Made by a program: the position numbers and the translations under genes. A stretch of DNA of 60,826 nt from a filamentous cyanobacterium CCP2 (GTDB lineage Bacteria > Cyanobacteriota > Cyanobacteriia > Elainellales > Elainellaceae): NCBI GenBank assembly GCA_003003615.1, contig PVWD01000007.1:1-60826 (forward strand), written 5' to 3'. The notes under the pieces are model-generated. The model saw nothing but the letters and a program-made list of their open reading frames with translations, did not search any database and was not told the origin of the DNA. Positions 1-60,826 of the stretch are shown here, piece after piece; the stretch's first letter is position 1, and the number at the start of each line of letters is the position of its first letter.

Positions 1-19
1 AGATGTGTATAAGAGACAG
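1..19 (+). other. Nextera/Tn5 mosaic-end adapter sequence
   Basis: The first 19 bases read AGATGTGTATAAGAGACAG, identical to the Tn5 mosaic end used in Nextera library preparation. This is a leftover of library construction at a contig end, not genomic sequence, and genuine sequence starts at about position 20. Confidence 0.95.
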
Positions 20-724
20 GAATCAGTTCTGCTTCTTCGGGTGAACACTATACCCTGCAAGGGTAAAATGCTAGCTTACCAGGAAGAAAAAAGTTGGTAG
101 AGCCGAGCAAATTCAGGGTCTTGACGATAAAGAGAATTAGTCGATCGCGTTTTTAAACACTCAGAAAATAAAGCTAAAAGCATCTTCTAATTTTCTGCCT
201 AAATGAATCGATTTATGGCGATCGAATATTACAAATAATTTGCGGTTTGCTTGCAATTTTGATTTAATTTGATCTCTTCATCAAAAACTAATCTTCCTCA
301 ATTTAGAATTAATGCCTTAAAGTTTATATTCAAAAATAATCTAATTCTTCATAGAAGATATGCAAATCTTGGCATTTTTACGTGGCTTTAAATAGTCAAA
401 AATCACTCAACCGAAGCTCCTTTTTTGGAGGGATAAGGTAATGAGTTTTATTTCGATCGAGCTAACAAATTTAACCTGTATGAAAAGGTTTTGATCTGAT
501 AATTTATTCCTTCAAATCAGTAAGACACAAGCAATTACTCTCAAGGTATTTCTGGTTCACATTTGTATTGGTTTTTTCAATCACTCTTAAGGTGGTAACA
601 CTTTGCAAAAATGTGCAACCTTTGGCAGAGGATAGTTTTTGGTAAACCTCGCTACAGTAAAACCAATGTCGAAGTCTCTGAACAGCGACTCGACGAGCAG
701 TTAAATTAAAAGTGGAGAATGAGT
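20..724. other. Gene-free AT-rich stretch upstream of csbD
   Basis: I see no convincing coding sequence, RNA gene or repeat family here. The only long open frame, on the minus strand at 504-746, has no ribosome-binding site, low-complexity composition and overlaps the csbD start. The stretch must hold the csbD promoter, but I cannot place its elements. Confidence 0.6.
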
Positions 725-907
725 ATGTCTTTAGAAGATAGAGCAAAAGCTACTGGTAAAAATCTTGAAGGAAAAGCCCAGGAAGCAAAGGGTAACATCA
801 CTGGCGACGAGAAAGACAAGGTGGAAGGTAAGGCGAAGCAAGGTGAAGCCAGCGTTCGTCATGGCGTTGAAGATGTAAAGGATGATGTTAAGCGGGCGAT
901 CGACTAG
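725..907 (+). CDS. CsbD-family stress protein
   Basis: A 60-residue, highly charged, Lys/Glu/Gly-rich protein with the CsbD pattern (GKAxEAKGxxTGDxKxxxEGKAxQ). CsbD-family proteins are small, probably poorly ordered general-stress proteins with no known enzymatic activity. An ATG at 719 would add two residues (Met-Ser), but the GGAG at 713-716 is far too close to it and ideally spaced from the ATG at 725. The second, broken copy near 42.3 kb also begins MSLEDRAKATGKN, which supports 725. It is the only gene on its strand until 1153 and is followed by a hairpin at 962-996. Confidence 0.9.
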   Translation: MSLEDRAKATGKNLEGKAQEAKGNITGDEKDKVEGKAKQGEASVRHGVEDVKDDVKRAID

Positions 908-961
908 TCTAAGTCGTGGAGGCTACCTCTAGTTCGTAGCTCAGTTTAATCAAAGCTAAGA

Positions 962-996
962 TTTAGTCTAGGTGGACATGATCTGCCTGGACTAAA
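962..996 (+). terminator. Hairpin downstream of csbD
   Basis: Arms TTTAGTCTAGG (962-972) and CCTGGACTAAA (986-996) form an 11-bp stem with one G-U wobble and a 13-nt loop. An A run rather than a T run follows on the plus strand, so it could be a weak terminator or an mRNA-stabilising stem of csbD. Confidence 0.45.
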
Positions 997-1152
997 AACA
1001 GTTATTTCCTTTAGGTATGGAGTTCCTTTACTATTAAGTTAAGCCAGGTCTACAGAGTGTTACGAGGTTTCCATGCTGAATCAAAGTTAAAAAACAATGC
1101 ATAGGTTTTCAGGTGGTGTAGGAGTATTTGACTTCAGAAAGGAAACGTTAAA

Positions 1153-1926
1153 TTGATAGACCATTCGTTTGGATATTATTGGCTTGCCTTCTTTGGGCTA
1201 ATCCTTGTTCGCTACTTTTTCATTGCTGGCGGAGCCTATTGGCTCTTTTATTCCTATTGGAAGCAAATCCCTGGAAGAAGGGAACTCCGTCGATCGCCTC
1301 CATCCCTGCGAGCAATCCAAAGAGACATTACGCTATCCCTTCTCTCTGCGATCGTCTTTGCCTTCTGTGCCGCATTCATCATATTAGAATACGAGCTTGG
1401 TAAAACCCTCTTGTATACTCAAATACATCAATACGGTTTGTGGTATCTGGCAGTTAGCTTTTTGGCTGTATTAGTTTTACAAGATACATACTTTTACTTT
1501 ATCCATCGGGCATTTCATCATCCCTTTGTCTTTAAATGGATGCATCATGGGCATCATCGCTCAGGTGATCCCAGCCCCTGGACATCGTTTGCCTTTGACC
1601 TGCCCGAAGGATTTGTGCAAGCCCTGTTTTTTGTCGGCATTGTCTTTATCATTCCGCTCCATTTCAGCACGTTAATTGCCGTCCTCCTCACCATGACGGT
1701 GTGGGCCGTTTGGAATCATCTGGGTTTTGAGCTATTGCCCGCTTCGTTTTCTCGTCATTGGCTCGGCAAATGGCTGATTGGGCCAACCCATCACGCCATT
1801 CACCACCGTAAATACACCTCTCACTACGGGTTGTACTTTACCGTCTGGGATAGGCTGCTGGGCACCCAAGATCCCAACTATGACAAGGCATTTGATGCCA
1901 CTCTAAAGCGGCAACCCAGCGAGTGA
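1153..1926 (+). CDS. Sterol desaturase/fatty acid hydroxylase family membrane protein
   Basis: A 257-residue integral membrane di-iron protein of the fatty acid hydroxylase superfamily. Three histidine clusters are visible in the family order: HRAFHH near residue 118, HHGHH near residue 131 and HHAIHH near residue 216. Between them are hydrophobic segments for about four to five membrane passes (residues 10-35, 58-80, 95-115, 155-190). Members hydroxylate or desaturate sterols, fatty acids or carotenoids; the substrate here cannot be told from sequence. The start is TTG at 1153, chosen because AAGGA at 1138-1142 lies about 10 nt upstream and no ATG is nearby in frame. It stands alone between csbD and an RNA-binding protein gene. 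Confidence 0.85.
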   Translation: MIDHSFGYYWLAFFGLILVRYFFIAGGAYWLFYSYWKQIPGRRELRRSPPSLRAIQRDITLSLLSAIVFAFCAAFIILEYELGKTLLYTQIHQYGLWYLAVSFLAVLVLQDTYFYFIHRAFHHPFVFKWMHHGHHRSGDPSPWTSFAFDLPEGFVQALFFVGIVFIIPLHFSTLIAVLLTMTVWAVWNHLGFELLPASFSRHWLGKWLIGPTHHAIHHRKYTSHYGLYFTVWDRLLGTQDPNYDKAFDATLKRQPSE

Positions 1927-2128
1927 TAGCCCAGAAAGAAGCGATAAAACGATCGCCATTGCCCGTTAATATTCGCCGCTTGCTCAAAGATGTGCTAGTG
2001 TATTGATTGAGAATAGGTAATCGGTAGTAGTGTTTGTTTCAAGAATTGGCGGGTTTTCCACGTTTTGTATTGGCAGGCTCCTCTCCGAAATCTCCCTCTC
2101 TACTTCATTCTGATTTTGGAGACTGTTT

Positions 2129-2437
2129 ATGTCGATTTACATTGGTAATCTCTCCTATGAGGTTACAGAAGAAGATTTAAGTTCTGTATTTGCAGAGTAT
2201 GGAACGGTTAAGCGAATTCAGCTTCCAACCGATCGCGAAACGGGCCGGATGCGCGGTTTTGGCTTCGTTGAGATGGATTCAGAATCTGAAGAGCAAGCCG
2301 CTATTGATGCACTAGACGGTGCTGAATGGATGGGTCGCGACCTTAAAGTAAACAAGGCAAGACCTCGTGAGAATAGAGGCTCTTTTGGTGGCGGCGGTGG
2401 CGGCCAGCGTAACGGCAATTTCTCTCGTCGTTACTAG
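2129..2437 (+). CDS. Glycine-rich RRM RNA-binding protein (Rbp type)
   Basis: A 102-residue cyanobacterial RNA-binding protein with a single RRM. RNP2 (IYIGNL, residues 3-8) and RNP1 (RGFGFVEM, about residues 42-49) are intact, and a short Gly/Arg-rich tail (about residues 79-102) follows. Proteins of this family bind single-stranded RNA; several are cold-induced and act in mRNA stability and localisation. The ATG at 2129 follows GGAG at a suitable distance. A close paralogue lies at 41868-42167 on the opposite strand, and both sit near a csbD copy. A strong hairpin lies about 60 nt after the stop. Confidence 0.93.
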   Translation: MSIYIGNLSYEVTEEDLSSVFAEYGTVKRIQLPTDRETGRMRGFGFVEMDSESEEQAAIDALDGAEWMGRDLKVNKARPRENRGSFGGGGGGQRNGNFSRRY

Positions 2438-2496
2438 GATCTTCATCTTGAAGCCCTACGTGGGTTCTTGATAAGGATTAAATATTTTCATTTGCT

Positions 2497-2520
2497 AGGA
2501 GCATGACTTAACATGCTCCT
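2497..2520 (+). terminator. Terminator-like hairpin after the RRM gene
   Basis: AGGAGCATG (2497-2505) and CATGCTCCT (2512-2520) form a perfect 9-bp stem with a 6-nt loop, followed by the weakly T-rich TAATTTGGTT. It is likely the end of the RRM transcript. Confidence 0.6.
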
Positions 2521-2562
2521 TAATTTGGTTGAGATGCTTTTAAGAATACAAATTGAATCATC

Positions 2563-2640
2563 TAGAATTCTTGTGAGGTAGGCATCTTGCCCGCCCAATC
2601 AACAAAGCAGAATGACGATAGGTTATTTAATCTACGATCC
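2563..2640 (+). repeat. Dispersed intergenic repeat, copy 1
   Basis: Copy of a repeat seen five times in the window. It runs from GAATTCTTGTG through the core GGCATCTTGCCCGCCCA and an AGCAGA block to GGTTATTTAATCTACGATCC. GGGCATCTTGCCC is an imperfect palindrome. This copy is complete at both ends but diverges in the first arm (GAGGTAGGC for GGGGTGGGC). Confidence 0.8.
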
Positions 2641-2705
2641 CAAATTTACGATTCTGACGGCATCGGTCATTCCGTAAATTCTAATTCAACCTTTAAGCCT
2701 TCAAA

Positions 2706-2741
2706 AAGCTCAGGCCTTTACACCTGAGCTTCTCTTTTTTT
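2706..2741. terminator. Bidirectional Rho-independent terminator
   Basis: AAGCTCAGG (2706-2714) and CCTGAGCTT (2723-2731) form a 9-bp stem. On the plus strand it is followed by CTCTTTTTTT, and on the minus strand by CTTTTTG, so it can terminate in either direction. On the minus strand it lies just after the stop of the DUF3134-like gene. Confidence 0.8.
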
Positions 2742-2760
2742 ATAGCCAATGGCTATTTCT

Positions 2761-3018
2761 CTAATCCTCCATATCCCATGAATCGTCGTCATCTTCCTCT
2801 TTATCAAGGCTGTACGATGGTTCTATAATGTCTTCTAGATCTTCTGCAACCTTATCTTCAGTCATTACATCGGAGTCACGCGCTTCAAATCGTCCTGTGC
2901 TTTCCAACCAGTTGAGGAGAGATTCCTTGTCTCTTGGAGGAATAACTCGCGCCTGTTGGCTCAGAGGCTCCTGGTGGAGAGCAGGATTATTTGAAGCGGG
3001 CGTGTAAAGCGTCGCCAT
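2761..3018 (-). CDS. Small acidic cyanobacterial protein, DUF3134-like
   Basis: An 85-residue protein with a central block (ARVIPPRDKESLLNWLESTG) that resembles, from memory, the cyanobacterial DUF3134 family, and a strongly acidic C-terminus (EEDDDDSWDMED). Its function is unknown. A GTG nine bases upstream (3027) is also in frame, but AGGTGAG overlaps that GTG and is well spaced from the ATG at 3018, so 3018 is preferred. It is probably transcribed alone: a terminator follows and coaR reads the same way upstream with a 55-bp gap. Confidence 0.75.
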   Translation of the reverse strand: MATLYTPASNNPALHQEPLSQQARVIPPRDKESLLNWLESTGRFEARDSDVMTEDKVAEDLEDIIEPSYSLDKEEDDDDSWDMED

Positions 3019-3073
3019 TTCGCTCACCTATTGAATTTTGTTATCTCAATCTTAACGCTTGAAACCCAGGTTG

Positions 3074-4192
3074 TTATGGCTTGAAGGAACGATCGCGCAA
3101 ATAACAGTGGCAATCTGGTTTAGCAATGAGCGATTCTGCTAGCGCATTTAACACGGTCGCGGACAACAATCCTCCTCCAAATGATCCCTCAATGGTGATG
3201 TAGGGCACCTTCGATCGCATTAATTTTCGCTTGGCCGCAGGGGCATGACTAAACCCGATCGGCATCCCAATCACTAAAGCTGGCTGGATCATTTGTTGGA
3301 CGATCGCATCACAGGCAGCCAACAGCACCGATGGGGCATAGCCAATCACCAAAATGCTGTTGGGAGGAAGCTGATAAAGCCGCGTTTTAAGGGACTGATC
3401 TTGCCAAAATTCTTGCTCTACGTCTGCCGCGCTTTGCAAGTGGGGATTATCGATTAGGGATGTGACAGCACAATTTAAGTGGGCCAAACGGGTTTGATCC
3501 AGGGCAGATGCCACAATGCCACTGTCAGTCAGGATGGAGCAACCTGCTTTCAGGGCCGATCGGGCTGCTTTCAGGGCATTTTGTTCTGGAGTTTGGCTCA
3601 ATCGCACAAAGGAAATCAGGCTAACATCTCCACAGGCCAACACTAATTTTTCCAATAGATCTACTTCAATTTCAGAGCGATCGGCTAAATCTGGCAAAAG
3701 TCGCTGAAGGGATTCTTGAAACTTTTCAGGATGGGCATGAACCTGAGCATCTAAGCCATTCCACAGTTTTTCTAACCCAGCCTGCGACTCCACCTCTAGC
3801 TGCTTCAGTTGGGCCAATGCCTGAGCCTGAATCGTTTGACAAGACTGATCGCGTCCCAGCAGCCCTTCCAATGCGGCGGCCGTTTGGCGCAGGTGAGTAA
3901 TCTGCTGCATGACTGCATGGTATTGCTGCTGAAGCTGCATCATTAATGTTTGGGTTTGTCGCGTTTCTGGTTCAACCTCTAGCAGCTTACGAATATGAGA
4001 CAGTTGAAAACCCTGCCGCTTCAAAGCCACAATCCGCTTGAGTCGTTGCACATCGCAGTCAGAATAAAGCCGATAGTTTCCAGGCGATCGATCGGGCTGG
4101 GGCATCAGTCCAAGCTGATGGTAGTGTCTGACCATTCGGGGGGTAATGCCATTTCCGACGGCTTTTGTGAGTTCTGCGATGGTGAGGGGCAT
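3074..4192 (-). CDS. coaR: CoaR: MerR-type cobalt-responsive activator with precorrin-8X methylmutase-like domain
   Basis: A 372-residue fusion. Residues 1-75 are a MerR winged helix-turn-helix (start MPLTIAELTKAVGNGITPRM) followed by a long coiled coil to about residue 125. Residues 165-360 resemble CbiC/CobH precorrin isomerase (ILVIGYAPSVLLA, PALVIGMPIGF). The C-terminus carries Cys-His-Cys (DCHCYL). In Synechocystis CoaR this architecture and the terminal CHC motif sense cobalt and activate coaT. It is divergent from the coaT homologue at 4332, with a MerR-type operator between them. The isomerase-like domain is presumed to be a sensor rather than an enzyme, by analogy. Confidence 0.93.
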   Translation of the reverse strand: MPLTIAELTKAVGNGITPRMVRHYHQLGLMPQPDRSPGNYRLYSDCDVQRLKRIVALKRQGFQLSHIRKLLEVEPETRQTQTLMMQLQQQYHAVMQQITHLRQTAAALEGLLGRDQSCQTIQAQALAQLKQLEVESQAGLEKLWNGLDAQVHAHPEKFQESLQRLLPDLADRSEIEVDLLEKLVLACGDVSLISFVRLSQTPEQNALKAARSALKAGCSILTDSGIVASALDQTRLAHLNCAVTSLIDNPHLQSAADVEQEFWQDQSLKTRLYQLPPNSILVIGYAPSVLLAACDAIVQQMIQPALVIGMPIGFSHAPAAKRKLMRSKVPYITIEGSFGGGLLSATVLNALAESLIAKPDCHCYLRDRSFKP

Positions 4193-4270
4193 GGGAGGAG
4201 GGGGGAGAGAGGAGAGAGGAAGAGACGTGGAATTTCGCGTCTGTACAGTAGGAGGTTAAAGTATTTTTTC

Positions 4271-4302
4271 TTGACCTTAACATCAATGTCAAGGTTTAGG
4301 GT
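4271..4302 (+). promoter_or_regulatory. MerR-family promoter/operator for coaT
   Basis: ACCTTAACAT (4274-4283) and ATGTCAAGGT (4286-4295) form a dyad with one mismatch, resembling the ACCTTGAC...GTCAAGGT operators of ZntR/CueR-type regulators. It sits between a TTGACC -35 box (4271-4276) and a weak TAGGGT -10 box (4297-4302). The 20-bp spacing is the overlong spacer typical of MerR-activated promoters, so CoaR should bind here and untwist the promoter when cobalt is present. Confidence 0.8.
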
Positions 4303-4331
4303 GGAGGGAAAGCTTAAAACTGTAACAACGT

Positions 4332-6272
4332 ATGCATTTCCCGTTGCGCTTCAAATCGTTTTCTATCCAAGGTTTTTCCATCCAGAATTTTACCGAGCAT
4401 CTTGATGCGATTGCTGCGATCGTCTGTGCAGTACTGGTGCTGGTGGGCTGGTTGATTCTGCAAGTGAACTGGGTGGGGATGGCGGTGTTGGTGCTGTGTG
4501 CGGCCTACATCATTGGAGGGTACGAGAGTGCGCGGGAAGGGCTGACTACCCTGATAGAGGAAAAAGAGCTAGATGTTGACTTGCTGATGATTGTGGCGGC
4601 TCTGGGTGCGGCAGGGCTGGGGCTTTGGCGGCAGGAATATTACCTGATTGTGGATGGCGGAATTTTGATCCTGATTTTTGCCATTAGCGGAGCCTTGGAA
4701 GGCTATGCCATGCGGCGAACTGAGCGGAGTATTCGTAGCTTAATGGGGTTAACGCCGGACACGGCCAGGGTGTTGCAAGGCAATGAGGAAACCCCTGTGG
4801 CGATCGACCATCTGCAAGTGGGGGATAGGTTGCTTGTCAAACCGGGGGAACGAATTCCAACAGATGCCCTGATTACTGAGGGCTATAGCACCATTAACCA
4901 GGCGGTCATTACCGGCGAACCGATTCCGGTGGAAAAAACGATCGGTGATGAAGTATTTGCCGGAACCCTCAACGGCAATGGAGCATTAACGCTAAAGGTG
5001 CATCAACCGCCAGAAAGCAGCTTAATTCAGCGGGTGATTCGGCTGGTGGAGCAAGCCCAAACGGAAAAGCCGCCTTCGCAGCAATTCATCGAACGATTTG
5101 AACGGGGCTATGCCAAAGTAATTGTGGTATCTGGAGTATTGATTGCTCTGCTGCCGCCGTTCCTCTGGAATTGGGACTGGGAAACCACGATTTATCGCGC
5201 TTTGATCTTTTTGGTGGTGGCTTCTCCTTGCGCGTTGATGGCAGCCATTATGCCGACTTTACTATCAGGCATTGCCAATGGGGCCAGGCAGGGGATTTTG
5301 TTCAAAAATGGGGCCCAGCTAGAGCAAATGGGGCGCATCCAGGCGATCGCCTTTGACAAAACCGGAACCCTCACCATCGGGCAGCCAGACGTATATAAAA
5401 TTATTCCTGCTCCCGGACAGTCTGAAACCACCGTGTTGCAGGTTGCTGCAGCCCTGGAAGCTTACTCAGAACACCCGATCGGTCAAGCGATTCATCGTTA
5501 TGCTCTGCAACGCACGCAGATTCCGTCTGCCCAAAATGTCCAGGCCCTTCCAGGGCAGGGGGTTGTGGGAATGGTGGACGATCGCCTCGTTCGCGTGGGA
5601 CAGTTTAGTTTTGTCGAATCTCACCTGACGGACTATCCCAATCTCCTGCAAGCGTGGAGCCAGCAATGTCAGAAAACCGGAAAAACTGTGATTTGGGTGA
5701 TTCAGGCTCAGACGGCTCTTGGACTCATCGTGATTTCTGATCAGGTACGAGCGGATGCTGCCAAAACGATCGCCCAACTCAAAGCACTAGGGGTTTCGCC
5801 CATCATCATGCTGACCGGAGACAACCAGGAAACCGCCCAAAGCGTGGCTGAGTTTGTGGGAATTGACCAGATTTATGCAGAATTACTCCCGGAAGACAAG
5901 CTGCACTTAATCCGCCAACTTCAGCAAAAATATCGCCATGTGGCAATGGTGGGAGACGGGATTAACGATGCCCCTGCTTTGGCTCAGGCTTCGGTTGGCA
6001 TTGCAATGGGAGCGGCTGGAAGCGACGTGGCTCTGGAAACGGCAGATGTGGTGTTGATGGCCGATCGACTGGATAAGATTGCTGCGGCCGTGAAGCTGGG
6101 ACGACGATCGCAAAGAATTGTCAAACAAAACATTGTGTTTGCGCTGGGATTTATTGCGTTGCTGTTAGCTGCAAACTTTGCAGGCAGCATCAATTTACCC
6201 CTCGGAGTGATTGGCCATGAAGGGTCTACTGTACTGGTAACATTAAGTGGACTGCGGCTGTTGAAAAATTGA
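4332..6272 (+). CDS. coaT: CoaT: P1B-4-type cobalt-exporting ATPase
   Basis: A 646-residue metal-transporting P-type ATPase of the inner membrane. The phosphorylation loop DKTGTLT, the TGES-equivalent ITGEP, the hinge GDGINDAP and the membrane metal-site motif SPC (VVASPCALM) are all present. The last transmembrane region has HEGST (IGHEGSTVLVTL), the signature of the P1B-4 (Co) subgroup, and there is no N-terminal metal-binding domain. With CoaR it forms the known cyanobacterial cobalt-resistance pair. ATG 4332 is the first in-frame start after a stop at 4323; its ribosome site is poor. The Hsp70-like gene begins 4 nt after the stop, implying cotranscription. Confidence 0.93.
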   Translation: MHFPLRFKSFSIQGFSIQNFTEHLDAIAAIVCAVLVLVGWLILQVNWVGMAVLVLCAAYIIGGYESAREGLTTLIEEKELDVDLLMIVAALGAAGLGLWRQEYYLIVDGGILILIFAISGALEGYAMRRTERSIRSLMGLTPDTARVLQGNEETPVAIDHLQVGDRLLVKPGERIPTDALITEGYSTINQAVITGEPIPVEKTIGDEVFAGTLNGNGALTLKVHQPPESSLIQRVIRLVEQAQTEKPPSQQFIERFERGYAKVIVVSGVLIALLPPFLWNWDWETTIYRALIFLVVASPCALMAAIMPTLLSGIANGARQGILFKNGAQLEQMGRIQAIAFDKTGTLTIGQPDVYKIIPAPGQSETTVLQVAAALEAYSEHPIGQAIHRYALQRTQIPSAQNVQALPGQGVVGMVDDRLVRVGQFSFVESHLTDYPNLLQAWSQQCQKTGKTVIWVIQAQTALGLIVISDQVRADAAKTIAQLKALGVSPIIMLTGDNQETAQSVAEFVGIDQIYAELLPEDKLHLIRQLQQKYRHVAMVGDGINDAPALAQASVGIAMGAAGSDVALETADVVLMADRLDKIAAAVKLGRRSQRIVKQNIVFALGFIALLLAANFAGSINLPLGVIGHEGSTVLVTLSGLRLLKN

Positions 6273-6276
6273 CCCC

Positions 6277-7872
6277 ATGGTATACGCGATCGATTTTGGG
6301 ACGAGTAATACGGTTGTCGTGCGTTGGAACCCGGTGACGCAGCAGCCAGAAACCCTTTCCTTGCCAGGTTTATCATTACAGATGGCAGGCAATCCGCCGT
6401 TAATTCCGAGCTTGCTCTATGTAGAAGATGCAGCCAGGGCAGAGGTATTCATCGGTCAAACGGTGCGCGATCGAGGGTTAGATTTAAAGAACAATCCGCG
6501 CTTTTTTCGCAACGTTAAGCGGGGAATCGGGGCAGAAATTCAGGGGTTCTTACCAGAGCTAGATGGGCGATCGGTTAGTTTTGAGCAGGTCGGGCAATGG
6601 TTTTTAACAGAGGTAATTCAAACCCTCCAAACGACTGATGTCCTGAACTCTTTAGTGTTTACCGTTCCGGTGGACAGTTTTGAAGCCTATCGCCTCTGGT
6701 TAACAGATGTCTGCCGATCGTTGCAAGTAAACCAGGTACGAATGCTGGATGAACCAACCGCAGCGGCCTTGGGCTATGGGTTGGAGAATCAAGGCACGCT
6801 TTTAGTGGTTGACTTTGGTGGCGGCACACTGGATTTGTCTCTGGTGCGGCTGGAAGGTGGGCGATCGGCTCAGGCGAAGAAACCGATCGGCTTTTTGCTG
6901 AAGTGGGGAGAGAAGGTGCTGGATGAGTCTACTCAACGTCCCAAGTTGGCAAAAGTATTGGCTAAAGCAGGGCAAAATTTGGGCGGTTCAGATATTGATA
7001 ATTGGATTGTGGATGACTTTGTGAAAACGCAAAATGTTGCCCCGACAGCCCTCACCGCTCGACTGGCAGAACGCTTAAAAATTCAGCTTTCCCAGCAGCC
7101 AACCGCCACCGAAGTATATTTCAACGATGAAACCTTTGAAAGCTACGAACTGCACCTCGATCGCGATCGGTTCCACACCATTCTGCAAGAACACCAGTTT
7201 TTTGAACGACTGGATGCGGCCATGACTCAGGTACTTCAGCAGGCACAGCGTCAGGGCTTAACGCCAACAGAAATTGATGCGGTACTGTTGGTGGGCGGCA
7301 CAACCCAGATTCCGGTGGTGCAGGAGTGGATTGGGCAATATTTCCCTACAGAAAAAATTCGTTCCCAACGTCCCTTTGAAGCGATCGCCCAAGGGGCCCT
7401 CCAGCTTGAGCAGGGTATGGAAGTGAAAGATTTTCTCTACCACAGCTATGGCATTCGCTACTGGGATCGACGCAACAATCGTCATGGCTGGCATCCCATG
7501 ATTAAACAGGGCCAACCCTATCCCATGCCGCAACCCGTAGAACTGTTTTTGGGAGCTTCAATGGAAAACCAACCCAGCATTGAGCTAGTCGTTGGGGAAT
7601 TGGGTGATGATACGGCCAGTACAGAGGTTTTCTTTGATGGCGATCGGCTGGTGACACGCACAATTGCAGCGAATCAACCCATTGTTAAACCGCTCAATGA
7701 CACAACAGAGGCCCGCACGATCGCTCAACTTTCTCCACCGGGTTATCCCGGAAGCGATCGAATTAAGGTATTGTTTCGCGTAGATGAAAACCGCTTTTTG
7801 CGAATCACTGTAGAAGATATTTTGTCAATGCAAACTTTAATAGACGATCGTCCGGTGGTGCAGCTAAGCTGA
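6277..7872 (+). CDS. Hsp70/DnaK-like protein
   Basis: A 531-residue member of the Hsp70 superfamily. The actin-fold ATPase motifs are intact: phosphate 1 AIDFGTSNT (residues 4-12), phosphate 2 VVDFGGGTLDLS (about 187-198) and the adenosine motif LLVGGTTQIP (about 336-345). Residues 400-531 are a shortened, divergent substrate-binding portion without the DnaK lid or EEVD-type end, so this is not the housekeeping DnaK (about 640 residues). It starts 4 nt after coaT and is almost certainly in the cobalt-induced transcript. A link to metal stress is inferred from position only. Confidence 0.88.
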   Translation: MVYAIDFGTSNTVVVRWNPVTQQPETLSLPGLSLQMAGNPPLIPSLLYVEDAARAEVFIGQTVRDRGLDLKNNPRFFRNVKRGIGAEIQGFLPELDGRSVSFEQVGQWFLTEVIQTLQTTDVLNSLVFTVPVDSFEAYRLWLTDVCRSLQVNQVRMLDEPTAAALGYGLENQGTLLVVDFGGGTLDLSLVRLEGGRSAQAKKPIGFLLKWGEKVLDESTQRPKLAKVLAKAGQNLGGSDIDNWIVDDFVKTQNVAPTALTARLAERLKIQLSQQPTATEVYFNDETFESYELHLDRDRFHTILQEHQFFERLDAAMTQVLQQAQRQGLTPTEIDAVLLVGGTTQIPVVQEWIGQYFPTEKIRSQRPFEAIAQGALQLEQGMEVKDFLYHSYGIRYWDRRNNRHGWHPMIKQGQPYPMPQPVELFLGASMENQPSIELVVGELGDDTASTEVFFDGDRLVTRTIAANQPIVKPLNDTTEARTIAQLSPPGYPGSDRIKVLFRVDENRFLRITVEDILSMQTLIDDRPVVQLS

Positions 7873-7919
7873 TTGGCATCAGGATAAAGGAAACCCTCGA
7901 TCAGGGCAGAGGTAAACCG

Positions 7920-8351
7920 ATGGATAACACGACTGAAATGGGCGCAATTCGAGTTCCCGTAAAACTGACGAATGCTGTTGACAAAGGACTGATTAATCGG
8001 GGTTCCCTAGCTCCGTGCTATCTTCGACAAGTTGAAACCCAAGGGCTTGTCGATACAGGGGCTTTAACACTGGTTATTCCTCTAGCGATTGCACAGCAAC
8101 TTGGTTTACAAATAGAAAGACAGCAGATTGCTAGATATGCCAATGGTTATGAAGAGGCGATCGGCGTTTCGGAAGCTGTGATTATTGAATGTGAGGGGCG
8201 ATCGACGGTGGATGAGGCGTTGATTGTGGGGGATGAGGTGTTGATTGGGCAGGTGATTTTAGAAAAGCTAGATTTGTGGGCAGATTGCAAGAATCAACGC
8301 TTGATCCCAAATCCTGAGCATCCTGATTATCCGGTGGCGATGATTAAGTGA
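7920..8351 (+). CDS. Retropepsin-like aspartyl protease family protein
   Basis: A 143-residue protein with the clan AA signature LVDTGALTLVIP (about residues 43-54), the active-site Asp-Thr-Gly of single-domain retropepsin-like proteases, followed by the hydrophobic-Gly element VLIGQVILEKL expected near the end of the fold. These bacterial proteins act as homodimers; substrates are unknown. It lies 47 nt after the Hsp70-like gene and 48 nt before the HEAT-containing antitoxin, on the same strand. Such short retropepsin-like ORFs are common near toxin-antitoxin genes in cyanobacteria. Confidence 0.8.
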   Translation: MDNTTEMGAIRVPVKLTNAVDKGLINRGSLAPCYLRQVETQGLVDTGALTLVIPLAIAQQLGLQIERQQIARYANGYEEAIGVSEAVIIECEGRSTVDEALIVGDEVLIGQVILEKLDLWADCKNQRLIPNPEHPDYPVAMIK

Positions 8352-8399
8352 GGAGCGAATGGGTTTGCTTAAAATAGAACTGTAGTGACAGCAAGCACC

Positions 8400-8861
8400 A
8401 TGCAAATCACGATCGACCTACCCGATGACTTAGAGCAACAACTTACCGTTCAAGCAAATGCACTTGATCAGTCTTTAGAGACAACGGTGCTTCAAACCCT
8501 CAAGGCTGTAGCAAGGTTGATTCAGGCTTTGCAAAGTGCAGATGCCAGCATTCGTCACGATGCAGCAGAAGCTTTGGGAGAACTCAGGACGGAAGCTGCC
8601 GTTCCGGTATTGTTCCAAATGCTGCATGATCAAAATTCTGATGTTCGTCAAAGTGCAGCAGAAGCTCTTAGAAAAATTGGTACAGAAGCAGCGATCGTTG
8701 CACTGGCTCAAGCATCTACAACGGAATCTACAGATACGGAAGAGTTTGATCCAATCACTCCGTTGATTGGCAGCCTGGAAACAGGCACCCATGATCTTGC
8801 CGAAAATCACGATTTCTACATCGGACAAGCCCTACTCCGAGAGTTAAGACCAACTGAGTAG
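8400..8861 (+). CDS. VapB-like antitoxin with inserted HEAT repeats
   Basis: A 153-residue protein directly upstream of a PIN-domain toxin. Residues 1-36 (MQITIDLPDDLEQQL...) look like the N-terminal strand-helix of a ribbon-helix-helix antitoxin. Residues 37-105 are two HEAT-type repeats (IRHDAAEALGEL; VRQSAAEALRKI). Residues 118-148 (FDPITPLIGSLETGTHDLAENHDFYI) match the C-terminal toxin-binding tail of cyanobacterial VapB-like proteins. The repeats thus separate the two halves of a normal antitoxin. A GTG at 8385 would add five residues; ATG 8400 is preferred because it begins the conserved strand. One base separates its stop from the toxin ATG. Confidence 0.8.
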   Translation: MQITIDLPDDLEQQLTVQANALDQSLETTVLQTLKAVARLIQALQSADASIRHDAAEALGELRTEAAVPVLFQMLHDQNSDVRQSAAEALRKIGTEAAIVALAQASTTESTDTEEFDPITPLIGSLETGTHDLAENHDFYIGQALLRELRPTE

Positions 8862-8862
8862 C

Positions 8863-9270
8863 ATGTTTATTGATACTTCGGGTTGGGGAAACCTCTATAT
8901 TCCAACTGAAAACTACCATTCGCACGCTGTTCAGTGCTTCCAGCAAGCAAGACAACAACGGCAAACCTTGATCACAACGAATTACATCATTATGGAACTC
9001 GTTGCTTTGCTCAACAGTCCGCTACAGGTTTCTCGCCCTCGCGTGTTTGAAATTGTTGATTCTATCAAAGCAGCTTCCTTTGTTCAGGTGATTCACATTA
9101 GTTCTGAAATAGATTTCAGTGCCTGGGAGCTTTGTAAAAGTAGAGCTGATAAAACTTGGTCTTTAGTCGATTGTTCTTCATTCATTGTGATGCAGCAATT
9201 AAACATTCACAAGGCACTCACAACCGATCGCCATTTTGAGCAAGCAGGTTTTATGCGCCTTCTGAAATAG
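8863..9270 (+). CDS. vapC: VapC-like PIN-domain ribonuclease toxin
   Basis: A 135-residue PIN-domain protein. The acidic residues of the active site are visible: Asp4 (MFIDTSGW), the conserved Glu in helix 3 (IIMELVALL, about residue 45), Asp near residue 105 (SLVDCSSFIVM) and the distal Asp in ALTTDRHFEQAGF. VapC enzymes are Mg-dependent RNases that cleave tRNA or rRNA and are neutralised by the antitoxin encoded just upstream. The ATG follows the antitoxin stop after one base, so expression is probably translationally coupled. Confidence 0.88.
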   Translation: MFIDTSGWGNLYIPTENYHSHAVQCFQQARQQRQTLITTNYIIMELVALLNSPLQVSRPRVFEIVDSIKAASFVQVIHISSEIDFSAWELCKSRADKTWSLVDCSSFIVMQQLNIHKALTTDRHFEQAGFMRLLK

Positions 9271-9360
9271 CGATTGCATCACTTATCCCAGGCTTTCAAC
9301 CTAAATCACTTGAATCACCGTTTTCCTCAATCGCCCCTAACGCTTCATACGGCAATTCAC

Positions 9361-9412
9361 TCGTTCTATTTAGCTGACTGGGCGGGCAAGATGCTCACTC
9401 CACAAGAATTCT
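9361..9412 (-). repeat. Dispersed intergenic repeat, copy 2 (short)
   Basis: Reverse-strand copy. The core reads GACTGGGCGGGCAAGATGC, followed by TCACTCCACAAGAATTC. The distal TTTAATCTACGATC arm present in copies 1 and 3 is missing or too diverged to see. It lies between vapC and the XRE regulator. Confidence 0.75.
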
Positions 9413-9441
9413 GGTGTATTTAATGTAGACGATCGCCTTAC

Positions 9442-9687
9442 CTACTCTGGCTCAATCGGGCCAAAATCATCAGGAATATCACCAACTTGAAGTTTCAAGA
9501 TTTGCATTAGGGCTTTCCACTGGCGCGGAGTGAGCTTTGCCTCCGTCTCTCCAGCAATCCAGCGTTGGTAAGTCCGAAGTGGCACACCACAATGTACCGC
9601 AAACTCAGCTTGCGACAAATTAGTCCGCTCAATCCTTAACGTTTCAATTAAAGATTCAGGCTCTTGAGGTCGTCGATCTCTTTTCAT
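9442..9687 (-). CDS. Small XRE-family transcriptional regulator
   Basis: An 81-residue protein that is almost entirely a helix-turn-helix of the Cro/CI type: LSQAEFAVHCGVPLRTYQRWIAGE spans about residues 24-47 and an acidic tail follows. Size and organisation suggest an autoregulator or an orphan antitoxin. It is divergent from the 115-residue gene at 9755, and the gap between them has two direct repeats plus a palindrome that are natural operators. The start region has no clear ribosome-binding site. Confidence 0.85.
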   Translation of the reverse strand: MKRDRRPQEPESLIETLRIERTNLSQAEFAVHCGVPLRTYQRWIAGETEAKLTPRQWKALMQILKLQVGDIPDDFGPIEPE

Positions 9688-9696
9688 TTACAGAAT

Positions 9697-9741
9697 TGAC
9701 GCGCCATATTGACACAAAATCTCTGACGCGCCATAATGGCG
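9697..9741. promoter_or_regulatory. Direct-repeat/palindromic operator region
   Basis: TGACGCGCCATA occurs at 9697-9708 and again at 9724-9735, 27 bp apart, about 2.5 helical turns. The second copy overlaps the perfect palindrome CGCCAT-A-ATGGCG (9729-9741). It lies between two divergent genes, one encoding an XRE protein, so it probably autoregulates that gene. Confidence 0.7.
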
Positions 9742-9754
9742 TAATCAAATAGAA

Positions 9755-10102
9755 ATGAAGGCCAAACAACCAGAAAACCCTCTAGTTGTTCGATCGCCCT
9801 GCTTTCCAATGCTCTATTTTATCGACATACCGCAACTTATGAGCTACCAAGATTCCCTTCGTCCTTGGGTAATTTACCAACTTTTACCCAACTGCCAACG
9901 CCTCACCGTCGATCGCTTCCGTCGTCGCAGCGAAGCCGACAACTATCTGCGGGTTCTAAAACGCCTTCAGCCCCATGCTGAATATACGATCGCCTTTGAG
10001 ATGGAAGAAGATCTAGAAACTGACCAAAATCCTTCAGATGAATTGTCCTTGGAAGCCAAACTAGAACAAAATGGGAACAATTCCCAGATGAAAATACACT
10101 AA
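9755..10102 (+). CDS. Conserved hypothetical protein
   Basis: A 115-residue protein I cannot assign to a named family. The segment SLRPWVIYQLLPNCQRLTVDRFRRRSEADNYLRVLKRL looks like a short cyanobacterial domain of unknown function; the N-terminal 30 residues and the acidic, Gln/Asn-rich C-terminus are poorly conserved in character. Translation may begin at the internal ATG for MSYQDSLRPW (about 9839). It is divergent from the XRE gene, and its last 42 bases overlap the end of the UbiA gene on the other strand. Confidence 0.6.
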   Translation: MKAKQPENPLVVRSPCFPMLYFIDIPQLMSYQDSLRPWVIYQLLPNCQRLTVDRFRRRSEADNYLRVLKRLQPHAEYTIAFEMEEDLETDQNPSDELSLEAKLEQNGNNSQMKIH

Positions 10103-10969
10103 AAATATCCACAGTTCTGAGATTAACGTTAACCCATTTGCCCACTTTGGAACCGGACGAACCAGAAACCGCCAGGCTGTAAGTACCGAAGCCGTCAACA
10201 AAAACAGCAACGTTAACGCGATCGGAATCATAAACTGAATCTGTGCCGCCGCCATTAAGGCAGCAATTGCCATCAACCAAATGACGCTTAACCAAATCAA
10301 CACAGCCTTTTTCGTTCCCCATAAAGCTGAATCAGGTCTAGTCTCTGATTTTTCCTCTTTGGGCGATCGAATTTTCTGTCTAAGCTGAATGACAACTCCA
10401 ACGAAAAAACTTACAGCCAAAAACCCACCCAATTGACCAGAACCAGAACCCGTCCTCATCCACGCCAACAAACTGGTGTAAAACGCCACTAAGGGGACGA
10501 TCGCCGCCTGACAGAAGAGATAAACCAACGGTCTGTTCGTTATCCCCTGGAAAATAAAAAAGTCTTTTACCAGCAGAGTGATGTAGCCCCATATCACCCC
10601 CAGCATTGCCACCAGAGGCCACCCCACAGATAAAGCCAATCCAAGCTGCACTAATCCACTCGCAATCAAGAAAACTTTCAGTTCCTCTAGCGAAATCGCT
10701 CCGCGTGGCAAAGGATAATGCGGGCGGTAAATGGCATCTTCCTTGAAATCCTTTAGGTCATCAACAACCTGCAACTGTAGGAAAAACAGAGCAACATTAA
10801 TAAAAGCAACGAACCCCAAGCCCAAAAACTGTGAAACCGATCGCTCGGCCGTCCCTCCCTGGAGCATGAACGAATAACCGATCGCCGCAAAACTGAAGAC
10901 GGCTACTAACAATCCAGTTTTAACAAGGGAAAAGCGTTCCTGTTGATAGGTCAACCAGCGCGAGAGCAT
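10061..10969 (-). CDS. UbiA-family prenyltransferase
   Basis: A 302-residue integral membrane protein with about eight or nine hydrophobic segments. The first Asp-rich motif of UbiA enzymes (VVDDLKDFKED, about residues 68-78) binds Mg and prenyl diphosphate. The second motif is less canonical, the nearest candidate being the loop around LLVKDFFIFQGITNRP (about residues 133-148). UbiA enzymes prenylate aromatic acceptors for quinones, chlorophyll or haem; the acceptor here is not evident and it is not a typical ChlG or UbiA. It stands alone, tail-to-tail with the gene at 9755. Confidence 0.8.
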   Translation of the reverse strand: MLSRWLTYQQERFSLVKTGLLVAVFSFAAIGYSFMLQGGTAERSVSQFLGLGFVAFINVALFFLQLQVVDDLKDFKEDAIYRPHYPLPRGAISLEELKVFLIASGLVQLGLALSVGWPLVAMLGVIWGYITLLVKDFFIFQGITNRPLVYLFCQAAIVPLVAFYTSLLAWMRTGSGSGQLGGFLAVSFFVGVVIQLRQKIRSPKEEKSETRPDSALWGTKKAVLIWLSVIWLMAIAALMAAAQIQFMIPIALTLLFLLTASVLTAWRFLVRPVPKWANGLTLISELWIFLVYFHLGIVPILF

Positions 10970-11089
10970 AAATCTGCGATCTTTATCGGAGGATTCTTAC
11001 CCGTTTAGACGAGCCAAGAAGTGCTACTAACCTTAGCTCACTATCGAGGATTAGGAGCTAAAACCTAAAAAACGTAATGCTCAATACAG

Positions 11090-13153
11090 TCAGTTTGCAT
11101 CTTCCATCATCAACACTCGCACCAAAAACGCCCACCGATCGCTAATTTCCTCAATGATTTTGGCAGTGGGCTTTCCGGCACCGTGTCCGGCTTTGGTTTC
11201 AATCCGAATCAGAACGGGAGCCTCCCCAGTGTGGGCAGCTTGCAGGGCAGCAGCAAATTTGAAACTGTGGGCAGGGACAACGCGATCGTCGTGGTCGGCC
11301 GTGGTGATCAGTGTGGCAGGGTAGTCCGTTCCTGGCTTCAAGTTGTGTAGGGGTGAATAGGCGTAGATGGCTTTGAATTCTTCTGGATCATCCGGTGAGC
11401 CATACTCCGCACACCAGGCCCAGCCGATCGTAAATTGATGAAACCGCAGCATATCCATCACGCCCACCGCAGGCAAGGCCGCCCCAAACAGATCCGGACG
11501 TTGGGTCATGCAGGCTCCCACCAGCAATCCGCCATTACTACCCCCGGCGATCGCTAACTTTTTCGGTGAAGTGTACTGATTTGCAATCAACCATTCTGCC
11601 GCCGCAATGAAATCATCAAACACGTTTTGCTTATTCAGCTTCATCCCCGCCTGATGCCACTCTTCCCCATACTCTCCACCGCCACGCAAATTCGCTACCG
11701 CATACACCCCACCCAACTCCATCCACACCAAATTGCTGGGCGAAAAGGAGGGAGTCAGGGAAATATTAAAACCGCCATAGCCATAGAGGTAAGTCGGATT
11801 TTGTCCATTCAGCACCAAGCCCTTTTTGTGAGTGATAAACATGGGCACTTGGGTGCCGTCTTTGCTGGAATAAAAGACCTGCCGCGTTTCATAGTCGTCT
11901 GGGTTAAAGTCCACGTTGGGCTGACGAAAGACAGTGCTTTCATCAGTTTCCATGTTGTAGCGATAGATGGTTGTGGGAGTGGTGAATCCGGTGAAGCTGT
12001 AAAAGGTTTCTGTATCGTACCGTTTGCCGCCAAAGCCGCCCGCCGAACCCAGTCCAGGGAGCGTCACATTGCGAACAAAGGAACCATCTAGGTTAAAAAC
12101 TTTCACCTGCGTATGGGCATCTTTCAGGTAAGATGCCATAAACTGGTTGTTGAGTAGCCCTACTCCCTCCAGGGTTTCTTCCGCTTCCGGAATCAGTTCT
12201 TGCCAATGAGCCGCATCAGGGTTAGTTAAGTCGATCGCCACGACTCGTCCTCGCGGTGCTTCCAAATCCGTCTGTATCCAGAAGGTAGAGCCGTCGTTGT
12301 CAATGAAGTTGTAGCTCGCTTCAAAGGTGTGAATTAGTTCCACCATTGGGCTGGCTAAATCACTTAAATCTTTGTAGAACAAGAGGTTTTTAGAATCTGT
12401 GCCTTTCCAAACCGTCACAATCAAATATCGCCCGTCTTCCGTCACCGAACCGCTAAAGCCCCACTCCTTTTCATCCGGACGCTCATAAACCAACACATCA
12501 TCCAGTTGAGACGTACCGAGGCGGTGGTAGTAGAGCTTCTGGAAATAGTTCACCTGCTCTAGCTTGTTGGCTTCGTTTGGCTCGTCGTAGCGCGAATAAA
12601 AGAAGCCTTGATGGTCATCCGTCCAACTGGCTCCAGAGAACTTAATCCACTGAAGGTGATCCTCCAAGTCCTCGCCTGTCTCCACATCGCGCACCTTCCA
12701 CTCTTGCCAATCGGAACCTGCGGTAGACAACCCGTAGGCCAAAAAACGGGCATTTTCGCTGATGGCTAAGCCAGATAAGGCGATCGTCCCATCTTCCGAC
12801 AGCGTATTGGGGTTGAGTAATTCCCTTGGCTCTGCCTCCAAACTCGGCAAAGTATACAGCACACTTTGATTTTGCAACCCGTCATTTTTGAAATAAAAGT
12901 AGCGGTTTTCCTTCTTAAACGGAGTACCGTACTTTTCGTAGTTCCAAAGCGTGGTAATGCGCTGCCGGATCGATTCCCGAACAGGAATGTCTTGCAGGTA
13001 GGCGAACGTTACCTGATTCTGTGCCTCAATCCAAGCCTTGGTTTCAGGAGAGCTAGGATCTTCAAGCCAACGGTACGGGTCAGCCACCGAAATGCCGTGA
13101 TAGTGATCAACTTGCTCTGCCTGATGGGTATCGGGATATGAATGAAGAGGCAT
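11090..13153 (-). CDS. Prolyl oligopeptidase (family S9A)
   Basis: A 687-residue cytoplasmic serine peptidase of normal family length. The N-terminal signature DPYRWLEDPSSPETKAWIEAQN is followed by the beta-propeller (about residues 70-400) and an alpha/beta hydrolase domain. The catalytic Ser lies in AIAGGSNGGLLVGA, the Asp in TTADHDDRVVPAHS and the His in KAGHGAGKPTAK. It cleaves short peptides after proline. The ATG at 13153 has AGGA about 10 nt upstream. There are no operon partners: the UbiA gene is 120 bp away on the same strand and a long non-coding stretch lies upstream. Confidence 0.95.
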   Translation of the reverse strand: MPLHSYPDTHQAEQVDHYHGISVADPYRWLEDPSSPETKAWIEAQNQVTFAYLQDIPVRESIRQRITTLWNYEKYGTPFKKENRYFYFKNDGLQNQSVLYTLPSLEAEPRELLNPNTLSEDGTIALSGLAISENARFLAYGLSTAGSDWQEWKVRDVETGEDLEDHLQWIKFSGASWTDDHQGFFYSRYDEPNEANKLEQVNYFQKLYYHRLGTSQLDDVLVYERPDEKEWGFSGSVTEDGRYLIVTVWKGTDSKNLLFYKDLSDLASPMVELIHTFEASYNFIDNDGSTFWIQTDLEAPRGRVVAIDLTNPDAAHWQELIPEAEETLEGVGLLNNQFMASYLKDAHTQVKVFNLDGSFVRNVTLPGLGSAGGFGGKRYDTETFYSFTGFTTPTTIYRYNMETDESTVFRQPNVDFNPDDYETRQVFYSSKDGTQVPMFITHKKGLVLNGQNPTYLYGYGGFNISLTPSFSPSNLVWMELGGVYAVANLRGGGEYGEEWHQAGMKLNKQNVFDDFIAAAEWLIANQYTSPKKLAIAGGSNGGLLVGACMTQRPDLFGAALPAVGVMDMLRFHQFTIGWAWCAEYGSPDDPEEFKAIYAYSPLHNLKPGTDYPATLITTADHDDRVVPAHSFKFAAALQAAHTGEAPVLIRIETKAGHGAGKPTAKIIEEISDRWAFLVRVLMMEDAN

Positions 13154-13972
13154 AACTGAACATCCTGTGCAACAGTTTCAATGTTACAGATTTGATGCAA
13201 TAAATCTGCTGGCTTTTGGAGATATTTTACGCGCAAGGCATCAGCCAGGCTCCATTTAGCTAAATTGTGTTCTACCAGTCGAAGGGATGAGCAGCCGAGA
13301 GCATTCCACTAATGCCAATGGATCTTCCGTAGCGCGGACATCTTGCCTGCCAATGAGCGATCGGTCATGCAAATGCAATGGGAGGCACCCTATTCAGGCA
13401 AGCTGGATGTTTGGACAAGATAAATGCACAGATAGCAGCAAAAATTTATTAGATATTTGTATTTCAGTATATCTCTTGAAGTTAAAGTAAAAATAACGAC
13501 TCAAGCAATGGAAAAAGCCGTATTTTTTCAGTAAGCTTAATGACAAGTTCGATCGAGTTTTAGTGATATAGCCCTCAGTCTACGTAAATTTCGGTATTAA
13601 AAATTGCCCTATAACTTTAGTGCTAATTTAAGGGAAGATGTGTCTATTCTTACTCTATGCTAGAGTTGCGTAGGTTATGTTAGTTTTGTCCAGTTCGTAT
13701 GCCCCTCGAATCACACATCCCTTATTTAACTTGTGTGTGCGGCTTGTGTGTTCGTCCCAACCCATAGCAGTACGCAATCGCCCCAATTTGCGTCTTTTTG
13801 CTCACTAGTATCAGCGGTTACTGGTCTTAACTGGTAGTCCCGATATTGATGACGATCGTCCCTTAGACCCGTTCTTATGTTTCCATAGCGATTCCCTGTA
13901 GGAGTCGTTCAAGCAATCATGCTTTGGCATGAACAACCACTTAACACCTTTTATACAGTTGGCAGAGCATCT
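13154..13972. other. Long non-coding stretch
   Basis: About 820 bp without a convincing gene. At 13334-13355 a fragment (GACATCTTGCCTGCC) looks like a decayed core of the dispersed repeat. Small open frames on both strands lack ribosome sites and family resemblance. The right part must hold the promoter of the PEP-CTERM gene. Confidence 0.6.
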
Positions 13973-14767
13973 ATGAACTTCAAACATACCCTTGCGCTTG
14001 TTGGTTTCTTTGGAGCCGCTATGACCGTTGCGGCACCTGTTCAGGCAGCTAGTCTGATGCCTGCGGATCTGGGCTTGCCAACCTTGTCCGAGAGTACGCC
14101 TGTTGGAAATGGACTTGCTGCTCCTATTTCTCAGATCCCATACCAAACCAGAGCGTTCACACCATCCCAGGACTTAAAAGTAAAGTTCAGCGTCCAAATG
14201 GATGGATTGGGCAGCCGAGGCATGGGACTCTCTAGCTTCGGTTATTTCCTTCCTGGTCAGGGTGAAGCAAGCTTCGTCTCTATTTTTAGTGAAACAACAC
14301 CTTACAACACAGGAGCGAGAGCACACACAAATGACTGGCTTGGAACTTGCGGTGGTGCGATTACAGGCTTATGTGAAGTGCTAGTTACCTTCAGGGCAGG
14401 CACGTCCTATCAGCTTGGACTCCTCAGCCAAGGACTCCGTACCTTTGGCTTGGGTGTCATGGATTCTTATACGTTTGATGCTGTCTCCGACCAGTTTTAT
14501 GACCCAACCTCCAGACAGTACAATGCCGCCCACAGCAGCAAATTTGTGACAGTCAGCCAAGAGGGCATGTTGTTTATTGGTATGGAAGATGGCGAATTCG
14601 TCCAAACGAAAGCCTCCCGCACGAATCCAGCCACTTACTACTATGACTACCAGGATTGGGTCGTAAAGGCGGAAGCCGTACCTGAACCTGCAACCCTCGC
14701 AGGATTGGGAATGATTGGCGGTGGGCTGATCCTGTCTCGTCGTCGCAAATCCAAGCAGATGGCATAG
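13973..14767 (+). CDS. PEP-CTERM exosortase-sorted secreted protein
   Basis: A 264-residue exported protein. Residues 1-25 form a signal peptide (MNFKHTLALVGFFGAAMTVAAPVQA). The C-terminus is a textbook PEP-CTERM tripartite signal: VPEPATLAGLG, a hydrophobic span MIGGGLIL and the basic SRRRKSK. Such proteins are cleaved and anchored by EpsH-type exosortase and usually belong to the extracellular matrix. The middle has no recognisable domain. The ATG at 13973 is chosen because it begins the signal peptide; an upstream ATG at 13919 would put 18 polar residues before it. Confidence 0.9.
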   Translation: MNFKHTLALVGFFGAAMTVAAPVQAASLMPADLGLPTLSESTPVGNGLAAPISQIPYQTRAFTPSQDLKVKFSVQMDGLGSRGMGLSSFGYFLPGQGEASFVSIFSETTPYNTGARAHTNDWLGTCGGAITGLCEVLVTFRAGTSYQLGLLSQGLRTFGLGVMDSYTFDAVSDQFYDPTSRQYNAAHSSKFVTVSQEGMLFIGMEDGEFVQTKASRTNPATYYYDYQDWVVKAEAVPEPATLAGLGMIGGGLILSRRRKSKQMA

Positions 14768-14803
14768 TGCCCCATTCCTTGGGAATGTACATTCAATAAC
14801 CTG

Positions 14804-14880
14804 AAATTCTTGTGGGGTGGGCATCTTGCCCGCCCAGTCAAGCAAGCAGAGCGGTAGCACAGGTGATTTAATCCACGATC
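14804..14880 (+). repeat. Dispersed intergenic repeat, copy 3
   Basis: The best-preserved copy: AAATTCTTGTGGGGTGG, the core GGGCATCTTGCCCGCCCA, GTCAAGCAAGCAGAGCGG and GGTGATTTAATCCACGATC. It sits between the PEP-CTERM gene and the sqdX terminator, in a short gap shared by two convergent genes. Confidence 0.85.
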
Positions 14881-14946
14881 CTCCATTTGATTGGTCACGT
14901 AGGGGCAAACAGGCGTTTGTTTCTACTACTCGCAGACATCATAAGC

Positions 14947-14976
14947 AAAAAGCCCTTTGGTTATGTCAAAGGGCTT
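14947..14976 (-). terminator. Rho-independent terminator of sqdX
   Basis: AAGCCCTTTG (14950-14959) and CAAAGGGCTT (14967-14976) make a perfect 10-bp stem. Read on the minus strand it ends in TTTTTGC, and it lies about 75 nt after the sqdX stop. Confidence 0.85.
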
Positions 14977-15049
14977 CTTCACGTTTTTGAGCAATGTTCT
15001 TTGAGCAGTGGATTCAAGTAATGTTCTTTGAGCAATGTTCTTCAAAGAA

Positions 15050-16183
15050 CTAAGCGGCTGAAGGCATCGCTCCCGTTGCCAGAACCGATCGATAAAACCC
15101 TTGAAGCTGTCGTGTGGCGGCTGCCCAACCCCACTTTTCAGCTTCCTGCCGAGCATTTCGCCTTAGCACCTCGCGTTCGAGCTGATGTACCAGCAAGCGT
15201 TTTGTCGCCCCGATCGCCCCATTCTCATCCTGGGGATCAAACAAATAACCGTTGACACCATCCGTCACGATATCAGGAATTCCCCCAGCATTTGCAGCAA
15301 TCACCGGACATCCAGCAGCCATCGCTTCCAGGAGCACCAGTCCTAACGTTTCAGTCCGAGAAGGAAAGACAAAGGCATCAGCTGAGGCAAAGGCTGCTGC
15401 CAGGTTTTTCCCAGTCAAATAGCCAACAAAGTGAGTGGGTGTTCCCTCGAAATGTTTTTCAAGCTCCTGGCGGTAAGGCCCATCTCCAACTAGAGCCAGG
15501 CGAGCATTAGGAATTGCTTCTAAAACAGGTTTAATGCGATCGATTTCTTTCTCCGCCGAGAGCCGACCCACGTATAGCAGAATGGGACTTTCAGGATGTC
15601 CCTGGGAAAGATGCGATCGAACTTCCTGGCTGGCCAATTCCGGACGAAATAGCTCAGTATCAACCCCTTTCTGCCATACTTCTACCCGCTCAATCCCATG
15701 AGAAGTTAAGGCCTCCTGCATGGCAGTAGACGTACATAAGTTAATCTGCGCCTGGTTATGAAGTGCCTTCAAAAGTTCCCACAGCACCCCTTCCAGCATC
15801 CCTAAGCCATAATGCTCCAAATACTTCGGCAAATGGGTGTGGTAAGAAGCAACCAGCGGCACATCCAGAGATTTGGCGTAATACAGCCCTCCTAACCCCA
15901 GCACCGCCGGATTCACAATATGAATCAAATCTGGGCGAAAGTCTTCTAAAATTTGGCGGATAGAGGGGCGAGGAAGAGCCAATTTCAATTCTGGATAAAG
16001 CGGCAAAGGAAACCCAGGAACCCCGCAAATTTGGGCACCTTTGTATTCTCGCAATCCACCGTCTGGGGAGAACACCATCACCTGATCGCCCATTCGTTGG
16101 AGGTGATCAACAGTGTGGCTGAGACGGGTGACAATCCCATCGACTTTAGGCAGAAAGGTTTCTGTAAAAAGAGCGATTCGCAT
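15050..16183 (-). CDS. sqdX: SqdX: sulfoquinovosyltransferase, GT4 family
   Basis: A 377-residue GT4 glycosyltransferase that transfers sulfoquinovose from UDP-sulfoquinovose to diacylglycerol, the last step of thylakoid sulfolipid (SQDG) synthesis. The N-terminal half begins MRIALFTETFLPKVDGIVTR, the acceptor-side signature of SqdX/SQD2. The C-terminal half has ILLYVGRLSAEKEID and the nucleotide-sugar site FPSRTETLGLVLLEAMAAGCPVIA with the EX7E glutamates. It lies 205 bp downstream of sqdB on the same strand, so the two form the conserved SQDG pair. ATG 16183 begins the conserved N-terminus. Confidence 0.93.
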   Translation of the reverse strand: MRIALFTETFLPKVDGIVTRLSHTVDHLQRMGDQVMVFSPDGGLREYKGAQICGVPGFPLPLYPELKLALPRPSIRQILEDFRPDLIHIVNPAVLGLGGLYYAKSLDVPLVASYHTHLPKYLEHYGLGMLEGVLWELLKALHNQAQINLCTSTAMQEALTSHGIERVEVWQKGVDTELFRPELASQEVRSHLSQGHPESPILLYVGRLSAEKEIDRIKPVLEAIPNARLALVGDGPYRQELEKHFEGTPTHFVGYLTGKNLAAAFASADAFVFPSRTETLGLVLLEAMAAGCPVIAANAGGIPDIVTDGVNGYLFDPQDENGAIGATKRLLVHQLEREVLRRNARQEAEKWGWAAATRQLQGFYRSVLATGAMPSAA

Positions 16184-16200
16184 AGGTGAGAGAACTTAGG

Positions 16201-16386
16201 GGCTAGAAAATGGGGATTGGGGAGCCGGGAGTAGGGAGTGGGGAAGAATGTGAGTTCGTAACGCTGACTTTGTAATTGGGTAAATTCTCTATGGCTAAAG
16301 AAGCCAGCGAATTGAGAACAGTGAATTGAGAGTCATGTTCAAGTTTGATTCCCGATTCCCAATTCCCGATTCCCCACTCCCTAAAT
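16201..16386. repeat. Cyanobacterial heptameric short repeats
   Basis: Two short arrays of 7-bp-periodic G-rich sequence: GGGGATTGGGGAGCCGGGAG around 16211-16244 and its inverse TTCCCGATTCCCAATTCCC around 16348-16380. Together they could pair into a long imperfect stem between sqdX and sqdB. Short tandem repeats of this CCCCAATCCCC type are common in cyanobacterial intergenic DNA. Confidence 0.65.
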
Positions 16387-16388
16387 GC

Positions 16389-17582
<1,194 letters not shown>

Positions 17583-17920
17583 CTAAATCTATCAGGTTTA
17601 TGCCCCCCATAGACCACTTTGTTATTGCAATTCTGTAACTTAAAGTCACAATTTCTCAAGTCTTTTTTGAGGCAGTTTACTTGAAAGCAGCTATTTTCAA
17701 GCTTTGGGAGCCAGTTTTTTCATTGGCCAAAGCTAGATTTGTGTCGGGTGATAGATGAGTAAATACTTCTTTGGAAGTGGGTTCAATCCTAGTTCATTTG
17801 GCTCTTCAGGTCGGTCAGGAGCCTAACAGTCTGGCGTAGGTTGGCGTGGAGATGACCGATCGCATCCTGGAATTCTGATTGATTTTGCTGCATGACAAAG
17901 GCAGTGGCTGCAAAGTTTGC

Positions 17921-18202
17921 TCAAAGTGACTCATCCTTAACCGATGGATCAGCAAAGATCTTATCAGCAGACGCTCTAGGGGGAACCTTCTTACAGGATT
18001 CAATGCCTTGGAGCGTTTTTGATGTCGCTGCTGGAGTAGGATGAGCAATGGGTTCTTTTGAAGCAGTAGGAATGAGCCAAGCAAATGTAGACTCGGCACC
18101 TGAGGAAATGGGATTGCGGGATGGGGTAGTGAGTTGAGTATAGACGACGAGTGCGATCGTAATGAGGGCGGAAGTGAGCCAGGAACTGTTGCGGCGAGTC
18201 AT
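17921..18202 (-). CDS. Small membrane-anchored or exported hypothetical protein
   Basis: A 93-residue protein with a positively charged start and a hydrophobic segment (SSWLTSALITIALVVYT, residues 6-22) that would be a signal anchor or signal peptide. The remainder is Ser/Thr/Pro/Lys-rich with no recognisable domain. AGAAGG lies about 10 nt before the ATG. An overlapping frame (17815-18099) has no comparable features. It may be a short secreted or periplasmic protein; the gene call itself is moderately secure. Confidence 0.5.
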   Translation of the reverse strand: MTRRNSSWLTSALITIALVVYTQLTTPSRNPISSGAESTFAWLIPTASKEPIAHPTPAATSKTLQGIESCKKVPPRASADKIFADPSVKDESL

Positions 18203-18252
18203 CTTGTGTGCCTTCTGAGTGTGTGCCCTCTAAAAGTGCTTATATCTACAAC

Positions 18253-18303
18253 GACCCAGATAATCCGCTTTCCGAACAGCACTCGTTGAGTGGGTCTTTT
18301 TTC
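18253..18303 (+). ncRNA. Possible small RNA or leader ending in a terminator hairpin
   Basis: GACCCA (18253-18258) can pair with TGGGTC (18293-18298), enclosing an inner stem CACTC-gtt-GAGTG and followed by six T residues. This looks like an intrinsic terminator on the plus strand, but no plus-strand gene lies upstream for over 3 kb. It may end a small RNA started near the TATATC at about 18241, or act as an attenuator. No known RNA family is recognised. Confidence 0.3.
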
Positions 18304-18586
18304 ACCCGATTGGTCAAATTTCCTAGCCCAGTTGGGTCAGTGTGATGTAAATCACGAACCTTTTTTCCTGTCGATACCGTCACTTAGAAGGGAATACTAT
18401 CGATACCGAGGTCGTTTAACAGGTTGTATGGCCGTAGCGATGGATTTAGGACACTTTCCGTGGTTCCAGCCCTATTCGTTCATGGGGTTCGGCACCTTCA
18501 AGGGTTCTAACCTACCCATCTGTTGCCATAACGGTCAATCTGGGCGATCGACTGACGTATCAGCGACGTATCAGTAATGAACACCT

Positions 18587-20368
<1,782 letters not shown>

Positions 20369-20414
20369 TAAATTTTTTATGATAAATTAATACAGATGTT
20401 CTAATTCAATCTGT

Positions 20415-20987
20415 ATGTCTGGTAACGTTTGTCGGTGTGCATGGGTCAGTGACGATCCGTTGGAGGTGGCTTACCACGACCAGGAATGGGGCGTTCCAGT
20501 GCATGATGACATCCGCCTGTTTGAGTTTCTGATTTTAGAAGGGGCGCAGGCGGGGTTGAGTTGGAAAACCGTTTTGCGGAAGCGGGAAAGTTATCGTGCT
20601 GCATTTGACGGGTTTGCTCCTGAACGGGTGGCTCAATATGACGATCGCAAACTGGCTGAACTCCTTGCCAATCCTGGAATTATTCGTAATCGCTTAAAAG
20701 TCCAGGCAGCCGTTCAAAATGCCCGATCGTTCTTGGCAGTGCAAGAAGAGTTTGGCAGCTTCGATCGCTACATTTGGGGCTTTGTAGGGGGAAAGCCGAT
20801 CGTGAATGCGTGGCAAACGATCGAGGAGGTTCCGGCAGAAACGGTAGAGTCCCAAGCGATGAGCAAGGATTTACGCCGACGAGGGTTTAAGTTTGTTGGC
20901 TCCACTATTTGCTATGCCTTTATGCAGGCGTGTGGTTTGGTGAATGACCATACGCTGGATTGCTTTCGCTACGCCGCTCTCTTTTAA
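20415..20987 (+). CDS. tag: DNA-3-methyladenine glycosylase I
   Basis: A 190-residue base-excision repair enzyme that removes 3-methyladenine. It has the family start CRCAWVSDDPLEVAYHDQEWG, the helix-hairpin region (LSWKTVLRKRESYRAAF) and zinc-site residues: Cys near the start (VCRCAW), His in the YHDQEWG block and a C-terminal His/Cys set in VNDHTLDCF. Length is normal. Its 3' end overlaps no real gene; the CADD-type gene starts 80 nt later on the same strand. Confidence 0.95.
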   Translation: MSGNVCRCAWVSDDPLEVAYHDQEWGVPVHDDIRLFEFLILEGAQAGLSWKTVLRKRESYRAAFDGFAPERVAQYDDRKLAELLANPGIIRNRLKVQAAVQNARSFLAVQEEFGSFDRYIWGFVGGKPIVNAWQTIEEVPAETVESQAMSKDLRRRGFKFVGSTICYAFMQACGLVNDHTLDCFRYAALF

Positions 20988-21067
20988 CAATTCGTTGCCA
21001 GGGATATCGCAAAATTTCTCTTTTTGAGATAATTTGCTGTATTACCGTCACGTCAGGAGCGTGTGCA

Positions 21068-21763
21068 ATGACTGTTCGCCAAACTCTACAAGATATCGTT
21101 GCTCAGAAGCATCTGCTGACTCATCCGTTCTATATCGCTTGGACAGAAGGCAAGCTGACCCGTGAACACCTGAGGCATTACGCCGAGCAATACTTCCATC
21201 ACGTTTTAGCCTTCCCCACTTACATTAGTGCCATCCACTACAACACCCCTTACCTTCCTGTGCGGCAGGAACTCCTAGAAAATCTGGTGGGCGAGGAACA
21301 GGGCGAGAAAAACCATCCGGCACTGTGGCGCAATTTTGCGTTGGCTCTGGGGGCTGAAAAGGCTGAACTGGAAAGCAATCCTCAGCTAGACACAACTGCC
21401 AATCTGATCGGCACGTTCCGTGACCTGTGCATTCGATCGCCTTTTTATGCGGGCTTGGCGGCTTTGTATGTCTATGAATCTCAGATTCCAGAGGTTGCTA
21501 CGGTCAAAATTGATGGTTTGAAGCAGTTCTACGGCATGGATGATCCGGCAGAGTATGAATTTTTCACGGTTCACCAAGTGGCGGATGTGCATCATGCTGA
21601 ATCAGTTGTTCAGTTGGTTGAAGCCCATGCCGTGACAGAAGCGCAGCAGGCAGAAGTGGCGCAAGTTGCCCAATCCGCAGCCGATGCCCTTTGGGGTTTC
21701 CTGGATGGGGTATACGAAACTTACTGTCAGGATATTGCTGAGGCTGAAATGAGCGTTTCCTAA
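21068..21763 (+). CDS. CADD-family (TenA/PqqC-fold) protein, putative folate metabolism
   Basis: A 231-residue all-helical protein of the haem-oxygenase/TenA fold, closest in pattern to CADD of Chlamydia. The di-metal ligand positions look present: Glu and His in EEQGEKNHPALW (about residues 79-90) and Asp/His in VADVHHAESVV (about residues 178-188). CADD homologues make p-aminobenzoate for folate by sacrificing one of their own tyrosines, replacing the chorismate route. ATG 21068 is preceded by AGGAG at 9 nt; the longer in-frame start inside tag is spurious. Confidence 0.82.
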   Translation: MTVRQTLQDIVAQKHLLTHPFYIAWTEGKLTREHLRHYAEQYFHHVLAFPTYISAIHYNTPYLPVRQELLENLVGEEQGEKNHPALWRNFALALGAEKAELESNPQLDTTANLIGTFRDLCIRSPFYAGLAALYVYESQIPEVATVKIDGLKQFYGMDDPAEYEFFTVHQVADVHHAESVVQLVEAHAVTEAQQAEVAQVAQSAADALWGFLDGVYETYCQDIAEAEMSVS

Positions 21764-22020
21764 TGAGATGCGTTAATCCTTAGACAATCTAAGCGTTCAC
21801 TCAAAACCTCAAACCCGATCGCTCAAATTTAGATAGGCAATGGTTGGAAAGGTTAGGATAATTGAGTTAAACCAAGCCTCATAGAGCAACTTGGGAATAC
21901 GGAACTTGTCCTAACCCATTTTTACTACGGGTATGCTTACAGCCTGCGGATGGTGTTTTAAGTCTGAAGAACCCAATTCGGCGAATTCGCGTGAGTCTAC
22001 CTTAGTTCCAGGCATGGTGC

Positions 22021-22512
22021 TTAAAGGGTTTGGGCTTTTTGCACGCGGGCTTTTGCTGTATCTCCTCGTTTGGCGATCGGCACATGTTCTGTTGCTGCTG
22101 CTAGCCCAAACGCAGGCATATTGCCATAAATCGCTTCATAATGTCCTGGTTCAATCAGATAGGTTTCATGCCAGATGCCCACAGTGCCGTCATTTCCAAC
22201 GGCTCGGTTAAATCGCTGCCATGCCGCCAAGTGAGGCTCAGAAGGGCTGCGGGCAAAGCGTTCTAAGTCTTCAAACGATCGCCAATAGGACAATAGCAAC
22301 GTTGTGGTGGGGAACAGTCGAAAGAAGTTTTCTCCGCCGAGGAAGCCCTTTTCAGGATGTGCTTTAAGGGTTTTCAGCATGGGAGCCATTGCCTGAGCGA
22401 CGGGAACCCATTTAGAAAACGACCAAAATTGGTTCACCCGCATTCCAATTAAAAACACGACAAAGGAAGAGTCAATCTGTGCCGTATAACGTCCGGGTAT
22501 AACAGGTATCAT
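22021..22512 (-). CDS. DUF4188 family protein
   Basis: A 163-residue protein of the DUF4188 family, a dimeric alpha/beta-barrel (monooxygenase-like) group: MIPGRYTAQI-type start, FVVFLIGMRVNQFW, TLLLSYWRSFEDLERFARSPSEPHLAAW and IWHETYLI. The biochemical role is unknown; relatives are often beside PadR regulators and thought to handle small aromatic or haem-like compounds. ATG 22512 has GGAGG at 7 nt, so an in-frame start 18 nt upstream is rejected. It is divergent from the PadR gene with palindromes between them. Confidence 0.85.
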   Translation of the reverse strand: MIPVIPGRYTAQIDSSFVVFLIGMRVNQFWSFSKWVPVAQAMAPMLKTLKAHPEKGFLGGENFFRLFPTTTLLLSYWRSFEDLERFARSPSEPHLAAWQRFNRAVGNDGTVGIWHETYLIEPGHYEAIYGNMPAFGLAAATEHVPIAKRGDTAKARVQKAQTL

Positions 22513-22555
22513 GACAAAGCCTCCAAGCAAATACTCTTAAAGCTTAATACTCATA

Positions 22556-22598
22556 TTGTTGAGTATACAACAAATGTTATATTCAATAATATGAATAT
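22556..22598. promoter_or_regulatory. PadR operator region with two dyads
   Basis: TTGTTG-N6-CAACAA spans 22556-22573 and ATATTCA-N6-TGAATAT spans 22579-22598. Both lie between the divergent DUF4188 and PadR genes, and AT-rich dyads of this kind are typical PadR-family sites. Repression of both genes by the PadR protein is inferred. Confidence 0.65.
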
Positions 22599-22628
22599 GT
22601 CAACTCGGAAGTGCGTTTTTTCAAAAGT

Positions 22629-23198
22629 ATGTCTTTGAGCTTTGCAATTTTGTCGGTGCTGGTAGCAAATCATGCGAGTGGCTACGATTTGACGAAGCGG
22701 TTTAACCCCTCAGCGGAGGGATCGGTGGGCTTTTTCTGGACAGCGAGCTTTCAGCAAATTTATCGGGAACTAGGTCGGCTAGAGGAAAAGGGATGGCTTC
22801 AGGCACAAACCGTTCAGCAGGACAACCGGCCAGACAAGCGAATTTACTCTGTTACTGAATTGGGAAAACAGCATTTGCGGGATTGGATTACTGAAGCTGA
22901 AAAATCGCCTCCCGTCCGAGATGAGCTACTGGTAAAGTTAAATGCTGGATATTTGGTCGATCGCCCTGCTATTTTGGTCAAGCTGAAAATGCACCAGCAG
23001 CAGCATCAACAACGGCTGGCTATCTACGAAGAAATTGAGCGAAATCACTTTCAAAATCCCGAAACCCTTTCGGAGTTTCTGCAATTTAGCTATCTCACAC
23101 TGCTAATGGGGATTCATTATGAAACCGGATGGCTGACCTGGTGCGATCGAGCGATCCGGTTTCTGGAAATGCCAGTTCAGGAAGAAACGAAACGTTGA
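22629..23198 (+). CDS. PadR-family transcriptional regulator
   Basis: A 189-residue regulator. The winged helix of PadR proteins is clear: LSFAILSVLVANHASGYDLTKRF (residues 3-25), the recognition region FFWTASFQQIYRELGRLEEKGWL and the wing RPDKRIYSVTELGKQHL. Residues 95-180 are the C-terminal coiled dimerisation helices (QQHQQRLAIYEEIERNHF). ATG 22629 begins the conserved helix; an upstream GTG at 22611 would add six residues. It probably controls the divergent DUF4188 gene and itself. Confidence 0.9.
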   Translation: MSLSFAILSVLVANHASGYDLTKRFNPSAEGSVGFFWTASFQQIYRELGRLEEKGWLQAQTVQQDNRPDKRIYSVTELGKQHLRDWITEAEKSPPVRDELLVKLNAGYLVDRPAILVKLKMHQQQHQQRLAIYEEIERNHFQNPETLSEFLQFSYLTLLMGIHYETGWLTWCDRAIRFLEMPVQEETKR

Positions 23199-23246
23199 TA
23201 AAGTGCGTCAGTCAAAACCAAAGTGCTTTATGCCAAGGATTGCTCC

Positions 23247-25295
23247 TCAGGTCGGACGACGCAAATCGAGGGATGGATTGCGATCGAAGAAGTTGACGGG
23301 TTTAAGGGCGAATCCGTGCCAACTTGTAGACATGATCGGCCAGTCCTCTGCCACAGTGACGTGGTGAAAGCCCAGCGTATACCATGCCACGATATCGGTA
23401 TCAACAATCGGGCGATCGTTACCTGTCCAGGAAAATAGCGTGTCATCGCCTTTGCTTTGGTTAGGGTAAGTTCCGGCGGCATAAATTTCATCTGGGTCAT
23501 AGGGTGTCACCCAAAGATGATATTTAACAAAACCAGCCCGCAGTGTGGGGTAGTCTTCTGGCAGCAACAAATTAGAGCCATTGTCGATCGGCATAATTTG
23601 GTAGCTCGTTGGATTGCCCACATAATTTGCAGCCGCAGCACTCTCTATCCGCCAGCGAGAAGGCGTGTCGTAATTTAGCTTCAGGCGAGCTTGGGTATCG
23701 GTTTCCAATACTTGCGTTTCGGGCATCCAAATACTCCGACGGGGATGATCGGCAGGCAATTCTTGCAATCTCAGCCCATCTTTAACAAAACGATTGGCCG
23801 TTCCATCTACATCCAGATCGAGCCGGAAGCTAAAAAAGTGATCATGGGAAACACCTACCAATCCAGGGGCAATCAGCGTTCCATAGGCTGTATCTTCAGC
23901 CGCAGTCGGGTCAGACATGGATTCTGCCATCACCCCTTTGACTGCATCAATGCCCGTTGCCCCAACCATGACTTTAATCATGCCAGACTGAGTAAACACC
24001 CAATCCAATACATAATCATAGTTGCCGATCGTAGACATCATTCGCACCACTAAATCTACCTGAGGACGACCCTCAAAGGTTTCATTCGTAACTTCGTTAT
24101 GCCGCCAAATGGGATTACCTTGATACTGCTCAAAGACGCACAAAACATCTTCTGCCGTGAATGCGTTGCCCTCATCATCTGGCAAAACAGCATCCATAAA
24201 AACGGCATTGGTCGGACAATCAATTCCAGATGCTAATGGTGTAGCTAACCAACCAAAACCGTACTCACCCGAATCCATATACGTGCGATAGTACCAGGTA
24301 TCTTCTGAATCCATGTAAGGAACAAAAATTTCCGATAATGTTCCTTCATAGAGAACCGGACGGATTTGTCCGTTATCCTGATAATTTACCATTGAAATGA
24401 CCGTACCCAGACGGCGATCGAACCCCAAATGAAACGACCACTTTTGCCAGTTAATGACATTGTGATCCATTGTGATGTTGTTTCCTTGAGGCTGCTCCAA
24501 TGCAATTGGATTGAGGGGTGGACGCAATTCACCAAACGCATCCTTCGCCGAGTCTTCATCATAGGCATTGGACTTGGTGTTAATGGGGATGATTCCATTG
24601 TCGAGCACATCTAAAACTTGCTGTTCATTTAGATCAACAACTGCCATCACCCCTTCGATCGGACTACCATAAATATTGTTTTTGGTATTGCTTAAATCTG
24701 AACAAGGTACATTCAAAATTCGCCGCCCTTCATGTTCAGGCAAGCCATAATAACCAACCGTTAAAGGCGCGCAGTTAATCTGGCTATATTCTGTGATGCC
24801 TCGCTTGGCCATTGCCTCTTGCCAACGGGGGTCAGCCGTCACCAGATCATTTACGCCAATCAGTTCTTCGAGCAACAGGTTTGGCTGGACATCTTCCTGC
24901 TTTTTCCAGGAAATGACTGCCCCTCCAGACAAATCAACCACCGCTTCATAGGTTTCTGGGCCTTGTTTAACAATTGCAAAGGCCGATCGAGAAACGGGCT
25001 GTCCTGATTCCCAGCTTAAAACCTCGGCTTTTGGCGGTTCGTGGAGGGTGATTAAGGGAAACCGACTCGATTCATCAATGTAGCCTGCCTCAGTGAGAAG
25101 TTGCTTTGTCAACGTAAATTCTTCAGCCGTCAGGGAATCCAGGGGATGGGTTGGAGCCATTTGGGCCAAGACGGGCGTTCCGACGTTGAACCCCGAACTG
25201 CTGATAAGCGTCAACCCGACGATCGCCAGCAATGTTCCTACAATTACCAACCCAAAGCGGAGATATCGTGAACTAAACATCTTCAAACGTGACAT
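23247..25295 (-). CDS. Copper-containing primary amine oxidase
   Basis: A 682-residue quinoprotein amine oxidase that oxidises primary amines to aldehydes with release of ammonia and hydrogen peroxide. The topaquinone precursor is the first Tyr of NYDY (about residue 426), the catalytic base is Asp341 in YMDSGEYGFG, and copper ligands are the HH pair of LGFHHVTVAEDWP and the His of STSWHGFAL. A hydrophobic N-terminus (about residues 13-33) indicates export to the periplasm. AGGAG lies 8 nt before the ATG. These enzymes are uncommon in cyanobacteria; amine use as a nitrogen source is a plausible role. No amine transporter is adjacent. Confidence 0.94.
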   Translation of the reverse strand: MSRLKMFSSRYLRFGLVIVGTLLAIVGLTLISSSGFNVGTPVLAQMAPTHPLDSLTAEEFTLTKQLLTEAGYIDESSRFPLITLHEPPKAEVLSWESGQPVSRSAFAIVKQGPETYEAVVDLSGGAVISWKKQEDVQPNLLLEELIGVNDLVTADPRWQEAMAKRGITEYSQINCAPLTVGYYGLPEHEGRRILNVPCSDLSNTKNNIYGSPIEGVMAVVDLNEQQVLDVLDNGIIPINTKSNAYDEDSAKDAFGELRPPLNPIALEQPQGNNITMDHNVINWQKWSFHLGFDRRLGTVISMVNYQDNGQIRPVLYEGTLSEIFVPYMDSEDTWYYRTYMDSGEYGFGWLATPLASGIDCPTNAVFMDAVLPDDEGNAFTAEDVLCVFEQYQGNPIWRHNEVTNETFEGRPQVDLVVRMMSTIGNYDYVLDWVFTQSGMIKVMVGATGIDAVKGVMAESMSDPTAAEDTAYGTLIAPGLVGVSHDHFFSFRLDLDVDGTANRFVKDGLRLQELPADHPRRSIWMPETQVLETDTQARLKLNYDTPSRWRIESAAAANYVGNPTSYQIMPIDNGSNLLLPEDYPTLRAGFVKYHLWVTPYDPDEIYAAGTYPNQSKGDDTLFSWTGNDRPIVDTDIVAWYTLGFHHVTVAEDWPIMSTSWHGFALKPVNFFDRNPSLDLRRPT

Positions 25296-25319
25296 TACAC
25301 GTACTCCTGATGCTTAACT

Positions 25320-26723
25320 GTGAATTTCCAAAGTTTATCGATCGTTGGGTGGCGATTGGGTCATCTGAGATACCGTCTGAGATACCGATGGCTCAGTTTC
25401 GGGCATTCTAGGCAGCATAAAACATCAAACATCATTTCCGATGTGACTCCTATGCAACAAGCGGCCCACTCTGCCCATTTGAAACCTGAATTGCTTTCCT
25501 TGCCCAGGTTTGAGAAGCTCCAAGTATCGATCGTGGTTGGTGATCTTTCCACTCGTGGGGCGGGGCGTTGGGGCGGTGCAGTGCGTCCGTTTTTGCTGGC
25601 TCAGGCCTTGCAACGACTGGGTTGTCAGGTGCAGCTAGTCGGTTTTTGTTTTGGGGAAGAAACAGCGATCGTTTCCACTCCAGAGCTTCCTGTAATTGCA
25701 GTAAACGGTCGTCCTTACCCTGGCTTCGTGCGATCGGTGCAGCAACTTTTGCCCCAGATTCAAGGCGATTTGGTCTACGCCTATAAGCCGAAGCCTTCCA
25801 GTTTTGGGGTGGCACTGCTCAAAAAATGGCGATCGAACTGCCCCATAATTTTGGATATTGATGACTGGGAATTAAGCTGGCACGGGGGAGATCAATGGCA
25901 ATATCAACCTGGATTGAAACAATTAGCGCGAGACATACTAAAGCCGAAGGGTGCTTTACGAAATCCAGATCATCCCCTTTACCTGAAATGGATTGAGCAA
26001 CAGGTGCATCAAGCCGATGCCGTAACGGTGCATACTCAGTTTTTACACGATCGCTTTGGGGGAACCTATGTGCCCAACGGGAAGGACATTGCATTATTTA
26101 ATCCAGAAGGATATGACCCGATCGCCTTGAAACAAAAATATGGATTAGCCAACTATCGGGTGTTGATGTTTCCGGGGGCCCCTCGTCCATATAAGGGTGT
26201 GGAGGATGTGTTGATGGCACTGGAGCGGTTGAATCGTCCAGATATTCGCCTGGTGATTGTGGGGGGCAGTCCCTATGATGACTACGATCGCCAACTCACG
26301 GAACAGTGGGGACAGTGGATGATCCAACTTCCCAAAATTCCCCATTCCCAAATGCCAGAAGTGATTGCCGCCGCCGATGCGATCGTGGTGCCGCAACGCA
26401 ATACCCCAGCCGCCCAAGCACAGTTTCCCCTCAAGCTCACCGATGGGATGGCAATGGCAAAGCCGATCCTGGCAACACGAGTCGGAGATATTCCACAAAT
26501 TTTAGGTGAAGCGGGCTATTTGGTTGAACCGGAATCTCCAGCGCAGTTAGCCCAGCAAATTGAATGGATTTTGGCTCATCCCGATGAAGCAGCCCTACGC
26601 GGACAACAAGCCCGATCGCGCTGTGTTGAACAATGCAGCATTGAAGCAATGGCAGCAACCCTTTCAACGGTTCTTTGTCGCTTTTTTAGTCCGATCGGGA
26701 ATTCTACAGTTGAGTCCATTTGA
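25320..26723 (+). CDS. Glycosyltransferase, GT4 family
   Basis: A 467-residue GT-B glycosyltransferase. The N-terminal Rossmann half starts near residue 65 (LQVSIVVGDLSTRGAGRWGG). The C-terminal half has VLMFPGAPRPYKGVEDVLMALERL and the donor site region AADAIVVPQRNTPAAQAQFPLKLTDGMAMAKPILATRVG. Acceptor and donor are unknown. The start is uncertain: GTG 25320 is in frame but the first 65 residues look unlike the family, and ATG 25452 (MQQAAHSAHL) is a good alternative. An ABC exporter follows 21 nt after the stop, suggesting the two make and export a glycan or glycolipid. Confidence 0.85.
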   Translation: MNFQSLSIVGWRLGHLRYRLRYRWLSFGHSRQHKTSNIISDVTPMQQAAHSAHLKPELLSLPRFEKLQVSIVVGDLSTRGAGRWGGAVRPFLLAQALQRLGCQVQLVGFCFGEETAIVSTPELPVIAVNGRPYPGFVRSVQQLLPQIQGDLVYAYKPKPSSFGVALLKKWRSNCPIILDIDDWELSWHGGDQWQYQPGLKQLARDILKPKGALRNPDHPLYLKWIEQQVHQADAVTVHTQFLHDRFGGTYVPNGKDIALFNPEGYDPIALKQKYGLANYRVLMFPGAPRPYKGVEDVLMALERLNRPDIRLVIVGGSPYDDYDRQLTEQWGQWMIQLPKIPHSQMPEVIAAADAIVVPQRNTPAAQAQFPLKLTDGMAMAKPILATRVGDIPQILGEAGYLVEPESPAQLAQQIEWILAHPDEAALRGQQARSRCVEQCSIEAMAATLSTVLCRFFSPIGNSTVESI

Positions 26724-26744
26724 TGCCCTTTATTGTCACGTCGT

Positions 26745-28781
26745 ATGTCGCCTTCCAATACGCTCCTGCTTCGCCTCGCCTTACGCTATCCCATTCCCAT
26801 TGTTGTGAATATTCTCCTGGGTTTTTCTGGGGCGTTGTTTAACGGGGTTAGCACGGCTCTGATTGTGCCAGTGTTTATGAGTATTTTGGGGCAGGAGGCA
26901 GTGCTACAATCTGGCCCACCCCTTATGCGCCAGTTTTTAGGGTTATTTGACGGCATTTCGTCGAACCAAAGACTGTTGGCTATGGCAGGGGTGATAATTG
27001 GCTTTATTGTTCTGAAAAATCTTGCCGTTTATGCCAGCAATTTGGCGGCAAATGCACTAGGGCGAAAGTTGACCTCTGATTTGCAGGAAGATGGCTTAAA
27101 ACTGCTGCTGGATGTGGATCTGGATTATTTCACCAAGGCGAAAGCAGGCGATTTGATGAATCGTTTGGGGGGTGAGATGAACCGGGCGAGTACGACCATC
27201 AGCACCGGAATTAGTCTAATCATTACCATCATCACGATTTTTGTCTTTGTGGGATTGTTGGTTTGGACTTCGTGGCAACTGACGATCGCCGCTACATTTC
27301 TGCTGCCCGTTTCTCCTTTAATTAGCCAATTTTTAATTGCAAAGTCTAGACGGTTTGGTAAGTTAATTACGCATATTAACCAGGAATATTCGGGTCGGCT
27401 GATTGAAATTTTTGCTGGAATTCGTTTAGTCAAAGCGGCAGCCACAGAACAGCAAGAATTCGTTCATCTGCGGCATCTGATTCGCGATCGAGAGCGGATT
27501 GAATTTCAGTCTCGAATGGCGGCTTTAGCTATTGCACCATTAAGCGAAGTGACGAGTATTTGTGCATTATTTTTACTCATCTTATTAGGGCGAATTCTGT
27601 TCATTGACCAGCTCGATGCCTTGTCTACCGTATTGCTGACTTATATCGTTTTGCTGTTCCGGCTCCTGCCCTTTATTGCTCAACTGAACAGTCATCGTGA
27701 AAACATTGCTCGATCGGCTGCTTCAGTGGATGTTGTGTATGACCTGATGCGATCGAACAATAAAAGCTTTATGCCCAATGGTTCTGTTCCCTACACTTCC
27801 ATTCAACAGAGCATTTCCTTTGAGAACATTGGTTTTCACTATCCAGGCAGTGCAAAGCAGATTCTCCAGAATATTGATTTAGTGATTCCAAAGGGCACAA
27901 CGCTGGCATTGGTCGGGTCATCAGGAGCCGGAAAAACGACTCTGGTGGATTTGCTACCTCGCTTTTACGACCCCACCCAAGGACGGATTACCATTGATGG
28001 CATCGATTTACGAGATTTTGATTTAAAATCCTTACGGCGATCGATGGGGATTGTCAGTCAGGACACCTTTTTGTTTAACGATACGATTCGTAATAACATT
28101 GCCTATGGCTGCACAGACATTACCGAAACCGACATTCTGGAAGCCGTCCGACGCGCCAATGCCCATGAGTTTATTCAACACTTGCCCCAGGGGTTAGACA
28201 CAATGATTGGCGATCGGGGGGTGATGCTCTCTGGGGGACAACGCCAGCGGATTGCCATTGCTCGCGCTTTGCTACGAAATCCAGAAATCCTGATTCTAGA
28301 TGAGGCGACCAGTGCTTTGGATACGGTGTCTGAACGGTTGGTGCAGCAAGCCCTTGATGACCTGAGCCGCGAACGGACAACCCTTGTCATTGCCCATCGG
28401 CTGTCAACCGTGCAAAAAGCGCATCAAATTGCAGTCCTTGATCGGGGCCAAGTCGTTGAACTGGGAACCCATGATGAACTTTTACAGCGCAATGGATTGT
28501 ACAGCCAGCTTCATGCCATGCAGTTTAGCGATCGTCCTTCAACCCAGGACTGGGTTTGCCAGGATCAAACCGAAATTTTGGCCCAGGCTTCCTACGAGTT
28601 TCGATCGCACCTTAACTCAATGATGGGTTCTCTCAGCCTGCTCACAGACGCAACCCTCAACACCACAGAGGAACAGTCTGAACTGGCAGAAGAGGCCTAC
28701 CGCTCAGCAACTGAACTCTTCAAAACCGTTCAACACCTGGAAGATAATTATCGTGTGTCTGTGCGATCGAAGCATGAGTAG
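26745..28781 (+). CDS. MsbA-like ABC exporter with histidine-kinase-like C-terminal tail
   Basis: A 678-residue half-transporter. Residues 1-330 are the six-helix exporter membrane domain. The ATPase domain has Walker A GSSGAGKTTL, signature LSGGQRQR, Walker B ILILDEATSALD and H-loop IAHRLST. After the normal end, about 85 extra residues (QASYEFRSHLNSMMGSLSLL...EEQSELAEEAYRSATELFKTV) resemble the dimerisation/phosphotransfer helices of sensor kinases, but the H-box SHELRTPLN reads SYEFRSHLN, with Tyr at the phospho-His site. It follows the glycosyltransferase by 21 nt. ATG 26745 is preferred over the in-frame TTG at 26733. Confidence 0.9.
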   Translation: MSPSNTLLLRLALRYPIPIVVNILLGFSGALFNGVSTALIVPVFMSILGQEAVLQSGPPLMRQFLGLFDGISSNQRLLAMAGVIIGFIVLKNLAVYASNLAANALGRKLTSDLQEDGLKLLLDVDLDYFTKAKAGDLMNRLGGEMNRASTTISTGISLIITIITIFVFVGLLVWTSWQLTIAATFLLPVSPLISQFLIAKSRRFGKLITHINQEYSGRLIEIFAGIRLVKAAATEQQEFVHLRHLIRDRERIEFQSRMAALAIAPLSEVTSICALFLLILLGRILFIDQLDALSTVLLTYIVLLFRLLPFIAQLNSHRENIARSAASVDVVYDLMRSNNKSFMPNGSVPYTSIQQSISFENIGFHYPGSAKQILQNIDLVIPKGTTLALVGSSGAGKTTLVDLLPRFYDPTQGRITIDGIDLRDFDLKSLRRSMGIVSQDTFLFNDTIRNNIAYGCTDITETDILEAVRRANAHEFIQHLPQGLDTMIGDRGVMLSGGQRQRIAIARALLRNPEILILDEATSALDTVSERLVQQALDDLSRERTTLVIAHRLSTVQKAHQIAVLDRGQVVELGTHDELLQRNGLYSQLHAMQFSDRPSTQDWVCQDQTEILAQASYEFRSHLNSMMGSLSLLTDATLNTTEEQSELAEEAYRSATELFKTVQHLEDNYRVSVRSKHE

Positions 28782-28784
28782 CCA

Positions 28785-29270
28785 TTACTGAAGTGCTGAA
28801 ATTAGATAGTCAAAGTAAGTTCCGACTTCACTCGCATCCTCGGTAGCCATCATAGTAGAGGTAATGTTTTTCATTGCCCGAATCCCTTCCGCCACAGATT
28901 CGATTGGCGTACCCAGCGATCGATACATTTCACGCACACCCACCACTCCAATTTCCTGAATCGGTGTGGTTTCGCCCGCCGCCACGCTGTAGGTGATCAA
29001 GCGCAGATAATAATCCAAATCTCGCAGGCACGTTGCCGTCATTGCCTCACCATAGGCATTACCCCCTGGAGAGACAAGATTGGGACGTTTCTGGAAGAGT
29101 TGCTCTCCCGCTTGCTTGATAATGCGCTCTCGGCTTCCGGTTAAGGCTTGCACCAGCCGTATCCGCCGATCGCCACTCTGAACAAAGAGCTTGATCTGCT
29201 CCAGTTCGCCAGGGGTTGGATAGCGAACTTCAGCATCTGCATTCACGATCATTTTGGTGATAATACTCAT
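28785..29270 (-). CDS. Allophycocyanin alpha-subunit paralogue (ApcA-like)
   Basis: A 161-residue phycobiliprotein with the bilin-attachment Cys81 in [16 protein letters not shown] and the full globin-like fold. It is closer to ApcA than to ApcD ([14 protein letters not shown] start, [34 protein letters not shown]). No apcB, apcC or apcE is nearby, whereas the main apcA normally lies in the apcEABC cluster, so this is probably a secondary, condition-specific copy such as those used under low or far-red light. It starts 18 nt after ftsH on the same strand with AGGAG at 7 nt, so the two are almost certainly cotranscribed. Confidence 0.9.
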
Positions 29271-29288
29271 TTGTCAACTCCTAATGAA

Positions 29289-31160
29289 TTAAACTTCGAC
29301 ATGGTTGGTCGCTTGAACCTGCTTCAGTAAACGGTGCAGGGTTTCACCTTCGATCGATTCAGTCTCTAAAAGCTGCATGGCGATCGTTTCCAGCAACTCT
29401 CGGTTCTGCTTGAGCGTACTCAACGCTTGATCATGGGCGGTGTCCACAATCTCCTTCACCTCCCGATCGATCGCATCGGCTGTCTTTTCGCTCACGGTGC
29501 GACGGGAATTAGGAATGCCATTATCCAAAAACATGGCCTGCTGTCCCTGCTGATACGCCAACGGCCCCAAAACTTTGCTCATGCCATAGGTCGTCACCAT
29601 GCGTTCCGCCAGATCGGTCGCCCGCTGTAAATCGTTCGCTGCGCCAGTTGTGATGCTGCCAAACACAATCTCCTCAGCCGATCGACCGCCCAATAGTGTG
29701 GCAATCTGTCCCCGCAATTCCGCTTCATTCATCAGGAATCGATCTTCCTTCGGCAGTTGTAGCGTATAGCCCAGTGCCGCCATTCCGCGAGGAATAATCG
29801 AGATTTTTTCAACTCGTCCACTATCAGCCATTAATGCACCGACCAAGGCATGACCGACTTCGTGATAGGCAACAATCTTTTTCTCCTTGTCGTTCATCAC
29901 CCGACTTTTCTTTTCCAGCCCTGCCACCACCCGCTCGATCGCCTCGGCAAAGTCTTCCTGCGCCACCATTTGCCGTTGATTTCGAGCTGCCAATAAAGCT
30001 GCTTCGTTCACTAAATTTGCCAAATCGGCTCCGGCAAACCCTGGTGTGCGCGTGGCCACTGCCCGCAGATCCACATCTTCCCCCAGTTTCACTTTCTGGG
30101 CATGAATATTGAGAATTGCTTCCCGATCCGACAGAGCAGGGCGATCGACCAGCACTTGCCGATCAAATCGACCCGGACGAAGGAGGGCAGGATCTAAGAT
30201 TTCCGGGCGATTGGTGGCTGCCAGTACAATAACCGTTGCTTCCCCTACGGCAAATCCATCCATTTCGGCCAGCAACTGATTCAGCGTTTGTTCCCGTTCA
30301 TCGTTGCCACCGTAAAATCCACTACTGCTGCGTGACTTGCCGATCGCATCTAACTCATCAATGAATACAATGCAGGGAGCTTGTTTCTTGGCTTGCTCAA
30401 ATAAATCGCGCACCCGCGAAGACCCAACCCCAACAAACATTTCCACAAACTCCGAACCAGAGATGCTGAAAAACGGCACACCCGCTTCCCCCGCCACCGC
30501 TTTGGCGAGCAGCGTTTTACCCGTTCCTGGTGGCCCCACCAGCAGTACTCCCTTAGGAATGCGCGCCCCAATTTGGGTGTAGCGTCCCGGCATCTTCAGG
30601 AAATCGACAATCTCAACTAATTCCGCTTTTGCCTCTTCTACCCCTGCGACATCCGCAAACGTAATTTTGGCAGCTTCCCCTTCCACATACACTTTGGCTT
30701 TGCTCTTGCCAATGGACAGCATCCCTTGCTGACCGCCGCCCCGTCTAGCAAAAAACTGCCAGATCCCGACAAAAATCAGTGGTGGAATCACCCAACCTAG
30801 CAAACTCGACACCCAGCGATTTTTAGGGGGGGGAGCCGCAGCAAATTCGATTCCTTTCTCCTCTAATAGACTGGGCAAGGTCAAGTCAAAAATGGGGGTG
30901 GTGGAAAACACCGTTCCCGCCTCCGTTTCTGCTGCTTCTGTGCCTGGTTTTAATTGAAATCGAATTTGGTTTTGTCCAACTTCAACCCGATCGACTTCCC
31001 CAGCTTGCACCTGATGAATGAACAAACTGTAAGGAACTCCAGGAATTTGCGGTCTGAAGAACAGCGGCAGGATGAAGTTTACAAACAGGAATAGTCCTGA
31101 TATTGCCAGAAAAACATTGCTAAACCGACGGGGAGGAGTTGGCTTTTCTCGAATCGGCAT
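29289..31160 (-). CDS. ftsH: FtsH: ATP-dependent membrane zinc metalloprotease
   Basis: A 623-residue AAA protease. Two N-terminal membrane segments (about residues 14-34 and 118-137) flank the periplasmic/lumenal domain. The AAA module has Walker A GPPGTGKT, Walker [12 protein letters not shown] and the second region of homology, and the protease domain has HEVGH in [12 protein letters not shown]. Cyanobacterial FtsH hexamers remove damaged PSII D1 and other thylakoid proteins. I cannot tell which of the four usual paralogues this is. The apcA-like gene lies 18 nt downstream, an unusual partner. AAGGA precedes the ATG. Confidence 0.96.
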
Positions 31161-31623
31161 GAAAAATCCTTTCTCATTTCAAATTTTGAATCTTGTCCAT
31201 TTAAGGGAAATTAAATGATCGATCGATTTCCCTATAGCTTGACAGTGTTTTGTTGCAGTTCTGGAATGATTTGTTGAACTACGACAAGAAAAGTAACAAA
31301 TGAGTGTTTCACGTCCTTGCGGTAGATGAGGAAGTCTAAAGCGGAATCACAAAAACATAGTCAGCAAGCCTGAGCAGTGATTGTGGCGAGATGGATCAAT
31401 GCTCAGGAGACTGCAAAATATTTACGATCGCAATCAAAAACTATGGTGGATAAGGTGGGCACGGACTTTGGATTAAATAACCTATGCAATCGTTCTGCTT
31501 AGTTGACTGGGCGGGCAAGATGCCCATCCCACAAGAATGACAATTTATTTAATTTTCATTCCCTGCCCACCTGACTAGGACTTTCTCCGACTTGAAACTC
31601 AATCATGAATCAACCTGACGAAT
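31161..31623. other. Intergenic stretch upstream of ftsH
   Basis: About 460 bp without a gene. It holds the ftsH promoter, not resolved by eye, and repeat copy 4 at 31471-31541. No RNA gene is recognised. Confidence 0.6.
31471..31541 (-). repeat. Dispersed intergenic repeat, copy 4
   Basis: Full-length reverse-strand copy: ATTAAATAACC, TCTGCTTAGTTGACTG, the core GGGCGGGCAAGATGCCC and ATCCCACAAGAAT. It has both arms seen in copies 1 and 3. Confidence 0.85.
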
Positions 31624-31803
31624 TTACACCAGATTCCAGAAGTGCAAAACACCTTGGCTCGATAACAACTCGATCAAGACTGCGGATACAAACCCAATCA
31701 TCGCTAAGCGACCATTCCAAACCTCGGCTTGGGGAGTAAAGCCCCACCGCCAGGCATTGCGATCGCCTATTGATGTAGAGGTAGTGTTTGGGGTGTAGGA
31801 CAT
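31624..31803 (-). CDS. hli: High-light-inducible protein (Hlip/Scp)
   Basis: A 59-residue single-helix chlorophyll-binding protein. The signature [28 protein letters not shown] contains the E-x-x-N-G-R-x-A-M motif that binds chlorophyll; the helix spans about residues 27-50. Hlips pair up in the thylakoid to quench excess energy and to assist PSII assembly and chlorophyll recycling, often with FtsH. Upstream in-frame starts would prepend 36 residues of unrelated sequence; ATG 31803 has GGAG at about 9 nt. It lies 94 bp after nblA on the same strand. Confidence 0.93.
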
Positions 31804-31897
31804 TGTAGTAACTCCAAGCTTGTAATTGCGTTTTGTGATTATATCTGTAGCGATAACGATGGGTTTAACCCTGTCCATTAGAAATCGCTTTTTGGTT

Positions 31898-32095
31898 CTA
31901 CAGAGAAGCAAAGTCTAAATCTAACTTCCATTCGTGTTTCAGGAGATCCTGATACATTTTTTCTCGAATCATCATGTGTCGATTTTGCAAGATCAGCAGG
32001 TTTTGGGCTTGCTTAAGAGACATTTGCTGCACTTGATCATTAAATGACCTGAGGCTGAATTCTTGCTCCAGTGTGAGTTCGATCGGCTGATCCAT
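31898..32095 (-). CDS. nblA: NblA: phycobilisome degradation adaptor
   Basis: A 65-residue protein matching NblA over its whole length: [29 protein letters not shown], then the conserved [13 protein letters not shown]. NblA binds phycobiliprotein subunits and the ClpC chaperone, so that phycobilisomes are taken apart during nitrogen or sulfur starvation. AGGAG lies about 6 nt before the ATG. hli follows on the same strand, and an allophycocyanin gene with ftsH lies 600 bp beyond, so genes for building, protecting and dismantling the antenna sit together. Confidence 0.94.
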
Positions 32096-32444
32096 ATTCT
32101 TCTCCTACACTCTGGCTAGAGTGAAAATTCTTTGCTCGATCGGGTTACTTGATCCGGTATTCACTATCTTGAAACGTAGGTTTGAAGCCGCCTAGTTCAC
32201 TACGTTTAACGCTTGGCTGTCAGCAAAGGTAGTTAAAAAAATCGGCGTAATGAGCGCAGTAACAATGGAATCTTTGGGATTGTTACAATACTGTTCTTCA
32301 AACGGGGCAGACTCAAGCAGGTGAGTTATTTTCCGATCACTATTTTTCAATCACACAGACAATCAACGTGCCTTAATTATTATCGTGTTAGAGTTTTGGC
32401 TTTCACCGTTTGCTCTGCCTATGTCAACTACTATAACAAAGTAT
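32096..32444. other. Intergenic stretch upstream of nblA
   Basis: About 350 bp, AT-rich, with no convincing gene; it must contain the nblA promoter. The plus-strand open frame here (32321-32554) has a signal-like hydrophobic run but no ribosome site and overlaps the receiver gene. Confidence 0.55.
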
Positions 32445-32975
32445 TTACAATTGTGACGATTTTGAGCGATCGTGCTGAGTTTTGTAAACTTGAAAAATGT
32501 TGGCATAGTTCAAACTCAAGCTTTGACCTGTTAGGAAACCGATCGCCCTGCTAGGAGACTGATCTATTACTGAACGAACCAGCACTGCAATGAACTCATC
32601 CAGATCTAGAGGCTTAGTCAGCCATTGGTCAAAGCCCGATGAGAGGGCCCGTTGACGCATTTCTTCAGTCACATGAGCTGTCACTGCAATCATTGGAACC
32701 CTTTTCCCCCAGCGACCAGTCAGGGTTCTCACCGATTGCACTAAAGCAAAGCCATCCACCTCTGGTAAAGCAATCTCGCTGACTAAAGCATTTGGTCGCC
32801 AATGGACAAGGAGTTCCAGTGCTTGTTTTGCTAAAGATGCCGTTTTTACTTCTACACCGTAAGGTTGTAGCAGCAGTGCAATCAAATCGCACGAATCAAC
32901 GTGATTGTCCACCACAAGAACTCGTAGTCCTTGGAGGGAAATGGAGTGAGAAGGAAACCTATTGTTTGAATACAT
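32445..32975 (-). CDS. CheY-like receiver protein with Glu at the phosphoacceptor position
   Basis: A 176-residue single-domain response regulator with a 45-residue tail of no known domain. The fold markers are present: Asp23 in LVVDNHVD, Thr99 in IAVTAH and Lys121 in LTKPLD. The phosphorylated Asp, expected in VSDIxLP, is Glu67 (VSEIALPEVDGF; codon GAG). Such receivers cannot be phosphorylated normally and may be locked in an active-like state. AAGGAG lies 7 nt before the ATG. No kinase is adjacent; nblA lies downstream on the same strand and the pentapeptide gene upstream. Confidence 0.9.
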   Translation of the reverse strand: MYSNNRFPSHSISLQGLRVLVVDNHVDSCDLIALLLQPYGVEVKTASLAKQALELLVHWRPNALVSEIALPEVDGFALVQSVRTLTGRWGKRVPMIAVTAHVTEEMRQRALSSGFDQWLTKPLDLDEFIAVLVRSVIDQSPSRAIGFLTGQSLSLNYANIFQVYKTQHDRSKSSQL

Positions 32976-33012
32976 TACGGTTCTCCTTAAGTTTCAATGC
33001 ACAACCATCGTT

Positions 33013-33045
33013 AAAAAAATTGGCAATCCCGTAACAGGATTGCCA
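33013..33045 (-). terminator. Rho-independent terminator
   Basis: TGGCAATCC (33021-33029) and GGATTGCCA (33037-33045) form a 9-bp stem. On the minus strand it is followed by a run of seven T, so it ends the pentapeptide-repeat transcript before the receiver gene. Confidence 0.85.
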
Positions 33046-33186
33046 GTACGAGAGAATGATAAATTGTCGCTCTCTCTAAAGTATGACAAAGGGTTGATTT
33101 GTTTCTTGTCTGATTTCTTGTCTTGTTTGATTAACAACAGTATGAAAAACAGAGGAAATGAAAAACTTGTTTATTCAAATCGTCAG

Positions 33187-33483
33187 TCAAACATTAGGAC
33201 TAAAAAAGTAGTTAATAGATTCCAGACGATCGTTGTGTATCCTACCGTCTGGCATTTTTGCTCCCAACAAATTAGCCCCGTTGAAATTTGCTCCTTTGAG
33301 TCCAGCCCAATTAAAGTTGGCATAGCTCAAATCGGCGTAGCTCAAGTCAGCATTGAGCAAATGGGCACCAGATAAATCGACTCCACTTAGATTGGCGTGA
33401 GACAAGTTGATCCCTCTCCAGTCTGCCTCTCGAAAGTTTCTTTCTCCGGTTTCGTATGATCTTAAAACTTCATTGGCATCCAT
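33187..33483 (-). CDS. Pentapeptide-repeat protein (short)
   Basis: A 98-residue protein with about eight to ten A(D/N)Lxx pentapeptides between residues 19 and 75 (ANLSGVDLSGAHLLNADLSYADLSYANF), which fold into a right-handed quadrilateral beta helix. Function in cyanobacteria is mostly unknown. The N-terminal module MDANEVLRSYETGERNF is shared with the pentapeptide protein at 36994 and recurs in the family. GAGG is well placed before the ATG. Confidence 0.9.
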   Translation of the reverse strand: MDANEVLRSYETGERNFREADWRGINLSHANLSGVDLSGAHLLNADLSYADLSYANFNWAGLKGANFNGANLLGAKMPDGRIHNDRLESINYFFSPNV

Positions 33484-33622
33484 ATCGGTTGCCTCTCAAC
33501 GTGTAGCGCGATCGCTGTTTATATTCTTATTGTACTGTAGATTTATTGCAAATAGCTGATTTGGGGATTCCGAATTGAATGGTACAGTGAATCAAATTTG
33601 TACAGGCTAAGGAACACAAATC

Positions 33623-33690
33623 AAATAATCTGCATAATCATTCCACCTCATTGGCTGGGCGGGCAAGATGCCCACCCCACAAGATTTCCA
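33623..33690 (-). repeat. Dispersed intergenic repeat, copy 5
   Basis: Reverse-strand copy: TCAAATAATCTGC on the left, then TTGGCTGGGCGGGCAAGATG and CCCACCCCACAAGATTTC. It ends 20 bp before the stop of a 43-codon gene. Confidence 0.8.
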
Positions 33691-33709
33691 GATTATTAAC
33701 TTACATGGC

Positions 33710-33841
33710 TTAATGACGATCGCCAATGAGACGGCTAATAGATCCATCATGTCTCTTTGGATCTTTCTTTTGCTTCTTTTCACCATCCGAAGGTGCTTTC
33801 GGTTTCTTGGATTCCCGATTTCCCTTTTTCTCTTTTGCCAT
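33710..33841 (-). CDS. Small Lys-rich conserved protein (43 aa)
   Basis: A very short, strongly basic ORF. It begins MAKEKKGNRESKKPKAPSDG, a start shared by small hypothetical proteins in many proteobacteria and cyanobacteria, and ends in RLIGDRH. GGAGG lies 8 nt before the ATG (33841). A longer open frame overlapping it in another phase lacks a ribosome site and any family pattern. Function is unknown; the composition suggests nucleic-acid binding. It is 65 nt downstream of the OCP relic on the same strand, so it may use that gene's promoter. Confidence 0.75.
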   Translation of the reverse strand: MAKEKKGNRESKKPKAPSDGEKKQKKDPKRHDGSISRLIGDRH

Positions 33842-33906
33842 AACATCCTCCAATCAAACTAATCTTGAGCCTTCACACTCCTCTTCACAAAACTTTCCAG
33901 ATGCGT

Positions 33907-34008
33907 TTACCGAGCTAGTCCCAGATTCAACAGTTCTTGAGGAGAAGCCAGCACGTCGATCGCCGTCTCTGGGAAAATTGATCGCGCCCGATCGAGGGTA
34001 TAGGACAT
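33907..34008 (-). pseudogene. ocp: Internally deleted orange carotenoid protein gene (33-codon relic)
   Basis: An intact 33-codon frame beginning MSYTLDRARSIFPET, the first 15 residues of orange carotenoid protein (OCP), and continuing AIDVLASPQELLNLGLAR, the last 18 residues of the OCP C-terminal domain. About 285 central codons are missing, including all carotenoid-binding residues. The ribosome site GGAGG (9 nt upstream) and stop codon remain. The join falls in GGCGATCG, a HIP1-like sequence, suggesting recombination between two such octamers. OCP quenches phycobilisomes and binds allophycocyanin. This relic cannot do so; it may be a dead remnant or an expressed micropeptide. Confidence 0.82.
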
Positions 34009-34394
34009 AATTAATGCCTCCGAAAAGCGATATTAAAGTGTTGTTGAATTTAAGAATTCAAGAAGGCGATACTTCACTGATTCAATTTTCTTAAATTATG
34101 CGAAAACTTGAACAAAAGATTGATGCCAAAAATTGATCAAAAGCATTGGATAGAAATAAATAAACTGGGGTGCATCCCCATCATGTCGATAAGATGAATG
34201 GAATCCATCCCCATGTAGAAGGCATAGCATAAATTGAGAATGCACCCGGCAGTATTTGTTAGCTCAACCTGAATTTTTCCAGGCATCAAACCATAAGGAA
34301 CACGAATTCAATAAGCCCCTGATTTCTAGCGGTAGAGGTTTGGCAGTGCCAAACTCTTACAAATACAGTTCTTCAGGTTATTTAATTCGTAATC
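34009..34394. other. Intergenic stretch with a palindrome
   Basis: About 385 bp without a gene. GTTTGGCA-G-TGCCAAAC (34338-34354) is a perfect 8-bp-arm palindrome about 40 bp after the fasciclin stop, with no T run; it may be a transcript-end stem or a protein site. The left part should carry the former OCP promoter. Confidence 0.55.
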
Positions 34395-34796
34395 CTAAGC
34401 AGGCATTAACACAGTATCAATGATGTGAATTACACCATTATCCGCCGCAACATCGGGGGTTGTAACGGTAGCATTATTCACTTTCACACCACTAGAAGCA
34501 TCGATTTTTACATCTTCGCCTTCAACCGTTTTAGCGGTCTTCAGTTTTACAACATCGGATGCCATAACCTTTCCCGAAACTACGTGATAGCTCAGGATTT
34601 TCTTAAGCTTGGGAATGTCCTTCAGCAATGCAGCGATCGTGCCTTCTGGCAATTTGGCGAACGCCTCATCAGTGGGTGCAAAAAGGGTGAATGGCCCTTT
34701 TCCCTTGAGCGTCTCGACTAGATCAGCAGCTTTAACAGCTTTAACCAAGGTATTAAAGGAACCAGAGTTAGCAGCAGTATCAACAATATCAGCCAT
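34395..34796 (-). CDS. Fasciclin (FAS1) domain protein
   Basis: A 133-residue single FAS1 domain. Both conserved boxes are seen: H1 [17 protein letters not shown] (about residues 33-49) and the YH block [10 protein letters not shown], ending [15 protein letters not shown]1 domains mediate adhesion in many bacteria. There is no signal peptide with ATG 34796, which has AAGG well placed; a longer frame to 34862 would add 22 residues without making one. No operon partner. Confidence 0.92.
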
Positions 34797-35120
34797 TTGT
34801 TTTACCTTGATTTCATGATCTTCCGACAACAACCAGTATGGCACCCTATTGTTTGAAGTCATGTTTGAGTAAATGTTCTAGTAACGTATAAATTGTGTTT
34901 CGTGTATAAAAACAGTCAATTTCCAAAAAACTTCAATCTAAAGTATCTCAAGTAATCATTTAGAAACTACAATGATAGTATTGCCAGGACTAAATGAGAT
35001 AAATATTTTAATTAAATTCATTTACTTAGATTAAAGTTGAAATTTAAAAACGCTGCAAAAAGAGAACTTAATCTAGAACTCAATGTTTAGTTGAGCAGAA
35101 ATTAAAAAGAGGAAAAAATA

Positions 35121-35312
35121 ATGCCTAGACTCGTAGGGCAACAATCTCACACTGAAACAAACGTTGCCATTTTAATCATTTTTATTGCCATTGCCGGAGT
35201 ACTCCTCGAATATTTTGGCGCGATCGACTTCGTTCCTGGATTTGGACAAGAGGGAGCTTACCTTCTTCAAAGACAGCCAACGAATGAATCGGTGACTGAA
35301 CAAGATAATTAA
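35121..35312 (+). CDS. Small single-pass membrane protein
   Basis: A 63-residue protein with one transmembrane helix (NVAILIIFIAIAGVLLEYFGAI, residues 14-35) and a polar C-terminus ending in QDN. AAAGAGG precedes the ATG at a normal distance. I do not recognise the family. It lies 53 nt before the PRC-barrel gene on the same strand and may be cotranscribed with it. Confidence 0.7.
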   Translation: MPRLVGQQSHTETNVAILIIFIAIAGVLLEYFGAIDFVPGFGQEGAYLLQRQPTNESVTEQDN

Positions 35313-35365
35313 GAAAACAGGACAATTCATTAAAGCTGCGGGAAAAACTGCAAGGAATCAATCAA

Positions 35366-36985
35366 ATGCGTAAGGGTAGCGATGCCATTGGTAAAGAGGT
35401 TGTCACCTATGACACAGGTAAAAAAATTAAACGAATTCAAGATTTGATTTTTGATCAAGAACGCAACCAACTTTTGGGCTTTCTAGTGGAAGAGAAGGGA
35501 TTATTTCGAGATGCCAAAGTGATTCCCTTAAGTGAGGTGCAGGCGATCGGCTTAAATGCGATCGTGGTTCATTCAAGCGCCTCTGTTGTGGAGTCCCATG
35601 AAATTCCTGCCATTCAAAAAATCTTGCACCATAACAATGTGCTGAGAGGAACTCGAATTCTGACAACAGAAGGGTTAGATCTCGGTGGATTGGTGGATTT
35701 GTTTTTCAATGAACAAAGCGGACAGGTGGAAGGATATGAGGTGTCTGGAGGGATGTTCGCTGATGCTTACTCCGGTCGATCGTTTGTTCCTGCGATCGAA
35801 ACGCTCCACATTGGGGATGATGTCGCTTTTGTGCCCCCTGAAACGGCCCAGATGATGCGAGAACAGATTGGAGGGATTCGGGGAGCCGTCCAAGCCACTG
35901 AAGATCGATTGCAGGCGGCAGCCCAAACTGCCAATGACCAACTCCAAAGCTCCGCTCAAACTGTGAACCGCAGCTTCCAGGAAGCTAGCCAGAATGTCGG
36001 GATACAGCTACACACTTCAACTGGTGCGAGTAGTACTAAACTGCAAAGATTGAATCGAGATGCAGCAATTTCTCTGACCAACAGTTTGGTTGACCCTGTA
36101 GAGCAAAAAATGCATGTAATGGGCAGGTCTGTCGATCGAGATGTGTTGAATTCCGACGGGAGTGTACTGGTATTCCAGGGAGAAAAAGTTACTCCAACGG
36201 ATGCAGACATTGCCGATCGTTTAGGCATTCTGGATCTCCTCTATCGAGCCACGGGCGGTAGCCTGACTGTCAATCTAAGCCAAAACTTGCAAGCTGTATC
36301 TCAGTCTGTGAATGAGCAAATTCAAACCGTAACGCAACGGAGTTCAGATGTGTTCCAGGGTGCAGTGAATAAATTGGCTGACGATATGGCAACTGAGCAG
36401 GCAAAGGGTCGTAGAGTACTAAAAACTGTGCGGGCAGAGGATGGCTTGATTGTGGCAGCACCGGGACAAATTGTGACGGATTCAGTTATCGATCGGGTCC
36501 GAACTTACAACAAAGAGGCAGATTTACTCGATGCGGTCGGCTTAACGTTGGCTACTTCTATCCGTTCTAATGCCAGTGACACTTGGCTAGAAACCAAAGT
36601 GCAACTGCGCGATCGGGCCAGTTATGCCCAAAAAAATTTCAGTACCTTTTGGCACAGGCTGCAACAAAAAGTCGAGGAATGGCAAGGTCGCAGCACCCAG
36701 GAAATCAAACAGCAGCGAATTGAACAAGCCTTAGGTCGTCCAGTCACCCGTGTCATCCTTGACCTGGAGGACAACGTCATTCTCAATGTGGGTGAACTGA
36801 TTACGCACCGTGCGATTCATCAAGCCGAAGCCAGTCAAGTGCTGAATATCTTGCTGAGTTCGGTCTGCACCAAGGAGCCGGAAATTTCTGCTCAGGAGCT
36901 TCGGGCTTCAGAACATGGAAAAGCCGCCTTGGAACACGATGGAAATGGTCGATCGCCCCTAGAAGCGGCTCCTCAAAGTTACTGA
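35366..36985 (+). CDS. PRC-barrel domain protein with coiled-coil region
   Basis: A 539-residue cytoplasmic protein. Two PRC-barrel modules are adjacent: residues 5-68 ([23 protein letters not shown]...) and residues 88-155 ([20 protein letters not shown]). Residues 170-225 and 308-350 are Gln/Ala-rich heptad-like stretches ([21 protein letters not shown]) that should form coiled coils. PRC-barrel proteins bind partners in photosynthetic reaction centres and RNA metabolism; cyanobacterial ones are mostly uncharacterised. AAGGA lies 8 nt before the ATG. It is tail-to-tail with a pentapeptide gene, the two stops 8 nt apart. Confidence 0.88.
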
Positions 36986-36993
36986 AACACTTA

Positions 36994-37548
36994 TTAGTCG
37001 TGAGTCGTGCCATCGGGCATCTTGGTATGACTCATCTCTGTTCTTCTAAAACTTCCCCCTTGAATGTCTGCGTCGGTCAGATCCGCTTCACCCAAATAGG
37101 CTCCGTCTAGATTTGCCCCTCCCAACTTTGCTTCCTTCAAGTTGGCTCTACTCAAATCTGCACCCCGCAAATCGGCACCTGCTAAGTTGGCTCCACTCAG
37201 ATCGGCACCTCGCAAATTTGCCCCCCCTAGATTTGCCCCACTCAAATCCGCCCCATTTAAATCGGCCTCTGTCAGGTCAGCTCCACTCAGGTCAGCTCCA
37301 CTTAAATCAGCATCGGTCAAGCAGGCTTGAATCAAATCTGCATCTGCTAGCTTTGCCTGATTTAGGGCTGCCTGCTCAAGGTGTGCCTCTGTCAAGTCGG
37401 CTCCTCGTAAATCGGCACCAATGAGATGGGCACCCATCAAGTGTGCCCCAATTAAGTTTACATTGGTTAAACAGACCTGAACTAGACTGACTCGGCTAAA
37501 GTCCCGTTCTCCTGCTGCATATCGTTTCAGAATCTCTTGAGCATCCAT
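36994..37548 (-). CDS. Pentapeptide-repeat protein (long)
   Basis: A 184-residue protein of which residues 25-170 are about 29 uninterrupted pentapeptides, mostly ADLSG/ANLxG ([21 protein letters not shown]). It should form a rod of seven or so beta-helix coils. The N-terminal module [20 protein letters not shown] matches the protein at 33187, so the two are paralogues. There is no signal peptide. Role unknown; some members mimic DNA and inhibit gyrase, but nothing here points to that. Confidence 0.92.
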
Positions 37549-37757
37549 ATTTCTGGCTCCAAAATATGCAAACAGATATGTAAAAAGAAATTCTTAGTCA
37601 AGGACTAGTCCCCATCCCTTTTATGTAAAGCCGTTTGCAATGATCGTGATATAAACTTGGTTCAGTAAAGTGTCACATCTTCATTGTATTAGATATACAA
37701 ATATATTGGATAAACCCATTTCGTTTCTTCTTCTATAGGCAATTTCAATCAAAATCT

Positions 37758-40055
37758 TCAGAGCCGCCATTCTCGTTCCTCTAGCTCTTTCTGGGGCAAC
37801 AACAAAGCAGCTTCAATTTCCTGCCGTACTGCCTCCGTAACTTCACAATTGCTATTGAGGCAATCGAGCAGCAATTGGTTCGCATCGTAATAGCGTTGTA
37901 ACACCTGCTGTTGCTCCGGGCTGAAGTGCCAGTTCTGTTGAAGGTTGTGGTGCTCGGCGATCGCCCCTTTCAGTTGCTCTGTCCACGCCAGATGATTGGC
38001 TTGCCACCAATTCTCAAACTGGGTTTTATCCTGGGCTGGGTCAGGCAGTTGGTCTTTCAAGTGTTGTAAGGTTTGCTGTAACCCAATATCCAGGACAACC
38101 ACCAGCGCATTACTCAGTGCATCAGCACAGGCATGGGCATGGGCAAAATCGGGACTGGAACCCATTGCACATTCCAGCACCAGATCATCCAGGGCGACAT
38201 CCAGAAACATCCCCTGATCCAGAGTGCAGGCGAGGGCAAAGTGGGGGGCAAGGTGCGGCGATTGAGTGAGGGACAGGTAAACCGCACGAGTGGCAGCAGG
38301 GGGAACAGGTGGAAGTAAGGACTTTTGGCTAGCCCAGGTTAAAAACTCCTGGAGATAAGGATCTTGGGCAACGATCGCGTCAATGTGCTGTTTCATCAAC
38401 TGCACTAAAGAATCGGCACTACGCAACATTGCGGCGGTAAGCAAAAAGATTTCGCGCCATCGGGGTTCCGTAATGTGGCTGACTAAGTGTTCCAATGCCT
38501 GCTCTAACGCTTGTAAGTTATGACTAGCAACAATTTTACGCGCCATGAAATATTCTTGAAATGCCAAATAGGAGAACGAGAAAATCCCCCGGACGCGCTC
38601 TGCTAGCAAACCGTGTTGCAGTTCGATCGCCTTAAGTATTCCTTCACTGTCAAGCTGTAGTTCTTCAGGTTCAGTGGGCGCATTGGGCAAGTCCTGAACG
38701 TAATCGCTAATGTACTGTTCAATCTCTTGCTGCTCAAAAAAGTGATGCCCTTGTTCAAACGTTGCTGCGGCAATTTGGCTCATCAGCCTCAGCTTTTGGG
38801 GCAGTAAAAACCCACGGTAGACCTCATCTCGTTGAATGCCTCTGGACTCGTCCCATTTGCCCAGAAGCAGATCTAAACATTGCTTATAAAACTGAGCGTT
38901 TTTTGTTGGAAATTTTTCTTGTCGATGAAACACCCAGCAGGCTAAATGCAAAAACAAAGGATTCACAACCAGGCGGCGCAGGTGCAGGTTCTCAGGCAGG
39001 TCTAATTTCTGAATAAACTGAACCGCAAGTTCTTCCTCAATGGGAGCACGAGTCAGTATAGCGAACCACTTCTGAGCAAACGCAGCAATTTGGTCTTGGG
39101 TAAACGGAGCAATTTCCACATCTGTAAACCGCTGAATCGTAAACGGCTTAGCTGCCGTTCGACAGGTCACCACAAACAAATTCTTTTGATAATTCTCGGA
39201 GAAGCGACGAATTTCATTGATCACCGCCTTGCTCTCTGGCTGAAGCACTTCATCCAGTCCATCGAGCAACAACAACACGCTACCCTGACGGAGCAAGGTT
39301 TCCAGCACCGATTGATCGGCAATACCAGAGGTCAGAAACTCTGCTTGAATATAGTGCAATAAGCTGCACTCGCCAGCCGCTTTGAACTCGTCAGCAAAAT
39401 CCCTCAAAGTGATAAAGATTGGCACTCGATCGGCAGCAAAGTTGCCCTGATTGCACTGAATCGCCAGATGTTGCAAAAAGGTAGTTTTTCCGGCTCCGGG
39501 CTTGCCCAACACCCGCAGTTTGGAATAGGTTTCAATGGCATGGATGCCCGTAATTTGCTTTAAAGAAACCGCACCTAAACCCACACGATCGAACGCTGTG
39601 GAGGACAAATCTTGCAGGTTAGAGACTTCTAACCACTGCTGGCTAGGAATTTCTTCCAGAATATTGACATCAATGTAAATATCGTTGATGCTGACGGGAC
39701 GGTTGATATCGAGCAGTTGCAACGTACCGCACTGGTTTTGAATTTTATCCTGCCGTTGCGATCGAACCTGTTGCACCAAATCCTTGATTTGAACATTCTC
39801 AGCCTGTTCTCCCAATTCAACAAACTCGGCTGGCGGATTTTCGGCAATCTCTCGCCAATCTAGCTCCAGAACAGTACACAGTTCAATAAACGTATGACGT
39901 TCAATCGGACGACCCGTAAAAAATCTCCAAACCGGCTGACGGGTTTTTAAATTCACTTCGCCCGCCAAGTTTTCCTGCGTCCAACCCTTGCGATTGAACG
40001 ATCGTCTGGCTTGTTGAATCCCACTTGGGGAAGCATGGAGCGATCGTTTTGCCAT
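37758..40055 (-). CDS. HTH-NACHT NTPase (STAND-type)
   Basis: A 765-residue signalling NTPase. Residues 18-75 form a helix-turn-helix-like domain (GWTQENLAGEVNLKTRQPVWRFF). The NACHT domain has Walker A VLGKPGAGKTTFL (about residue 185) and Walker B VLLLLDGLDEVL, with the winged-helix region around residues 330-420. Residues 500-765 are helical repeats that would act as the sensor. Bacterial NACHT proteins of this shape include anti-phage NLR relatives. No effector domain is evident beyond the N-terminal HTH, so regulation of transcription or interaction with a separate effector is possible. It stands alone. Confidence 0.88.
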   Translation of the reverse strand: MAKRSLHASPSGIQQARRSFNRKGWTQENLAGEVNLKTRQPVWRFFTGRPIERHTFIELCTVLELDWREIAENPPAEFVELGEQAENVQIKDLVQQVRSQRQDKIQNQCGTLQLLDINRPVSINDIYIDVNILEEIPSQQWLEVSNLQDLSSTAFDRVGLGAVSLKQITGIHAIETYSKLRVLGKPGAGKTTFLQHLAIQCNQGNFAADRVPIFITLRDFADEFKAAGECSLLHYIQAEFLTSGIADQSVLETLLRQGSVLLLLDGLDEVLQPESKAVINEIRRFSENYQKNLFVVTCRTAAKPFTIQRFTDVEIAPFTQDQIAAFAQKWFAILTRAPIEEELAVQFIQKLDLPENLHLRRLVVNPLFLHLACWVFHRQEKFPTKNAQFYKQCLDLLLGKWDESRGIQRDEVYRGFLLPQKLRLMSQIAAATFEQGHHFFEQQEIEQYISDYVQDLPNAPTEPEELQLDSEGILKAIELQHGLLAERVRGIFSFSYLAFQEYFMARKIVASHNLQALEQALEHLVSHITEPRWREIFLLTAAMLRSADSLVQLMKQHIDAIVAQDPYLQEFLTWASQKSLLPPVPPAATRAVYLSLTQSPHLAPHFALACTLDQGMFLDVALDDLVLECAMGSSPDFAHAHACADALSNALVVVLDIGLQQTLQHLKDQLPDPAQDKTQFENWWQANHLAWTEQLKGAIAEHHNLQQNWHFSPEQQQVLQRYYDANQLLLDCLNSNCEVTEAVRQEIEAALLLPQKELEEREWRL

Positions 40056-40484
40056 GAGAAAAGAGATGCCCCAAGGTTTTTGCTAAGGAATAAGATTTAA
40101 ACTTTTATTGCTAATCCTGATCTTATACCTTATTTTCATAAAACTATCTCTTGTGACGAGGTCGTTCTACACAATGGAGTCAGTAGCCTGAGAACTACAA
40201 CGTTTTCGTTGAATCTGAATCAATTTGTATAAGTTGATTCATGAAAATCGATTTATTCGATGATTTAGATCTAACTTTTCTCATACATTCGATTGTTACC
40301 CGCCTAGCTAATCAATACAGGTATAATTAAGAGGCAGGTTTATTCATGCATCAGATCCTCTTCAGCGATCGATCAATCAATCTATATCTGTGCTGGATCA
40401 AGAGTAACTAAAGCAACGCTGAATTCTAAACTATTTTCATTCTTAAAACCAAGAAGTCAGATCTTTTGATCTGAGGAGAACATT
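40056..40484. other. Intergenic stretch with two hairpins
   Basis: About 430 bp between divergent genes. TGAATCAA-N10-TTGATTCA (40216-40241) is a perfect 8-bp-arm inverted repeat suitable for a regulator. TCAGATC-TTTT-GATCTGA (40457-40474) is a 7-bp stem ending one base before the GGAG ribosome site of the next gene, so it lies in that mRNA leader. Confidence 0.6.
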
Positions 40485-40928
40485 ATGGGTGAGAAAATTG
40501 ACAACTTTGTGAATACGCTTCGAGAGAACTTAAATGCGATCGACGATCGACTGCAATCCGTCAAATCTACGATCGATTCTACCTCTAAGGAAACGCAAGC
40601 AACCGTGCAGTCCAAGCTTGATGAGGTTAAGACAAAACTGAATGACAGAAAACATGAATTTGAACAATACAAAGCCAAGCTAGCCGTTCAAGCAGAAGAA
40701 TTAAAAGTGAAGGCAGAGTCGAATGTTCAAGAAATGAAAATGAGTTGGAAAATCAATGAACTTAACCGTCGAGCCAATACTGCTGAAGAATATGCGACCA
40801 CAGCGATTGCGGTAGCAGTGGCTGCCATTGATGAGGCGGAAGAGGCAATGTTGATAGCGATCGCGGCAAAACTAGACGCGGGCGAGGAGAATGGCGGATC
40901 TAGTTCTTCCTCACTCGATCACAAATAG
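40485..40928 (+). CDS. Helical/coiled-coil stress-type hypothetical protein
   Basis: A 147-residue, highly charged, almost wholly helical protein. Residues 1-85 have heptad character (LQSVKSTIDSTSKETQATVQSKLDEVKTKL); residues 95-130 are Ala-rich helix (ATTAIAVAVAAIDEAEEAMLIAIAA) and the end is Ser-rich. No named family is recognised; it resembles apolipoprotein-like or LEA-like stress proteins. The ribosome site GGAG is 6 nt before ATG and is flanked by a small hairpin. The next gene follows 31 nt after its stop. Confidence 0.75.
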   Translation: MGEKIDNFVNTLRENLNAIDDRLQSVKSTIDSTSKETQATVQSKLDEVKTKLNDRKHEFEQYKAKLAVQAEELKVKAESNVQEMKMSWKINELNRRANTAEEYATTAIAVAVAAIDEAEEAMLIAIAAKLDAGEENGGSSSSSLDHK

Positions 40929-40959
40929 CTCAGATCAGAATCAGGGTCAAGAGTAGAGG

Positions 40960-41433
40960 ATGAAACAGATGTATACCGATAAAGAAGCATTGAGTTTAAT
41001 ACAAAATCTGAGTCCAGGTGAGTCTGTGCAATGGTGGGAAGCACCAGCCCTCTTAGACCATCATCTTGAAGGGACTCCGGGCAGCCATAGTTTATCCTTG
41101 ACCCTAGATAGCATCAGGGCTGAAAAGGGATTCAGGTTTCTAATCTTGAGCTACAAAAACAAGCCTTCGGTCATTCTAAAAGCTGAAGATTGGAAGGCAT
41201 TATTTATGCAGTTAGAAATGTTGGCAAGGTTCCACGTTGCACTGGGTACAGAATATACCTTACCGCTCTCCCAGGTGTTACAGTCTGTTCACCATCTCCC
41301 GTTTGAAGGAACCTATTGGACAATCCTACCGTTAGAGGTGTGGACGAACCTATTCCGAAAGCTAGAAGCGTGTTATCACCCGGCTGAATGGAAAGCCCTG
41401 ACTGATGGACTGAAATGGTTACAAGAAAAATAA
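40960..41433 (+). CDS. Hypothetical protein
   Basis: A 157-residue soluble protein with mixed alpha/beta character, many Trp and Leu residues and no motif I recognise (SVQWWEAPALLDHHLEGTPG; LPLEVWTNLFRKLEACYHPAEW). It sits in a three-gene co-directional run (40485, 40960, 41446) with gaps of 31 and 12 nt, so the three are probably one operon. Confidence 0.65.
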   Translation: MKQMYTDKEALSLIQNLSPGESVQWWEAPALLDHHLEGTPGSHSLSLTLDSIRAEKGFRFLILSYKNKPSVILKAEDWKALFMQLEMLARFHVALGTEYTLPLSQVLQSVHHLPFEGTYWTILPLEVWTNLFRKLEACYHPAEWKALTDGLKWLQEK

Positions 41434-41445
41434 TGGAGTATTTCT

Positions 41446-41661
41446 ATGAGTAAAACACCCTACGAACAAGATTCCGCCGTTCGCTCACGCCAGTCCGTGC
41501 GTGTGAATGATTCTGTGAAGTATCGCGGACACAACAAACAGTCGATCGCTCGATTTCACAATGACATTTTACGAGTCGTTGTGGTGATGCCTGGAGAAGT
41601 TGAAGTTGTCCACGGAACCGATCGGCATTGGTTAGGTCGCGGTGAGATTGAAGTGCTGTAA
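41446..41661 (+). CDS. Hypothetical small protein
   Basis: A 71-residue protein; residues 20-71 have a beta-rich pattern (VNDSVKYRGHNKQSIARFHNDILRVVVVMPGEVEVV). No family is recognised. It starts 12 nt after the previous stop with GGAG in between. An overlapping minus-strand frame is weaker. Confidence 0.6.
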   Translation: MSKTPYEQDSAVRSRQSVRVNDSVKYRGHNKQSIARFHNDILRVVVVMPGEVEVVHGTDRHWLGRGEIEVL

Positions 41662-41738
41662 TACACAATTTGATCAGCTTTCTACAAAGAATAGGCGGTT
41701 AATTCAGTTTATCCGCCGTATCACTGTTTCAAGCAAAT

Positions 41739-41764
41739 TAAAAAAACCCTACGAGAGTAGGGCT
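41739..41764 (-). terminator. Rho-independent terminator of the second RRM gene
   Basis: CCCTAC (41747-41752) and GTAGGG (41757-41762) form a stem with loop GAGA. Read on the minus strand it is followed by a T run (complement of the A run at 41739-41746). It lies about 105 nt after the RRM stop. Confidence 0.8.
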
Positions 41765-41867
41765 ATTCAACGCAGTTTGTAAACCAGATCCCATCCAAAA
41801 CGCTCCATTTTTTGCATACGTCTGGTTTTTAAGGTTGTTCAAGCGTTGCTTACTTCAGCATCAGGGA

Positions 41868-42167
41868 TCAGTAACGCCGAGATGAACCATTTCTATCCCG
41901 ATTTCCCCCAGAAGAACCTCTGTCCTCACGGGGTTTCGCTTTATTGACCTTCAAGTCTCGCCCCATCCACTCTGCCCCGTCTAGCCCTTCGATCGCAGCT
42001 GCTTCTTCAGCTTCTGTACCCATTTCGATAAATGCAAATCCTCGCTGACGACCTGTTTCGCGATCGGTGGGTAGCATAACCCGACTCACCGTCCCATACT
42101 CAGCAAAGATCTGAGTCAAATTTTCTTGCGTAGCATCGTAGGATAAATTGCCAACGTAAAGCGACAT
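41868..42167 (-). CDS. RRM RNA-binding protein, second copy
   Basis: A 99-residue single-RRM protein, paralogous to 2129-2437. RNP2 is LYVGNL (residues 3-8) and RNP1 RGFAFIEM; the tail (SSGGNRDRNGSSRRY) is shorter in Gly than in the first copy. GGAG precedes the ATG. It is divergent from the broken csbD, so both RRM genes in the window have a csbD neighbour. Likely roles are cold response and mRNA handling. Confidence 0.93.
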   Translation of the reverse strand: MSLYVGNLSYDATQENLTQIFAEYGTVSRVMLPTDRETGRQRGFAFIEMGTEAEEAAAIEGLDGAEWMGRDLKVNKAKPREDRGSSGGNRDRNGSSRRY

Positions 42168-42338
42168 AAAAGCTCTCCAGAATCAGAGGGTGTAGAAAGT
42201 TAGATTCGGAGAAAAGTCTGTAAAACAAATTACAACCGAAAATAATTCTTTGCTTACCCAAACGCTAACACAAAAAATCGAATAACTTGCAAACTTAACA
42301 AATTACTGGCTCAAATTTTAATAAGCTAGAGAACATAA

Positions 42339-42521
42339 ATGTCTTTAGAAGATAGAGCAAAAGCAACAGGCAAAAATATTGAAGGCAAAGTTTAAGAAGC
42401 AAAAGGCGATGTGACTGGTGACCAAAAGGATAAGGTAGAGGGCAAAGCCAAGCAAGGTGAAGCTGCTGCTCGCCACGGTGTAGAAGATGTTAAAGACGAA
42501 GTCAAGAAGGCGATCGACTAA
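42339..42521 (+). pseudogene. csbD-like gene interrupted by an in-frame stop
   Basis: A second csbD copy, nearly identical in plan to 725-907: MSLEDRAKATGKNIEGKV, then TAA at 42393-42395 where the intact copy has the Gln codon CAG or CAA (one substitution from CAA), then EAKGDVTGDQKDKVEGKAKQG and on to KKAID and its natural stop at 42519. No other lesion is visible, so the loss looks recent or is a sequencing error. Readthrough would restore a normal 60-residue protein. Confidence 0.9.
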
Positions 42522-42664
42522 CGCATTATTCTCAATCCTTGTTCATCAACCGAGAATGACTGCATAAATGCATGAATAACGTTGAGGTCGCTTGGACTTT
42601 AACTAAGCTGCTGAACCAATAGAAGGTTCTCTATCATTAGATGAAGTGATTGAAAAATGTAGTG

Positions 42665-42695
42665 AAAGCCCTTGGATTAATTTACGGGGGCTTTT
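42665..42695 (+). terminator. Terminator-like hairpin after the csbD pseudogene
   Basis: AAAGCCC (42665-42671) pairs with GGGCTTT (42688-42694), followed by TCTAGG; the T run is short. It probably ended the csbD transcript. Confidence 0.5.
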
Positions 42696-42775
42696 CTAGG
42701 CTCATTTACCTCGAAATTTTAATGTTCAGCAAGCCTATACTAATGTTTAACAACCTATTAAATACAATAAGGTGA

Positions 42776-43003
42776 ATGATGAGTGACCGAGATCAACAAA
42801 AAGGATACTTGGCATCGATCGCCCAATCCTTTGATGTAGGCGATTTTGACTATATGTCCCCTGAAGAATTGCGCGCACTCGATACCTTAATTGCGAATGC
42901 CTGGAAAACATTCAAAGAGGGCGAAGATGTAAATGGTGCAATTAATGAGATTGAAACGGCTTTAGGACGCAAATCAACTGGCGATGTCACCTACTCGCCA
43001 TGA
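42776..43003 (+). CDS. Small acidic hypothetical protein
   Basis: A 75-residue acidic helical protein (FDYMSPEELRALDTLIANAWKTFKEGEDVNGAINEIETAL). AAGG precedes the tandem ATGATG (42776 or 42779). No family is recognised. It is the last chromosomal-type gene before the candidate transposon left end, whose repeats start 84 bp after its stop. Confidence 0.65.
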   Translation: MMSDRDQQKGYLASIAQSFDVGDFDYMSPEELRALDTLIANAWKTFKEGEDVNGAINEIETALGRKSTGDVTYSP

Positions 43004-43079
43004 GTAGTAGACGCTTACCCGAACTAGGAAATGCCTCCAGATTGGCGATCGTCTCTTCAACGAGCAAAACCAACCTAAA

Positions 43080-43138
43080 TGTGAAGTGTCCATTAAAGAG
43101 CTATTTGTCGAATTTAAAGACTCAGTGACAATTTAAAA
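43080..43138 (+). mobile_element. Candidate left end of a Tn7-like (CAST V-K-like) transposon
   Basis: Starting at TGTGAAGTGTCC (43080) are three related motifs about 19 bp apart: GTGTCCATTAAAG (43087), TGTCGAATTTAAAG (43106) and GTGACAATTTAAA (43125). This resembles the TGT-terminus and multiple TGTCG/TGACA-containing TnsB-binding repeats at the left end of type V-K CRISPR-associated transposons. It is followed about 170 bp later by tnsB, the usual distance. No matching right end was found inside the window, so the boundary is a proposal. Confidence 0.5.
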
Positions 43139-43254
43139 CACTCACCTAGAGTGCCCACATAGTAAGAGTTTTAGGTTTTCCTGATGGGTTTTTATTCTTT
43201 TTATAGGCTTGAATAGTTATTTGCCTTTTTTCCTGGAACCCTTAAAAACGGTTT

Positions 43255-43302
43255 AAACTGATAATTGCCTTTTTTCGGTTATCCTCCGAAGGTTATCAGT
43301 TT
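43255..43302 (+). promoter_or_regulatory. Inverted repeat in the tnsB leader
   Basis: AAACTGATAA (43255-43264) and TTATCAGTTT (43293-43302) are perfect 10-bp arms ending 5 nt before the tnsB ATG, with an inner TTCGG...CCGAA stem. In RNA this would bury the ribosome-binding region; in DNA it could be an operator. TTGCCTTTTTTC also occurs twice (43221, 43265). Confidence 0.6.
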
Positions 43303-43307
43303 AGCTT

Positions 43308-43868
43308 ATGGAAGATCTCAAACCCATATCTGCTGCTCAGTTGTCCACCGATTCCAGTGGAGTAACAGCCTTTGTGGATGAAGATCAGCAGCCTGCTTAT
43401 AAAATTCTGATCGAGCTTGTCGAGGATCTGGATAAGCGAAGAGAGGTAATGCGGAAGATCGAGGCGATCGAAGATATTACTCAAGCCTCTGACGATCTCA
43501 AGCGGGAGAAGATTCAGCTATGGGCAGATCGACTGGAGAAGAACCCTAGAACGATCACGCGATGGCTGGAGAAAGTTGAGAAAGAAGGATTGGCTTCGAT
43601 CGCTAGAGCTACCCGCTCCGATGCAGGACAAATCAAGGGTAATAAACGATGGAAGCACTCTGTTCAGTATTGGACTGAGTTTATTCTCAAGACCTATAAC
43701 GATGGCATCAAAGCTAAGTTGGGTATAACCCCCAACCTTGTGAACAATCAGGTCAAGAGCCATGCTGAATTAGAACTAAGGTTAAAACAGGGCGAGTACC
43801 CTTCACATCCGTTTGTGTACAAAATTCTAGAACCCCTCATCGAGATAAAAGCAGCGAAAGGTGCGTAA
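43308..43868 (+). CDS. tnsB: TnsB N-terminal part (DNA-binding helix-turn-helix domains)
   Basis: 186 residues corresponding to the N-terminal DNA-binding half of a TnsB/MuA-like transposase. Residues 55-105 contain a helix-turn-helix (LWADRLEKNPRTITRWLEKVEKEGLASIARATRSD) as in V-K TnsB, and residues 110-180 match the second DNA-binding domain up to the linker (HPFVYKILEPLIEIKAAKG). The frame then stops at 43866, and the catalytic part resumes one frame over with an 8-nt overlap. Either the protein is made as two chains, or by +1 frameshifting at GCG-AAA-GGT, or the gene is broken by a 1-nt indel. Confidence 0.85.
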   Translation: MEDLKPISAAQLSTDSSGVTAFVDEDQQPAYKILIELVEDLDKRREVMRKIEAIEDITQASDDLKREKIQLWADRLEKNPRTITRWLEKVEKEGLASIARATRSDAGQIKGNKRWKHSVQYWTEFILKTYNDGIKAKLGITPNLVNNQVKSHAELELRLKQGEYPSHPFVYKILEPLIEIKAAKGA

Positions 43869-45252
43869 TCCAGGGCAGGGACCTGGAATCATTGTCAAAG
43901 TTACAAGCGGGAAGAAAGGTGGCAAATCGGCTGAGGAGGATATTGAGGTCATCCGCAGCAATCAGGTTTGGCAAATTGATCACACTCGGTTGGATAACTT
44001 ACTTGCTGATGAGAAGGGCGATCTTGCTTGCTCTGTCTGGATTACTGCGGTGATTGATACATGGTCAGGCTGCGTGATGGGGTATCACCTCAGCTTTGGC
44101 TCTGCGGGATCTCACGAGGTTGCTCTGGCGCTACGCCACGCTATTTTACCGAAGCATTATGACCCTGAGTTTCAACTTAAGGAAGAGTGGGAGGTATGTG
44201 GTCTTCCTGAGTACATTGTCACCGATCGCGCCAAAGAGTTTAAGTCAGCACACCTGAAGCACATTGCATCAAATTTAGGTATCAAGTTGCGACTTCGTCT
44301 CTATACAGAACAAGGTGGAATCGTAGAGCGGTTATTTTTGGAGCTGAAAACCGAATTTGCTGCATTGATACTTGGCTTTAAAGGGGGGAGCCTGAAAGAG
44401 CGACCAGAAAATGCTGAGAAGTATGCCTGTGTTGTATTTGAGGACTATGACCGTAAGTTAGTACAGCATTTCGTAGACCACCACAACAAACATCTCTATC
44501 CGAGGGCTGAAAATCAAACGCGCTTAATGAGATGGAAAGCAGGTCTATTAGGTGGTCAGCCTAAAAGGCCTGCAAGTGAGCGAGAACTTGACCTGTGTTT
44601 AATGAAAACGACAACGCGCAATGTTGAAGAGCGGGGATGCATTAATTTTGAGAAGTTGGTCTATACAGCGAGTTTAAGTCGGGAAGAGGATGGGCATTGG
44701 CGCTATGACAAGAGGGCGAACTTCCTTAAAGACTATGAAGGCAAGGAAGTTTTAATTCGATACAACCCAACAAACATTGTTTATGTTCTCGTCTACACGG
44801 TTGAGGAGAATGGTCAGCCATCTGAATTCTTAGGCACAATTAGGGCTAGAGATTTAGAGGAGGAGCGTTTATCTCTGAAAGAATGGAAGGATCGCAAGGC
44901 TCAGATTCGTAGGGAGGGTAAGGGGATTGATCAGTCGTCTATCTTAGCTCAACAACGGAATTTATATGTGTCTTCAGTTGAAACAGCTAAAACATTAAAG
45001 GGACGGCGCAAGAAGGAGAATAACCGAATCACGAAAAGGTCTGAACATTCGGATAGAGTAGTGCAATTATTTCCTCCCAATATTTCTTCCGCCGATACGC
45101 TCCCAGATGCTATACCGGATGGCGAGGCTGCCCCTTCAACCGAAGCACCCTCAGAGGATTTGCAATCCACACCGAAACCACCTAAAATTCAGGCTAAACC
45201 TGCTTTGTATGTTGTTTCCGATTGGGATGAGTTTGTAGAGGACAGGTGGTGA
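43861..45252 (+). CDS. tnsB: TnsB C-terminal part (DDE integrase core)
   Basis: 463 residues holding the RNase-H-fold catalytic core. The DDE triad is intact: Asp40 (VWQIDHTRLD), Asp122 (IVTDRAKEF) and Glu156 (GGIVERLFLELK). A beta-barrel and a Lys/Arg-rich region follow, ending in the short acidic-aromatic tail DWDEFVEDRW, which parallels the TnsC-contacting C-terminal hook of V-K TnsB (DYEQLREEYGF in ShCAST). The start would be GTG 43861, overlapping the upstream stop, with poor ribosome site. It cuts and joins transposon 3' ends. tnsC starts 11 nt later. Confidence 0.9.
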   Translation: MRNPGQGPGIIVKVTSGKKGGKSAEEDIEVIRSNQVWQIDHTRLDNLLADEKGDLACSVWITAVIDTWSGCVMGYHLSFGSAGSHEVALALRHAILPKHYDPEFQLKEEWEVCGLPEYIVTDRAKEFKSAHLKHIASNLGIKLRLRLYTEQGGIVERLFLELKTEFAALILGFKGGSLKERPENAEKYACVVFEDYDRKLVQHFVDHHNKHLYPRAENQTRLMRWKAGLLGGQPKRPASERELDLCLMKTTTRNVEERGCINFEKLVYTASLSREEDGHWRYDKRANFLKDYEGKEVLIRYNPTNIVYVLVYTVEENGQPSEFLGTIRARDLEEERLSLKEWKDRKAQIRREGKGIDQSSILAQQRNLYVSSVETAKTLKGRRKKENNRITKRSEHSDRVVQLFPPNISSADTLPDAIPDGEAAPSTEAPSEDLQSTPKPPKIQAKPALYVVSDWDEFVEDRW

Positions 45253-45263
45253 GATAACCCAAA

Positions 45264-46229
45264 ATGAGCCAGTCAAACTTAGCAGTTCAGCCACCCGAGG
45301 AGCAACCTCAAGTTTCCCAAGCATCATCTGGAGCGTCACAGCCTAACCAAGCTCCTTCCAATCCTGCGCGAAAGGTTGGGGCGCAAAAGACCCGATCGCC
45401 CGAACAACAAGCAGAAATTGAGCGGATTGGTAGGATTAATCCGTATGTGGGGGTGCAGCGAGATGAGGATTTGTTCACTTGCTTCAATCATTGGAGCGAC
45501 TTGAAAATTTGTGCTCGTGTCCTCACGATCGATCGCTTGGGTTTGTCGAAAGCGATCGACCACTACACCAGACAAACGAGCAAGCGTCGAGGGGACTTGT
45601 TGCAAGTGCCTGCCCCAGTTGCTGCTATTGAAATGGAGCAACATGGTAGTGCGACAAATTTGTTTCTCTTAATTCTGGAATTTCTCTGTAACCCCCTGGA
45701 CTGTGGCTCTTTACGCGATTTACGATCGCGAACTTGGGGGACGCTCAAGGTTTACGGAGTCAAACTTTTGATTGTTAATTACGCGGAATTGTTATCGTTT
45801 GCTGCACTGAATGAGCTGGTGCGGACTTCTGAGAAACTGGGGATTTCTATTGTTCTGGCAGGTTCGCCTTATCTCAACGATTTGCTTGATCCTAACGGCA
45901 ATCGCAAGAAGAGATACGTCAATGTGTACAACACGTTTCGCAAGTATCATCAGTTCAATCTGCTTTCTGTGTCGGACACGGCAACTATTATTCAAGAGTG
46001 GGAGAGAGTAGGATTACGTTGGGCAAACCCACTGAATTTAACCACCGATAGTGCGATCGTCAAACTCTTACACGAGCGGTCACAAGGGCAGCTTCGCCCT
46101 CTTTACGAAAACCTGCGAGAAATTGCAGTTTGGAAATTAGAACATCCTGGGGCGCAAATCAACCCACAAAATATTGACATTGCCCTGGGGAATCAATATC
46201 AGCCTATCTCTAAGCTTAGACAGTTCTAA
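45264..46229 (+). CDS. tnsC: TnsC-like AAA+ regulator with degenerate Walker motifs
   Basis: A 321-residue protein collinear with V-K TnsC from about residue 50 on, after a Gln/Pro/Ser-rich extension. The Walker A region, GESRTGKT in ShCAST TnsC, reads TIDRLGLS (residues 88-95), so the ATP-binding Lys is Leu. Walker B, LIIDEAD, reads LIVNYAE (residues 169-175), so both acidic residues are gone. The rest (GISIVLAGSPYLNDLL; VNVYNTFRKYHQFNLLS; EGYIGR-equivalent QGQLRPLYENLREIAVWKL) is well kept. TnsC filaments need ATP to mark targets and recruit TnsB, so this copy should be unable to bind or hydrolyse ATP normally. Confidence 0.85.
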   Translation: MSQSNLAVQPPEEQPQVSQASSGASQPNQAPSNPARKVGAQKTRSPEQQAEIERIGRINPYVGVQRDEDLFTCFNHWSDLKICARVLTIDRLGLSKAIDHYTRQTSKRRGDLLQVPAPVAAIEMEQHGSATNLFLLILEFLCNPLDCGSLRDLRSRTWGTLKVYGVKLLIVNYAELLSFAALNELVRTSEKLGISIVLAGSPYLNDLLDPNGNRKKRYVNVYNTFRKYHQFNLLSVSDTATIIQEWERVGLRWANPLNLTTDSAIVKLLHERSQGQLRPLYENLREIAVWKLEHPGAQINPQNIDIALGNQYQPISKLRQF

Positions 46230-46286
46230 TGGGCTTGAGTAGGCTGGCTGAGTCGGTTTAGTCGTCTTCCTCATCTGGCAGAAGCG

Positions 46287-46802
46287 ATGGAGAATCAGGA
46301 ATCACAGCGTTCAATCCTTTATCTGCAACCCTACGACGATGAGAGTATCAGTCACTATCTTGGGCGTTGGTTTCATCAGGAAGTAGTGAATAGTGATTCA
46401 TACAGCCTGGGAAGAAAATTGAGGCTGGGGAAGACGCTATGGAGATGGGAAAATTTCTACTTCAACCCACCTCCAACTCGTGAAGAATTGCAGAAAATTG
46501 ATGAGTTGATGAGCTTGGGAATAGAAAGACTACTTCTGATGTTTCCATCTCAACACGAGCCAATTAAGCCTAAACCCATTCGGATCTGTGCAGCTTGCTA
46601 CGTTGAAGCACCTTACCATCACATGAGTTGGCAATACCAATCTACGGAGGGGTGTGAACGCCATCGGCTTCGCCTGCTTTCCAGATGCCCAGATCCCAAA
46701 TGCAGCAGACCTTTTCCCATTCCTTCTGCCTGGGCAACACCGGGAAGGTGTAAATGTGGAATGCCGTACACAACAATGGCACGGAAACAAAAGCCCTATT
46801 GA
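46287..46802 (+). CDS. tniQ: TniQ-family protein, short V-K CAST type
   Basis: A 171-residue TniQ, close in length and sequence plan to ShCAST TniQ (167 residues): LYLQPYDDESISHYLGRW at the start, RWENFYFNPPPTREEL, then CAACY...CERH and a second Cys set (CPDPKC, CKC) forming two zinc sites. The second zinc site has altered spacing relative to ShCAST. TniQ caps the TnsC filament and links it to the targeting module (Cas12k and tracrRNA in V-K). It lies 57 nt after tnsC. The end of the gene is followed by about 130 bp of non-coding DNA. Confidence 0.9.
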   Translation: MENQESQRSILYLQPYDDESISHYLGRWFHQEVVNSDSYSLGRKLRLGKTLWRWENFYFNPPPTREELQKIDELMSLGIERLLLMFPSQHEPIKPKPIRICAACYVEAPYHHMSWQYQSTEGCERHRLRLLSRCPDPKCSRPFPIPSAWATPGRCKCGMPYTTMARKQKPY

Positions 46803-46933
46803 ACTTCTCACATTGCGGCACAATACTCAATGGGTCACAGGTCAATAGAAATTTCTATGTGAAGTTTCCGAAATTGGAAATGGGTCAATGTAGGCTAAAG
46901 GAGAATTGCGCTTACATTCAGTCAATAACGCCA

Positions 46934-47323
46934 ATGACTCACCCTCCTTCCCAATCGATCGGTCTTGCTGAACTGATTCAGCAGGTCAAGAAAGAATTGC
47001 TCTCTACAGTGCCCGGTCAGAGTTCTGATGCCCCAATTTTGTTTGTGGAGTCTGTAGAGTTAGAGCTACAGGTGACGGTGAGCCGAGAAGGCAGCGGCGG
47101 GGTGAAAATTGATGTGCTTGCAGTCGGGGGTGGAGAGTTAGGGGGCACGCTCAAACGGGAAAATGTCCACACGGTCAAAGTTAGCCTATCTCCTCTGTTT
47201 GATAAGGAGCGTCTCATGGAGTTTTACCAGACCCTCCATTCTGACAAAGTGCCTACCACTGTGAAGCAAAGCCTAGAGGCACTGCTGAAGGGTGAAGAAG
47301 GAAATCTGTCTAATCAGTTTTAA
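46934..47323 (+). CDS. Trypsin-co-occurring domain (Trypco2-like) protein
   Basis: A 129-residue protein with the pattern of the trypsin-co-occurring domain 2: IGLAELIQQVKKELLST, then FVESVELELQVTVSREGSGGVKIDVLAVGGGE and VHTVKVSLSPL. These domains are small adaptor or sensor modules found with trypsin-like, caspase-like and NTPase components in bacterial conflict systems. ATG 46934 begins the conserved helix; longer in-frame starts run into tniQ. The CHAT gene starts 23 nt after its stop, so it opens the cargo operon. Confidence 0.75.
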   Translation: MTHPPSQSIGLAELIQQVKKELLSTVPGQSSDAPILFVESVELELQVTVSREGSGGVKIDVLAVGGGELGGTLKRENVHTVKVSLSPLFDKERLMEFYQTLHSDKVPTTVKQSLEALLKGEEGNLSNQF

Positions 47324-47346
47324 CTGCGATCGATTGAGGGGACAGC

Positions 47347-50082
47347 ATGGAGCTATTGGAGTTGACGCTTTCTCCAGTGAATGACCAACGCTTCTTGGCG
47401 AATGCCTCCCGTGTCCCGGATGGGGTTGGGGATGCCACGACAGAATGTGATTTGCCCTTCTGGGTAGGGAAGCAGGACTGGAGAAGAACGATCATCAAAA
47501 TCCTGGAGAGTAGCCAGGGATTTCGTTCTGAGAATTTTCCAGAAATGGAGGAGCAAGATTGGCTGGAGCAGGAGGGTCTGCTGCTTCCATCTCGACAGCA
47601 TTTTGATTCAGCTTATCTACGGCGGATTGGGCAAGCTCTCTATCAATCCCTCTTTCCACCCGATAGTCCCCTCAAGCAAGTTTTACAGCATTCTCTCCGT
47701 CTTACTGAGCAACATAACACTGACCTCCATTTGCGATTGAAATTTGCAGCGGATTCTGGGAAACGATCGCGTCTGGCAGATTATCCCTGGGAGTTGCTGC
47801 ACGATGGGCAACGGTTCCTGCTTCACCATCGAGTTAGGCTCTCTCGCTATATTGCCCATGAAGCTTCGCCACCCAAACTATCTGCTCAAGAGCAAATTCG
47901 GGTCTTGTTAATTTCTGCCAGACCCCAAGGGCTAGCTCAATTGACGCAGGCGGAACAGCAGGCGATTCAAGTTGGGTTAGAACGGGCGCAGGATGCTGGG
48001 TTGGTACAACTGCAAATCCTGCCGACTCCTGCCCGTAGAACCCTAAATCGTTATTTGACGGACTGTACATCTGAGCAATTGCCTCAGGTGTTGCACTTTG
48101 ATGGGCATGGGGTGTTTGGCAGACGCTGTGGGAATCCAGGGTGTTTGACAATGCATTCAGGGATTAAGGTGGAGTCCTGTCGTGTCTGTGGGCAACGATT
48201 ACCAGAGCCGCAGGGGTATCTGGCATTTGAAACCGAGGAGGGCAAGCCAGATTGGCAAAGTGCCACCCAAGTTGCTGCTCTCTTGCAGCCTTACCCGATC
48301 GCCCTGGTAGTGCTGAGTGCTTGTCAGTCGGGGATGGCGGTTGCAGGGGATTCAGTCTTCAATGGTATGGCACAGAACTTGATTGACCAGCGAATTCCGG
48401 CAGTGGTGGCGATGCAGTATTCTGTGCGGGCAGATGCAGCTTGTGATTTTGCCGAACAGTTTTACCGAGTGCTGGGGAAGAAGGAGGCGTTGCTGAAAGC
48501 GTTGAACCAAGGCATCCGGGAGATGGATGTGGAGGGAAATCAATGGTATCGCCCGGTGATTTACTTGCGTTGGCAGGATAATGAGGGAGGAAATCTGTTT
48601 GAGAGTAGATTGCCTCAGGAATCCTTGAGTAATCCCAATACTCAACCACAGCCTGACACCGAACCTCTCTCTCCTGAACCGCCTAAGTTGAGTCGGTTGC
48701 AACAACTAGAGTTAGTACGATTTCAGGATGACCTGGCTCGATGTGAGCGGGACTATAAGACAGTTGCCGACCAGTTGAAGCTGGAAGGGGATGGTGTACG
48801 GCAAAACCAACTCAAGGATCAGTTGAAAGTGTTGGGGCAGCAAATTGAGCAAATTGAACAGGAGATCCAAATCCGCGAAAGAGATATCCAACAAAGCAGT
48901 GCCCGGTTGCGTTTAGAGGAGCTGAAACGGATTTTGGATATCCACCTCAATCTATTCCCAGAGGTACTACGGGCTTGCCAGCAGCTATTTGCTATCCGCA
49001 AGTATTCACCCGGTCAGACTCTCCAGAATGCCCAAGAACTGATCGCAGAATTACTAAGGATTCCGCCAGGTCGATCGCAACCGTACGATGCCATTGAGCA
49101 GTTTGTGGCTTGCTTAGTCTCCAGTTCTCAAAATACGGCTCTTCTCACCGCGCTTCAGGGATGGGTCGAGCAATATGTTCAAGAAGGCTGGCAAGAACTC
49201 CTGGAGCGGGTCGAAGACTATCAAAAACAGACGGCTCAGGAGGCTCAACCTGTTGTTTTAGTAGCCATTAGCCGAAGTGATGAAGCTTCAACCCAGGAGC
49301 AGGAGGGCAATCGCTATCAGGTCAAGGCTTGGCGGATTCAGGATAGGGATCAGTACAAGCAACATCGGCAGGGCTATAGCCCGATCGAGATTCCAGGTTC
49401 GACTGGAGAAGAAACCTACACACTGGATGAACTAATTACAACCACACCTGCTCTCCTGATTCGCTTCCTTAGTGAAGGCAGTAATGAGTTTACCAACGAT
49501 CCAGAAATCCACATTTTTCTACCCTTAGAGTTGATGAATCAGGATGTGGATTGCTGGTTGCTCAACGACGGTTACGGCATGCCAAAGCTCCTGGGGCACG
49601 AGTACAAGGTGGTATTACGCTGTGCTGAACGGTTGAGCCGCAGCTATCGACAGCGACCTCGATGGATAAAAAAATGGCAACAACACGAATCCTTCCTTGA
49701 GAAAACAGCCTTTGAGTTTTTCACAGCAGGCGATGATAGCGATCTAGATGAACTGTCCTACACCCTGGATGAAATAGAAGAAACGATCGTTGGGTTAAAA
49801 GTGATGCGAGCACCCTGCCAAGTTGAACCAGATGGACTGTTTGGCGTTTTGCTCCAATCTGGGCTACCCCTGGCAGTCTGGGGACGGTGTGATTTACGGG
49901 AACCGACCAACGAAGCTGAATTAGATCGGATACTACAAGCTTGCTGTTTGGAACAGCTACCCAGTACGGTAAAACAAGAACGTCGCCAATCTCGAAAAGT
50001 CAAAGACAAAGATTGTCATATTGGACATCACCTTTCGTTATTGTGGGATGACCCCCACCTCGTTCCCCCCAAATTTGCTTAA
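47347..50082 (+). CDS. CHAT caspase-like protease fused to VMAP C-terminal domain
   Basis: A 911-residue protein. Residues 100-410 are a CHAT protease: His254 (LHFDGHG) and Cys326 (VLSACQSG) form the catalytic dyad. Between them is a zinc-ribbon-like insert (Cys261, Cys266, Cys278, Cys281). A heptad-rich coiled coil spans about residues 455-530, a helical module follows (530-620), and residues 640-911 match the VMAP C-terminal domain (ALLIRFLSEG...SGLPLAVWGRCDL...HLSLLWDDPHLVPP). In the vWA-MoxR-associated systems described by Kaur and colleagues, VMAP proteins link an effector to the MoxR/vWA pair. MoxR follows after 9 nt. Confidence 0.88.
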   Translation: MELLELTLSPVNDQRFLANASRVPDGVGDATTECDLPFWVGKQDWRRTIIKILESSQGFRSENFPEMEEQDWLEQEGLLLPSRQHFDSAYLRRIGQALYQSLFPPDSPLKQVLQHSLRLTEQHNTDLHLRLKFAADSGKRSRLADYPWELLHDGQRFLLHHRVRLSRYIAHEASPPKLSAQEQIRVLLISARPQGLAQLTQAEQQAIQVGLERAQDAGLVQLQILPTPARRTLNRYLTDCTSEQLPQVLHFDGHGVFGRRCGNPGCLTMHSGIKVESCRVCGQRLPEPQGYLAFETEEGKPDWQSATQVAALLQPYPIALVVLSACQSGMAVAGDSVFNGMAQNLIDQRIPAVVAMQYSVRADAACDFAEQFYRVLGKKEALLKALNQGIREMDVEGNQWYRPVIYLRWQDNEGGNLFESRLPQESLSNPNTQPQPDTEPLSPEPPKLSRLQQLELVRFQDDLARCERDYKTVADQLKLEGDGVRQNQLKDQLKVLGQQIEQIEQEIQIRERDIQQSSARLRLEELKRILDIHLNLFPEVLRACQQLFAIRKYSPGQTLQNAQELIAELLRIPPGRSQPYDAIEQFVACLVSSSQNTALLTALQGWVEQYVQEGWQELLERVEDYQKQTAQEAQPVVLVAISRSDEASTQEQEGNRYQVKAWRIQDRDQYKQHRQGYSPIEIPGSTGEETYTLDELITTTPALLIRFLSEGSNEFTNDPEIHIFLPLELMNQDVDCWLLNDGYGMPKLLGHEYKVVLRCAERLSRSYRQRPRWIKKWQQHESFLEKTAFEFFTAGDDSDLDELSYTLDEIEETIVGLKVMRAPCQVEPDGLFGVLLQSGLPLAVWGRCDLREPTNEAELDRILQACCLEQLPSTVKQERRQSRKVKDKDCHIGHHLSLLWDDPHLVPPKFA

Positions 50083-50091
50083 CCTGCCCCT

Positions 50092-51156
50092 ATGAGCGAC
50101 CCAAACCAAGACTGGAAGATTTTTCGCGGTGATCATCGAGACCCTCACGATGGCATCGATCGCCTACCGAAGGCACCCAGTTGGCGACCATTTGGGACAG
50201 ATATTAGCCCCGGTGTGAGTCGGCGAAAGCGACGGGGAGAAACGTTTCAGGTACGTCCTGAAGAAGTGGAGATGGTGAATGCAGCCCTGTACTTGCGCCG
50301 ACCGCTACTGATTACGGGCAAACCGGGGACAGGTAAATCCTCTTTAGCCTATGCAGTGGCGCGAGAGCTTAATCTGGGTGAAGTGCTCTACTGGCCCATT
50401 ACAACCCGAACCACCCTCAAGGATGGGCTTTACAGCTACGATGCCATCGGACGATTGCAGGAAGTCAAGCAATCGGAGGCAAAGGGTGAACAGGTGGATG
50501 ACCCTCAGAAAATAGCCAACTACATTACCCTGGGACCCCTCGGTACAGCCCTGCTGCCCTCCAGTCGCCCCCGGATTCTCATCATCGACGAGATCGACAA
50601 AAGCGATATCGATTTGCCCAATGATCTGCTGACGATTTTTGAAGAAGGACGATTTGAAATTCCCGAACTTGCCCGCCTTGAGCCGGATGAAACCGAATCA
50701 GAAAAGCAGATTACAGTACGGGTTCGCACGGCATATACGGATGACGAAGAAATCACGAAAGCCGATAGAAAAGTGGTGATCCAGGGTGGGCGGATTACCT
50801 GTCAGGAGTTTCCCTTGGTGCTGTTGACCAGCAATGGTGAACGAGACTTTCCCCCGGCATTCCTGCGACGTTGCCTGCGACTGACGATGCGAGAACCCGA
50901 TCGCTCAGAATTGGAACGCATTATCCAGGCTCATTTGACAGATTGTGATGTAGCGGCAGAGGAAATTAGTCAGCTAATTGGCACATTCTTGGAGCGGCGC
51001 GATAAGAAGAAACAACAGTTGGCGACCGATCAACTGCTGAATGCCATTTTTATGGTGACTCGTGAGCGGAATTTTGTAGGCAATGAGAAGAAGAATTTAC
51101 AGGAGCGGCTGATAGCTGCATTGGATAGCTCTATGGAAGAACCACGGCGAAAATGA
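50092..51156 (+). CDS. MoxR-type AAA+ ATPase
   Basis: A 354-residue AAA+ ATPase: Walker A GKPGTGKSS (about residues 76-84), Walker B ILIIDEIDKSD and the sensor-1/arginine region LLTSNGERDFPPAFLRRC. It is of the kind found in VMAP ternary systems, where ATP-driven remodelling is thought to set the switch between the sensor and the CHAT effector. Its stop overlaps the next gene's ATG (ATGA at 51153-51156), so the two are translationally coupled. Confidence 0.92.
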   Translation: MSDPNQDWKIFRGDHRDPHDGIDRLPKAPSWRPFGTDISPGVSRRKRRGETFQVRPEEVEMVNAALYLRRPLLITGKPGTGKSSLAYAVARELNLGEVLYWPITTRTTLKDGLYSYDAIGRLQEVKQSEAKGEQVDDPQKIANYITLGPLGTALLPSSRPRILIIDEIDKSDIDLPNDLLTIFEEGRFEIPELARLEPDETESEKQITVRVRTAYTDDEEITKADRKVVIQGGRITCQEFPLVLLTSNGERDFPPAFLRRCLRLTMREPDRSELERIIQAHLTDCDVAAEEISQLIGTFLERRDKKKQQLATDQLLNAIFMVTRERNFVGNEKKNLQERLIAALDSSMEEPRRK

Positions 51157-54059
51157 TCAACCGCCTGATCACAGTTTTACAGCAAGCGGGCTTAATTCTC
51201 AGTGATGAGGAGCTTGCTTCGTTCAGTGATGCGGAGTCGCTTCTCAGCGAGGAAGACCTTGCTGATGCTATCTGGTTAGCACTCCAGATGGGCACAGAAG
51301 ATGATCCAGCCGTAGATGAAGAGGAGCAAGAAGCCCAACTCGATCGCCTATCATCAACCGTCACCGTGGAAACTATTGAGGCAGATCCTATCCTCGACCC
51401 TGTGCTTCCGAATATCCCTGCCTATCTCCCTGAACCGAACAAGGTAGAAACGACCAGTTCACCAACGGTTGAATTACCAGAACAGGGATTGCCGATTCAA
51501 GTCAGGGCAGCCCCCTCCCTACAAGATGCTCGATCGATCGCCCGTTCCTTGCGTCCATTGCGGCGTAAAGCCCCCTCCCGCACTCAATCTGTGTTAGATG
51601 AAATAGCAACTGTTAACCGTATTGCGGCACAAGATGTCTGGATGCCTGTGCTAAAACCGGCTCCCGAACGTTGGCTGGATCTGGAACTGGTGATTGAATC
51701 ATCACAGTTCAGCTTTATCTGGCAGTCTACTCTGGATGAATTTCAGCAGATTTTGGAGCGGCAGGGGGCATTTCGGGATGTTCGCACCTGGTGCGTGCAG
51801 GGGGTGGAGGAAGGACAATTACATCTGGTTCCTAAACAGCAAACCTTCACCCAACAAACTCAGTTTCGTAGCCCCAAGGAACTAATTGATGCCTCTGGTC
51901 GGCGGTTGGTGCTATATGTGAGCGATTGTCGATCGCCCGTGTGGCGACAGGGAAAGATCCATGATTGGCTAAAACTGTGGAGCCAGCATCAACCGACAGC
52001 GATCGTGCAGCTTTTACCCGAACGTCTGTGGGAACAAAGTGAATTGGATGTTGGGGTAGGAACTCAGGTTAGTTCTCTGATACCGGGTGTTCCCAACCGT
52101 AAGCTAATGGTTAAGGATGGGAAAGTTCATCTGAATACTGACTCAGATTCATCCCTTATTCTCCCGATCGTGACCCTAACTGCCCGTTCTTTGAGACAAC
52201 TAGCATTGGTTGTCGCAGCCATTGGCAACCAGCGTGCTCCTGCCCGGTGGTTCGATCTAGACTGGGTGACAGATCCAGACCGAGACCCTGCACCTTCTGT
52301 CATCCAGCCTCAGACGGCAGAGGAGCGGGTTGATCTATTTTTGGCAACTGCCTCCCCTACGGCTCAACGGTTAGCTCGGCTGATAGCAGCGGTGCCCGTC
52401 AGTTTGCCGGTAATCCATCTGCTTCAGGAACGGCTACTTCAAGACTCTAACCCTGTTCATGTTGCCGAAGTTTATTCCAGTAGTTTGTTGCAGCCAGCCA
52501 AATCTTCCACAGCGGAATCTGTACAGTACGACTTTTATCCAGGGGTGCGGCAACTGTTGAATGAGTCCACATCTCAGGACGAGACAATCGATGTGTTGCA
52601 GGAATTATCTCAGGAAATTGCAGTCACTCTGGGATTACCTCCAATCCGCAGCTTTCTGGCGTTACTGTCGCCTCAGTCGGATTGGACTCCAGAAATGAGA
52701 GAGGCAATTTTACCCTTTGCTCAGGTAGCAACTGAGGTGTTACATAACCTGGGAGGGGAATTTGCAGATTTGGCGCAGAGGGTTGAGCGAGAGGCGGCTG
52801 GTTACACAGACTGGATAGAACCCCTGGAAACGGAAGGAGATTCAGGATTTCCTGAGTTGAATGTCCTTGAATTCACAACTGCTCAACTGGCAGATCCTGC
52901 TGATGCCCCGCAATTTCCTCCTTTGCAGGTGCAAGAGGTTGAAGTTGTCACCATTGTTTTTGAGGCTGAATCTGAGGAGATTGAACCTGAAGGTCTAGAA
53001 CGATTTGAGTTTGAGGTGGCGACCATTGAGCGTAGAACCGATACTCAGCAATCTGGCTTCCTGCAAAACATTCGTAATTTGTTTTCAAGCTCAGAACAGC
53101 GCAGTGAGTGGGTAATTCGCAAGCAACGGAGACAGGCTTATCAGTGGGTTGAGACATTAGGTGATCCAGTGCAGCAACGGGCACAAGCTACTCAGCAAAA
53201 TGTCGAGCGATCGAACACTTGGGGAGAAATGGTGGCTCCGTTTGAGGCGGTTGCTATTTCAGCAGGTACTTTACTTGAGATGGTTGCTATTCCAGCGGGT
53301 CGCTTCACAATGGGTTCCCCCGAGGATGAGGTCGATCGCTTCTCTTCAGAAAGCCCGCAACATGAAGTTAGTGTCCCCGCTTTTTTTATGGGCAAATATC
53401 CCATCACACAAGCCCAGTGGCAATTTGTAGCTGAGTTGCCGCAAGTCAACCGAGAACTTAATCCAGATCCATCCAACTTCAAAGGAGACAACCGACCTGT
53501 AGAGAATGTGTCCTGGTACGATGCAGTGGAATTTTGCGATCGGCTCTCTGCTCATACTGGTCGTTCCTACCGTTTACCGACTGAAGCTGAATGGGAATAC
53601 GCTTGTCGGGCATCGACTATTTTTAGAACTGGTGCTTCGAGGGCAGGAGATGTTGTAGGTGATGGAGTGAATACTCCTTTCCATTTTGGAGAAACTATTA
53701 CTACTGACCTGTCGAATTATAACGGTACCTACACCTATAACAATGGTCCTAAGGGTGAATATCGGCAGAGAACAACAGATGTTGGTAGTTTCCCGGCTAA
53801 TGCCTTTGGATTGTGTGATATGCATGGCAATGTGTGGGAGTGGTGTGAAGATCATTGGCATGAAAATTATGAGGGGGCACCGTCCAATGGAAGTGCTTGG
53901 GTAAACGAGGATCAGGGCGCAAACCGTATAGTACGCGGCGGCTCCTGGGACTATGATCCGAGGAATTGCCGGTCTGCTTCTCGCTCCTATGACACGCCCG
54001 ACAACCGTGGCGACTACTTCGGTTTTCGCGTGGTTTGTTCTACTCCAACGACTCTGTGA
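51153..54059 (+). CDS. SAV_2336-like protein fused to FGE-sulfatase/C-type-lectin domain
   Basis: A 968-residue fusion. After an acidic, low-complexity region, residues 140-470 match the SAV_2336 N-terminal family (RRLVLYVSDCRSPVWRQGKIHDWL; IVQLLPERLW), which fills the vWA-like slot in this system. Residues 705-968 are a formylglycine-generating-enzyme-like fold (IPAGRFTMGSPEDE; YRLPTEAEWEYACRA; GLCDMHGNVWEWCEDHWHENY; GGSW...GFRVV). The first active-site Cys of true FGE is replaced by Tyr, so enzymatic use is unlikely. The tail looks like a hypervariable ligand-binding site. It is coupled to moxR by a 4-nt overlap. Confidence 0.85.
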   Translation: MINRLITVLQQAGLILSDEELASFSDAESLLSEEDLADAIWLALQMGTEDDPAVDEEEQEAQLDRLSSTVTVETIEADPILDPVLPNIPAYLPEPNKVETTSSPTVELPEQGLPIQVRAAPSLQDARSIARSLRPLRRKAPSRTQSVLDEIATVNRIAAQDVWMPVLKPAPERWLDLELVIESSQFSFIWQSTLDEFQQILERQGAFRDVRTWCVQGVEEGQLHLVPKQQTFTQQTQFRSPKELIDASGRRLVLYVSDCRSPVWRQGKIHDWLKLWSQHQPTAIVQLLPERLWEQSELDVGVGTQVSSLIPGVPNRKLMVKDGKVHLNTDSDSSLILPIVTLTARSLRQLALVVAAIGNQRAPARWFDLDWVTDPDRDPAPSVIQPQTAEERVDLFLATASPTAQRLARLIAAVPVSLPVIHLLQERLLQDSNPVHVAEVYSSSLLQPAKSSTAESVQYDFYPGVRQLLNESTSQDETIDVLQELSQEIAVTLGLPPIRSFLALLSPQSDWTPEMREAILPFAQVATEVLHNLGGEFADLAQRVEREAAGYTDWIEPLETEGDSGFPELNVLEFTTAQLADPADAPQFPPLQVQEVEVVTIVFEAESEEIEPEGLERFEFEVATIERRTDTQQSGFLQNIRNLFSSSEQRSEWVIRKQRRQAYQWVETLGDPVQQRAQATQQNVERSNTWGEMVAPFEAVAISAGTLLEMVAIPAGRFTMGSPEDEVDRFSSESPQHEVSVPAFFMGKYPITQAQWQFVAELPQVNRELNPDPSNFKGDNRPVENVSWYDAVEFCDRLSAHTGRSYRLPTEAEWEYACRASTIFRTGASRAGDVVGDGVNTPFHFGETITTDLSNYNGTYTYNNGPKGEYRQRTTDVGSFPANAFGLCDMHGNVWEWCEDHWHENYEGAPSNGSAWVNEDQGANRIVRGGSWDYDPRNCRSASRSYDTPDNRGDYFGFRVVCSTPTTL
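53936..54037 (+). other. Putative DGR variable region 1
   Basis: Codons after GGC-GGC-TCC-TGG vary against the two other FGE genes (54920-55023, 56217-56321) in clusters, while the frame around them (CCC/CCG, TGC-CGG-TCT-GC, GGT-TTT-CG) is kept. Variable codons are nearly all NNC or NNT (GAC TAT GAT AAT TCT TCC TAT GAC), as expected from mutation of AAC/AAT codons in a template repeat. Confidence 0.55.
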
Positions 54060-54117
54060 CTCTTTTCACACTTACTTTTTAGCTCTCTGCCCTGTTTTCT
54101 CTACACTTTTTTGTACG

Positions 54118-54162
54118 GAGCGCGTTGGCAAAGCCTCTCCGTTAGGAGAATCTAAATTTTTA
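54118..54162 (+). repeat. Direct repeat after FGE genes, copy 1
   Basis: GAGCGCGTTGGCAAAGCC, then TCTCC-gtta-GGAGAATCTAAATTTTT. A second copy at 56403-56446 differs by a few bases. Each follows the stop of an FGE gene by a similar distance, with further similarity (TTTTC/CTTTA-rich) between stop and repeat, so the gene end and its flank appear duplicated. CTCC/GGAG forms a short hairpin. Confidence 0.75.
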
Positions 54163-54183
54163 GCCTTACATCGATTCAAACCT

Positions 54184-55515
54184 ATGGCGACTACCCAGGA
54201 TCAGCAGCCTAAATTCACATTACAGCGTCGTCGTCAGTCTGTTCAGTTTTTTGTTGAACAGCTAACCGACGACATTGGCATCGAGATGATGCTGATTCCA
54301 GCAGGCACATTTATGATGGGTTCACCCGAAGATGAGATCGATCGCTCCTCCAGTGAAAGCCCACAACATGAAGTCAGTGTCCCTACCTTTTTCATGGGCA
54401 AATATCCGATCACTCAGGCACAGTGGTCGTTTGTAGCAGAGTTACCGCAAGTCAACCGAGAGCTAAAACCAAATCCTTCTAGATTTAAAGGAGACAAACG
54501 TCCTGTAGAGCTAGTGTCCTGGTATGAGGCGGTGGAATTTTGCGATCGGCTCTCTGCTCACACGGGACGAGAATATCGCCTACCGAGCGAAGCGGAATGG
54601 GAATACGCCTGCCGAGCCGGAACGACAACTCCCTTCCATTTTGGCGAAACAATCACAACTGATTTAGCCAATTACGATGGCACTGATGCTCCTAATGGAG
54701 AATGGTCAAGTGGTTCCTATGGACGCGGACCTAAAGGGGAATATCGCGAAGAAACGACCCTTGTAGGACATTTTGGGATTGCCAATGCCTTTGGACTATG
54801 TGATATGCACGGAAACGTAATGGAGTGGTGTTTAGATCATTGGCACGACAATTATGAAGAGGCACCGACTGATAGCAGTGCTTGGTTAACTGAGGATGAA
54901 AGTGCAGGACGAGTGCTACGCGGCGGTTCCTGGACATTCACTCCCAACAATTGTCGTTCTGCCTATCGCGGCATCAATCCGCCTGACAACCACGACTCCC
55001 GATTTGGTTTTCGAGTGATATGTCGATCTTGGACAAAGAATCAGCCAACAACAGATGATTTCATTACTGAAAAAGGTATTAATTACACCACACTCCGAGA
55101 TTTATTATTAACAGACCAATGGAGGAAAGCAGATGAAGAAACCTGGAAAATTATTTTGCAAGTAACAGGACAGCAAGAAAGAGGGTATTTATACAGTAGT
55201 GACGTTGGCAGTATTCCTAGTGCTGATCTCTGCACGATCGACCGCCTATGGGTGAAATATAGTCAAGGTAAATTTGGTTTTAGTGTTCAGAAACAGATCT
55301 GGTATGAAGTTAGTCAGGATTGGGAAAGATTTACCGAACGAGTAGGATGGAGAGAAGCAAATGCTGGTTTCAAGAACTACGATGCATTGACTTTCAGCAT
55401 AAATGCTCCTGCGGGACACTTTCCTTTCCAATTTGGAACTCCTGATTACTGTTGGACTTGGCGAGTGGGCAGGGGAAATACGATGGACTATCTGCTCTTA
55501 AGACAAGATCTGTAG
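54184..55515 (+). CDS. FGE-sulfatase/C-type-lectin domain fused to GUN4
   Basis: A 443-residue protein. Residues 20-285 are an FGE-like lectin fold (LIPAGTFMMGSPEDEID; YRLPSEAEWEYACRAG; GLCDMHGNVMEWCLDHWHDNY; GGSWTF...GFRVICRS), with Phe at the first FGE active-site Cys. Residues 296-443 are a GUN4 domain (LRDLLLTDQWRKADEETWKIILQVTG; CTIDRLWVKYSQGKFGFSVQKQIWYEV; GHFPFQFG), the tetrapyrrole-binding module known from chlorophyll synthesis regulation. It is a cyanobacteria-specific combination here in a conflict operon. ATG 54184 is used; the longer frame runs into the previous gene. Confidence 0.88.
   Translation: MATTQDQQPKFTLQRRRQSVQFFVEQLTDDIGIEMMLIPAGTFMMGSPEDEIDRSSSESPQHEVSVPTFFMGKYPITQAQWSFVAELPQVNRELKPNPSRFKGDKRPVELVSWYEAVEFCDRLSAHTGREYRLPSEAEWEYACRAGTTTPFHFGETITTDLANYDGTDAPNGEWSSGSYGRGPKGEYREETTLVGHFGIANAFGLCDMHGNVMEWCLDHWHDNYEEAPTDSSAWLTEDESAGRVLRGGSWTFTPNNCRSAYRGINPPDNHDSRFGFRVICRSWTKNQPTTDDFITEKGINYTTLRDLLLTDQWRKADEETWKIILQVTGQQERGYLYSSDVGSIPSADLCTIDRLWVKYSQGKFGFSVQKQIWYEVSQDWERFTERVGWREANAGFKNYDALTFSINAPAGHFPFQFGTPDYCWTWRVGRGNTMDYLLLRQDL
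54920..55023 (+). other. Putative DGR variable region 2
   Basis: Equivalent segment in the FGE-GUN4 gene (GGC-GGT-TCC-TGG ... GGT-TTT-CGA). Variable codons are TTC ACT AAC AAT TAT GGC ATC AAT GAC AAC CAC GAC TCC plus ACA and CGA, still largely NNC/NNT. Unlike the other two it is not at the gene's 3' end, so active retrohoming here is less certain. Confidence 0.45.
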
Positions 55516-55529
55516 GTTTGAGGAACCAA

Positions 55530-56342
55530 ATGGCAGAACTGGTGATCCGTCGAGAGCGTAAGCAAGCCCGCTACTTCGTTGAGAAGCTGGGGGACACAGC
55601 CGGTTTGGACATGATTCTAGTCCCTGGTGGAACCTTCGTGATGGGTTCTCCCGATGACGAACCAGAACGCACTGATGTTGAAAGCCCACAGCACGAAGTA
55701 AATGTTCCCACCTTCTTCATGGGACGCTATCCGGTTACTCAAGCTCAATGGCGATTTGTAGCAGAGCTGCCCGAAGTCAACCGAGAACTAAATCTAGACC
55801 CTTCCCACTTCAAAGGAGACAAACGACCTGTAGAGCGGGTGACCTGGTACGATGCGGTGGAATTTTGCGATCGGCTCTCCGTCTACACCAAACGAGAATA
55901 TCACTTACCCACTGAAGCCGAGTGGGAATATGCCTGTCGGGCTGGAATCACCACTCCATTTCATTTTGGGGAAACAATTTCTTCTGAGTTGGTAAACTAT
56001 GCTGCTTCTGAAACCTATAACAATGGATCGAAGGGAGAGTATCGAAAAGAAACGACTCCTGTAGACCATTTCGGTATTGCTAATGCCTTTGGGTTATGCG
56101 ACATGCACGGGAATGTGTGGGAGTGGTGTTTAGACCATTGGCATGACAATTATGAGGGTGCGCCGATCGATGGGAGTGCTTGGTTAACTGACAATGAGGA
56201 TGCAAGTCGAGTAATACGCGGCGGTTCCTGGTACGACTTTCCCTGGGCTTGTCGGTCTGCCTATCGCTACTCCGGTTCGCCCGTCTCCCAGCACTACTTT
56301 ATTGGTTTTCGCGTTGTATGTGTTGCTCCGAGGACTCTGTAA
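55530..56342 (+). CDS. FGE-sulfatase/C-type-lectin domain protein
   Basis: A 270-residue stand-alone FGE-like domain, closely similar to the domains of the two preceding genes (LVPGGTFVMGSPDDEPER; YHLPTEAEWEYACRAG; GLCDMHGNVWEWCLDHWHDNY). It ends in GGSW...CRSAYR...GFRVVC. The first FGE Cys position is Asp, so oxidation of a client cysteine is not expected. ATG 55530 follows the GUN4 gene stop by 14 nt with GAGG between. It is probably a secreted-independent, cytosolic binding protein acting in the same system (inferred). Confidence 0.87.
   Translation: MAELVIRRERKQARYFVEKLGDTAGLDMILVPGGTFVMGSPDDEPERTDVESPQHEVNVPTFFMGRYPVTQAQWRFVAELPEVNRELNLDPSHFKGDKRPVERVTWYDAVEFCDRLSVYTKREYHLPTEAEWEYACRAGITTPFHFGETISSELVNYAASETYNNGSKGEYRKETTPVDHFGIANAFGLCDMHGNVWEWCLDHWHDNYEGAPIDGSAWLTDNEDASRVIRGGSWYDFPWACRSAYRYSGSPVSQHYFIGFRVVCVAPRTL
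56217..56321 (+). other. Putative DGR variable region 3
   Basis: 3' end of the last FGE gene. Variable codons include TAC GAC TTT GCT TAT TAC TCC GGT GTC TCC CAC TAC TTT ATT, 14 of about 16 being NNC/NNT, the pattern produced from AAC/AAT template codons. The flank (GCGTTGTATGTGTTG and a T/C-rich stretch after the stop) may hold the IMH element. Confidence 0.55.
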
Positions 56343-56796
56343 CCCTTTACCCTCTTGCTCTTTAGCCCTTTTCACTCTTTTCTTTACGCTTTCTTCCGCG
56401 CAGAGCGCGTTGGCAAAGCCTCTCCACAGGAGAATCAAAATTTTTGGCACTCTACCAACTTCGATCTGTCCCAATTGCACGCACATCTGCCTCAGTAAAA
56501 CAGCATTCTAAATCTGCATGCTTTTTCTCATCTGATAACGAGCTAAACAAAACCGCTCAATCTGCTCCCTCACCGTCTTCTTCCGGCGAATGAACTTATT
56601 GTTATTCTCAATCTAGTAGGGGTAGATTCCCCGCTGCTCTGCGGCGAAGAGGACAAACTGCAATCCGAAGCTTTAGGTTCGGCAGCAGATCCTATTTCAT
56701 ACCCCGTCCGCTTGCGGCGGGGTTCGTTGATTCCGCAACCCAAGCCAAATCTGCGTCGTTAAAGCGGTAGAAGATCGGAAAAAGTTTTTCTCTTTT
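56343..56796. other. Convergent intergenic stretch with repeat and hairpins
   Basis: About 450 bp between convergent genes. It holds the second copy of the post-FGE repeat (56403-56446) and two GC-rich hairpins: CGCTGC-TCT-GCGGCG (56632-56646) and ACCCCG-CCGC/GCGG-CGGGGT (56701-56723). Such hairpin pairs resemble ends of IS200/IS605-type elements, but no transposase gene is present. No DGR template repeat or reverse transcriptase is visible. Confidence 0.6.
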
Positions 56797-59700
56797 TTAC
56801 TTCACCAACCCAGCCAATCGCTCCAGCTTTTCTCGCCAATCCTCATCATGCCGCAGAACCACGATCGCATAATTGGCGTTATACCGCAGGTTATCTCGCT
56901 CCAGTCGATCGCGCTGCTGCTGGTCAGGATGATCATGGATAGAGCCATCGCAGAAGACGGCGACTTTAGCTGATTTGTAGAGGAAATCAGGTTTGGCATT
57001 GGCTTCCGGAATGAGTTCTTGGGCGGTGTCGGGTAGTTTCAAGCCATGCTGATACATCTCATCCAGAACCATCCGTTCAAATTCAGAGTTAGGGTCAGTC
57101 TGCGATCGTAATTGCTGATAATGGGCTTCCCGCGTTCCTCCTTGCATCTGGCGATCGATCCTGCTGGTTGTGAGTTGGTCTAACCAGCCATGAATCAAGT
57201 GACGATTCAGCAGGGGATGGTCAAACTGATTGCCATAGGACAGCAAGCATTCGTAGCAGGCTTGAGTACAGCTTTCCTTCTCTTCAACAAAGTGGCAAAT
57301 ATCCAGGGCAGCCTGGGCGATCGATTGGAAGGTATCTGGCTTTTCGAGCAACTGTGATAGCACTCCGGCTCCCCCTTCTGCGGCTTCCCAAAACAACAAG
57401 TGTTTACCCTGTCCCAATCGTTCTGAACAGAGTTCATTGTCTTCCAACTTATAAACCGCCTGAATCGCCCGTTCAAGGGCATACTGCAAGGTTGCCAAAA
57501 AAGCTTCTGTGTTCTCAGTTGGAACATTCACTGGCTCCATCACCAGAATATTGCAAGTATCTTTGACCAGCAAATGAACCTGACTGTGGTTCGTCGGTGC
57601 AGCGATCGTTGGTTCCTCACTGGTTTCGCCCCAGGTTCCGGTTTTGGTATCCAGCTTAAAACCAATTTCGTTATAGTTGCGCTTCAACCCTCGGTTGAGC
57701 CGCCAAACCTTTGCCGTGTCTCCGTAGGACAGTTTCAACAGCGTTGTCCCATCTGCGGCAGACACCGTCGCTACATCTTGCCGACCCGATTCATATCGGA
57801 AATGGGTCGTCAGGTTATAACCATACTTTAACCGTTCTTCTTCATCGCAGGTAATTCGTTCGCGGCGGCGGGTAATCATGGTGCCCATTTCTAAGACTCG
57901 ATTGAGTCGTGGCAGATTTCTTTGATCGCTAGAGGTAATCCGCGCACCACAGTTTTCGCAGGTATCTCTCGTTGCACTATCACCTTCGTGAAAATATCCA
58001 CATTGCGAGCATAATCCAACTCGTTGATATTCTCGTTCAATGCCCCCAGCCGGAATCCGAGTTTTGGCAATCTGAAACTTGTTCCCTTCGTAATAAACGA
58101 TATTACCAGGTGCAAACTCGCGCAGTGCCACAATACGAGAACGGGAAATGAACTCCCCTTCATCCCCTGCGGGAACGTATGCCCGAACTGGCAATCGGGG
58201 GAAGTTATAGCCCGGCAGGAAGCCTTCCGAAGCAAAGTAGCGGTAGGGGTAAAACTCAAATTCACTTTGGCTCTTACCGGACGTGACCTGCCCAATTAGC
58301 AAGTCAATTTGTCTGCGGGCTTCTCGTTCCTGGTTATCGGCGTTCTGGCGTTCCTCCTGCGTAGCGATTCCCCTGGTGGCACGATCGATGATCTGACGAG
58401 CATGGTTGAGTTGAGCCACGGCATCGCTGTAAAGCTCTCGCCATCGTTCACAGGCGCGATCGAACTCAAGGGGAGCATCTTCAATGCGTTGCTGTAACCA
58501 ATCCAGCGAGTACCAGGACATCCGGTTCAAGTCTGCCTGACAAAACGTATCAGCCAAAATAGACTGCGCTGCTTGCACACAGCGATTCAAGCGATCGGGT
58601 GGGAGATTGAGCTGGAGCTGCACACTTTCTTTGAGTGGGTAGCCTGCTTGCTCCAAGTCCAGCAATTGGCTCATGGAATCTCCCAGGTATAACCCGGTAT
58701 GCGCTAACCAGATGGAGTAGATGTGAGACTTGATTAAATCCTGGTTGCCCAGTTCCAACTTCGGGGGCACCACGACCCCTGCCACCATTTGGCTTTGACG
58801 ACGGAAGAAATACTGATCGTGCCCGCTGCCGACTGAGGCATAGGTAATGACAAGCGCACCTTGCCCACTGCGTCCTGCCCGCCCACTGCGTTGAGCATAA
58901 TTAGCAGGACTGGGGGGTACGTTTCGCAAATGCACCACGTTGAGATCCGAAATGTCGATCCCCAGTTCCATAGTGGGTGAGCAAAACAGAGCCGCTAATT
59001 CTCCCTTACGAAACAGATCTTCCCGTTCCTGCCGTTTGATCGTTTTGACCTGTCCCGTATGCTCTCGTCCTTCCATGCTGTGGGTTTGCTGGGCACTCCG
59101 CTCATAAAAGTCCTGGAAGAACAAATTGACGGAGGTGGGGGTTTCTTCGGCTCCCTCAAGGCGGCGGGCAGTTAGGACATCAGGGGCGATCGTGTTTGTT
59201 TTTTGGGAACGCCACTGAAGGGAATCAATCCGTAATTGGACTTCAGTTCCGTCTTTAATCAGATAACCGCTGTCACACAGGACGTTGATAAGTGCGGTGA
59301 TCAGCAGGGCATATTCTGATTCTGGAATAGATTCAACTAGCCAACTCCAGGCGCGAGGCGAGCGCAAAAACTGCCCAATCTTACTGCGGGAGGTGAGGCG
59401 GAGTTTGGAGCGGCTACGTTTACGCCCCGCCTGCTCACCGACGCTGGTGCTGGCCCATTTTGCTTCGTGCAGTCGCTCGTAGGCATCAAATGTCCAGGGA
59501 TCTTTGAGTGCCTGATTCACTTCCTTCTTCAGTTGCTCAATCCGATCGGGTTGCAGCAATCGAGCATCAATGACCAGTTCTCGCCGCAACAGATCCAGCA
59601 GTGTTTTTGCAGCCACTAATCGTTCGGATGGTGTGGCACGTAGTAAGAGGGGATGGGGATATTTCTGCCAGGGTTCATTTGCCTGACACACCTCATCCAG

Positions 59701-60826
59701 GTCAATGTATTCGATCGCCAGCAGTCCACATTGCTCCAGGTTGGGCTGCACAATCCGCCAGCCCCGGCGCAGGTCTTCGTAGAGACGATACTCAATCAGG
59801 TTTTGAAAGGCTTCCTGATTCCGCCGCTTCCCGACTCCATATTCCGCAACTTGGCGGGCATAGTCGGTTTGCTCTAGCTGCATTTGCTGACATACCTCAA
59901 CCGCCAGTTGAGCATGGGTGAGCGTATGATTCGCTTGCAACGCACTGTGGAGGGCAGACCGCAGAAAACTGGTTTGCACAAAGTCGTTGAAGTGCCCTGC
60001 CTGAAGCGAAGCATCCTGACGGTTATCGGTAAAGCTGAGGATTTTGGCAGCTTCCGATTGCTCACCTAACGCTGTTTTAAGACGACTGACGGTTGAGAGA
60101 CAAAGCAGGGTAGTGGCGGTGCTGCGTCCTTCACTACTGAGGCGAGACAGTTTAACAAACTCATTTTTCCGCGCATCATGCACCACTCCACAGTTGAGGC
60201 AGGTCATGAGCGGTTTTGCTGTAAACCAACCGCTTGTCCCTTCTAATAGGGAACTGGTCACCTTGCCGTTCGGCAGGACTTGCAGCCGTTGGGGAATGAA
60301 GCGGACATACTCCTTCTTCGGGACTTGCCCCTCCCGCTTCGTTTGCTTGAACCAGCTATCCGGAAGCCGCTCTTCATCGCCTTCACTCCACAGGTTCGGC
60401 TCATGCAACGTCAGGTAGCCTTCACGGATATCAGTGTTATCCGGATCAATGTCGATCGCCGTTGGTAGCAGGGGTTGTACCGTCTGATTTTCGGCATCGT
60501 AACGGATCACGTAATAGTCCTGCCCACAGTTGCGGCAGAAAACGAGCGGATACAGCAATCGGTCTTCTGTGGTGGCGTACTGCCCTTCCAGGGTGAGCAA
60601 CCGCTGCTTGTGGGGTTCAATCGTCGCATAAACACTGCCCCCTTGAGAGATGAACTGATGCAGCCGGAATGCCAATCCACCCGTTTTACTGCCCCAGAGG
60701 AACATTTGCTTGAGTACGCCCAGGCAGGTTTCCGTAGGCAGTTGGGTTTGTTCTGCCAGTTGTGCCGCCCCCGCTTCCAGGGTGATCGGTGTGCGACGAA
60801 CCAGGAGTGGGGAATCGGGAATGGGG
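56797..60826 (-). CDS. Superfamily 2 helicase with DUF1998 (MZB) domain and C-terminal nuclease, partial
   Basis: At least 1,342 residues; the 5' end is beyond the window, since the frame stays open upstream of the Met at 60705 (…SPLLVRRTPITLEAGAAQLAEQ). The helicase C-domain shows FCSPTMELGIDISDLNVVHL and motif VI NYAQRSGRAGRSGQ; the Walker A half is off-window. Zinc-binding Cys sets appear (FCRNCGQDY, TCLNCGVVH, CSQCGYF...CENCGAR), then the DUF1998 four-Cys block ESCTQACYECLLSYGNQ. The last 100 residues (KPDFLYKSAKVAVFCDGSIHD) look like a PD-(D/E)XK or Vsr/DUF559-type nuclease. DISARM and related anti-phage systems use such helicases. Confidence 0.87.
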   Translation of the reverse strand, partial: PIPDSPLLVRRTPITLEAGAAQLAEQTQLPTETCLGVLKQMFLWGSKTGGLAFRLHQFISQGGSVYATIEPHKQRLLTLEGQYATTEDRLLYPLVFCRNCGQDYYVIRYDAENQTVQPLLPTAIDIDPDNTDIREGYLTLHEPNLWSEGDEERLPDSWFKQTKREGQVPKKEYVRFIPQRLQVLPNGKVTSSLLEGTSGWFTAKPLMTCLNCGVVHDARKNEFVKLSRLSSEGRSTATTLLCLSTVSRLKTALGEQSEAAKILSFTDNRQDASLQAGHFNDFVQTSFLRSALHSALQANHTLTHAQLAVEVCQQMQLEQTDYARQVAEYGVGKRRNQEAFQNLIEYRLYEDLRRGWRIVQPNLEQCGLLAIEYIDLDEVCQANEPWQKYPHPLLLRATPSERLVAAKTLLDLLRRELVIDARLLQPDRIEQLKKEVNQALKDPWTFDAYERLHEAKWASTSVGEQAGRKRSRSKLRLTSRSKIGQFLRSPRAWSWLVESIPESEYALLITALINVLCDSGYLIKDGTEVQLRIDSLQWRSQKTNTIAPDVLTARRLEGAEETPTSVNLFFQDFYERSAQQTHSMEGREHTGQVKTIKRQEREDLFRKGELAALFCSPTMELGIDISDLNVVHLRNVPPSPANYAQRSGRAGRSGQGALVITYASVGSGHDQYFFRRQSQMVAGVVVPPKLELGNQDLIKSHIYSIWLAHTGLYLGDSMSQLLDLEQAGYPLKESVQLQLNLPPDRLNRCVQAAQSILADTFCQADLNRMSWYSLDWLQQRIEDAPLEFDRACERWRELYSDAVAQLNHARQIIDRATRGIATQEERQNADNQEREARRQIDLLIGQVTSGKSQSEFEFYPYRYFASEGFLPGYNFPRLPVRAYVPAGDEGEFISRSRIVALREFAPGNIVYYEGNKFQIAKTRIPAGGIEREYQRVGLCSQCGYFHEGDSATRDTCENCGARITSSDQRNLPRLNRVLEMGTMITRRRERITCDEEERLKYGYNLTTHFRYESGRQDVATVSAADGTTLLKLSYGDTAKVWRLNRGLKRNYNEIGFKLDTKTGTWGETSEEPTIAAPTNHSQVHLLVKDTCNILVMEPVNVPTENTEAFLATLQYALERAIQAVYKLEDNELCSERLGQGKHLLFWEAAEGGAGVLSQLLEKPDTFQSIAQAALDICHFVEEKESCTQACYECLLSYGNQFDHPLLNRHLIHGWLDQLTTSRIDRQMQGGTREAHYQQLRSQTDPNSEFERMVLDEMYQHGLKLPDTAQELIPEANAKPDFLYKSAKVAVFCDGSIHDHPDQQQRDRLERDNLRYNANYAIVVLRHDEDWREKLERLAGLVK

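What the first reader, a model, noticed from the sequence alone, without database searches (positions are those of the whole stretch)
43080..60826. VMAP-type conflict system in the cargo position of a Tn7-like (CAST V-K-like) element
Left-end-like repeats, tnsB, tnsC and a 171-residue tniQ are followed directly by a tight operon (Trypco2, CHAT-VMAP, MoxR, SAV_2336-FGE, FGE-GUN4, FGE), then a convergent helicase-nuclease. In type V-K transposons the order is left end, tnsB, tnsC, tniQ, cargo, cas12k, CRISPR, right end, so cas12k, an array and the right end could lie beyond 60.8 kb. A VMAP ternary system with lectin-like and GUN4 components riding an RNA-guided or related transposon would be a new pairing to my knowledge.
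Basis: partly seen in the sequence, partly recalled or inferred. Interest (0 to 1): 0.8.

Follow-up and report, generated by a model that had tools for sequence, protein, structure and literature searches.

The report
Guided transposon carrying hypervariable immune operon
In what looks like a cyanobacterium, a jumping element of the kind that is steered by a CRISPR guide RNA carries, as cargo, an operon of a predicted bacterial immune system whose sensor proteins bear the marks of targeted hypermutation; both parts are known kinds, but I found no earlier report of the two together.

Summary
The window is a whole contig (60,826 b) of an unnamed 6.95-Mb genome. A transposon left end starts at 43,087, followed by tnsB (split by a one-base frameshift), tnsC, a 171-aa tniQ, a six-gene VMAP ternary operon and a helicase cut by the contig end. 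The TnsB nests among cas12k-bearing type V-K elements; one clade member has cas12k, array and a perfect 5-bp duplication. The same 23-bp end occurs once more, inverted, on contig C316, beside an array whose delocalised spacer matches tRNA-Val (20 of 24; end 62 bp from the PAM) and next to a second V-K element. I take it as this element's right end, but the flanks share no duplication and no cas12k is assigned; DNA just beyond the window is unassembled. New here: the FGE (lectin-like) genes carry retroelement-type variable regions (best pair: 22 of 25 template-A columns differ versus 14 of 83 others). A Stenomitos homologue keeps template and RT, not found in this genome. The pairing looks rare: 0 of 24 scorable V-K cargoes had VMAP, MoxR or FGE genes.

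The parts
43087..43109 (+). left-end terminal inverted repeat TGTCCATTAAAGAGCTATTTGTC
   Evidence: only other place in the genome is C316:619-641 on the opposite strand; identical 23-mer at the left end of the G017 homologue
43087..43300 (+). left end with internal TnsB-type repeats (TTGAATAGTTATTTGCC at 43,209; TTAAACTGATAATTGCC at 43,253)
   Evidence: repeat pair found; the three sites have the same spacing (116 and 44) in the G017, G235 and G273 left ends
43308..45252 (+). tnsB, broken by a one-base frameshift near 43,850 (ORFs 43,308-43,868 and 43,861-45,252); DDE-type motifs in the second piece
   Evidence: 82% and 85% identity of the two pieces to the unbroken G017 homologue
45264..46229 (+). 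tnsC (321 aa, no canonical Walker A)
46287..46802 (+). tniQ (171 aa, V-K type)
   Evidence: PADLOC TniQ_0_V-K 1.4e-49; Pfam TniQ
46934..47323 (+). Trypco2 protein (start by homology; the longest ORF starts at 46,754)
   Evidence: Pfam PF19631 2.3e-18; L080 and G017 homologues
47347..50082 (+). CHAT - EAD9 - VMAP-M1 - VMAP-C protein (911 aa)
   Evidence: motifs HFDGHG and LSACQS (that these hold the CHAT His and Cys is recalled)
50092..51156 (+). MoxR-type AAA+ ATPase with the VMAP-specific motifs WKIFRG and PSWRPF
   Evidence: motif definition in PMC7159879 section 9
51153..54059 (+). SAV_2336 N-terminal (vWA-type component) - FGE fusion (968 aa)
   Evidence: NF041121 3.4e-124, 415 bits over cut-off 200; FGE
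53933..54055 (+). retroelement-type variable region 1
   Evidence: 76% to the Stenomitos template; A-column tests
54184..55515 (+). FGE-GUN4 protein (start by homology)
54918..55023 (+). variable region 2, followed by the GUN4 domain
   Evidence: 75% to the template
55530..56342 (+). FGE protein 3 (start by homology)
56216..56338 (+). variable region 3
   Evidence: 72% to the template
56797..60826 (-). DruE/DrmA-type helicase (Helicase_C, MZB), N-terminal part cut by the contig end
   Evidence: the plasmid homologue WP_015163171 is about 460 aa longer at the N-terminus

Best explanation
Window 43,087-60,826 is the left part of a type V-K CRISPR-associated transposon. SHOWN: the left end, tnsB (frameshifted), tnsC and tniQ of a TnsB lineage that nests among cas12k-bearing elements; directly behind them a complete VMAP ternary conflict operon (Trypco2, CHAT-VMAP, MoxR, SAV_2336-FGE, FGE-GUN4, FGE); and three FGE variable regions, of which at least two pairs differ with the adenine-specific signature of a diversity-generating retroelement. 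INFERRED: the element's array, delocalised tRNA-Val guide and right end are on contig C316:1-641, in tandem with a second V-K element, and its cas12k and perhaps the retroelement RT and template lie in the unassembled gap. Mechanism (inferred): Cas12k with the tRNA-Val guide placed the element 62 bp from the PAM; since tnsB is broken, the copy can now probably move only if TnsB is supplied in trans. The cargo protects the host: the variable lectin-like FGE domains bind an invader molecule, the MoxR ATPase and the SAV_2336/vWA-type component relay this to VMAP, and the CHAT protease is released to trigger cell death or dormancy. Trypco2 would be a regulator or substrate, and GUN4 may tie the response to tetrapyrrole (photosynthetic) state.
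For: PADLOC V-K models for all three transposition proteins. TnsB tree of 24 rows: the window groups with G017, G235, G273 and Trichormus (100/100) and then with C58 and Gloeothece, both cas12k-bearing (99/99), apart from Tn5053-type and TnsAB outgroups. G273, a clade member, has left end, tnsB-tnsC-tniQ, cas12k, array, right end, AATTA on both sides, then tRNA-Ala. Unique inverted 23-mer partner on C316 beside an array; its homing spacer matches tRNA-Val at 20 of 24 with PAM GGTA, and that end is 62 bp from the PAM when the second element is left out. An internal right-end repeat fits the clade's left-end motif (18 of 2000 shuffles reach the score). G017 shows the same order at tRNA-Val: window-like left end and tnsBC, then a C316-like element. 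Operon. Variable regions: W_gun versus W_fge3 differ at 22 of 25 template-A columns against 14 of 83 others (p 1e-10), W_sav versus W_fge3 at 17 of 25 against 18 of 83 (p 3e-5); upstream controls null, and 0 of 29 shifted templates reached 0.001.
Against: No cas12k can be assigned: the genome's four cas12k loci are on C454, C316 (its own element), C58 and C148 (remnants). The two flanks give TGAAG versus GTAGA, so no target-site duplication. Synteny of the left flank with tRNA-Val was not seen in 59 other genomes. G273's own right end does not stand out in the repeat test (231 of 500 shuffles). No retroelement template and no close RT in the genome; W_gun against the Stenomitos template is not significant (12 of 27 versus 26 of 96, p 0.07), and W_sav versus W_gun is weak (p 0.004, best shifted control 0.008). 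The right boundary of the cargo is not on this contig. The vWA fold was supported only by a low-confidence model (pLDDT 46.5).
Confidence: 0.72

Rival explanations
1. The transposition genes are a decayed, cas12k-less relict of a V-K element, and the conflict operon is an independent island acquired beside it, not mobilised cargo.
For: tnsB is frameshifted; no cas12k assigned; Stenomitos L080 carries the operon without tns genes, near a relaxase gene; the Trichormus plasmid clade member shows no annotated cas12k within 20 kb on either side, in an incomplete gene table.
Against: No second copy of the end between tniQ and the operon or anywhere else in the window; the operon starts 131 nt after tniQ; G017 and G023 carry Trypco2-CHAT genes between tniQ and cas12k of V-K elements.
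Confidence: 0.2
2. The right end on C316 belongs to another, lost copy of the same family at tRNA-Val; the window copy sits elsewhere and its right end is unassembled.
For: Different 5-bp flanks (TGAAG, GTAGA); no tRNA gene in the window; left-flank homologues are not near tRNA-Val in the listed rows of the relatives searched.
Against: Only one tnsB of this clade in the genome; the 23-mer has just these two places; G017 has the same tandem order at tRNA-Val.
Confidence: 0.25
3. The FGE variable-region differences are ordinary diversifying selection on lectin-like loops, not retroelement hypermutation.
For: No template or cognate RT in the assembled genome; W_sav versus W_gun is only weakly enriched (15 of 25 versus 23 of 83, p 0.004, best shifted control 0.008); W_gun against the template itself p 0.07.
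Against: Enrichment at adenine columns of an independent template (p 1e-10 and 3e-5 for the other two pairs), null in the upstream gene and in shifted templates; the Stenomitos homologue has RT, template and variable regions; Nostoc UHCC 0926 plasmid pn2 has the same order with an annotated avd gene and RT.
Confidence: 0.1

Closest known systems
Type V-K CAST (ShCAST, AcCAST and the cyanobacterial V-K elements reviewed in PMC11406308, passages read)
   Same: tnsB-tnsC-short tniQ order, no tnsA seen, TGT ends, TnsB clade; on C316 an array and delocalised spacer to a tRNA gene
   Different: cas12k not seen; tnsB frameshifted; TnsC without Walker A (also noted for some V-K TnsC in that review); VMAP ternary cargo
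VMAP ternary (vWA-MoxR subsystem 1) conflict systems, Kaur et al. 2020 (PMC7159879)
   Same: gene order VMAP, MoxR, vWA-type component; the MoxR motifs; Trypco2, FGE (their FGS) and GUN4 are all known parts, the last two of cyanobacterial versions; [quoted passage not shown]
   Different: lies behind V-K transposition genes; Trypco2 sits with a CHAT domain, whereas the paper ties Trypco to trypsin-like peptidases and its held main text does not use the word CHAT; GUN4 lies after the FGE variable region, whereas the paper says additional domains always lie N-terminal of FGS
Diversity-generating-retroelement ternary systems (PMC10907252; Nostoc sp. UHCC 0926 plasmid pn2)
   Same: VMAP-MoxR-SAV_2336/FGE-FGE; FGE variable regions
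   Different: pn2 has an annotated avd gene and RT behind the FGE genes and a trypsin-like VMAP; no RT was found here
Stenomitos frigidus ULC18 NZ_PVWK01000016.1 (L080)
   Same: closest operon found (VMAP 69% in its N-terminal and 43% in its C-terminal part, MoxR 74%, SAV_2336-FGE 58%)
   Different: no tns genes in the stretch held; relaxase nearby; RT and template present; CHAT and VMAP parts are two ORFs

Membership tests
Type V-K CAST | TnsB/TnsC/short TniQ of the V-K lineage | tested here: met
Type V-K CAST | no tnsA | tested here: met
   no TnsA match among the 11 ORFs scanned from 43,308 to 60,825; smaller ORFs were not scanned
Type V-K CAST | Cas12k encoded in the element | tested here: inconclusive
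   none in the window; the 4 loci in the genome belong elsewhere; the DNA beyond the contig end is absent from the assembly. Clade member G273 has cas12k, with an in-frame stop in that copy
Type V-K CAST | CRISPR array and delocalised att-targeting spacer | tested here: inconclusive
   present on C316 beside the matching end; the join to the window is not proven
Type V-K CAST | inverted ends with 5-bp duplication | tested here: inconclusive
   inverted ends found; the flanks TGAAG and GTAGA differ, but they lie on different contigs beside a second insertion
VMAP ternary system | VMAP-C protein | tested here: met
   PF20028 6.9e-41
VMAP ternary system | MoxR with WxhapG and PsWRxa motifs | tested here: met
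   WKIFRG at residue 8 and PSWRPF at residue 29; definition read
VMAP ternary system | order VMAP, MoxR, vWA component | tested here: met
   (with SAV_2336 taken as the vWA component)
VMAP ternary system | vWA fold of the third component | tested here: inconclusive
   SAV_2336_NTERM family met; no Pfam vWA hit at E 0.01; model of low confidence, its best PDB hits include several vWA domains but none at E 0.001 or below
Diversity-generating retroelement | variable regions that differ at template adenines | tested here: met
   (template taken from L080; strong for two of three pairs)
Diversity-generating retroelement | template repeat and cognate RT | tested here: not met
   not found in the window or the assembled genome; therefore not filed as a complete retroelement

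The most novel reading that the evidence does not exclude
An RNA-guided transposon mobilises a self-diversifying immune receptor system: the missing middle of the element holds the template, RT and cas12k, so that one element combines guided insertion at tRNA-Val, tandem stacking with other V-K elements, and continuing hypermutation of its defence sensors.
Probability: 0.22. Interest if true: 0.8.

Novelty: new variant of a known kind. Interest (0 to 1): 0.58.

Why it matters
It joins two lines of work: what V-K CASTs carry in nature, and how hypervariable ternary conflict systems spread between cyanobacteria. If correct, a guided element that inserts at a conserved tRNA gene is a vehicle for hypermutated immune sensors. 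A clade relative with unbroken transposition genes (G235) gives a testable system.

Tried and rejected
Pairing the window with the orphan cas12k on C454: rejected, because its right end and the left end of C135 share another terminal sequence, so I take those two as halves of a third element. Finding the contig that follows the window by end overlap (only partial matches of 32 bases or less) and by the helicase N-terminus: nothing; the only hit was a 29% match on C527. Showing the empty site by synteny in relatives: of 60 genomes (the own one included) 39 matched the left flank, mostly a small stretch near query 95-272, and none of the listed rows puts it beside tRNA-Val (the list was cut). 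A retroelement in the G017 cargo: rejected, its RT matches retron-type models (below their cut-offs) and no repeat pair was found. C171 as template: it lies in another FGE gene. G235's iSTAND-MoxR-vWA cluster as certain cargo: not settled, no right end or cas12k before its contig end. Viral contigs (2 scans, close relatives only) and phages (1 search): no relative of VMAP or TniQ in the scans; one 28% match to the CHAT part in a faecal phage record. A structure model of the SAV_2336 region: too poor to decide.
Full report
What the window is. [quoted passage not shown]

Observation. The left end starts at 43,087 with TGTCCATTAAAGAGCTATTTGTC. The transposition genes follow as tnsB (two ORFs), tnsC and tniQ (171 aa), and all hit the PADLOC V-K models. 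In G017 and G235 tnsB is one ORF of 658 aa; relative to these the window frame shifts by one base near 43,850. Whether this is real or a sequencing error cannot be told here. The last ORF is a helicase without a detected nuclease domain. The eight plasmid homologues listed are 62-67% identical, and the Chroococcidiopsis one has about 460 more N-terminal residues, so the gene probably continues beyond the contig.

Type of transposon. In a tree of 24 TnsB proteins (midpoint root) the window's second piece groups with G017, then G235, G273 and Trichormus plasmid A (100/100 for the five), then with C58 and Gloeothece, both beside cas12k (99/99); Tn5053-type and TnsAB proteins fall outside. Two rows have long branches (C135 and one outgroup). 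G273 carries the set: left end at about 991, tnsB-tnsC-tniQ, cas12k at about 25.8-27.6 kb (with one in-frame stop), array, right end at 28,712, AATTA on both sides, then tRNA-Ala. So the lineage is a cas12k lineage, although this copy's cas12k was not seen.

The other end. The 23-mer has exactly two places in the genome at up to two mismatches: the window, and C316:619-641 in opposite orientation. On C316 it follows a CRISPR array (three repeats at 109, 182 and 255) and a delocalised spacer that matches tRNA-Val at 20 of 24 positions with PAM GGTA; the end lies 62 bp from the PAM once the second element is left out. The V-K PAM form (NGTN) and the usual 60-66 bp spacing are recalled, not from a call. 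Directly next to it, 11 bp away, begins a second V-K element with its own array and tRNA-Val spacer (18 of 24, 56 bp) and a perfect TCCAT duplication. The best internal repeat of the C316 end fits the motif built from the window clade's left ends (18 of 2000 shuffles reach the score); four other right ends do not stand out (100, 320, 220 and 231 of 500). G273's own right end is one of those four, so this test is only supportive. In G017, another genus of the same family, a window-like left end with tnsB, tnsC and a cut tniQ is followed by a C316-like element that ends at tRNA-Val: the same tandem order. Against the pairing: the flanks TGAAG and GTAGA differ. I rate it about 0.7.

Missing cas12k. 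The genome's cas12k loci are C454 (its right end resembles the left end of C135, so I take these as halves of a third element), C316 (second element, N-terminally incomplete), C58 (a complete element at tRNA-Ala) and C148 (remnants). The last 200 bases of the window have only partial matches of 32 bases or less elsewhere, and the helicase N-terminus is not in the assembly apart from one 29% match. So the absence of cas12k carries little weight.

The operon. By the definition read in PMC7159879 (section 9, part 1; passages), a VMAP ternary system has VMAP, MoxR and a vWA component in that order, with two MoxR motifs. All were found: VMAP-C 6.9e-41, WKIFRG and PSWRPF, and the SAV_2336 N-terminal family at 3.4e-124. 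That SAV_2336 equals the vWA component is inferred from its position and from plasmid neighbours; the fold itself was not confirmed. The motifs HFDGHG and LSACQS of the CHAT domain are present.

Variable regions. In Stenomitos L080 the homologous operon has an RT gene (its best NCBIfam model is the group II maturase at 128 bits, far under that model's cut-off of 300), a repeat at 19,373-19,495 that I take as the template, and three FGE variable regions that differ from it mostly at adenines (11 of 26 versus 2 of 92; 13 of 27 versus 2 of 96; 14 of 27 versus 1 of 96). The three window FGE genes have the homologous regions. Measured against that template itself, the window regions give p 0.001 (SAV-FGE), 0.07 (FGE-GUN4) and 3e-7 (FGE3). 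Window pairs differ at adenine columns in 22 of 25, 17 of 25 and 15 of 25, against 14, 18 and 23 of 83 other columns (p 1e-10, 3e-5, 0.004). In the upstream part of the same genes no enrichment appears (nine tests, lowest p 0.34), and none of 29 shifted templates reached 0.001 for any pair, though for the weakest pair the best shifted value was 0.008. So the sensors were most likely diversified by a retroelement at some time. No template or close RT is in the assembled genome (best RT match 31%). Kaur et al. report such links for about 80% of cyanobacterial and gammaproteobacterial VMAP systems, so this part is a known kind.

How unusual is the pairing. Of 388 genomes of the class (the own one included), 93 have cas12k at E 1e-20 or better. 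I took up to 20 kb upstream of 40 of the listed cas12k hits; tniQ was found on the right strand in 24 of 40, and only these were scored for cargo. One of 24 (G023) has CHAT and Trypco2 with a retron-type RT, the same set as in G017; one has a weak 31% helicase match and one a GmrSD match; 0 of 24 have VMAP, MoxR, SAV_2336, FGE, GUN4 or the Stenomitos RT (tblastn, E 1e-5). Cargo beyond 20 kb was not seen. G235, a window-clade element with unbroken tnsB-tnsC-tniQ, has an iSTAND-MoxR-vWA-WD40-caspase cluster 15-22 kb behind tniQ, but its right boundary is not on the contig. A relative of the VMAP protein was found once in the 84,980 species genomes, with patterns that reach close relatives only.

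Literature. No held paper has both VMAP and Cas12k, or both 'ternary conflict system' and 'Tn7-like'. Two hold both the retroelement and CAST terms (listing only; a gut-engineering review and a meeting report). The Tn7 cargo survey PMC8649781 has no VMAP, ternary, NACHT, FGE or MoxR in its main text (passages seen, supplements not). PMC10910872 reports vWA-MoxR-VMAP genes beside type III CRISPR loci, which is a different link (passages). PMC10907252 (passages) proposes diversified targets as antigen sensors in ternary systems, and says that most retroelements of multicellular cyanobacteria in its clade 5E seem to fit this, though only a subset has a conserved VMAP domain. Most subscription papers were not searchable.

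Mechanism. I favour the sensor model of PMC10907252: FGE lectin domains sense, MoxR and the vWA-type component relay, VMAP's N-terminal effector (here CHAT) acts. This is inference from anatomy. As summarised in PMC10907252, Kaur et al. propose instead that VMAP senses and, through MoxR, cleaves the vWA protein to free its effector domains; the sequence alone does not decide between them.

Noticed in passing
L008 (C58), 903-18,202: A complete V-K element in the same genome at tRNA-Ala, with NACHT, NB-ARC-TPR and GmrSD cargo.
   Followed up: partly
L009 (C135, from about 8,250) and L028 (C454, to about 4,387): Probably two halves of another V-K element: similar ends (GTTCACGAAAAATGGCGCG, one mismatch), cas12k and array next to tRNA-Cys.
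   Followed up: partly
L030 (C148), contig 30,146-31,160: cas12k remnants with stops and end-like TGTC repeats beside tRNA-Thr: a decayed V-K element.
   Followed up: no
L111/L112 (G017) and L177 (G023): V-K elements with Trypco2, CHAT (with TPR in G017) and a retron-type RT as cargo; the two RTs are 95% alike.
   Followed up: partly
L113/L128 (G235:C82): Behind unbroken window-clade transposition genes: a DUF499, DUF1156-methyltransferase and SNF2 island, then iSTAND, MoxR, vWA, WD40 and caspase genes.
   Followed up: partly
window 56,621-56,732 and C316 10,119-10,230: A repeat of about 112 bp, 97% identical, after the last FGE gene and between array and homing spacer of the second element.
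   Followed up: no
window 45,264-46,229: TnsC lacks a GxxxxGK[ST] Walker A motif, as do the homologues of G017, G235, G273 and C58 (5 of these 5), while C316 and C135 keep it.
   Followed up: partly
window 37,758-40,055: A NACHT-NCH2 protein 3 kb outside the left end, another defence-type gene.
   Followed up: no
window 42,339-42,520: A small gene that looks CsbD-like (name recalled, no family search run) with an early in-frame stop in the reading from 42,339; similar stretches in most of the 39 of 60 related genomes (the own one included) that matched the left flank.
   Followed up: no

Follow-up and report, generated by a model that had tools for sequence, protein, structure and literature searches.

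In type V-K CASTs, the binding and hydrolysis of ATP by TnsC are thought to be central to the choice of the target and to the trimming of the TnsC filament. In the TnsC of the Scytonema hofmannii CAST (ShTnsC), R189 and Q185 form a pair that "recognizes the nucleotide-bound state" (PMC9876797). According to a passage in a review (Annu Rev Biochem 2024; PMC11406308), ShCAST is severely compromised by Walker B mutations; thus, the canonical V-K mechanism requires ATP hydrolysis. One sentence of that passage mentions that some V-K CAST TnsCs are "without a typical Walker A motif", and these are very probably the same phenomenon as the group of proteins described here. The gene that led us to this group is located in the window, i.e., the whole analysed stretch of 60,826 nucleotides (contig PVWD01000007.1 of the filamentous cyanobacterium CCP2).

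The ORF is open throughout. Its Pfam matches are AAA_22 and TniB, its best solved relative is ShTnsC (phmmer E 5e-16), and ShTnsC is also the nearest fold (VIA Z 26.0, 255 residues, 3.1 A) to its AlphaFold model (mean pLDDT 84.5; AAA+ core mostly above 90). Sequence and fold thus both place it, by descent, in the TnsC/TniB family. As the first-pass annotation had stated, the alignment to ShTnsC showed that TIDRLGLS stands at Walker A and NY at Walker B within an intact 321-residue frame (Table 1). The annotation had also regarded the rest of the AAA+ core, including the arginine-finger region, as conserved. This is not correct for the arginine finger: R189 is replaced in the window, and by Ser, Thr, Asn or Ala across the relatives described below. 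The protein is also without Q185 and the DNA contact K103 of ShTnsC. Consequently, none of the three features used here to recognize an active AAA+ ATPase (a GxxxxGK[ST] Walker A, a DE Walker B and an R189-type Arg) is present.

Table 1 Positions of the tnsC gene, its altered motifs and the surrounding element in the window
Feature	Position	Strand	Basis
5-bp flank TGAAG immediately before the left end (candidate target-site duplication)	43082..43086	+	
Transposon left end TGTCCATTAAAGAG..., TnsB-site-like repeats	43087..43300	+	Position and sequence type as in relatives' ends
tnsB, 5' part (HTH)	43308..43868	+	82% identical to uninterrupted P. tenue TnsB
tnsB, 3' part (rve, Mu-transposase C), +1 frame	43861..45252	+	Pfam, homologue comparison
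tnsC without nucleotide-binding motifs, 321 aa	45264..46229	+	ORF, Pfam, phmmer, tree, fold
Former Walker A, TIDRLGLS = T88-S95 (ShTnsC K66 = Leu94)	45525..45548	+	Alignment to ShTnsC
Asn172-Tyr173 at the former Walker B acidic pair (ShTnsC D144-E145)	45777..45782	+	Alignment to ShTnsC
Thr224 at ShTnsC R189 (nucleotide-state residue)	45933..45935	+	Alignment to ShTnsC
tniQ, short V-K-like type, 171 aa	46287..46802	+	Pfam TniQ 7.5e-07
Genes after tniQ: Trypco2 protein, CHAT-EAD9-VMAP protein, MoxR-type AAA (NTPase conflict system)	46754..51156	+	

Searches of cyanobacterial genomes and plasmids provided 21 distinct full-length TnsCs of this Walker-less kind, and a maximum-likelihood tree was built without the Walker A, Walker B and R189 columns. 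Three features were found. One is that a single branch separates all 21 sequences from the rest of the tree (support 98/84, one change). Another is the extent of the losses: K66, E145 and R189 are each kept in none of the 21 members and in all of the 24 canonical TnsCs, while the Walker B Asp is missing in 18 of the 21, the first Asp being kept only by the early-branching L009-L011. The early-branching members, which have this one Walker B Asp, also retain a Gly in the Walker A loop. Because the absence is clade-wide and the first Asp survives only there, the loss is ancestral and graded. The annotation had named, as the outcome contrary to its view, homologues that all carry GKT and DE; what was found is a clade in which every member is without these motifs. 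The last feature is a set of residues absent from canonical TnsC (ShTnsC numbering): 38 Arg, 39 Asp, 82 Gly and 88 Pro occur in 21 of 21 members, 191 Leu in 20 and 245 Tyr in 19. These residues suggest that the sequences came under new constraints, and those at positions 38, 39, 82, 88 and 245 are candidates for a substitute interface.

The window's own genome contains a second Walker-less tnsC on contig C58 (40% identity; motifs GANFADLR and IIGYAE) and two further TnsC homologues with GK[ST], one of which (contig C135) has DN, not DE, at Walker B. The combination of a retained GK[S] with DN was found in the TnsCs of L004, L040, L041 and L044. These fall outside the Walker-less clade, so that loss of the catalytic Glu there seems to be a separate event.

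The dN/dS ratio (Nei-Gojobori) was 0.09-0.29 in close pairs of Walker-less tnsC, and mostly 0.09-0.25 among the Nostocales copies; it was 0.24 for T. variabilis versus N. favosum, and 0.18, with dS saturated, for the window versus P. tenue. In the former Walker A segment of nine Nostocales copies, synonymous changes are many and amino-acid changes almost none. The low ratios and the preserved replacement motif fit a functional protein, not a decaying one, and decay of tnsC is ruled out by the ratios together with the conservation throughout the clade. The comparison of homologues proposed in the annotation thus bears out its claim of a specific rather than random loss: the 21 sequences share the losses at these positions, and their dN/dS is low. 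Apart from this, the window and P. tenue (L005) differ unevenly over 43861-46229: tnsB is 88% identical (dN 0.064), whereas tnsC is 62% identical (dN 0.312), with its first ~36 aa nearly identical. Recombination inside the operon or rapid evolution of tnsC is a possible reading of these values.

The element in the window has the layout of a V-K CAST, namely, a tnsB-tnsC-tniQ operon with a short TniQ and no tnsA before tnsB, and only about 220 bp lie between the left end and tnsB. Relatives' ends comparable to this left end have matched 5-bp duplications. A 1-nt frameshift at 43840-43870 (run ATAAAAGC) divides tnsB into two overlapping frames; it is private to the window, the homologues of P. 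tenue, Nodosilinea, T. variabilis and Nostoc each being in one frame, and may be a true mutation or an assembly error. Programmed frameshifting was set aside, since every homologue has an uninterrupted tnsB. The frameshift may have left the window copy immobile on its own. The genes listed after tniQ in Table 1 are presumably the cargo. Over 46754-56342, they are accompanied by three proteins with repeated formylglycine-enzyme-like C-terminal domains, the whole set resembling an NTPase conflict (defence) system, and a 1302-aa helicase similar to Druantia DruE (PADLOC E 2.7e-52; 56797-60705, minus strand) reaches the contig end.

Neither Cas12k nor a right end of this element was found on the contig, which ends at 60826; the far side may be unassembled. 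An exact and 1-mismatch search of the window's own genome for the right end with TGAAG returned nothing end-like. Two other contigs of the genome were rejected as the far side: C454, which encodes Cas12k, has different terminal repeats, and C148, which has a broken Cas12k and an adjacent tRNA-Thr, has no TGTCCATTAA-type end and no TGAAG flank. C454 itself holds another V-K CAST end (L133, 10460-14553) with an 823-aa Cas12k, a CRISPR array, a likely self-guide to tRNA-Cys and the unusual terminal repeat CGCCACGAATTTGAAA.

In several cases, the Walker-less tnsC shares its element with Cas12k (NCBIfam NF038191). The C58 element (L049) carries tnsB, the Walker-less tnsC, tniQ, cargo, a Cas12k of 797 aa (NF038191 E 2.5e-199) and CRISPR repeats. 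Its self-spacer has a 14-nt match, with a GTA PAM, to the adjacent tRNA-Ala(CGC), and the 5-bp duplication TTACT stands at both ends; it thus shows the Cas12k, the self-targeting spacer, the tRNA attachment site and the 5-bp duplication of a V-K CAST. Self-spacers were also found to tRNA-Gly in G104 (17 nt) and to tRNA-Pro in G266 (18 nt; duplication ACAAT). In G266, a neighbouring CAST has the same tRNA-Pro match, and the element lies within the right-end region of this neighbour; the nesting indicates that the element was inserted later. In P. priestleyi BC1401, tnsB, tnsC, tniQ and cas12k are all open; the duplication GAAGT, beside a tRNA-Val, joins two contigs, and the self-spacer matches 13 nt. 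Nodosilinea PCC 7104 has the duplication AATTA with an adjacent tRNA-Ala and a stop that interrupts Cas12k, Dendronalium has the duplication TATGG and a 17-nt self-spacer, and Scytonema NIES-4073 also has TATGG. From the pattern of self-spacers and tRNAs, the insertions of these CAST relatives would have been guided by RNA. Some tRNAs have more than one left end, in tandem or nested (L061, at 6673 and 7832; L045/L046), which suggests weak target immunity.

The clade also includes the TnsC of a much smaller, IS-like element. In T. variabilis ATCC 29413, this element is 4005 bp long, has inverted ends TGT..ACA, and encodes a TnsB of 614 aa, a Walker-less TnsC of 302 aa and a hypothetical protein of ~180 aa; TniQ and Cas12k are absent from it. 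The copies on plasmids A and C are 100% identical and are flanked by the duplications TCAAC and CCAGG, and in strain 0441 a further copy, flanked by AATGC, lies on the chromosome. Some contigs of Nostoc favosum and N. foliaceum consist of exactly this element, and three insertions in N. foliaceum are enclosed by matched pairs (GTGGT, AAAAC and ACAAC). G570 carries three copies, two identical and the third differing by 2 nt, and a matched duplication (ACTTG) was found at only one of the three. Non-autonomous copies of ~0.5 kb with the element's ends exist; those of T. variabilis (~487 bp; W01 273685-274171 and W02 210177-210663, one with the duplication CGGGT) are MITEs that TnsB probably mobilises in trans. 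The ~180-aa protein, conserved at the place of tniQ (L069 4984-5526; L066 3100-3720), has no Pfam match and could be a regulator or a targeting factor. RefSeq names the plasmid-borne relatives "ATP-binding protein", a label that is probably wrong.

The repurposed regulator that the annotation had proposed is not supported. In almost every relative, the gene occupies the usual place of tnsC, with tnsB before it and tniQ after it, and several elements with target-site duplications have the Walker-less TnsC as their sole TnsC. We consider instead, with a probability of roughly two in three, that the ORF encodes a target adaptor of a V-K-CAST-type Tn7-like element and belongs to an old lineage of single origin that no longer binds nucleotide and still works, independently of ATP. 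The direct evidence for this reading consists of the family and fold, the clade-wide losses, the purifying selection, the gene order and the mobility footprints of the relatives. We infer the absence of ATP binding from the missing motifs, and conservation and gene order argue for a role of TnsC in the transposition of these elements; its step in the reaction seems able to run without ATP. The severe effect of Walker B mutations on ShCAST, the single matched duplication among the three G570 copies and the canonical TnsC found in several carrier genomes count against this reading.

How such a step might proceed is a more specific question, and we regard the chances as evenly balanced that the AAA+ regulator of this pseudo-ATPase clade of single origin functions free of any nucleotide, protein contacts having replaced ATP-gated filament assembly both in the CASTs and in the autonomous 4-kb elements. 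The Walker-less TnsC would assemble on the target DNA without ATP; its oligomer would be placed or held by contacts with TniQ-Cas12k in the CASTs, and by TnsB itself in the 4-kb elements without TniQ, and it would recruit TnsB through protein contacts. Under such placement, the ATP-driven filament growth and the TnsB-triggered disassembly of the ShTnsC type would be lost or superseded.

The main rival reading holds that the chemistry of transposition can do without TnsC: TnsB alone would move the element, and the Walker-less protein would be kept for another role, such as target immunity or the damping or biasing of TnsB. The 4-kb elements lend it some weight, because they are mobile without TniQ and Cas12k and their TnsB need not depend on targeting proteins, as does the loss of the DNA contact K103 in the clade. 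However, the CAST insertions beside tRNAs with their own self-targeting guides need a bridge from TniQ to TnsB, and purifying selection is strong in all subclades; we therefore judge this rival improbable. As to the bridge, none besides TnsC is known to us. Use of a non-canonical pocket for nucleotide is very unlikely: the AAA+ core is predicted to be well folded, and the early-branching members keep the loop Gly and one Walker B Asp, but all 21 members have lost the Walker A Lys, the Walker B Glu and R189, and 18 of them the Walker B Asp as well.

The canonical TnsC of other elements might also act in trans, the Walker-less protein being a passenger or mixed into its filaments. A canonical TnsC does co-occur with these elements in several genomes, including the window's own, N. 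foliaceum and T. variabilis 0441. Nevertheless, none was detected in P. priestleyi BC1401, Nodosilinea PCC 7104, Spirirestis, Rhizonema, C. membranacea or G570 (for the last, at E<=1e-4), and the Walker-less gene is maintained by selection. Given these six genomes, help in trans is not a general answer, though it is possible elsewhere, and as an overall explanation it is highly unlikely. That the window gene is merely a private decayed allele, as its frameshifted tnsB and missing right end might suggest, is scarcely credible in view of the intact ORF and the identical losses in 20 other distinct sequences.

If the favoured reading of a working, ATP-independent TnsC lineage is correct, nature has provided TnsCs that do without ATP in elements that have clearly moved, so that the role of ATP can be tested directly; for engineering, the lineage may yield simpler ATP-independent CASTs or two-gene minimal transposases. 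Our searches of open-access papers in PMC returned none that describes this clade, the selection acting on it or the minimal elements without CRISPR. The passage in PMC11406308 shows neither sequences nor a phylogeny, tests no selection, and covers neither mobility nor the CRISPR-free minimal elements; the single origin, the selection, the mobility and the minimal elements appear to be new. ShCAST TnsC resembles the window TnsC in fold, size class and the tnsB-tnsC-tniQ order, whereas the latter has a long disordered N-terminus and has lost the Walker A Lys, the Walker B Asp-Glu, R189, Q185 and K103. Tn5053 TniB, IS21 IstB and phage MuB are, like the window TnsC, AAA+ partners of an rve-type transposase. 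The MuB fold matches the window model with Z 22, but the matched MuB filament structures are nucleotide-bound (ATP, ADP), while the window TnsC is without the site.
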